Virus record (IMG/VR): IMGVR_UViG_3300049840_000016
Location: 1-27,454 of that record
Origin: a virus
Length of the DNA stretch: 27,454 nt
Strand: one strand, 5' to 3'
Positions 1 through 27,454 of this stretch are shown piece after piece. The first letter of the stretch is position 1. The number at the start of each line of letters is the position of its first letter. The position numbers and the translations under genes are program-made. The notes beneath the pieces were generated by a model. The model worked only from the letters and a program-made list of their open reading frames with translations, did no database searches and was not told the DNA's origin.

Positions 1-463
1 CATTTGCTGTAAATGAAAATATATTTTGAGTTGGTGGAGTCTCGCTACTGAAACCAGTACCACCAGAGTAAAAATCTGAAGAACTATCATATGTCACATT
101 AGAATTTTCTGCTGTGTCTATTCCACTCTCATCATTAAACTCATCTACTACACCATCTTTTAAATTAAATATTGTGAGTCCTTCTGCGACTGCCATCTTA
201 AACCCTAATAAACCAATATTAAAAGTATTTGTATCTGTTTGTGCTACATTTGCAACTTGAAATCCACCAGCACCATTTAATAAATCTGACGAACTGCCAG
301 GCAAACTTAATTTTGAAAATGCAATACTTGCTTGTGGTGATACATCTGCATTGATAATGGTATTGTCTAATATCTCATCTGCACCAATACTACCATCTGC
401 AATTTTATTACTATCTAATGCACTATCACCAATAAGATTTTTATTTACTTTTGTTATTCCCAT
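1..463 (-). CDS. Tail-fibre/adhesin paralogue, 3' end cut by the window edge
   Basis: The reading frame opens with ATG at 463 and stays open to base 1, giving 154 residues. It is the N-terminal block of the adhesin family found four more times here: a start MGITKVNKN, a segment with ISPQASIAFSKLSLPGSSSD-like wording, the core FNIGLLGFKMAVAEGLTIFN, then DGVVDEFND and a SSDFYSG motif. In the full-length relatives a glycine-rich centre and a conserved C-terminal domain follow; that part lies outside the window. Its ATG overlaps the last 10 bases of the upstream paralogue (454-463), so translation is probably coupled. The role as a virion fibre or adhesin is inferred from family architecture and location among structural genes. 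Which of the paralogues is actually displayed on the virion cannot be told. Confidence 0.85.
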   Translation of the reverse strand, partial: MGITKVNKNLIGDSALDSNKIADGSIGADEILDNTIINADVSPQASIAFSKLSLPGSSSDLLNGAGGFQVANVAQTDTNTFNIGLLGFKMAVAEGLTIFNLKDGVVDEFNDESGIDTAENSNVTYDSSSDFYSGGTGFSSETPPTQNIFSFTAN

Positions 464-1173
464 TGTAAAGACACTCCGTGTATTTTATTTGTACCAGTCA
501 AAGAAGAACCTACTATTTTCCAACGAACTTGAACTTGAGGACTTGAAGAACCAGTTAAAGATGTGCTACCAGAAAATATTTTGATACCACTTGAACCAGC
601 TTGATAACCTTCATCAGTTAATGTTATGTTATTAAATGTTGAGTTGTCTCTAGTAGCACTTATTGTAAAGTCTGAAGTTCCATCTGGTAATTCTGCGAAT
701 AAAACTATTCTTGCTGTACTTGGTGTTGTATTTGCAGTAAATGTATCTGATATTAATGTCATAGAAGTTGTTGAATTACTAAATGTATCTGCACTTGCAT
801 CATATGTTGCATTTGAACTTTCAGCAGTATCTACACCAGTGTTATCGTGAAATTCGTCTACTACACCATCTACTAAATTAAATATTGTGAGTCCATCATT
901 AACTGCCATCTTGAAACCTAACACACCAACATTAAATGCATTTTCATCAATACCAGCTGTATCAATAGCACCAAATGAACCATCACCACGAACAAATTGT
1001 GATGGTGGGCCAGGTAGTGCTAACTTAGTTGCTGAAATATTTGCACTAGGAGAGATGTTTTCGTTTTTTACTTCTGCACCTATCTTAGAGCTATCAACTG
1101 AACCAGTATTTATTTCACCACTTCCAATAGCGTCATTACTTAAATTTTGATTCTCTAACTTTGTTATGCCCAT
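454..1173 (-). CDS. Short adhesin-family paralogue lacking the glycine-rich centre
   Basis: The protein has 239 residues. Residues 1-130 are the conserved N-terminal block of this family (GPPSQFVRGDGSFG, then NAFNVGVLGFKMAVNDGLTI, then DGVVDEFHD). Residues about 135-239 are the conserved C-terminal block (SMTLISDTFTA, ATRDNSTFN, GSSGIKIFSGSTSLTG, VRWKIVGSS, ending HGVSLQWE). The two blocks are joined directly by a few residues where the longer relatives carry 300 or more glycine-rich residues. It overlaps its neighbours by 10 bases on both sides (ATGGGCATAA at 1164-1173, ATGGGAATAA at 454-463), so the last codons of one gene hold the start of the next. It may be a minimal fibre subunit or a deletion product of a longer adhesin. 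Virion role is inferred. Confidence 0.88.
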   Translation of the reverse strand: MGITKLENQNLSNDAIGSGEINTGSVDSSKIGAEVKNENISPSANISATKLALPGPPSQFVRGDGSFGAIDTAGIDENAFNVGVLGFKMAVNDGLTIFNLVDGVVDEFHDNTGVDTAESSNATYDASADTFSNSTTSMTLISDTFTANTTPSTARIVLFAELPDGTSDFTISATRDNSTFNNITLTDEGYQAGSSGIKIFSGSTSLTGSSSPQVQVRWKIVGSSLTGTNKIHGVSLQWE

Positions 1174-3062
1174 TGTAGTGCAACTCCGTGAATTTTATTT
1201 GTACCAGTAAGTGATGACCCAACAACTTTCCACCTCATCTGAACTTGTGGACTAGCACTTCCAGTTAAAGGTGTACTACCAGTATATATTTTAATACCAC
1301 TTGAACCACTTACATACCCAGTATCAGTTAATGATACTGAATTGTATGTTGTATTATCTCTTGTTACTGATATTGCAACATCAGTATTTAAATCATCTGC
1401 TATTTCTGCAAACAACACAACTCTTGAAGTAGATGGTGTCGCACTCGCAGTAAATGTATCTGATACTAAAGTCATACTTGTTGCACTTGAACCAGCATCA
1501 AAAACTAAAAGAATACCACCATCACCACCAGCATTTGTTCTACCACTAGTTGACCCTTCACCTCTAGCTCCATCAGCAAAAAGTGCTTGTCTTGGTGAAG
1601 GCAATCCAGTATAATATGGTGCTTCGTCAAATACACTTAATGGAGTAGGATTTGATGCACTACCAACTGCTGCTTCATATTCTAAAGATGGAGTTGCAAC
1701 ATATGTAGGATTAGAGTATCCAGCACCTCCACCAGCACCACCAGTATAACCGCCTGGGTCAGATGTACCACCACCTCCGTGATATCCAGAACCACCACCA
1801 CCATAGTGATAAGGTGGATAACCCATACCACCACCTTGAAAATGTATTGCATCTGGGTGTGGAGACTCTTGTGTCCACTCTGCTGGCCCAAATCCAGAAC
1901 CCTCACCAAAAGGATATGCCCCTAAATGTCCGTTTGCTTCTTGGTCTGCACCCCCACCAGATGCATTACTACCACCAGAACTAGCAGTAGGTACACTAAA
2001 CCCACCAGAACCATTAGTTCCAGCAGTAAATCCACCACCACCACCTTGTGCTGCTGGAGCACCGTTTGAATTTTCACCAGCACCACCAGAACCTACAATT
2101 AAAACTGCTTCACTAGCATTAGTTGGAGAAACTGTATCTGAAAAACCTGGCCCTTCAAATGGATAATTATTAGGTGTGCCTGGTGTATGATAATTTCCAG
2201 TTTCATTATATGTACCACCCTCTATGATTGTGACTTCACTATCAAATATACCAGTAAAACCACCACTTCCACCAGTAGAACCATAAGCACCACCACCATA
2301 ACCACCAGTAGCACCTATATCTGAACTTGGATATTGGGGGGTACTGTATTGTGGGCCAGCTCCTCCTTCACCTACAACATAATCCCAAGTAGCACCAGCG
2401 ATTGATGGACTTGCTATTGTACCTTGTACACTACCACCAGAACCTCCAGAACCAGCGGCATTGTTTCCAGCACCAGCACCAACCATAGTTGCTTCTATTG
2501 AAGTTGTTAATGTGGGAAATGTTATACTACCTTGAGTTCCAAATGCACCGAATGTAGCTTCTTGAGAAGTGTATGTAATTAATGGTGCGTGTTCTGGGTT
2601 TTCAAATGTAACTGCATCTACACCAAGATGCATTGCAACACCAGGCGTTGGTGATAAATTTTGATAAAAATCTGATGCTGATTCGTAAGATGCGTTTGAG
2701 TTTTCGCCAGTATCAATACCACCTTCACTATTAAATTCGTCTACGATACCATCAACAAGATTAAAAATAGTGAGTCCTTCATTGACTGCGAGTTTAAAAC
2801 CTAACACACCAACATTAAATGCATTAGTACCTACTGCACTTAAATCAACAGTACCAAAACTTCCATCACCTTTTAAAAAATCTGATGAACTTCCAGGCAA
2901 ACTAAATTTATTTAATGCGATTGCAGCTGATGGAGAAATATCACTATTGGTGATTGTTGCATTTGATATATCAGCAGTTGAAATTGAATTAGGTTGAATC
3001 TGTCCAGAACTAACTTTACCAGATTCTTCAATCATATTGCTGTTTACTTTAGTATCAGACAT
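1164..3062 (-). CDS. Glycine-rich tail-fibre/adhesin protein
   Basis: This 632-residue protein has three parts. Residues 1-125 are the conserved N-terminal block (SSSDFLKGDGSFG, NAFNVGVLGFKLAVNEGLTI, DGIVDEFNSEGGIDT). Residues about 165-510 are extremely rich in Gly with Ser, Ala, Tyr and Pro, starting with a beta segment ending MVGAGAGNNAAGSGGSGG, as in phage glycine-rich adhesin domains. Residues about 515-632 are the conserved C-terminal block ending HGVALQWA. Runs of GG and GGG resemble the polyglycine-II sandwich proposed for T-even gp38-type adhesins; that is a comparison of style, not a demonstrated fold. A Shine-Dalgarno-like TAGGTAAA lies just before ATG, 5 bases after the gp16 stop. 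It probably contributes to host recognition at the tail tip. It shows no transmembrane segment or signal peptide. Confidence 0.88.
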   Translation of the reverse strand: MSDTKVNSNMIEESGKVSSGQIQPNSISTADISNATITNSDISPSAAIALNKFSLPGSSSDFLKGDGSFGTVDLSAVGTNAFNVGVLGFKLAVNEGLTIFNLVDGIVDEFNSEGGIDTGENSNASYESASDFYQNLSPTPGVAMHLGVDAVTFENPEHAPLITYTSQEATFGAFGTQGSITFPTLTTSIEATMVGAGAGNNAAGSGGSGGSVQGTIASPSIAGATWDYVVGEGGAGPQYSTPQYPSSDIGATGGYGGGAYGSTGGSGGFTGIFDSEVTIIEGGTYNETGNYHTPGTPNNYPFEGPGFSDTVSPTNASEAVLIVGSGGAGENSNGAPAAQGGGGGFTAGTNGSGGFSVPTASSGGSNASGGGADQEANGHLGAYPFGEGSGFGPAEWTQESPHPDAIHFQGGGMGYPPYHYGGGGSGYHGGGGTSDPGGYTGGAGGGAGYSNPTYVATPSLEYEAAVGSASNPTPLSVFDEAPYYTGLPSPRQALFADGARGEGSTSGRTNAGGDGGILLVFDAGSSATSMTLVSDTFTASATPSTSRVVLFAEIADDLNTDVAISVTRDNTTYNSVSLTDTGYVSGSSGIKIYTGSTPLTGSASPQVQMRWKVVGSSLTGTNKIHGVALQWA

Positions 3063-3067
3063 TTTAC

Positions 3068-3457
3068 CTACTTGTTATTTTTTAACATTTTTTGTAGTTC
3101 TGTTGTAGAACCAACAAACAATGCATTAGTTACATTCTTCGGCCCTTTGTCTGGTAATTCTTTCAACTTTTGCATCTTCAAATGTAAATCACCAAGTTTC
3201 TCTGTGACCTCTGCAACATTTTTTATGAGTTGTCCAGCAACTTCATATGTTCTTGGATGTTCACTTTCTCTTGCAAGGTCTAATATACCCTCTATTGCAT
3301 CTTGTCCTTTTTCAACTAATGAATAAAAATTTTGTCTTTGATATTCAAAATCATTACCTTCATTATTTGTTTTGACAACAGTTTTTGGTTTATCTTCAAC
3401 CTTCATAATTTGTTCACCTATCAATGTTTCATCTAGAATATTATTTACTTTTGACAT
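3068..3457 (-). CDS. 16: Terminase small subunit, gp16-like
   Basis: The protein has 129 residues (T4 gp16 has 164). In T4-like phages gp16 recognises concatemeric DNA and regulates the gp17 motor/nuclease at the packaging portal. The sequence carries the marine T4-like gp16 pattern: an N-terminal linker, an almost wholly helical core at residues 36-100 (DFEYQRQNFYSLVEKGQDAI, ARESEHPRTYEVAGQLIKNV, then a heptad-like helix), and a conserved tail FVGSTTELQKMLKN at 114-127. The start is coupled to the upstream fibre gene by TAATG (one-base overlap at 3457), with no separate Shine-Dalgarno. In T4 order gp17 would follow; here three adhesin genes lie directly downstream and gp17 is not visible. 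Family assignment rests on motif recognition. Confidence 0.88.
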   Translation of the reverse strand: MSKVNNILDETLIGEQIMKVEDKPKTVVKTNNEGNDFEYQRQNFYSLVEKGQDAIEGILDLARESEHPRTYEVAGQLIKNVAEVTEKLGDLHLKMQKLKELPDKGPKNVTNALFVGSTTELQKMLKNNK

Positions 3458-4320
3458 TATTCATTTACACCATAAACAATAAATTTTCCCTCATCTATTG
3501 TACCACTTGCTGGATAAAACCTTATCCAATTCATTGCAGATGCTAATGAACTTGTAAAGTAATTTATAATACCATAATGATTATTATTGTTATTATAATG
3601 AATCCAATTAACTATATATTTTTTGTAATCATTAGTATCTGACCTACCAAAATTCACACAATCAATCTCAAAATAATTTCCTATATTTGCTTTAAAATTC
3701 CAACCAGCAAATTCATAATAGTTTGTATCAGTAGCAGCACCCAGAGAGTGAGATGCAGAACCTAACTGTGAATAGTGAGAACCATAAGAACTAGTAAATG
3801 ATACAGTTGAACCATTATCTGGTGAATCAGACATTCTTAAATCAACTGTGCCTGAAAGTGTAAGATTATGAACTACGATTTTAAATCTAGTATAACCAGT
3901 CATTACTGTATTATTAAATATTACTTCAGAAACACTGCCTGTAACATCTGTTTCTGCAATTTTAACATTAGTACCAGCAGAACCAAATTCAAATGCACTA
4001 CCAGCATCATTAACTTTAAGAGCTTGTCCACTTGAACCCAATGTGTTTATGTTAAATAAGTTTACTTTATCAATAAAAGTTTCGTCAAAAAGTATTCTAT
4101 CATCTGCATTTGTACTAGAACCATCTGTACCATTTAATGATAAAAAGTCGCCCTTGTTTGCACCAGCGCCATCTGTTCCATCTAATATAATTGAATCGTT
4201 TTGCAGACCTAATCGTGTATCTGCATCTATTTTTGTTTTTGATATACTAGAGTTTGCAATATCAACAGCCTGTATTGATGCATCTGCAATAGCTCTACTT
4301 GGTAATGTTCTTATTGCCAC
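3457..4320 (-). CDS. Tail-fibre-like protein inserted between gp15 and gp16
   Basis: The protein has 287 residues and starts with GTG at 4318-4320. AGGAG sits six bases upstream, which supports this start. Residues 1-40 have fibre-type short repeats (IADASIQAVDIANSSISKTK). Residues 44-80 hold two tandem DGTD/NGTD motifs ending ILFDE, and 81-113 a segment (DKVNLFNINTLGSSGQALKV, AFEFG) closely matching the gene at 23792-24727. The C-terminus is beta-rich and ends RFYPASGTIDEGKFIVYG, a terminal motif shared with two other fibre genes here. It is therefore a probable virion fibre, although it sits inside the neck/terminase cluster. It ends in a one-base overlap with gp16. Partner proteins and receptor are unknown. 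Confidence 0.82.
   Translation of the reverse strand: MAIRTLPSRAIADASIQAVDIANSSISKTKIDADTRLGLQNDSIILDGTDGAGANKGDFLSLNGTDGSSTNADDRILFDETFIDKVNLFNINTLGSSGQALKVNDAGSAFEFGSAGTNVKIAETDVTGSVSEVIFNNTVMTGYTRFKIVVHNLTLSGTVDLRMSDSPDNGSTVSFTSSYGSHYSQLGSASHSLGAATDTNYYEFAGWNFKANIGNYFEIDCVNFGRSDTNDYKKYIVNWIHYNNNNNHYGIINYFTSSLASAMNWIRFYPASGTIDEGKFIVYGVNE
4081..4191 (-). repeat. Tandem DGTD-type motif in the fibre gene
   Basis: Two copies of a short motif lie in tandem at residues 44-80: IILDGTDGAGANKGDFLSLN and SLNGTDGSSTNADDRILFDE. The same pattern occurs twice in the fibre gene at 24401-24508 and once inside gp14 at 5530-5589. On the plus strand each copy is marked by ccatctgt(t/a)c(c/t)at. The function is unknown. 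Confidence 0.75.
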
Positions 4321-4336
4321 TTTATTCTCCTACTTT

Positions 4337-4344
4337 TATTTATT
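4337..4344 (-). promoter_or_regulatory. Possible late-promoter-like box (AATAAATA)
   Basis: On the minus strand this reads AATAAATA, one base from the T4 late box TATAAATA and within the NATAAATA pattern I recall being described for cyanophage late promoters. It overlaps the gp15 stop codon and lies 16 bases before the GTG start of the next gene. In AT-rich DNA such a match is easily accidental, so support is weak. Confidence 0.25.
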
Positions 4345-5140
4345 CATCACTACCAGTTTTTGGATTAAACTCTTTTGCATCTTGGAAAAAAGATGTTGTT
4401 TCATTAAATCCAAAGTTATCATCAAAATCAGCAGATACTGGTTCTGGTGTGACACTATATCTTTGTTCTCTCTTAGGTGATTTGTCTGGTAAATCTGTAA
4501 ACTGGTCAACTTGAACTGATTTGATAACAGACTGTGAAGTAACAGGCCCATACAAATAAAATTTTGCAGTAAAAGATAATGTATAAATGATTGCTCGTCT
4601 TGTTGTGAAATCACCCTCGTAATTATCTTCGTAATCTATACCAGTCAATACAATAGGTACATCTCTTTTTTGTTTCATATCTAAATTATCATTGACTGTG
4701 ATTGTATATTCTGGTTGAAAAAAAGGTAATATCTGTTCTATAATTTGTAGTGCATCATCACCACTTTTTGCCATAACAAATAATTGTAAATCAACATTAT
4801 AAGGTACAGGCATATATTGTGTTTCTAATTTAGAAGAACCTTTTGCACTTGTTTTTCTAATCTTTGTAACACGATTTAATTTTCTAGTTGTATCGTAAGA
4901 AAGTGTTTGTATCTCAAATGCAATTCTAGGTAAAGTAATCGCAGTTGTTTTACTAATACTTGCATCTTCTCTAATTCTTGTAAGGAACTTTTGTTTAGGC
5001 CCATATGCTAATGGAACTTTCATAGATTGTGTAATATTACCAGAACTATTCTTTCTGATAATTTGAATATTATTAAAAATAGTACCAAATGATACTATGA
5101 TTTTTCTAATCGTTTCGTGATAAAATTGTTGTCCTAACAT
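4340..5140 (-). CDS. 15: Proximal tail sheath stabilisation protein, gp15-like
   Basis: The protein has 266 residues, close to T4 gp15 (272). In T4, gp15 forms the ring that terminates the tail tube and sheath and joins the tail to the neck. The N-terminus (GQQFYHETIRKIIVSFGTIF, then SMKVPLAYGPKQKFLTRIR and TLPRIAFEIQTLSYDTTRKL) is the typical conserved block of marine T4-like gp15. The middle (YNVDLQLFVMAKSGDDALQI, EQILPFFQPEYTITV) matches the usual beta/alpha core. The last 40 residues are hydrophilic and look disordered. The start overlaps the gp14 stop by one base (TAATG at 5140), consistent with coupled, stoichiometric expression of the neck genes. Cytoplasmic assembly, then virion. Confidence 0.92.
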   Translation of the reverse strand: MLGQQFYHETIRKIIVSFGTIFNNIQIIRKNSSGNITQSMKVPLAYGPKQKFLTRIREDASISKTTAITLPRIAFEIQTLSYDTTRKLNRVTKIRKTSAKGSSKLETQYMPVPYNVDLQLFVMAKSGDDALQIIEQILPFFQPEYTITVNDNLDMKQKRDVPIVLTGIDYEDNYEGDFTTRRAIIYTLSFTAKFYLYGPVTSQSVIKSVQVDQFTDLPDKSPKREQRYSVTPEPVSADFDDNFGFNETTSFFQDAKEFNPKTGSDE

Positions 5141-6309
5141 TATGTTTCCTTCCCAGCGTCACCAAATGGATTTGATTCACTAAAGTCTAATATTGTATTA
5201 TCTAAGTTTTCAAAATCTTCAATCTGAGATTTTTCATCAATAGTATCTACATTATATTCTTCATTAATTAGATAATGATTTTCTTCTTTCATTTCAGTTA
5301 TTGTTGCAGTAAACCCATTGTTTCTACCAGTAATAACTTCATCTTTTGCAAATGTTCCAGTTATATATTCAAAGTGTAATGTGTTACTATTTATTAACTT
5401 AATATAAGCCTGTCCACCGTTTGCACCAGTGATAACTTCGTCTAATTCAAACGCACCAGTTTCATCTTTAACTGTAATGTAATAAGTATCAGCAGTTTCA
5501 AGTAGTATAGAACTCGCACCAAACTGTGTTTCAGAAATTAAATTATCACCAGCATCAGAATCACTACCATCTGTTCTATCTAATAATAATAAATCATTAT
5601 CTTCTAATGAAATTTCTTCTGTGTATGTTCCAGTTTGTTCTAATGTGAATTGATATGAAAGTGCATCTAAACTACTATCAGTTTCTATTTGGTCAATCGC
5701 ACTTACACCAGTATCAAGACCCTCACTACCATATTCAAATAATCTACATTTTAATTTATAGACTGGATTGTTATCTAATTGAAAGAAAGGTTCATCGTGG
5801 TCAACAAAACTGATTTCAAACATTTTATTAATAATAGGATGAAAAACTAAATCACCCTCTAAAGGTCTATCTGCATCAGTAGATTCATCTTCATTTACAA
5901 GATATGCACTTTCACTTGTGGTTGTTTCATCTTCTAATAATACTGCACCAAAAGTTTCAGTAGTACCAGACTCTAAAACAACTTGTTTTGTTATGTCTTG
6001 AAATCTTTCTTTACTTACGACAAAAGTAACTTCATCTTTGATATCTAAACCAAACTTTGATACTAATTCTTTCTCACCCTCAAGACCACCCTCTGCATTT
6101 TCTACATACATTTCTATAAGTTGTGATTCAGAAAAAGTTGAAGATGTATCTTCACCAAATAAAGTATCTTCATTTACAAATGTTCTATTTACATAATAGA
6201 CATCGTGTCCGTGAATCTGGATAGCTTCTTTGATTAGATTTTTATATAAGTTTCTCTCGGCAGATATAGAAGTTTTATTACTGTCGTGAAAAAATTTGTT
6301 GACTGCCAT
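5140..6309 (-). CDS. 14: Neck protein gp14-like, with extra beta domain
   Basis: gp14 of T4 forms part of the neck that closes the filled head and accepts the tail. Recognisable family blocks are LYKNLIKEAIQIHGHDVYYV at 21-40, the following NRTFVNEDTLFGED, then RPLEGDLVFHP at 148-158, FVDHDEPFFQL at 168-178, and the terminal ILDFSESNPFGD at 373-384. At 389 residues it is much longer than T4 gp14 (256). The excess lies between about residues 225 and 350 and holds a DGTD-like motif (LLLDRTDGSDSDAGDNLISE) and two copies of an F..DEVITG.N.G module. The start has AGGAT in the terminal codons of gp13. The identity is secure; the role of the extra domain is unknown, perhaps surface decoration of the neck. 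Confidence 0.92.
   Translation of the reverse strand: MAVNKFFHDSNKTSISAERNLYKNLIKEAIQIHGHDVYYVNRTFVNEDTLFGEDTSSTFSESQLIEMYVENAEGGLEGEKELVSKFGLDIKDEVTFVVSKERFQDITKQVVLESGTTETFGAVLLEDETTTSESAYLVNEDESTDADRPLEGDLVFHPIINKMFEISFVDHDEPFFQLDNNPVYKLKCRLFEYGSEGLDTGVSAIDQIETDSSLDALSYQFTLEQTGTYTEEISLEDNDLLLLDRTDGSDSDAGDNLISETQFGASSILLETADTYYITVKDETGAFELDEVITGANGGQAYIKLINSNTLHFEYITGTFAKDEVITGRNNGFTATITEMKEENHYLINEEYNVDTIDEKSQIEDFENLDNTILDFSESNPFGDAGKET
5530..5589 (-). repeat. DGTD-type motif inside gp14
   Basis: Residues 241-260 of the gp14-like protein read LLLDRTDGSDSDAGDNLISE. This aligns with the tandem motifs in the fibre genes at 4081-4191 and 24401-24508 at both protein and DNA level. Confidence 0.6.
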
Positions 6310-6312
6310 AAC

Positions 6313-7131
6313 TTATCCTACCATATAATTTATTGGTAACTCAAATCCTAGTTTCATTTCTTCTTCTAACTTAGTGATTTCATCTAACGCTTGTTGATAG
6401 ATTGCTTCACCGTTCATAGTAACTCCACCTAACATTTGAACACCATTAAATTTTGATAGGTTAGAACCCCATTGTTTTTTAATTAATGCAGTTGCATATC
6501 TTTTTAAATACATATCATCAAATACATCTGTGTATACTGCTGGGTCTAATTTTCTATAACATTCAATTAAAAGAAAATCACCGTTATTGAAATCTTTTTC
6601 CATATCTGCGTGAATGTATAATCTGTTTTGATGTTCTTTAAAATCTATTGGATATTCACCAGTAAGAATGTGGTCTAGAAAATCTAGATGCCTCATTGTC
6701 ATTTCATAGTGAATTATTGAAGTTGAACTGAAATCATATAAATCATTTAGTCTTAATTGATAACGAACATCAAATAAATTTTGAGTTAATTTATCTGTTA
6801 CTGGGTATACTTTTACAACTGATAATACACTATCTGGAATAGGTAAATAATTTTCTTGTTGTAAGAAGTCTGCTGTAATTGAACTATCAACCTTATCAGT
6901 TGCTGTAACTGCACTTTCATTACTTCTCATTCTTGTAATTTCAGTGGTTGTCAGTTGATGTTTTAAATATACTCTTTCAATACCATCATAGTGGTATTTT
7001 GAAAAATATTGTAAAGCTTCATCTACTCTATCATCTAATTGGTCATCAGATATATTGATATCAATGACACCTTTACCTAATGCTCTTAAACAATATTCTT
7101 TAAATGTTGACTTTGAAGTAGGTACTGCCAT
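6313..7131 (-). CDS. 13: Neck protein gp13-like (head completion)
   Basis: The protein has 272 residues (T4 gp13 has 309). In T4, gp13 and gp14 assemble on the portal after DNA packaging and form the tail-docking site. The N-terminus is the hallmark block of marine T4-like gp13: FKEYCLRALGKGVIDINISD, then DDRVDEALQYFSKYHYDGIE and RVYLKHQLT. A conserved LPIPDSVLSVVKVYPV lies near 115-130, YEMTMRHLDFLDHILTGEYP near 145, and a C-terminal helical region with KKQWGSNLSKFNGV and GGVTMNGEAIYQQALDEI. The start is preceded by AAAAAGGATTAGTT, a good Shine-Dalgarno, and by an exact late box TATAAATA. It ends two codons before gp14. It follows the oxygenase genes and probably opens a transcription unit for the neck genes. 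Confidence 0.93.
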   Translation of the reverse strand: MAVPTSKSTFKEYCLRALGKGVIDINISDDQLDDRVDEALQYFSKYHYDGIERVYLKHQLTTTEITRMRSNESAVTATDKVDSSITADFLQQENYLPIPDSVLSVVKVYPVTDKLTQNLFDVRYQLRLNDLYDFSSTSIIHYEMTMRHLDFLDHILTGEYPIDFKEHQNRLYIHADMEKDFNNGDFLLIECYRKLDPAVYTDVFDDMYLKRYATALIKKQWGSNLSKFNGVQMLGGVTMNGEAIYQQALDEITKLEEEMKLGFELPINYMVG

Positions 7132-7139
7132 AACTAATC

Positions 7140-7166
7140 CTTTTTATAACTATTTATAATAAAAAG
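7140..7166. repeat. Inverted repeat around the late box
   Basis: CTTTTTAT at 7140-7147 and ATAAAAAG at 7159-7166 are perfect inverted repeats separated by 11 bases that contain TATAAATA on the minus strand. The stem is almost entirely A/T and therefore weak; it is unlikely to be a strong terminator and may be coincidental. Confidence 0.4.
7151..7158 (-). promoter_or_regulatory. T4-type late promoter box TATAAATA upstream of gp13
   Basis: On the minus strand the sequence is TATAAATA, exactly the T4 late -10 box read by the gp55 sigma factor. It lies in the 38-base gap before gp13 and 19 bases ahead of its ATG, leaving room for a start site and the AAGGA ribosome binding site. It is the only exact match I found that is intergenic. 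It sits in the loop of a perfect 8-base AT-only inverted repeat (7140-7147 and 7159-7166). Confidence 0.65.
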
Positions 7167-7169
7167 AGA

Positions 7170-7916
7170 TTATGTTCGTTTTTCAGCACCCTTCATAGTA
7201 AGAAAACCTTTCGCATCGTGTCCTTCTCTTTCGTCTTTAAATTTAAGACCTTTTTTTATGTGAAAAGATAAATTACCAGAAACACTTACTCTTAGACCTT
7301 TTTTACCTTTTAGTTCTGATAAATTAGGTTCTACTTCGTGTACTGCCCAAGATGGAAACATAATTAATCTGCCTGGAACTGGAGCCCAATATACTTCATT
7401 AAGTGTTTCTCTTTTTCTTAGTTTTTTTGGATTGTAAGGTAATTGAACTGCGATTGCTTGTGCTCTAGGGTCAGAAAACCATATTTGTCCACACTTTTCT
7501 GGAGATTGTAAATAGTAAACAAAACTAAAATGTGAGCCTGGGTGAGTATGATTACGATTATGAGCACCAAACTGAGAAACATTTGCCCACATATTATCAA
7601 TGACTGGTTCTGTGTCTGGATTTAAATCCATTATTTCTTGTATTCTCAAACCTATTTTAAGTGCTTCTTTTCCTAAATCTTCATATTCCTCTCGCATATG
7701 CATATCTACTGCACTATGCCAACCTCTTGAGTTAGAACGAACAATACCCCTATTGTCGTCATCTCTCCATTTAAAAATATGTTTTAACCATTTTTTATTT
7801 CTTTCTTCATAATTTAAAATATCTTTAAAATGAAATAGTGTAGGAAACCATATCTCAGATGTTATCTTTCCCCTATTATTTAATGGTACTTCTTGTGCGA
7901 GTTTATTAAATGTCAT
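7170..7916 (-). CDS. Putative 2-oxoglutarate/Fe(II) dioxygenase (2OG-FeII_Oxy_5 type)
   Basis: Starting at ATG 7916 the protein has 248 residues. An ATG at 7940 is also in frame, but 7916 forms a classic ATGA overlap with the upstream stop. Such enzymes couple 2-oxoglutarate decarboxylation to hydroxylation of a substrate. The family pattern is clear: FGAHNRNHTHPGSHFSFVYY at 117-136, GQIWFSDPR at 143-151, the end-strand GRLIMFPSWAVHEVEPN at 182-198, and GLRVSVSGNL at 207-216. Candidate metal ligands are His123/His125, Asp149 and His193; Arg209 is the likely 2-oxoglutarate anchor. All catalytic positions appear intact. Such genes are frequent passengers in marine T4-like phages. The substrate is unknown; protein, nucleotide or glycan hydroxylation are all possible. 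Confidence 0.85.
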   Translation of the reverse strand: MTFNKLAQEVPLNNRGKITSEIWFPTLFHFKDILNYEERNKKWLKHIFKWRDDDNRGIVRSNSRGWHSAVDMHMREEYEDLGKEALKIGLRIQEIMDLNPDTEPVIDNMWANVSQFGAHNRNHTHPGSHFSFVYYLQSPEKCGQIWFSDPRAQAIAVQLPYNPKKLRKRETLNEVYWAPVPGRLIMFPSWAVHEVEPNLSELKGKKGLRVSVSGNLSFHIKKGLKFKDEREGHDAKGFLTMKGAEKRT

Positions 7917-8572
7917 ACATAACTTGGGCCATGTAACCAACCCTCAATACAATTTCTTACACCCTTTGTAACTTTAGTAACACGCCAAGGAACAAAAGAT
8001 GGGAATATAATTATTTGACCTTTTTGTCTAAATAATTTATTATCCGTAGTCATATTCATTAATTCAATATGTCCACCATCATAATCTTTGGTGTCAGATA
8101 ATTGAATAATAAAAGTTAATTTTCTAAATGGTGCATTGTTTCCAATGTCTAAATGATAATTATAGAAGTTTTTGTTCTTATAACAAACTATTTGTGGATT
8201 GTCTGCTTGATAAAAACCAGCAAGTTGCATTTTAAAATTTTTATCATTAGCTTGTTGTGCAAGTTCTAACACTTTAGTATAGGGCCAACCTTTATCGTTC
8301 ATAGGTAAAGATTGTTGTGTTGCTTTTCTCACACCTTTTAATGAACTATCAACCCATAATTCTTTAACTGTTTCTTTTACTATTGCATCACATTCTTTTT
8401 CTGCAAAAAACTGTGATGTTAATATAGAAACTATATTTTTATTACCTACCAGTTTGACAATATTTTTATCATCTGGTTCAACAATATTTTTTTCTTGGGG
8501 TTCTTCTTTTTTTTCTTCCTCTTTTTTAGGAAGTTCCAGAGTATCAATCTCTGAGTCTGTAAATGTATTCAT
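7913..8572 (-). CDS. Prolyl-4-hydroxylase-like 2OG/Fe(II) oxygenase with His-to-Trp change
   Basis: The protein has 219 residues: an acidic/lysine-rich disordered N-terminus (about 1-40) followed by a double-stranded beta-helix oxygenase domain. The HxD metal motif is present (YNYHLDIG, His140 and Asp142), as are FRKLTFIIQLSD at 149-160, DGGHIEL at 165-171, and VTKGVRNCIEGWLHGP at 201-216 with Arg206 as the likely 2-oxoglutarate anchor. In this family FPSF..H.V.pVtkG.R normally supplies the distal iron-binding histidine; here the sequence is FPSFVPWRVTKVTKG and position 196 is Trp (codon TGG, complement of 7985-7987). It may be catalytically altered or use another ligand. It has AAAGGTG before its ATG and a consensus sigma-70-type promoter immediately upstream. 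Confidence 0.85.
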   Translation of the reverse strand: MNTFTDSEIDTLELPKKEEEKKEEPQEKNIVEPDDKNIVKLVGNKNIVSILTSQFFAEKECDAIVKETVKELWVDSSLKGVRKATQQSLPMNDKGWPYTKVLELAQQANDKNFKMQLAGFYQADNPQIVCYKNKNFYNYHLDIGNNAPFRKLTFIIQLSDTKDYDGGHIELMNMTTDNKLFRQKGQIIIFPSFVPWRVTKVTKGVRNCIEGWLHGPSYV

Positions 8573-8591
8573 AATTTTTCACCTTTTAATA

Positions 8592-8619
8592 ATTATACAC
8601 TATTTTTTTTCAATGTCAA
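8592..8619 (-). promoter_or_regulatory. Full-consensus sigma-70-type promoter before the oxygenase pair
   Basis: On the minus strand TTGACA (8619-8614) and TATAAT (8597-8592) are separated by exactly 16 bases, including a run of eight A. Transcription would start around 8585 and run into the oxygenase gene starting at 8572, with AGGTG in a short leader. The -35 box lies within the last codons (Ile-Asp-Ile) of the gene at 8600-9112. It differs entirely from the late-type box and suggests early or host-polymerase expression of the oxygenase genes. Confidence 0.6.
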
Positions 8620-9112
8620 TAGGGTTTTTAATTTGGTCAACATCTGCACTAGTTGGTTTTATTAACCATTGTTTTGTTCTGTGTTTTTGTCCATTAAAAA
8701 CTTTTCCCTCTTTTGCATTTTCTAACCATTTATGTAATCGTGTAGATTTTACTGGTTTATATTCTTCTACCCAACCACCATCTAATTTTCTAGATAGTTT
8801 ACCACCAGTTTTAGGTTTAGGCATTTTATTCCAGTGAAAATGTTGTTTATTAGTATTATTACTCATATAATAATTTTTTTTATGATATGTTCCTTCTTTG
8901 ATTGCAATCCAAGTTTTAATTTGTTCTTTTTGTCTTTCTTTTTTACGAATCATTCGTTCCCAACGAAACAATCTTTGTGTTTCATCTTCTACTGTATAGA
9001 AACGACCTTGTTCATCAACCATTGTACCATTATATCTTTTATCGTGATAACTTATGATTGGAGGAAATTCTTCTTTTGATGGGGTTTTGTATTTCTGTTT
9101 AAATATCTTCAT
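8600..9112 (-). CDS. Basic protein of unknown function
   Basis: The protein has 170 residues and I do not recognise it. It is strongly basic (Lys/Arg-rich) and rich in Trp, Tyr and His, with no membrane segment, signal peptide or clear catalytic motif. Visible stretches are a helix-like segment TQRLFRWERMIRKKERQKEQ at about 45-64, FHWNKMPKPKTGGKLSRKLD near 92-111, and KSTRLHKWLENAKEGKVF near 122-139. The composition would suit nucleic-acid binding or cargo function, but this is a guess. It lies between a glycine-rich adhesin and the two oxygenase genes. The leader before its ATG is AT only, without a recognisable Shine-Dalgarno, unlike most neighbours. Its 3' end carries the -35 element of the promoter for the oxygenase genes. 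Confidence 0.75.
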   Translation of the reverse strand: MKIFKQKYKTPSKEEFPPIISYHDKRYNGTMVDEQGRFYTVEDETQRLFRWERMIRKKERQKEQIKTWIAIKEGTYHKKNYYMSNNTNKQHFHWNKMPKPKTGGKLSRKLDGGWVEEYKPVKSTRLHKWLENAKEGKVFNGQKHRTKQWLIKPTSADVDQIKNPIDIEKK

Positions 9113-9125
9113 AATAATATATATT

Positions 9126-10895
9126 CTATGCCCACTGGAGGGCTACACCGTGAATTTTATTTGTATTAACTTGGTTACTTCCAACAATTTTCCATCTAAG
9201 TTGTACTTGAGGACTTGCAGTACCAGTTAAAGGTGTACTACCAGTAAATATTTTTATACCAGAACTTCCTGCTTGAAACCCTTCGTCTGTTAGTGTGACT
9301 GCATTAAATGTTGTATTATCTCTTGTTACTGATGCGTTGATATCGGTATTTAAATCATCTCCTATTTCTGCAAACAATACAAGTCTTGCTTTACTTGGTG
9401 TTGAACTTGCAGTAAATGTATCAGATATTAAAGTCATACTAGAGTTAGCAATATCACCTTTACTTTCTGCAACAACAATAATACCAGAACCAGCAATACC
9501 ACTTACACCAGTGCTTGCCGGAGCAGGGCCTTCCATATGACCACCACCAGAACCACCACCAGTATTTACAACTGCATCAGTTCCAAAGAAACCCTCTGTG
9601 CCTGTAACGAAAGGACTATATGGACTTGATGTTGGAGCCCAAGGTGCAGATGCTTGATTAGTTGTTACTTGTCCTACTCCACCACCATAAGGAACACTTT
9701 CACTAGGAGGTGCAGTATCAGCACCACCTCCACCACCGCCGCCAGCATAACCTACTGGTGTTGAACCATCTGCAATATTATAATTTAAACCTATACCACC
9801 AGAACCACCTCTTTGTCCTTGAGGTGATGTTACATCTCCACCTTCTGCTCCTGCTCCTCCACCGCCACCAGAGTTTGCAAGTTGACTCTGTGGGCCAGTA
9901 TGAAAACCTAATCCACCAGCATTTCCAAAAGAACCTCGTGCATTTATTGGTGTGCCTGGTAAAGGGTCGTTTGACAAGCCAGGAACTGGATGATTTGTTG
10001 TTTGAGTTGATGCGTGTTCAGCAGCTGGAACTACTGGGGCATTATTTATAGAACCAGTTCCACCAGCACTACCACCTTGTATTTGTGTGTGTTCTAAACT
10101 TCCAACATAACCTTCGTGATAATATCCACCACCAGCACCACCACCCTCAGCAGTTAGAACTAACGCTGGAGCTGAACCAAAAACTGAATCTGTACCTTTT
10201 TCGCCTGGCGAATAAAGTTGTTGAACGGGAGTCTCTGGCATTGGGTCGTAAGCCCAAGTAAATCTTTGTGGTTGAAATGGTTCATAACCAGATGATGCAA
10301 CTCCAAGAGGGCCACCTCCTCCAGCACTTCTACCACCAGCACCTACTGATACTGGAATACTTGTTCCACCAGTTACTGGATAATCTTCATAAAATATTAA
10401 ACCACCAGCACCTCCACCACCACCAGCAGTATTATTATATCCACCAGCACCACCAGAACCACCTCCTCCAATAACTAAAATATCAACTGCTGATGTTGTA
10501 GGTTCTACTGAGTAAGTTCCAGAACCAGTATCAGTAATAGATGTTCTTTGTATTGATGGAGAGGGTAAAGGTTGATTTGGATTTGTATTTGCATAAAAAT
10601 CTGAAGAAGAATTATATACTGCGTTTGAATTTTCTGAAGTATCTATACCACCTTCACTATTAAACTCATCAACAATACCATCTACTAAATTAAATATTGT
10701 CAAACCTTCATTGACTGCGTGTTTAAATCCTAATACACCAATATTGAAAGGTGTATTTGTGTCTGCTAAATCGGTATCAATTTCAGTTTTTGTAGATGTG
10801 ATACTTGCACTAGGTGATATGTCTGCATCAGTGATAGTTCCATCTGTGATGTCAGTTGATTTTATCTGAGTTAAACCAGTTAAGGGATTTGGCAT
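9126..10895 (-). CDS. Glycine-rich tail-fibre/adhesin protein
   Basis: This 589-residue member of the adhesin family has the conserved N-terminal block at 1-100 (PFNIGVLGFKHAVNEGLTIF, DGIVDEFNSEGGIDT, SSDFYAN) and the conserved C-terminal block at about 475-589 (SMTLISDTFTASSTPSKARL, VTRDNTTFN, GSSGIKIFTGSTPLTG, LRWKIVGSNQ, ending HGVALQWA). Between them, residues about 130-470 form a glycine-rich domain that begins with a beta strand VDILVIGGGGSGGAGG, as in phage glycine-rich domains that form trimeric or polyglycine-II adhesin tips. It starts three bases after the stop of the next paralogue, whose terminal codons supply GGAAAT as a ribosome binding site. It is probably a host-range determinant; the receptor is unknown. 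Confidence 0.88.
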   Translation of the reverse strand: MPNPLTGLTQIKSTDITDGTITDADISPSASITSTKTEIDTDLADTNTPFNIGVLGFKHAVNEGLTIFNLVDGIVDEFNSEGGIDTSENSNAVYNSSSDFYANTNPNQPLPSPSIQRTSITDTGSGTYSVEPTTSAVDILVIGGGGSGGAGGYNNTAGGGGGAGGLIFYEDYPVTGGTSIPVSVGAGGRSAGGGGPLGVASSGYEPFQPQRFTWAYDPMPETPVQQLYSPGEKGTDSVFGSAPALVLTAEGGGAGGGYYHEGYVGSLEHTQIQGGSAGGTGSINNAPVVPAAEHASTQTTNHPVPGLSNDPLPGTPINARGSFGNAGGLGFHTGPQSQLANSGGGGGAGAEGGDVTSPQGQRGGSGGIGLNYNIADGSTPVGYAGGGGGGGADTAPPSESVPYGGGVGQVTTNQASAPWAPTSSPYSPFVTGTEGFFGTDAVVNTGGGSGGGHMEGPAPASTGVSGIAGSGIIVVAESKGDIANSSMTLISDTFTASSTPSKARLVLFAEIGDDLNTDINASVTRDNTTFNAVTLTDEGFQAGSSGIKIFTGSTPLTGTASPQVQLRWKIVGSNQVNTNKIHGVALQWA

Positions 10896-10898
10896 AAT

Positions 10899-12587
10899 TT
10901 ATTTCCACTGCAACGCAACACCGTGTATTTTATTTTCAGCAGTTTGATTACTTCCAACAATTTTCCAACGGACTTGTACTTGAGGTTGGCCAGGTGCAGC
11001 TCCAGTTAATGTAGTAGAACCAGAATATACTTTTGTACCACTACTACCACTTACATAACCAGTATCTGTTAATGTGATTGCATCGTAGTTAGTGTTATCT
11101 CTGGTTGCAGAAACTGACACATCTGTATTTAAATCATCACTTATTTCTGCAAATAAAACTATTCTTGCTTTAGTTGGTGTTGAGTTTGCAGTAAATGTAT
11201 CTGATACTAATGTGCTACTTGTGGATGTAGTTAATGCTTCCATTTCCAATACGACTATTTGTCCACTACCACCATCACCGCCTGGAATATTATAATAAGA
11301 GGGGCCTGAGCCACCTGGCCCACCACCGTGTGAACCACCTCCACTACCAGTGTTTACAACACCAGCATATCCAGTATCAGCTGCTAAAGTATGTGTGCTC
11401 TGTGGATTGTGGTTTCCATCACCACCACCACCTTCACCACCTTCTGTTTCACCGCCTGGAGCATATCTACCACCAGAACCACCGCCACCAACTTTACCAT
11501 CTGAATGACCATAACCAGCAGGAAACCAATTTAATTGTGGATTAGGAGGCCCTACTGCAATACCATCACCACCAGCACCAGCGTTTGCACCACTAGCAGC
11601 ATTACCTTGTTCACCAGCACCACCGCCTCCTCCACCAGCATAACCTGGCCCAGAAGCATAACAGATACCACCGTCAAATCCTTGTTGTGTTAAATCTCCA
11701 GCAGGATGTCTATTTTCTCCAGTTTCACCTTCACCTACTGTACCTTCTTCGTAACCACCACCTCCACCAGAACCACCAGGCAATCCGTCTGTTACTTCTT
11801 GGCCAGGAAAATCTTGGTCAGACCCAGATTCGTTAATAGTATATGCATGGCCACCAGAACCACCACCCTCTGCCGTAATTGTTGGGCCAAAAGTTGAATC
11901 ATCGCCTGGTCGTGAGTTTCTTCCTGCTGGATTATCTGGGGTTGCTATTGAAAGGGGAAAGATAGTTGGAGCATCGCCAGGAAAATATGGTTGTATTGCT
12001 GTTGGATAAGATGGGTGCCAAGGATGAAATCTACCTTCACCACCAGCACCAACATTTACTGCAACACTAGCACCACCAGTTACTGGAACATCAGCATCTA
12101 AAACAACACCACCAGCACCGCCGCCGGCACCTCCACCAACACCCATTCCACCGCCACCACCAGCGCCACCACCACCGATTGCAAAAACTTTAACGACAGT
12201 TGTAGTTGGTTCATTTGAAAATGTACCAGGCCCAGTTGATGTTAATCTTGTTAGAGTTGCTTGAGGTGTAGGAATAGGAGTAGGGCCGTCTAAATTTGAA
12301 TAAAAATCGGAACTAGCATCATATTTTGAAGTTGCATTTTCTGATGTGTCTATACCACTTTCATTGTTGAATTCATCAACAATACCATCAATTAAATTGA
12401 AAACAGTAAGTCCTTCACTTACTGCCATCTTAAAACCTAAGACACCAATATTAAATGCGTTTGTACTAATTTGAGCTGCATCTAATCCAGCAACTTTAGA
12501 TTCTGCAATACCAGCAGTTGGACTAATGTCTGCATTTTTTACTTCAGCGTCTTTTATGTTTGATGATTTGATAGTTGTTAATGGCAT
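10899..12587 (-). CDS. Glycine-rich tail-fibre/adhesin protein
   Basis: The protein has 562 residues. The N-terminal block (1-95) contains ISPTAGIAESKV, NAFNIGVLGFKMAVSEGLTV and DGIVDEFNNESGIDT. The centre (about 125-445) is glycine-rich and opens with VVKVFAIGGGGAGGGGGMGV. The C-terminal block (about 450-562) has STLVSDTFTANSTPTKARIV, a VSATRDNTNYD segment, GSSGTKVYSGSTTLTG and the end HGVALQWK. Unlike its relatives it has an extra AAPGQ before PQVQVRWKIVG. Its centre differs in sequence from those at 1164-3062 and 9126-10895 although the ends match. The start lies just past the stop of the fibre gene at 12590-13390, with only AGAGAT as a possible ribosome binding site. A virion adhesin role is inferred. 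Confidence 0.88.
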   Translation of the reverse strand: MPLTTIKSSNIKDAEVKNADISPTAGIAESKVAGLDAAQISTNAFNIGVLGFKMAVSEGLTVFNLIDGIVDEFNNESGIDTSENATSKYDASSDFYSNLDGPTPIPTPQATLTRLTSTGPGTFSNEPTTTVVKVFAIGGGGAGGGGGMGVGGGAGGGAGGVVLDADVPVTGGASVAVNVGAGGEGRFHPWHPSYPTAIQPYFPGDAPTIFPLSIATPDNPAGRNSRPGDDSTFGPTITAEGGGSGGHAYTINESGSDQDFPGQEVTDGLPGGSGGGGGYEEGTVGEGETGENRHPAGDLTQQGFDGGICYASGPGYAGGGGGGAGEQGNAASGANAGAGGDGIAVGPPNPQLNWFPAGYGHSDGKVGGGGSGGRYAPGGETEGGEGGGGDGNHNPQSTHTLAADTGYAGVVNTGSGGGSHGGGPGGSGPSYYNIPGGDGGSGQIVVLEMEALTTSTSSTLVSDTFTANSTPTKARIVLFAEISDDLNTDVSVSATRDNTNYDAITLTDTGYVSGSSGTKVYSGSTTLTGAAPGQPQVQVRWKIVGSNQTAENKIHGVALQWK

Positions 12588-12589
12588 AT

Positions 12590-13390
12590 TTATCTCTGGT
12601 ATCTTGCAACTACAACATCACCGTCAGATAATGCAGATGCAAATGTTACGGTTGTACCACTTACAGAATAAGCAGATGTTGGAATTTGACAAACTCCATT
12701 GATAAAAATAAATACATCATTCACTAAAACTTCGTGTGATAATGTCATAGTGGTTGTTGAACTGCCACTTACAGTAAGTGTGTCTAAATTAAAACCAGTT
12801 CCTCTTCTTACTGATGTTTTAATTCCTAAATCTCTAACTTCTATTTCAGCAGATGCAGCTGGGGCAGATGTAAATGTAACAGTTGCACCAGAAGTAGAAT
12901 AGTTTGTTGATGGTTTTTGAACAATACCGTCAATCGTTACTAATAACGCACTTGCAGCTGAAATTGTTGATGATGTGACAAATGCAGTTGTTGAATTATC
13001 ACCAGTAAATGTATCTAGTGTAAATGTTTTTAAAGTATCGTCTAAAAGAGATGCAGTAATAGAACCAGCTGCGATTGCAGTTTTTTCTGTACCAGGCCCT
13101 AAACCTTTATGAATGATATAAACTTCATCACTTCCAGCTAATGCTTCAGAAAATTCTAAAATCTTTGGAACACCGTTTGCATCATCTTTGATAAAATATG
13201 CAACATCTGGTTCTTGTCTAATATTATTTACAAACACTTCTACATTTGATGCATTTAAGCCAGGAATCTCTCTTGAAAGAACAAGTGAATTTGCAATACT
13301 ATTATTTGTACCAGTATCAGAACCTACAAAGTCTTCTTTTGCAAATGTGTTTGCTGGAATATTTAAAAATGAACTACCTATATATGCCAT
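12590..13390 (-). CDS. Fibre-like protein with repeated beta modules
   Basis: The protein has 266 residues. After a start MAYIGSSFLNIP shared in part with the gene at 24943-25740, it contains three related modules of about 75 residues. Each has a strand with TFTGD.STTAF or similar, a VfVNGv.Q.P segment and a closing Y.VSGTTVTF.SA....V.V. Module landmarks are VEVFVNNIRQEPDVAYF (near 48-64), LLVTIDGIVQKPSTNYSTSG (near 149-168) and VFIFINGVCQIPTSAYSVSG (near 227-246). Such modules are common in marine phage fibre proteins and usually trimerise; here that is inference. GGAG precedes the start. It sits between small structural genes and the glycine-rich adhesins. Confidence 0.82.
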   Translation of the reverse strand: MAYIGSSFLNIPANTFAKEDFVGSDTGTNNSIANSLVLSREIPGLNASNVEVFVNNIRQEPDVAYFIKDDANGVPKILEFSEALAGSDEVYIIHKGLGPGTEKTAIAAGSITASLLDDTLKTFTLDTFTGDNSTTAFVTSSTISAASALLVTIDGIVQKPSTNYSTSGATVTFTSAPAASAEIEVRDLGIKTSVRRGTGFNLDTLTVSGSSTTTMTLSHEVLVNDVFIFINGVCQIPTSAYSVSGTTVTFASALSDGDVVVARYQR

Positions 13391-13402
13391 TTACAAACTC
13401 CA

Positions 13403-13999
13403 TTAAGTTACATCTTCAAGAATTGATGCAACAACATCTAATGTAGCTGCACTTCCATATACTAATACTTTATCGTCACTATTTAAAACAACCTTTTGTC
13501 CAGACACAATTTTAAGAGTTGATTGTGGTGGAATAGGTGCATCTTTTACAATATGAAATGCTTTGTAGATTACTATCGTACCAGCTGCAGTTCCATTTGA
13601 TGCACTTGAATTTTGTGCGTATGTAAATGTAGTTGCACCAGTTCTTGTAATCTTGTAAATTCCATTAACATAGTTTGTTGTAGAACCAGTTACATTAACA
13701 TACATACCAGTTTGTAATCCGTGTGCAGTACCACAAGTTACTGTTGCAACATCACTTAATGATACCACACTTGAAATTGTACCTAGTGTTGCACTAGTGT
13801 CTTGAAGATATGCAGTTGCTGTTATTGCAGTATTACCAGTATTGGCTGCATCTAATTCAATAAGAATTGAATTTACTCCAGAACCATTGTTTGCAGTATA
13901 AACTGTTTGTGGGCCTGTTAAAGAATCGGTTGCAGTTGACTGATAATATTCTCCAGCAGAACTTACACTTACGAATGAATTTTTAAAATTATTTGCCAT
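13403..13999 (-). CDS. Virion structural protein of marine T4-like phages, with inserted domain
   Basis: The protein has 198 residues. The start (ANNFKNSFVSVSSAGEYYQS) and the end (KDAPIPPQSTLKIVSGQKVV, then DKVLVYGSAATLDVVASILE) look like a conserved structural protein of marine T4-like phages whose specific role is unknown. Between about residues 77 and 147 lies a separate beta segment with the wording CGTAHGLQTGMYVNVTGSTT, then YVNGIYKITRTGATTFTYA, a module met in other phage virion proteins. The resulting protein appears to be a base fold interrupted by an extra domain. Shine-Dalgarno-like AGAGAG precedes the ATG, and GATAAATA lies 13 bases upstream of the start. Virion location is inferred from context between baseplate-type and fibre genes. 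Confidence 0.78.
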   Translation of the reverse strand: MANNFKNSFVSVSSAGEYYQSTATDSLTGPQTVYTANNGSGVNSILIELDAANTGNTAITATAYLQDTSATLGTISSVVSLSDVATVTCGTAHGLQTGMYVNVTGSTTNYVNGIYKITRTGATTFTYAQNSSASNGTAAGTIVIYKAFHIVKDAPIPPQSTLKIVSGQKVVLNSDDKVLVYGSAATLDVVASILEDVT

Positions 14000-14012
14000 T
14001 TGTGTCTCTCTT

Positions 14013-14020
14013 TATTTATC
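14013..14020 (-). promoter_or_regulatory. Possible late-promoter-like box (GATAAATA)
   Basis: The minus strand reads GATAAATA, one base from the T4 late box. It overlaps the stop codon of the gene ending at 14016 and is only 13 bases from the next ATG, which leaves little room for a leader. Treat as a weak candidate. Confidence 0.22.
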
Positions 14021-14357
14021 CAAGTGCAACTGCGACTGCAATCGCAAACCCTTGTGTTGTTGCAGCTGTTGATTGTGAAGTCCCATCAGCAAATGTTAAT
14101 GCACCAGAACTTAATGTTACACCAGCAAAAGTGCTACTACCAGAAAATGTATTATTACCACTAAAAGAAATATTTGCAGTTGCATCAAAGGCAACAGCAT
14201 TTAGTGCTACTATCGCTTCTACTACATCTGTTGAAGATGCAATAGTACCAGTTGCAGCTAGTAAGTTTGCGATATCACCAACATCACTCGCAGTTGAGTT
14301 AAATGTCGTTCTAAAAGTTTCAAACGAATTTGATGCTAATACGCTTCTATCTGCCAT
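14016..14357 (-). CDS. Small fibre-like structural protein
   Basis: The protein has 113 residues. Residues 1-30 (MADRSVLASNSFETFRTTFN, then STASDVGDI) match the opening of a small protein common next to baseplate genes in marine T4-like phages. Residues about 60-100 (ISFSGNNTFSGSSTFAGVTL, then TFADGTSQSTAA) are a beta-repeat of the type seen in trimeric fibre shafts, and the end is hydrophobic (GFAIAVAVALG). The start overlaps the end of the upstream gene by 11 bases (14347-14357), with GAGAAGAG as ribosome binding site within it. The function is not known; it could be a fibre connector. Confidence 0.75.
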   Translation of the reverse strand: MADRSVLASNSFETFRTTFNSTASDVGDIANLLAATGTIASSTDVVEAIVALNAVAFDATANISFSGNNTFSGSSTFAGVTLSSGALTFADGTSQSTAATTQGFAIAVAVALG

Positions 14358-14589
14358 TGCTCTTCTCTAACATTTGTTTCATCATACTTTTCATTTCGTG
14401 CATTTCTGACTTAATAGTATTTATCTCACGAACTGCGTTTCTTAATTCATCTCTTTGTCTTTGTGCTTCCATTCTTCTTTTTCTAATTTTATTAAATGCA
14501 CTTTCATCTGTATTTAATATTGCACCAGAGTAAGTATCTCTTACTAAATGGTCTTTATCCTTTACTTTTAATTCTGATATTTCTGACAT
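14347..14589 (-). CDS. Small charged coiled-coil protein
   Basis: The protein has 80 residues. The N-terminal half contains HLVRDTYSGAILNTDESAFN, and residues about 34-78 form a highly charged helix (KIRKRRMEAQRQRDELRNAV, then EINTIKSEMHEMKSMMKQML) with heptad spacing of Ile, Met and Leu, so a coiled coil is likely. Small proteins of this appearance sit beside the large DUF4815-type structural gene in marine T4-like phages. Its start follows the stop of the giant gene's reading frame region with GGAT as ribosome binding site, and it overlaps the next gene. A virion or assembly role is inferred from context only. Confidence 0.78.
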   Translation of the reverse strand: MSEISELKVKDKDHLVRDTYSGAILNTDESAFNKIRKRRMEAQRQRDELRNAVREINTIKSEMHEMKSMMKQMLEKSNGR

Positions 14590-14592
14590 ATT

Positions 14593-17500
14593 CTATCCAG
14601 TTGCAACAACCCTTAATCTTTTTATAATTGGTGGATTAGTTGAATCTGTTCCTCTCATTCTTATTTTGATTTGGAACGCATTAAAGTCTGCAAGGTCTTT
14701 CGCAGAATATTCGTGTTCTATAAAGTCATCTCTTGTAGTAGATGAGTTAGTAGTAATATCTGGTTGTCCATTTGTATTAAAGAAAGTATAACCAACATCA
14801 TTAAAGTCTGATGAATCATCAGTTCTTAATGTTTTAAACATTACATCAATAGTTGATGTTGCTGGTCTGACTGCATCAAATTTTACATTAATCTGATTGG
14901 CTGCACTCTTCATTTGAACTTGTCGTGTTAGATATATTGCTTCTAAACTATCACCCTCTGGTTCAGTTGCTGGAACATATAATGTAGTTGGATAAACATC
15001 TGATGAACTTTGAACATTGTTAAGTCTATGAGTTATAGTTGCAATAGATGCTCTATCTAAATCAATAACTGGTGTTAAGTTATCAAACTCTGAAGACATA
15101 GTTAAAGTTAAGAAGAATGATTTAGATGAATTCAATTCGTTTGTTTCATTAATTGTTGATGTAATCATTCTTGGTACATCAAAATAATAGTTTCTACCTA
15201 ATACTATTGGTCTAGATGCACTAGTAGATTGTAAATTAAATGATGTTTGTGTACCGTCAACAGATGTTGCAGTTGTTGTTCTAATGTTTGCAGTAATTTT
15301 TGTATTTGGATATTCAACATTACTTACAAGTGGTTTCATAACATCCATCATTGCATTTTCAGTTACAACAGTTGTTGAATCACCAAATTTAATACCAGAG
15401 GTTGCATTTGAAGCTGTTGTTGCAGTTGCAGTCTGGGTTGCAAGTGTATTTGCAGTTGTAATTGTATACGAATCAATTCCTACATTTCCGACTGATGTAT
15501 GAGTTCTATTAATTTGGTCTAATGGTATTCCATCTACTTCATATAATTCTATACCAGCACCAGAACTATGTGCAATCGCACCAGTAGGTCTTGTTATACT
15601 GGTTACAGAAGAACCAGAAATAGTACCACTAAAGATTTCATCTTCTCTAATATCACCAGTAGTTGAATCTCTTGGAACTGTAATTTTTAATCTTACTGAA
15701 CCACTGCCTGGGAAACCAGTATTACTAGTTAATGTTAGTGAAGTATCAGAGGCACCAAAAGCACCGTTAAGAGTAGTTGAAACTCCAGACGATACACCAC
15801 TAATTGCAACATTATTTGTTGTTGCATACATATGGTGGTTTCTATGTGTAACTTTTACTACACCAGAACTTGCAAGTGATTCTAATGAATTTTGTTTTAA
15901 TGTTCTAGTTTCTACTGAATCATTTGTTAATACTAGATTTGATGTTTTACTTGTATCAAATTTTGCACGATAAAGTGAGAACTTAATATCTTCATCTTGA
16001 TATGCGTTCCAAGTTCTATTGTTTTGAGATTTAAATAACACACCAAGATATGGTTGGTCATTAACAATCGTTCCAGTATCAATATCTGCATCACCTAATT
16101 TAGAAATCCAAAGTTTATAATCTCTTGAATCTGTTTTCACAACCAATGCATATTCACTATGGTCTGCAACATAAATTGGTGATTCAAATTCAAATGTTGT
16201 AGCAGTAGTTGCGTTATCTGATAATAATATTTCAGAAGACTCTAGTGTTTTAGATGCAAGTGGTAATAATTTCTCAGTTGGATAACCATCTCTCATCTCT
16301 CTGATTTGAACAGTTACTGGAACTCTTTCATCTTTTTCTTGGAAATATAAATCTACTTTTGTAATAAACTCACCACCAACACTATCAACAATAAATGATT
16401 GTGCAAGCGGATCCCAAGGCTGTATTAAAGTTCTACCTCTATGTTGGAAACTTCTTGATTCAAAAACTTCCTCTTGGAATAATTGTCCGTTTCTTGTTCT
16501 TGTAACAGTTTCTTCAATAGTGTTTAAGAAACCTCTTGCAGTATAGATACCCTCTGCATATGTTTCTACACCTTCTAAATTGACATCATCTGCTTCATTA
16601 ATTCTAGAAGATGTTAATCTGAATTGTCTTTCACCAGTTTTAAATGCTGGGTTGCCTGGAGCGTTAGGGTCTGGAATACTAAAGACACCACTTATTGAAC
16701 CAGTAGGGCCTGTTATGAAATTATTACCATCTTCACCTGGCGGTAATAGTTTTTGTACAGTTCCACTTTCTGGAGTCTGTGTTCTTGTTCCAGTAAATAA
16801 ATTATATGTAATCTGAAGAACAGAATCTCTAGGAGTGCCTGGAGTTTCTGCACCAACTGGTGGTACTATTCCGTCAATAGTTGCACTTGGATTTGTTAAA
16901 TTCTGGAATTGTACAACAGAACAGAATTGTGTTAAATCAATATTAGTTGTTGCATCTGCATTGAAAAATTCTACACCATATAATCTATGTCCAGCACAAG
17001 TATGAATAGGGTCTTCTGCTCTTTCAATCTGAATTCTCCAAAACTTTTCACCTTGAATGTTAGGGCCAACTACACCCTCAGCTGCAGTTGTAAAGTCATA
17101 AGTATAAAATGCATTACTATTTCTTGAGATGTTTATTGTTGTATGTAATGAGAACTGTCCTACTGTATTAAATCCATATTCAGAATCAGAACTCATAATT
17201 TTTGCAACATAATCGTGTGCAGTATCGTTATTATCGTAACCAAATCTAATTTTACCTATGGCAGTCCAGTTTGGAGTTTCTGGTAAAGTGATTGTTGTTA
17301 ATGTTCCACCAGGCTTACCACCATCTGGAACACAGAAATCACCAATATATTGTCTATCAAAGAAAGGATAAACTCTTGTTTTAGGTTTCATTTTAGATGC
17401 TCTAAATGTAACATTTCTAGAACGAATAAATGGAACTACATCTTGTCTAATTAATTCATTACCGATAGGTTTATGGTCATTAACTTCAGTTACAAAAGTT

Positions 17501-20500
17501 CTTGTACCATTTCTAACTTGGTCTGTTAAAACTAATTCCCAAAGACCACCTCGTCCCCAACCATTACTAGTTTGTCCGATAACACCAGATGAAATAGTTT
17601 CCCAAGCATTCCATATAGTACCTAATGCATCTTCACCACCAGCGGCTTGTAATATCTGGTCAAAGTTACCCTCTAAGTTAATTACAATTTGTGGAAGTTT
17701 ATTTACTTCAAACCATTCATCACCAGATGGGTCTAATTCTAATACACCAACCCAAGCAAAGAAGTATGCAGCTTGAGCACTTTCTACTCTAGTTGCAAAC
17801 TTATTTCCAACAGTTTCAACAGAAGTAAATGGTAGCATACATTGGTCACCAATTTTAGAATAACCATCATTTGCTCTTGCAGTAGAATCTTCGTTTTGTT
17901 CTATAAGTGCAACATTCTTCATAGAGTATTTTGGTCTTAGTGTTCTGTTTTCATAATCTATTGCACAACTATAATCTTGGTGAGATACATCACCAGTTTT
18001 ATGTCCAGTAAAATTATCAACAACAAAACCAGATTTAAATCTATCAAATCCGTTTGCATCTAATACTTGGAAGTTTTCTGTTTCTGCTTCTAATAAGTTA
18101 AGAGTTGTATAATCTTCTAGTCGTTCTATTCTATTTTCTAAACGACCAATATCTCTCATTGTAAATCTGTTATTTTTTTGTATTCTTAAAAATATATCTT
18201 GTTCTGGTTCTTTGACATAAGGTTGCATTAATACATCAACTATTTTCATAGCTTCATTTTCAGATAATGGTTTAGGTGGTTCTGTTATTTCTGTTTCAAC
18301 ATCTAAACCTTCTTTAACTACAAACTGTTTATCTTTAGTTAAGAAAACACTATCTGTTCTACCTACATAAAAATCTAAATCATATTGAAAGTTAGAATTG
18401 TCTTGTGGAATATTTGAAACTATTGAACCAGCTGCAGAGAAGTTTCTTTGTGCAAAGTTAAATGTATAATCATTTACTCTTTCAGTAGATAAACTTTGTG
18501 ATGATGTTGTTACAGTAGATATTGTATCATCATTTGCAACAGTAGGTCTAAAATCTATTGAGTCGTGTAATAAGAATCTACCTCTAGGTTGTCTTTGTTC
18601 TGTGTCTACTCTTGTTGCAAGGTATGTAGGAATTTCTTTATAATCTATGTTTGAATATGAATCTACATTGAAGAAATCACCAGTACCGTGAGTAAAGTGG
18701 TCGCATACAATTAATAATTTACCAATAGGAACATCAACATTTGTTTTTCTGATTATTCTAGAAATATCATAATATGAATCTCTCATACCATCATCTAATA
18801 CATAATTACTAGTTACTACTGTATCACCAGCAGTAACAACAGTAGTTGTACCAGTTGCACCACTTGTTAAACCAGTAAATGTTTCACCGTCTGAAAAGTT
18901 TTTATTAGATAATAAAACATAAAAGAAAGTAGTTGGGCCTGTGTTAATAAGAGAACCTATTGCACCACTAGTTGTACCTTTTATTCTTTCACCTTTAGTA
19001 AATGTTCCACTTGAAACTGTTCCAGTAAATTGTGGAACTAATGGGTCGGTAGATGCGTTTGCAGATTCGTATATTGCTCTTATTTTATATACATCAGTTC
19101 TACCTAAAGAAATCTCTTTGTGATGTGCAGATGTACCATATTGTACACCACCACCTACACCATTGTTATCTACAATAACTAAATGAGCAGGATTGTTTGT
19201 TTTGTTTTTTTGTTGTGCAGTAGTTTTTGAAATTGTTGCAGTCACTTTAACTACACAATCTGAAGATGTTCCGAAAACAGTTGTATCAGTAATTGTTGCA
19301 GTTTTAGAATCACCAGCCAATACAGCAGAAGTCATATCATCAATATCAATAATATCTCCATCATTACACCCACCAGAACCATCATCTAAAATAGTAATTG
19401 CATAATTTGTATTAGATAGTGCATTAAATGTTTCGTTAGTTCCAGCAGTTATTACTATCTGTCCAGATGCATTTGATGTAACAATAAATTGTTTCTTAAA
19501 TGTATAAGAAGTTTGTGATACACCATTGTTGTCCGTAGTCAACATTGTTTTTGCATATTTCTTAACTGTTTTTCTTAAAAGAATATTTTTGTTTACATCA
19601 TTAATTTTTGTTCTTGTTCTAATTGCACCAACACTTGTTACATTACTAGAGATTAAAACTATATCTGAATTACCAGTACCAGCAGTATCTGGAGTTGTAA
19701 TACCAGAGTTTACTGGATATGTAGCTGTATTATTTGATGCATATGTAATAGTTGCTTTACCATTATATCCGTTAATTGCGTGGTCTTTAAATACAACAGT
19801 TCTACTTCCAGAACCACTTAATACTGAACCAGTAGTTGCAGTGAACGCTCCAGTTGCAGTAAATGTTGCAGTACCACTAGAACGAGTAGTATTAGATGTG
19901 TTTACAACTGCACCACCTTGAATACAGAAATAAGTTGCAGAAGTATTATTTGTTACACTTTCAATAACAATTTTTTCTGTTGCACTAGCAGCACCAGTTG
20001 GAACTTCTAAAACATCACCAGCTTTTAATTCAGTATTAAATAAAGTGTTTTGTCCAACTAAAGTATTTGTGTTTCTTGTAAGTGATACTGTACCAGTAAG
20101 ACTGAATCTACTTTGCATAGTACAATCAGCACTAAAGTTTGCTTGATTTGAATCATCATCATTCATAAAGACTTGTCTTACTTGACTAATGTCAAATGAC
20201 TCTATTGCACTAATTGTTAAATCTGTTGTTGTACCATTTTCGTGTACTAATTCATCTGATTGAGTTGATGCACTTGATTTTACTTTTTCACCACTTGAGA
20301 ATATACCATTTACATTTGTAAGATAAACTGCATCTGAACTAACAGAGTGAACAAATCCAGTTGCACCAGAATTTGCACCAGTTATTTTTGCCCCAGCAGC
20401 AAATTCAGATGAAGTTACTACTCCACTAAAATCAATCTCTGTAAACATTTTAATATCAAATAATCCAAGATTAAATGTTGAATCATTATCTGCACTATTT

Positions 20501-21918
20501 GATAAAAAGTCAGTTACTGTGGAATTATTTGCAGCTGTATCAAAACTTCTTACTCTTGCAACACCAATTTTTCCACCGTCTTCTGTTAAAATACTATCTG
20601 TTTCTATTCCTCTTCCTGGCCCGCCAGTTGTTCCAGTTACTTTAGATGCTGTAAAATTATCGTGAAGTGAAACTTCCATAAATGGTTCATCAATAGAACC
20701 AGGCGTTTCTGGAGATATGTCTGGAGAACCAAATGTATTTTCTACTACGATTGTATTACCAACTTCAACTGGTGTGATTGCGTTATCAACATTATCAGTT
20801 GTTCTTGGTTTTCTAATATCTATAAATGTTGGGTGACTTTTTTCTATTTCATAACCAGCAACATATGCCTTACCAGGCGTTAGATGTAAAGTAAGTAAAT
20901 CTTCAGATGCTGTATTTCCACTATCAGTAGTAGCACCAGATTCAAATATTCCATTATTAATACCATCAGCTAAAGTTTCTCTTGCATCTGGTTTAAAATC
21001 TCTAACAATATAGTGTCCAGATTCGTCATAAGTTCTTCTTGCAAGTGTTTCACCTAATACTGCATATTCAGTATTTCTTGATGCAGATAAAACATTACCA
21101 AGATTTACTCTCATTATTTCTACAAAATTTGTATCATTAGTATCTGTTAAAGATAATTTAGAAAGTGTTAATGAGATTTTTAATCTATGAGCACCAGCTG
21201 CGTTTTCGTTTGATGTACCAGTTGCATTATCATATAATGTACTATCTTCTTCTGGAGTTACTAAATCTTCTGTAACTGTAAAACCTATTCTATATGATGG
21301 TGTGTTTCCATACTTATCTAAAACTAATGTTTGTTCTGTAACATTTACAAAAATACCTCTAACAAAATATGTTCCAGCCGCAACTGTTACTGCTGAACCT
21401 ATTGCAGTTGCATCTGTTGATTGACAAGTTAATGATTCTTGTCCAGCAATAAATGAACCGACTGCACCGTTAGCTGTTAAGTTTTCACCATTAGAAAATA
21501 CAAAAGTTTCACCAGTTAAATCTGGATTTAAATATTTTACAAATAAAGTGATTGGGTCATCACCACTTGCAGCTGCAGTTCCTACAACTTTTGCAGATAC
21601 TCCAGATGTTGCACCAGTAATAACTTTATCTACATAAGATGAAATATTAGATGTAATGTCTGTGGTATTAAATGTTCCTTGAACTTTAACAGCATAATAC
21701 TGTTTGTCCATTCCAACTTCACCACCAGATATAATTGCACCTTCTTTAAAGATGTTTCTACCCATTTCTTCAACTTGATTTTGAAGTATAGATTGTTGTG
21801 TGGTTAGTTCTCTAGCCTGTACTGCAAAGCCAGGTCTATATAATACTTTATGAAAATTTTTACTTGTATCAAAATCATCATAATATGGTGATACATTTAG
21901 ATTTGTTTTTTGTGCCAT
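14593..21918 (-). CDS. Giant virion/baseplate structural protein (DUF4815-type)
   Basis: At 2441 residues this is by far the largest gene here. The N-terminus has the DUF4815-type opening (NLNVSPYYDDFDTSKNFHKV, LYRPGFAVQARELTTQQSIL, ending IFKEGAIISGGEV). A charged helical stretch near residues 1215-1290 (RDIGRLENRIERLEDYTTLN, LLEAETENFQVLD) and a segment near 1835-2010 (WDPLAQSFIVDSVGGEFITK, VDLYFQEKDERVPV, LVVKTDSRDYKLWISKLG) are further family landmarks. Several GA(T/N)SGA.G modules lie in the first half. It follows the gp8-like gene and precedes small structural genes, which in T4 is the position of the gp9/gp10 wedge and pin proteins. It may replace or connect these, but no homology to them is visible. 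Ribosome binding site is weak; the gp8 stop is 2 bases before its ATG. Confidence 0.88.
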   Translation of the reverse strand: MAQKTNLNVSPYYDDFDTSKNFHKVLYRPGFAVQARELTTQQSILQNQVEEMGRNIFKEGAIISGGEVGMDKQYYAVKVQGTFNTTDITSNISSYVDKVITGATSGVSAKVVGTAAASGDDPITLFVKYLNPDLTGETFVFSNGENLTANGAVGSFIAGQESLTCQSTDATAIGSAVTVAAGTYFVRGIFVNVTEQTLVLDKYGNTPSYRIGFTVTEDLVTPEEDSTLYDNATGTSNENAAGAHRLKISLTLSKLSLTDTNDTNFVEIMRVNLGNVLSASRNTEYAVLGETLARRTYDESGHYIVRDFKPDARETLADGINNGIFESGATTDSGNTASEDLLTLHLTPGKAYVAGYEIEKSHPTFIDIRKPRTTDNVDNAITPVEVGNTIVVENTFGSPDISPETPGSIDEPFMEVSLHDNFTASKVTGTTGGPGRGIETDSILTEDGGKIGVARVRSFDTAANNSTVTDFLSNSADNDSTFNLGLFDIKMFTEIDFSGVVTSSEFAAGAKITGANSGATGFVHSVSSDAVYLTNVNGIFSSGEKVKSSASTQSDELVHENGTTTDLTISAIESFDISQVRQVFMNDDDSNQANFSADCTMQSRFSLTGTVSLTRNTNTLVGQNTLFNTELKAGDVLEVPTGAASATEKIVIESVTNNTSATYFCIQGGAVVNTSNTTRSSGTATFTATGAFTATTGSVLSGSGSRTVVFKDHAINGYNGKATITYASNNTATYPVNSGITTPDTAGTGNSDIVLISSNVTSVGAIRTRTKINDVNKNILLRKTVKKYAKTMLTTDNNGVSQTSYTFKKQFIVTSNASGQIVITAGTNETFNALSNTNYAITILDDGSGGCNDGDIIDIDDMTSAVLAGDSKTATITDTTVFGTSSDCVVKVTATISKTTAQQKNKTNNPAHLVIVDNNGVGGGVQYGTSAHHKEISLGRTDVYKIRAIYESANASTDPLVPQFTGTVSSGTFTKGERIKGTTSGAIGSLINTGPTTFFYVLLSNKNFSDGETFTGLTSGATGTTTVVTAGDTVVTSNYVLDDGMRDSYYDISRIIRKTNVDVPIGKLLIVCDHFTHGTGDFFNVDSYSNIDYKEIPTYLATRVDTEQRQPRGRFLLHDSIDFRPTVANDDTISTVTTSSQSLSTERVNDYTFNFAQRNFSAAGSIVSNIPQDNSNFQYDLDFYVGRTDSVFLTKDKQFVVKEGLDVETEITEPPKPLSENEAMKIVDVLMQPYVKEPEQDIFLRIQKNNRFTMRDIGRLENRIERLEDYTTLNLLEAETENFQVLDANGFDRFKSGFVVDNFTGHKTGDVSHQDYSCAIDYENRTLRPKYSMKNVALIEQNEDSTARANDGYSKIGDQCMLPFTSVETVGNKFATRVESAQAAYFFAWVGVLELDPSGDEWFEVNKLPQIVINLEGNFDQILQAAGGEDALGTIWNAWETISSGVIGQTSNGWGRGGLWELVLTDQVRNGTRTFVTEVNDHKPIGNELIRQDVVPFIRSRNVTFRASKMKPKTRVYPFFDRQYIGDFCVPDGGKPGGTLTTITLPETPNWTAIGKIRFGYDNNDTAHDYVAKIMSSDSEYGFNTVGQFSLHTTINISRNSNAFYTYDFTTAAEGVVGPNIQGEKFWRIQIERAEDPIHTCAGHRLYGVEFFNADATTNIDLTQFCSVVQFQNLTNPSATIDGIVPPVGAETPGTPRDSVLQITYNLFTGTRTQTPESGTVQKLLPPGEDGNNFITGPTGSISGVFSIPDPNAPGNPAFKTGERQFRLTSSRINEADDVNLEGVETYAEGIYTARGFLNTIEETVTRTRNGQLFQEEVFESRSFQHRGRTLIQPWDPLAQSFIVDSVGGEFITKVDLYFQEKDERVPVTVQIREMRDGYPTEKLLPLASKTLESSEILLSDNATTATTFEFESPIYVADHSEYALVVKTDSRDYKLWISKLGDADIDTGTIVNDQPYLGVLFKSQNNRTWNAYQDEDIKFSLYRAKFDTSKTSNLVLTNDSVETRTLKQNSLESLASSGVVKVTHRNHHMYATTNNVAISGVSSGVSTTLNGAFGASDTSLTLTSNTGFPGSGSVRLKITVPRDSTTGDIREDEIFSGTISGSSVTSITRPTGAIAHSSGAGIELYEVDGIPLDQINRTHTSVGNVGIDSYTITTANTLATQTATATTASNATSGIKFGDSTTVVTENAMMDVMKPLVSNVEYPNTKITANIRTTTATSVDGTQTSFNLQSTSASRPIVLGRNYYFDVPRMITSTINETNELNSSKSFFLTLTMSSEFDNLTPVIDLDRASIATITHRLNNVQSSSDVYPTTLYVPATEPEGDSLEAIYLTRQVQMKSAANQINVKFDAVRPATSTIDVMFKTLRTDDSSDFNDVGYTFFNTNGQPDITTNSSTTRDDFIEHEYSAKDLADFNAFQIKIRMRGTDSTNPPIIKRLRVVATG

Positions 21919-21920
21919 TC

Positions 21921-23438
21921 TTAAAACTCAACTATGATTTTAACATCCTCTGTTTGGTCAGATGCTCGTGAAATAGGTCTTCTGTTTTCTATATAAATTA
22001 TGTCCCCACTATCTGGGTGCATTTCTGGATTTGCATATCCACTTGAAAATGCGATACTATCAACAGTTTCAGAACCAGTTGATGATGGAGTGCCAGATGC
22101 ACTAGAGTCTGCACCAGATACTGCATTTGCACCAGAAAATAAAACTGTGTTACTTGCAGTATTAACACCATAATTTGTAAATCTTTCTTGTTGATAATAT
22201 AAAATCTTATTTGTTGCATCCCATTCAACGACTCTACCGATTGCACCAGTAGTTGCTTGAGTTATTTTTTCATCTGCATCAAAATCTCCACTTGGTGAAG
22301 GAATATAAATTGCATATGTTTGTCTGGCAGTAGATGCTGTAAATAATGACGAACTGTTAAATTGAGTAGGATTTTTCATAATACCTACTTGTCTAAAGTC
22401 GTTTGCAACAGTAATATCATTACCTTCTTCTTGTTCAAACTTTGTATTTAAAATTATATAGTGTCCACCTAATTCTTCAACTGCATCGTGTCCGTGACCA
22501 ACTTGAGGTGATATAATTGGAGTTATAGTTCCAGCACTAGCTGAATTCCAAGTTGATAAAGTACCTCCACTTATTAAAGATGTTGCACCAGCATTTGTAT
22601 AAACATTAGTTCCTGCCAAATCTACTGTTGCAAAAGTATAATTTGCACCACTAGCTTGTACTGATGATACACCAGTTTCACCAAATCTTGTTATTACATT
22701 TGAACTCACAACAACCTTTAAGATTCCACCAGTTCCGTCTCCAGCAACTTTAACATAATAAGTTCCATCTGGATATCCACTACCTTGACTTGTTACCAAG
22801 AAAGTATCAATAGGAGCACCATTAAAAGGTGCAGAGTCTGTACTTGTTGTTACTGCACCAGATGATACAGTTGAGTCTGTTGCGACTGCCATAAAGTCAG
22901 TTGTTAAAAATTTGTCTACTTGAGTGGTTGTCAATGTGTACATATATTGTAAATAATAACCACCAACAAATTGTTTTACTGGGGAAGTAAAAGTAGGTTC
23001 TGTTGAAAGTGCGATTTTTACTCCAGAAGAATTTAAGTTATATAAAACTTTGTAAACTCTGTAATCTGAAGTTATGAAAAAATATGTAGAATCAACAAGA
23101 TTACTTGCACCAGTTTGATTTGAAGGATTAGCTGCACTAATGTTATGTTCGTACATATCGTAAGTAGTACCAGATGTATATGTTCTTCTAGGAACACCTC
23201 TTGATACATCAGAAGATGCAATCGCATTTGCACCTAACATTGAGTCCCATCTATAATTCTCTGATGTAATATCGTCTACTGGACTTGGTGGAGAAGTATC
23301 ACTTCCACCAGAAGTTCCACTAGTAAAAGGAGTTGATTTTCCTACAAACATATAATAGTTTTCGTTTGTTTCAGAAAATGATTCCTCAAACTGAGCAGCA
23401 TTTGTTTGTCTAAATTTTTCTGTAATAATTGCAGCCAT
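21921..23438 (-). CDS. 8: Baseplate wedge protein, gp8-like
   Basis: The protein has 505 residues against 334 in T4 gp8, which bridges the inner and peripheral baseplate wedge. The conserved start (IITEKFRQTNAAQFEESFSE, YYMFVGKSTPFT), the PPSPVDDITSENY.WD..LG block, PRRTYTSGTTYDMYEHN near 83-99, SDYRVYKVLYNLNSSGV near 124-140, and the terminal GDIIYIENRRPISRASDQ, EDVKIIVEF match marine T4-like gp8. Additional stretches include SQGSGYPDGTYYVKVAGDGT near 217-236 and a GDFDADEKITQATTGAIG module near 384-401. GAAGGAAATACA precedes the ATG. Its position directly before the giant baseplate-type gene fits wedge assembly. Confidence 0.83.
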   Translation of the reverse strand: MAAIITEKFRQTNAAQFEESFSETNENYYMFVGKSTPFTSGTSGGSDTSPPSPVDDITSENYRWDSMLGANAIASSDVSRGVPRRTYTSGTTYDMYEHNISAANPSNQTGASNLVDSTYFFITSDYRVYKVLYNLNSSGVKIALSTEPTFTSPVKQFVGGYYLQYMYTLTTTQVDKFLTTDFMAVATDSTVSSGAVTTSTDSAPFNGAPIDTFLVTSQGSGYPDGTYYVKVAGDGTGGILKVVVSSNVITRFGETGVSSVQASGANYTFATVDLAGTNVYTNAGATSLISGGTLSTWNSASAGTITPIISPQVGHGHDAVEELGGHYIILNTKFEQEEGNDITVANDFRQVGIMKNPTQFNSSSLFTASTARQTYAIYIPSPSGDFDADEKITQATTGAIGRVVEWDATNKILYYQQERFTNYGVNTASNTVLFSGANAVSGADSSASGTPSSTGSETVDSIAFSSGYANPEMHPDSGDIIYIENRRPISRASDQTEDVKIIVEF

Positions 23439-23466
23439 TGTATTTCCTTCTACTATTTAGTCCATC

Positions 23467-23760
23467 TTATGACGGTTCTGTTGGCCAAGTGACTTTATTT
23501 ACTTTGTCCTCAGTATCTAATCCATTTGTTAAATCTCTTAACTCTTGTCTATAAGTTTTCCAATCAGAACTCATTGTCACATCAGAGTTTGCTCTCCAAT
23601 CTGATTCACTTAATTTATTATTTCTTTCATTTCTTAAACCAGCAATCGCTCTATCGTAAGCACCTTTTGCCCACTCTACATCTCTTGCTTCAAGTTCTTT
23701 TATTTCTGAATCGGTCAAAGGTATTTTTTCACCATTAACCATTTTATGTGTGTATGCCAT
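23467..23760 (-). CDS. Tail-assembly-chaperone-like small protein (copy 2)
   Basis: The protein has 97 residues. The core YDRAIAGLRNERNNKLSESD, DWRANSDVTMSSDWKTYRQE, then LRDLTNG is the pattern of phage tail-assembly chaperone or fibre-assembly proteins (R..R...L..SDW..........W..YRQ.LRDL). It ends VTWPTEPS. A strong AGGAGAT lies before the ATG. Its last 30 residues are nearly the same as the partial gene at 27233-27454, and DNA identity over the last 80 bases is high, so the two are duplicates. In other phages such genes follow a tail-fibre gene and assist it; here it follows the fibre gene at 23792-24727. Its action as a chaperone is inferred. Confidence 0.78.
   Translation of the reverse strand: MAYTHKMVNGEKIPLTDSEIKELEARDVEWAKGAYDRAIAGLRNERNNKLSESDWRANSDVTMSSDWKTYRQELRDLTNGLDTEDKVNKVTWPTEPS
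23472..23550 (-). repeat. Direct repeat, copy A (3' end of chaperone-like gene)
   Basis: This stretch matches 27238-27316 in the same orientation at roughly 85-90 percent by eye, including the runs ggttctgttggccaagt and cagtatctaatcc. It encodes the shared C-terminus LT.GLDT.DKV.KVTWPTEPS and marks a duplicated gene. Confidence 0.8.
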
Positions 23761-23791
23761 TTTTATCTCCTATAATTATTGACATTAACCA

Positions 23792-24727
23792 TTAACTAAT
23801 TCCATATAGTTTAATAAATCCATTAGCAAAGTTACCAGTGCTTGGATAAAATCTTAAACCATCTTGTGCTTGTGCAGTCGTTGAACTTGCAGCTATCGTA
23901 TTTGCTACTAAGTTTGTACTACCAGACCAAAGACTTTGTGACCCTATAATAGTTGTATAATCATTTGCATCGTTAGGATTAACAATATAAAAATATCCAT
24001 TTACTGGAGTGGTTGTAGCACTTTCTTGTGAAGACCAAGTTGCAGTATTATTCATAAATCCTTGTGAATCATCTCCATAACTGCTTATACCACTTCCGTG
24101 AGCAGAAGCACCAGTTGAATGATATCCAGAACTTAGTATACTTGCACCACTCATAAAATACACTCTTATAATCAAATCTGTACTTCTTTGTATATTATAA
24201 ACACATTTATAAGAATCATATCCAGTCATTAATCCTTGAAACTGTACATCAGAAGATGATGATAATGTTGTTTTATTTAACAATGTTAAACCACCAGCAG
24301 TACCAAATTCAAATGCATTTCCAGCTTCATTAACTTTAAGTGCATCTCCAGCAGAACCTAAAGTATTAATATTAAACAATCCTACTTTATCTACAAAAGT
24401 TTCGTCAAATAATATTCTGTGATTTGCATTTGTACTAGAAACATCTGTTCCATCTAAAACTAAAAAATCACCAGCATCAGCAGTACCATTAGTAGAATTT
24501 AAAATTATAGAGTCTGATGAAATATTATTTACTGCAGCTGATTGTAACTCATCACGAGTGACTGCATTAGAAGAAATTTCTGTTGAACCAACTGCATCAT
24601 TTGGAATTTTTGCAGAGGTAACATTATCGTTTAAAATCTTTGCAGTAGTGACAGCATCATCAGCAATTTGAGAAGTCCCAATCGTTCCAGATTGTATTGC
24701 ACCTACTGGTATTTTACTTATTGGCAT
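23792..24727 (-). CDS. Tail-fibre-like protein with shaft repeats
   Basis: The protein has 311 residues. Residues about 15-60 are ten-residue fibre-shaft repeats (IADDAVTTAKILNDNVTSAK, IPNDAVGSTEISSNAVTRDE). Residues 74-109 carry two DGTD-type motifs, and 110-145 (DKVGLFNINTLGSAGDALKV, AFEFGTAGG) match the gene at 3457-4320. The C-terminal half is beta-rich, and the end LRFYPSTGNFANGFIKLYG is shared with two other fibre genes in the window. Its ATG directly follows the stop of the 55-residue gene (TAAATG). A short stretch with no gene (23761-23791) separates it from the chaperone-like gene, which may assist its folding. Virion fibre role is inferred; the receptor is unknown. Confidence 0.83.
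   Translation of the reverse strand: MPISKIPVGAIQSGTIGTSQIADDAVTTAKILNDNVTSAKIPNDAVGSTEISSNAVTRDELQSAAVNNISSDSIILNSTNGTADAGDFLVLDGTDVSSTNANHRILFDETFVDKVGLFNINTLGSAGDALKVNEAGNAFEFGTAGGLTLLNKTTLSSSSDVQFQGLMTGYDSYKCVYNIQRSTDLIIRVYFMSGASILSSGYHSTGASAHGSGISSYGDDSQGFMNNTATWSSQESATTTPVNGYFYIVNPNDANDYTTIIGSQSLWSGSTNLVANTIAASSTTAQAQDGLRFYPSTGNFANGFIKLYGIS
24401..24508 (-). repeat. Tandem DGTD-type motif in second fibre gene
   Basis: Residues 74-109 hold IILNSTNGTADAGDFLVLDG and DGTDVSSTNANHRILFDE, two copies of the same short motif. They align with 4081-4191 and, singly, with gp14 at 5530-5589. The repetition is visible in the DNA as well. Confidence 0.72.
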
Positions 24728-24895
24728 TTATGAAACCTTCTTTCCAAAGTAACCAGTTGTTTCATTAATTTTCCTAGTTTCACCTTCTTTGTTTGCATCA
24801 AAAGGTGTTTTTGGTAATTCTATATAAGTAGAACCATCTGGTCTTTTTAACTTTGCACCACCAGTTGGTGATTGTTTTGTGATTCTAGTTACCAT
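24728..24895 (-). CDS. Small protein of 55 residues, unknown function
   Basis: The frame runs from ATG at 24895 to TAA at 24728-24730 and encodes 55 residues beginning MVTRITKQSPTGGAKLKRPD and ending TTGYFGKKVS. It is hydrophilic and basic with no membrane segment. I do not recognise it. It is likely real: AAAGGAATAAG before the ATG is a good ribosome binding site, the stop abuts the next ATG exactly (TAAATG at 24730-24725), and it fills an otherwise empty gap in a tightly packed run. Position suggests an accessory to the following fibre gene. Confidence 0.75.
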   Translation of the reverse strand: MVTRITKQSPTGGAKLKRPDGSTYIELPKTPFDANKEGETRKINETTGYFGKKVS

Positions 24896-24907
24896 TCTTA
24901 TTCCTTT

Positions 24908-24919
24908 TATTTATTTATT
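24908..24919 (-). promoter_or_regulatory. Possible late promoter box (overlapping AATAAATA copies)
   Basis: The minus strand holds two overlapping AATAAATA copies within the 47-base gap 24896-24942, 12-13 bases before the start of the 55-residue gene; another AATAAATA is at 24931-24938. Each is one base away from TATAAATA. The gap is one of the longest in the window, which makes a promoter here plausible, though its A/T content alone may explain the match. Confidence 0.35.
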
Positions 24920-24942
24920 ATTTCTTAGGATATTTATTTTTC

Positions 24943-25740
24943 TTATACCACTAAATATCTAACACCAACTTGTACTGTATTGCCTGGTGCAGAAGAAAAA
25001 GTTAAGGTTGTACCAGACACACTATAATCAGTTGTTGGTTTTTTAATAACTCCATTTTCTGTAACTATAATACTATTTACTGTATGTCCAGTAGTAATTG
25101 TAAATGCAGTTGTTGAACCATCACCAGTAAAATAAGATGATGTATAAGTGAAAGCTGCTTTTGCATTTGTTACTGCGTTGTCTTGAATTTTTGCAGTACC
25201 TACTGAATTATCATCTGGAGAACCTAAATTAACTTCGTTTGTTGTTGATAAATGAACTACCACTATGACAGCAGATGTTTCTGGTGCAGAAGTAAAAGTT
25301 ATAGTTGTACCAGCGATTGAAAAGTTTGTTGTATATTTTTGAAACACACCATTCACAAATGCAATTACAGTTGATGATGGGTTTTGAGGAACTCTTGATA
25401 AAGTAAATGCAGTTGTTCCACTTCCTCCAGTAAATGTATCTATTGTTGGAGTTGTATCTGTGGCTGCTCTTGCTTGAACTATTTGTTGTCTACCAAGATA
25501 AACTACAAAACATCTTACAGAGTTTGCTGGAGCAGAAGCAAAATTAATTTTTTGTACACCACTAACCATTGCGATATCATATGCACTTCCAGGCTCTTGA
25601 ATAACACCACCTAAAGAAACTATAATAGAAGTTGCAGAGGCAACATTATGTGTCAAAGTAAATTGTGTAGTTGAACCATCACCAGTGAAGATGTCTTTTT
25701 CAAATGCACCAAATGTAGGTTCTTTTCCAATATATGCCAT
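24943..25740 (-). CDS. Fibre-like protein with three repeated beta modules
   Basis: The protein has 265 residues built of three copies of one module: FTGDGSTTQFTLTHNV at about 18-33, FTGGSGTTAFTLSRVP at about 103-118, and FTGDGSTTAFTITTGH at about 205-220. Each continues with a VIV...NGV.(Q/K)... segment and ends with TTITF.SAP or TTLTFSSAP and a V.VRYL-type strand. Between modules two and three is a shaft-like stretch DDNSVGTAKIQDNAVTNAKA. It begins MAYIGKEPTFGAF, related to the gene at 12590-13390, so the two are paralogues. AAGGATAAAA before the ATG overlaps the upstream stop. It is probably a trimeric fibre or fibre-connector protein; this is inferred from repeats and context. Confidence 0.84.
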   Translation of the reverse strand: MAYIGKEPTFGAFEKDIFTGDGSTTQFTLTHNVASATSIIVSLGGVIQEPGSAYDIAMVSGVQKINFASAPANSVRCFVVYLGRQQIVQARAATDTTPTIDTFTGGSGTTAFTLSRVPQNPSSTVIAFVNGVFQKYTTNFSIAGTTITFTSAPETSAVIVVVHLSTTNEVNLGSPDDNSVGTAKIQDNAVTNAKAAFTYTSSYFTGDGSTTAFTITTGHTVNSIIVTENGVIKKPTTDYSVSGTTLTFSSAPGNTVQVGVRYLVV

Positions 25741-25743
25741 TTT

Positions 25744-26034
25744 TTATCCTTTAGGGTGTTTATCTTTTATAGCTTTAATTTTTGTTTTCCAACCATCAAT
25801 TCCATTATGATATAAATCATCTAGTTGGTCTTCTATACTTGGATAGTCATCTTTTCTATCCCTTTGGTATTGTAATTTATCATATGCAGTTTTAAGTTCT
25901 GCCATTTTTGTTTTAACTTTATCTTCATCAACAGAAACTAATTTTCCATCTTTATCAAACGCACCAGCAGTATCGTCAACAGTAACGACATCTGAATATA
26001 ATTCTCTGATTGCTTCGTGTCTAGTATAACTCAT
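25744..26034 (-). CDS. Small fibre-associated protein, XkdW-like end
   Basis: The protein has 96 residues from ATG 26034, which gives an ATGA overlap with the upstream stop; an ATG at 26052 in the same frame would add six residues. Residues 1-50 start SYTRHEAIRELYSDVVTVDD. The C-terminus YPSIEDQLDDLYHNGIDGWK, then IKAIKDKHPKG is a known small-phage-protein pattern (YP...DQLD.LYH.......W...I..vK.K.P), similar in style to the end of XkdW-type proteins. Such genes usually sit by tail-fibre genes, as here, and may act in fibre attachment or assembly. The exact role is unknown. Confidence 0.78.
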   Translation of the reverse strand: MSYTRHEAIRELYSDVVTVDDTAGAFDKDGKLVSVDEDKVKTKMAELKTAYDKLQYQRDRKDDYPSIEDQLDDLYHNGIDGWKTKIKAIKDKHPKG

Positions 26035-26552
26035 CCACCTATCTCCATACAAATTAAACTTGTTGAACCTCTAAATAAATCATCAGAACTTCTTCTATTA
26101 ATATAATAAGTATATGAACCACTACTTCCTCTAAAATATAATTTATAAGTTATTTGTGATGTAGTGCTTGGTGAGTCTAAAAAACTATAACCTAGAGAAT
26201 CATACATACCAGTAGAGGCATAAGTAGCTGAACCATAATTATATGAACCACCACCAGTTCCTAGACCAATAGCATTATATCCACCACCAGCAATATCTCT
26301 GTAAATTGTAAAAAACATATGGGCATTTTCATTATTACCCATTGTACCTACATCAAACATTGTTAACACTTTACTAGATGTTGATGATGGAGTTAAAGTT
26401 AAGGATAATCCAGTTATTGCTACATCAGATGTAGATGTTGTAGATGCAGTATCAGATTTAAAAGATGATTGCACTTGTAATATTTTTCCAGCACCACTTG
26501 CAGCTGTTAGTGTATTGTTTACATTTAAATTATCTACTGTTAATGTTCCCAT
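26031..26552 (-). CDS. Beta-rich tail-fibre-like protein
   Basis: The protein has 173 residues. It starts MGTLTVDNLNVNNTLTAASG and continues GKILQVQSSFKSD, then TLTPSSTSSKVLTMFDVGTM, a layout common in marine phage fibre tips: a short attachment segment followed by a globular beta domain. The rest is rich in Gly, Ser and Tyr (GGGSYNYGSATYASTGMYDS, LYFRGSSGSYTYYINRRSSD). The start is coupled to the preceding gene by TAATG at 26552. It ends in an ATGA overlap with the small gene downstream. No enzyme motif is seen. Virion location is inferred. Confidence 0.8.
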   Translation of the reverse strand: MGTLTVDNLNVNNTLTAASGAGKILQVQSSFKSDTASTTSTSDVAITGLSLTLTPSSTSSKVLTMFDVGTMGNNENAHMFFTIYRDIAGGGYNAIGLGTGGGSYNYGSATYASTGMYDSLGYSFLDSPSTTSQITYKLYFRGSSGSYTYYINRRSSDDLFRGSTSLICMEIGG

Positions 26553-27223
26553 TATTTGGTTACTCCATATAAAGTGAATGTTCCAGATATATTGCCTGTA
26601 CTCATATATAATTGTACTGCTGTCCCATCAACAATTTCAGAACTCTCAACAAATGTTGCTGTACCAAATCCAGTAGATTGTACATTGCCTGATATTGGAT
26701 AACCTAAAATCCAATTTGTTTGTGGTGGGTGATTTGAATCACCCATTCTAAATAAATCCATTGTTCCACTTAAAAATTCAAAAGTATCACCAGGCATATA
26801 ATAACCACTTGAAGCATTAGCCGCAAGCCAAAATTGAGCTGCACTTGAAGCCCCTTGTTGTTGTAAACCTGCCACAGATGAAAATCCATTAACAAATACA
26901 GTATTATAGTTTGATGATGTGTTATATGTTGGTGTTGAACCAATACCAAATCTTCCATAAAATAAAGCAGCATTATCAGAAACAGCTGTTACATTATCCA
27001 TAACAATTCTATAACTTGAATAAAGAGCAGAACCAGAAGTTGTGTCTAAATCAGTAAAAGCTACTGTGGCCGCATTAGAAACTGTTTGTGTATTAATTTT
27101 TATAAGACCAACACCAGCACTTCTTAACGCTTCTTGAGAAAGTAGAGTTGTTGATGCAGTTCCATCTGTGATAAGTGCAGTACCATCTCTTTTTTGTATA
27201 CTATCTACTTTTAAAATACCCAT
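26552..27223 (-). CDS. Tail-fibre-like protein with shared C-terminal motif
   Basis: The protein has 223 residues. The start MGILKVDSIQKRDGTALITD is the typical short attachment segment of marine phage fibre proteins. The main body is a predicted beta domain containing SSYRIVMDNVTAVSDNAALF and LYSS-type strands, and the end VQLYMSTGNISGTFTLYGVT is the terminal motif also present at 3457-4320 and 23792-24727. AAGGAAAATAA precedes the ATG, just after the stop of the partial chaperone-like gene. It forms a compact set with the two genes downstream of it. Receptor-binding function is inferred. Confidence 0.82.
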   Translation of the reverse strand: MGILKVDSIQKRDGTALITDGTASTTLLSQEALRSAGVGLIKINTQTVSNAATVAFTDLDTTSGSALYSSYRIVMDNVTAVSDNAALFYGRFGIGSTPTYNTSSNYNTVFVNGFSSVAGLQQQGASSAAQFWLAANASSGYYMPGDTFEFLSGTMDLFRMGDSNHPPQTNWILGYPISGNVQSTGFGTATFVESSEIVDGTAVQLYMSTGNISGTFTLYGVTK

Positions 27224-27232
27224 TTATTTTCC

Positions 27233-27454
27233 TTAGCTTGGTTCTGTTGGCCAAGTAACTTTTTTTACTTTGTCAACAGTATCTAATCCTTTTGTTAAAT
27301 CTCTCAGTTCTTCTCTATACACTTGCCATTTACCTTTAGTTGTACTATCCATTCTAGAGTCACTTATGTCTGGCATTTGTGTCCAATCACTTTCTTTTAA
27401 AAGTCTATTTCTTATTGGTCGTATTTCATCTAATGCTTCACGAAGTTCACCCTC
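27233..27454 (-). CDS. Tail-assembly-chaperone-like protein (copy 1), 5' end outside window
   Basis: The last 73 residues are in the window and end at TAA 27233-27235. The pattern IRPIRNRLLKESDWTQMPDI, then KGKWQVYREELRDLTKGLDT and KVTWPTEPS matches the chaperone-like gene at 23467-23760, with a small length difference between SDW and W..YR. Its start lies beyond the right edge. It precedes the fibre gene at 26552-27223. A role in tail or fibre assembly is inferred from family pattern. Confidence 0.78.
   Translation of the reverse strand, partial: EGELREALDEIRPIRNRLLKESDWTQMPDISDSRMDSTTKGKWQVYREELRDLTKGLDTVDKVKKVTWPTEPS
27238..27316 (-). repeat. Direct repeat, copy B (3' end of chaperone-like gene)
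   Basis: This matches 23472-23550 in the same orientation at roughly 85-90 percent by eye. It could serve as homology for recombination that would delete or duplicate the 3.8 kb between the copies, which holds four fibre-type genes and three small ones. Confidence 0.8.

What the first reader, a model, noticed from the sequence alone, without database searches (positions are those of the whole stretch)
1..27454. Near-total absence of GATC over 27 kb, enforced by codon choice
Reading the whole window I found one GATC only (16410-16413, inside GGATCC). Base composition alone would give several tens. The coding shows active avoidance: Asp is normally GAT, yet wherever I checked an Asp followed by a codon starting with C (for example at about 4504, 5693, 5794, 7045, 7472, 8638, 14550, 15520, 21550, 25828) it is GAC. 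Asn before C still uses AAT freely (10570-10580), so this is not a general rule for third bases before C. The likely meaning is long selection by a GATC-cutting host restriction system or by GATC-dependent methylation or repair, which points to the host's defences.
Basis: partly seen in the sequence, partly recalled or inferred. Interest (0 to 1): 0.8.

Follow-up and report, generated by a model that had tools for sequence, protein, structure and literature searches.

The report
Marine phage purged of restriction sites
This ocean phage has lost almost every copy of GATC and of several other short DNA words of the kind that bacterial restriction enzymes cut, which suggests that the bacteria it infects carry many such enzymes; the strategy is known in phages, and what is unusual here is how many words are gone at once.

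Summary
In detail: one GATC (16410) in 27,454 bases, where Markov models give 62-89 and 300 codon shuffles give 61.6, minimum 45. Asp before C is GAC in 32 of 33 cases.

GATC is not alone: CATG, ACGT and TCGA are equally depleted. Contigs G005 (99.95% to window 1-25,832) and G027 overlap by 127 identical bases and give 94.5 kb of a near-identical virus. There ACGT is 0/122, TCGA 0/90, CATG 5/166, GATC 9/215, GGWCC 0/50, ACCTG 11/272, CAATTG 2/62 (observed/expected). Isolates HTVC008M, Melnitz and Mosig purge other sets, again rich in palindromes. T4 shows no comparable purge, though GATC is 0.42; two cyanophages purge GCGC/CCGG but keep GATC.

The virus or its 97% relative encodes a C5 methyltransferase, a TET/JBP-type oxygenase and Mom.

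Best explanation: long selection by many patchy type II restriction systems. 71 of 397 genomes in the order of a probe-identified SAR11 genome carry a C5 methyltransferase. Host and GATC cutter remain unidentified; DpnII family 0 of 397. A new member of a known kind, with unusual breadth.

The parts
1..27454 (.). Whole window: T4-like structural-gene region almost free of GATC, CATG, ACGT and TCGA
16410..16413 (.). The only GATC, inside GGATCC, in Trp-Asp-Pro codons
7930..7933 (.). First of two CATG sites
11846..11849 (.). Second of two CATG sites
6313..7131 (-). Neck protein gene (gp13-like), used to find relatives
   Evidence: 65.7% identical to HTVC008M, 62.5% to Melnitz, 56.6% to Mosig
14593..21918 (-). 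Long ORF (2441 aa); place and size suggest the counterpart of the ORF labelled VrlC in HTVC008M (inferred, not searched)
21921..23438 (-). ORF (505 aa); place suggests a baseplate wedge protein (inferred, not searched)

Best explanation
The window comes from a T4-like phage of marine bacteria whose genome has been purged by selection of the recognition sites of many type II restriction systems; GATC is one of about ten such words. Synonymous codon choice, such as GAC for GAT before C, removes sites without changing proteins. The selecting agents are most likely restriction-modification systems spread patchily through the population of possible hosts: no one cell has them all, but a phage lineage that passes through many hosts must survive each. 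DNA modification by the phage (C5 methyltransferase with a TET/JBP-type oxygenase, and a Mom-type enzyme) is probably a second layer. Shown: the absence, its breadth, its extent over 94.5 kb, its dependence on lineage, constraint on GATC at codons, and the modification genes in near-identical or 97% identical relatives. Inferred: that restriction is the agent, that the phage is lytic, and that the modification genes serve against restriction. Not shown: the host, and the enzymes that would cut GATC, CATG, ACGT or TCGA.
For: Breadth on 94.5 kb against a null that keeps proteins, codon counts and closely the codon-junction dinucleotides: ACGT 0/122, TCGA 0/90, CATG 5/166, GATC 9/215, CCGG 2/23, GGWCC 0/50, ACCTG 11/272, CAATTG 2/62, AGTACT 1/37. 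Enzyme-like discrimination by one central base: GGWCC 0/49 but GGSCC 54/7 here and 0/60 against 46/13 in Melnitz; the reverse in HTVC008M (60/52 against 0/11) and Mosig (69/62 against 0/18). Palindromes are enriched among strongly avoided 6-mers: 5 of 18 against 27 of 1373 tested (p 1.4e-5), and likewise in HTVC008M, Melnitz and Mosig. Lineage dependence: in 48 loci with at least 78% neck identity ACGT is 0/562 and GATC 28/1059, in the 32 loci at 67-71% they are 309/470 and 396/805. Codon-level constraint: GAC before C kept in all relatives at 27 of 30 sites against 37 of 71 elsewhere, p 1.8e-4. Modification genes. Candidate host systems: 71 of 397 genomes of the order of SAR11 genome G512 and 33 of 151 of the order of SAR86 genome G066 have a C5 methyltransferase over cut-off; some lie beside nuclease-like genes. 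Published: 19 of 172 Ca. Pelagibacter ubique genomes with restriction systems (PMC11066056, passage).
Against: No enzyme for GATC was found: DpnII family 0 of 397 over cut-off. HTVC008M and Mosig were grown on HTCC1062, and two papers report almost no restriction systems in SAR11 (passages). The sampled SAR11 and SAR86 DNA (220 kb from three genomes) does not avoid GATC itself. The host of this virus is unknown; PstS points weakly to Alphaproteobacteria. The codon test for CATG shows no constraint across the wider clade (13 of 30 against 10 of 21). 6-bp palindromes are mildly low in T4 and the cyanophages too (medians 0.82-0.86), and T4 has GATC at 0.42. Non-palindromic words such as ACCTG and CCTGA are purged as well and were not matched to an enzyme. 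Some ordinary words deviate by graded amounts (CCAG 885/551, AATT 821/1070), so the null does not catch all codon-pair bias.
Confidence: 0.82

Rival explanations
1. A cause specific to GATC: host Dam methylation, MutH-type mismatch repair, or GATC-dependent regulation makes GATC harmful to this phage.
For: GATC is among the most depleted words and is low in several relatives, even 0.42 in T4.
Against: CATG, ACGT, TCGA, GGWCC and ACCTG are purged as strongly, and some related lineages purge other words while GATC is normal, for example L250 and L255. No PF02086 gene over cut-off in 24 phage records.
Confidence: 0.05
2. The phage makes its own sequence-specific nucleases to destroy host DNA, and avoids their sites, as chloroviruses are said to do (recalled).
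For: An uncharacterised protein, G027:8635-9696 (phrog_2496), has a stretch that by eye resembles a PD-(D/E)XK nuclease. HTVC008M and Mosig purge words although grown on a host reported to be poor in restriction systems.
Against: About ten words are purged and the sets differ between close lineages, which would need many nucleases per genome. No restriction-enzyme family was recognised in the few phage proteins scanned; this was not a scan of every gene.
Confidence: 0.06
3. Deletion and modification divide the work: the purged words are those that the phage's own C5 methyltransferase/TET and Mom cannot protect.
For: Only 1 of 23 avoided 5-mers in this virus contains GpC, against 21% of all (p 0.06), and GGCC and TGCA are in excess. 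GpC is the target that I recall for a phage C5 methyltransferase paired with TET (Burke 2021; only its reference line was seen; the paper is not held).
Against: Melnitz, with the same three genes, does not show it (4 of 14 against 24%), and Mosig, without them, shows a similar trend at k=6 (9 of 70 against 22%, p 0.06). GTGCAC and CGCG contain GpC and are absent. The methyltransferase specificity is unknown. This is an addition to the best explanation more than a rival.
Confidence: 0.2
4. Mutation bias, codon-pair bias or metagenome assembly artefact.
For: Codon-junction bias is real here (CTGG and CAGG), and the window is a metagenome contig.
Against: Zeros and near-zeros remain with proteins, codons and junctions fixed; the same kind of purge is seen in the genomes of three isolates; close lineages purge different words.
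Confidence: 0.04

Closest known systems
Restriction-site avoidance in lytic dsDNA phages (Rusinov et al. 2018, PMC6286503; abstract, passages and first part of the Discussion seen)
   Same: Near-elimination of orthodox type II sites, mostly palindromes, in a virulent-looking dsDNA phage
   Different: Many words at once in one genome, including non-palindromic ones, and no host enzyme known for them
GANTC depletion in pelagiphages (PMC9516812; passages seen)
   Same: Phages of SAR11 that lack a short methylation or restriction motif, sorted by lineage
   Different: There one motif, mainly in podoviruses; here GANTC is not depleted in the window virus (GAWTC 185/187, GASTC 56/69) but is in HTVC008M (23/143 and 12/81)
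Mom of phage Mu (Pfam PF25680)
   Same: G012 protein L092:9351-10145 matches PF25680 at 3.2e-53; Mu Mom is 32.3% identical over 74% of it
   Different: Sits in a T4-like phage near recombination genes; activity and sequence preference untested
Phage C5 methyltransferase with TET oxygenase (Burke et al. 2021; recalled, paper not held)
   Same: Adjacent genes of both families over cut-off (PF00145 184.9 bits, PF12851 44.4 bits), also in Melnitz
   Different: Product and specificity unknown

Membership tests
Restriction-site avoidance | Sites strongly below a composition- and codon-aware expectation | tested here: met
Restriction-site avoidance | Avoided words look like type II sites (palindromes, enzyme-like degeneracy) | tested here: met
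   palindromes enriched among avoided 6-mers; GGWCC/GGSCC split. ACCTG and CCTGA are exceptions
Restriction-site avoidance | Host encodes enzymes for the avoided sites | tested here: inconclusive
   Host unknown; type II-like loci are patchy in the SAR11 and SAR86 orders, but DpnII family 0 of 397
Restriction-site avoidance | Phage DNA is cut less, and infects better, than DNA with the sites | not testable with these tools
   Needs an experiment
Dam/GATC-dependent effect | Only GATC affected | tested here: not met
Mom family (PF25680) | Profile match over the curated cut-off | tested here: met
   G012 180.8 bits against 27.1; G027 182.5 bits
Mom family (PF25680) | Modifies adenine in DNA | not testable with these tools
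   Needs an experiment
C5 methyltransferase plus TET/JBP pathway | Both families in adjacent genes, over cut-off | tested here: met
   G027:18555-19535 and 19532-20731; Melnitz

The most novel reading that the evidence does not exclude
The set of purged words in each of these phages is a readable record of the restriction specificities that circulate in streamlined ocean bacteria, a group reported to have few; and the phages defend in two layers at once, modifying what their own enzymes reach (Mom, C5 methyltransferase with TET) and deleting the rest.
Probability: 0.3. Interest if true: 0.75.

Novelty: new member of a known kind. Interest (0 to 1): 0.48.

Why it matters
It suggests that restriction is a strong and many-sided force on phages of the smallest ocean bacteria, for which two papers report almost no restriction systems (passages) and a later one 19 of 172 genomes. 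The purged words predict which specificities to look for, and the methyltransferase loci in 71 of 397 genomes of the SAR11 order are places to look, so the question becomes testable.

Tried and rejected
GATC alone as the explanation: rejected, other words are purged as strongly. Dam-like family PF02086 in phage records: 0 of 24 over cut-off. DpnII family in the SAR11 order: 0 of 397 over cut-off. Host from the PstS gene: best hits 63% in mixed Gamma- and Alphaproteobacteria from a capped list of 80; in the tree it joins Alphaproteobacteria with open support and not SAR86; no conclusion. A GpC rule linking the methyltransferase to tolerated words: inconclusive. Tolerance of GGCC linked to the methyltransferase: not clean across phages. 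TGCA excess as a sign of the modified site: part of it is codon-junction bias, so not used. Codon-level constraint on CATG: none across the wider clade, so CATG purging looks confined to the nearest relatives. PDB sequence search with the TET-like protein: nothing useful. Pfam on the SAR86 neighbour L324:5742-6641, which I had taken by eye for an endonuclease: no family. Structure prediction and fold search were not used.
Full report
Observation. The window (27,454 bases, 34% G+C) has one GATC, at 16410-16413, against 62 to 89 expected from composition or Markov models. Shuffling synonymous codons within 24 genes that I picked from the ORF list gives 61.6 +/- 5.5, minimum 45 in 300 shuffles. 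Asp before C is GAC in 32 of 33 cases; before A, G or T it is GAT in 447 of 526. Asn before C is AAT in 45 of 53. But CATG (2), ACGT (0) and TCGA (0) are missing too.

What the window is. The 24 genes all lie on the minus strand. The neck protein at 6313-7131 is 65.7% identical to that of Pelagibacter phage HTVC008M, 62.5% to Methylophilales phage Melnitz and 56.6% to Pelagibacter phage Mosig; the gene order around it is like theirs. Contig G005 matches window bases 1-25,832 at 99.95%; the last 1.6 kb of the window has no such match there. G005 and G027, from one metagenome, overlap end to end by 127 identical bases, so together they give 94.5 kb of a near-identical virus. G012 is a 95-98% relative. 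The host is not known.

Breadth. On the 94.5 kb, with proteins and codon counts fixed and codon-junction dinucleotides closely kept (34 samples), counts on both strands are ACGT 0/122, TCGA 0/90, CATG 5/166, GATC 9/215, CCGG 2/23, GGACC/GGTCC 0/50, ACCTG/CAGGT 11/272, CCTGA/TCAGG 9/130, CAATTG 2/62, AGTACT 1/37, GTGCAC 0/16. Ordinary words also deviate, by graded amounts (CCAG 885/551, AATT 821/1070), so the null misses some codon-pair bias, but that bias gives no zeros at such expectations. Among 1373 six-mers tested, 18 are at 0.2 or less, and 5 of these are palindromes, against 27 palindromes in all (p 1.4e-5); p is 3.1e-7 in HTVC008M, 5.2e-9 in Melnitz, 5.2e-11 in Mosig. GGWCC is 0/49 while GGSCC is 54/7.

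Relatives. Of 80 loci found with the neck gene (recounted), the 48 with at least 78% identity have no ACGT (0/562 pooled, first-order expectation), and GATC is absent in 33, 1-3 in 14 and 9 in L030 (28/1059 pooled). CATG is absent in only 7 of the 48 and TCGA in 31, so these two are purged mainly near the window. The 32 loci at 67-71% have GATC 396/805 and ACGT 309/470. Of 80 loci found with a clamp-loader gene, the 39 with at least 83% identity have no ACGT (0/393) and GATC 30/848 (absent in 25); the 41 at 64-68% vary, some with GATC normal but AGCT or TGCA low. The two sets share contigs and near-identical strains, so loci are not independent. In the isolates (130.0 of 147.3 kb of HTVC008M, 132.3 of 141.4 kb of Melnitz-3, 122.7 of 141.5 kb of Mosig), coding counts are: HTVC008M TCGA 2/143, CGCG 0/23, AGTACT 0/52, TCTAGA 0/30, GAATTC 0/23; Melnitz GATC 22/346, CGCG 0/41, GGWCC 0/60, AACGTT 0/38; Mosig ACGT 0/197, GATC 16/224, GGCCC 0/18, AGTACT 0/31.

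Controls (50 kb each, or the whole 34.9 kb of HTVC010P). T4: one word at the threshold (GAGATC 1/14), though GATC is at 0.42. Cyanophages P-HM2 and P-RSM6 purge GCGC (0/17, 0/12) and CCGG (0/15, 0/27) but keep GATC (1.15, 1.05), CATG and ACGT. HTVC010P purges other words (CTAAG 0/40, CTCAG 0/24) and keeps GATC (1.13). Six-bp palindromes have medians of 0.82-0.86 in T4 and the cyanophages too, so mild palindrome avoidance is general; what sets this group apart is the number of words near zero.

Constraint at codons. Where the window has GAC before C, all aligned relatives in a set of 43 contigs or loci (at least 78% group, near-identical strains left out) keep GAC at 27 of 30 sites, against 37 of 71 sites before other bases (p 1.8e-4); Asn and Tyr controls show nothing. 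For CAC before G (CATG) there is no difference: 13 of 30 against 10 of 21.

Modification genes. G027 has a C5 methyltransferase at 19532-20731 (PF00145, 3.3e-54), next to an ORF that by place and size, as in Melnitz, is DNA polymerase, and a Tet_JBP oxygenase at 18555-19535 (PF12851, 1.3e-11). G027 and G012 have a Mom-family gene. G012 also has an N6/N4 methyltransferase (PF01555) that G027 lacks. Melnitz has the C5, Tet_JBP and Mom genes, the last annotated DUF465 in three of four Melnitz records. Its authors note a type II methylase in both Melnitz and its host (PMC9004378, passages). HTVC008M and Mosig have no match over cut-off to Mom, PF01555, PF00145 or PF02086. Across fragments, Mom was found in 2 of 24 and 1 of 41 records, PF01555 over cut-off in 1 of 24 and 9 of 41, PF00145 in 6 of 23.

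Possible hosts. The phage PstS joins Alphaproteobacteria with open support. An exact SAR11 16S probe site (probe recalled) marks G512 and G422, 2 of 385 genomes. In the order of G512, 71 of 397 genomes have a C5 methyltransferase over cut-off; in the order of SAR86 genome G066, 33 of 151. I fetched the surroundings in 20 of the 71 and scanned ten neighbours that I chose, from nine loci. Pfam: HNH_2, two DUF4420 (PD-(D/E)XK-like), NgoFVII and AIPR over cut-off, PDDEXK_5 0.1 bit under it, nothing in four. PADLOC named HNH, MzaD, MzaE and a DrmC-like match; NCBIfam matches (seven of the same ten plus three others) were all under their cut-offs. So type II-like loci exist in this order, but a C5 methyltransferase alone does not prove restriction. 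DpnII family: 0 of 397. SAR11 samples have GATC 300/254 and 188/162, a SAR86 sample 214/214, so the sampled genomes do not avoid it. In print: one SAR11 genome in more than 100 (PMC7029224), none in eight MAGs (PMC9516812), 19 of 172 genomes (PMC11066056); passages only were read.

Mechanism and rivals. Many patchy type II systems explain a many-word, lineage-specific, palindrome-rich purge with codon-level constraint. A GATC-only cause fails on the other words. Phage-borne nucleases would need about ten enzymes; none was recognised, but not every gene was scanned. Mutation bias does not give different words in close relatives. A division of labour between modification and deletion is attractive and not established.

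Known work and verdict. Site avoidance is long known and surveyed (PMC6286503), and GANTC depletion in pelagiphages is published (PMC9516812). Nine searches of open-licence papers listed no report of a many-word purge in T4-like phages of streamlined bacteria; subscription papers were not covered. I rate it a new member of a known kind, of unusual breadth.

Noticed in passing
MZ577098.1 69571-70380 (in L088) and L087:5208-6194: Melnitz-3 genes annotated DUF465 and hypothetical are a Mom-family protein and a Tet_JBP oxygenase.
   Followed up: partly
L327 (P-RSM6, 50 kb) and HTVC008M: P-RSM6 has no TTCAA/TTGAA in its coding sequence (0 against 172 expected) and HTVC008M no TCAAGA (0/84): strong, non-palindromic gaps without an explanation here.
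   Followed up: no
L030, L206, L208: Close relatives in which GATC has partly come back (9/29, 6/29, 4/12), perhaps relaxed selection or recombination.
   Followed up: no
L044, L228-L230, L214: Relatives that lack other palindromes: AGCT 0/17 in L044 and 0/14 in L214, TGCA 4/15, 19/33 and 1/12 in L228-L230.
   Followed up: no
L377 (G512) and L381, L382: Two C5 methyltransferase genes in tandem in genomes of the SAR11 order, with HNH, DUF4420 or NgoFVII-like neighbours.
   Followed up: partly
L363:5666-7708: AIPR/MzaE-like protein beside a C5 methyltransferase in a genome of the SAR11 order (NCBIfam score under its cut-off).
   Followed up: partly
L288:8635-9696 (G027): phrog_2496 protein of unknown function with a stretch that by eye resembles a PD-(D/E)XK nuclease; 81 matching records, 80 of them Synechococcus phages or cyanophages.
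   Followed up: no
window 1164-3062, 9126-10895, 10899-12587: Three glycine-rich ORFs with a similar C-terminal end (TNKIHGVALQW or close), perhaps tail-fibre paralogues (by eye).
   Followed up: no
window 25833-27454: The end of the window differs from the near-identical contig G005, which has other genes there.
   Followed up: no
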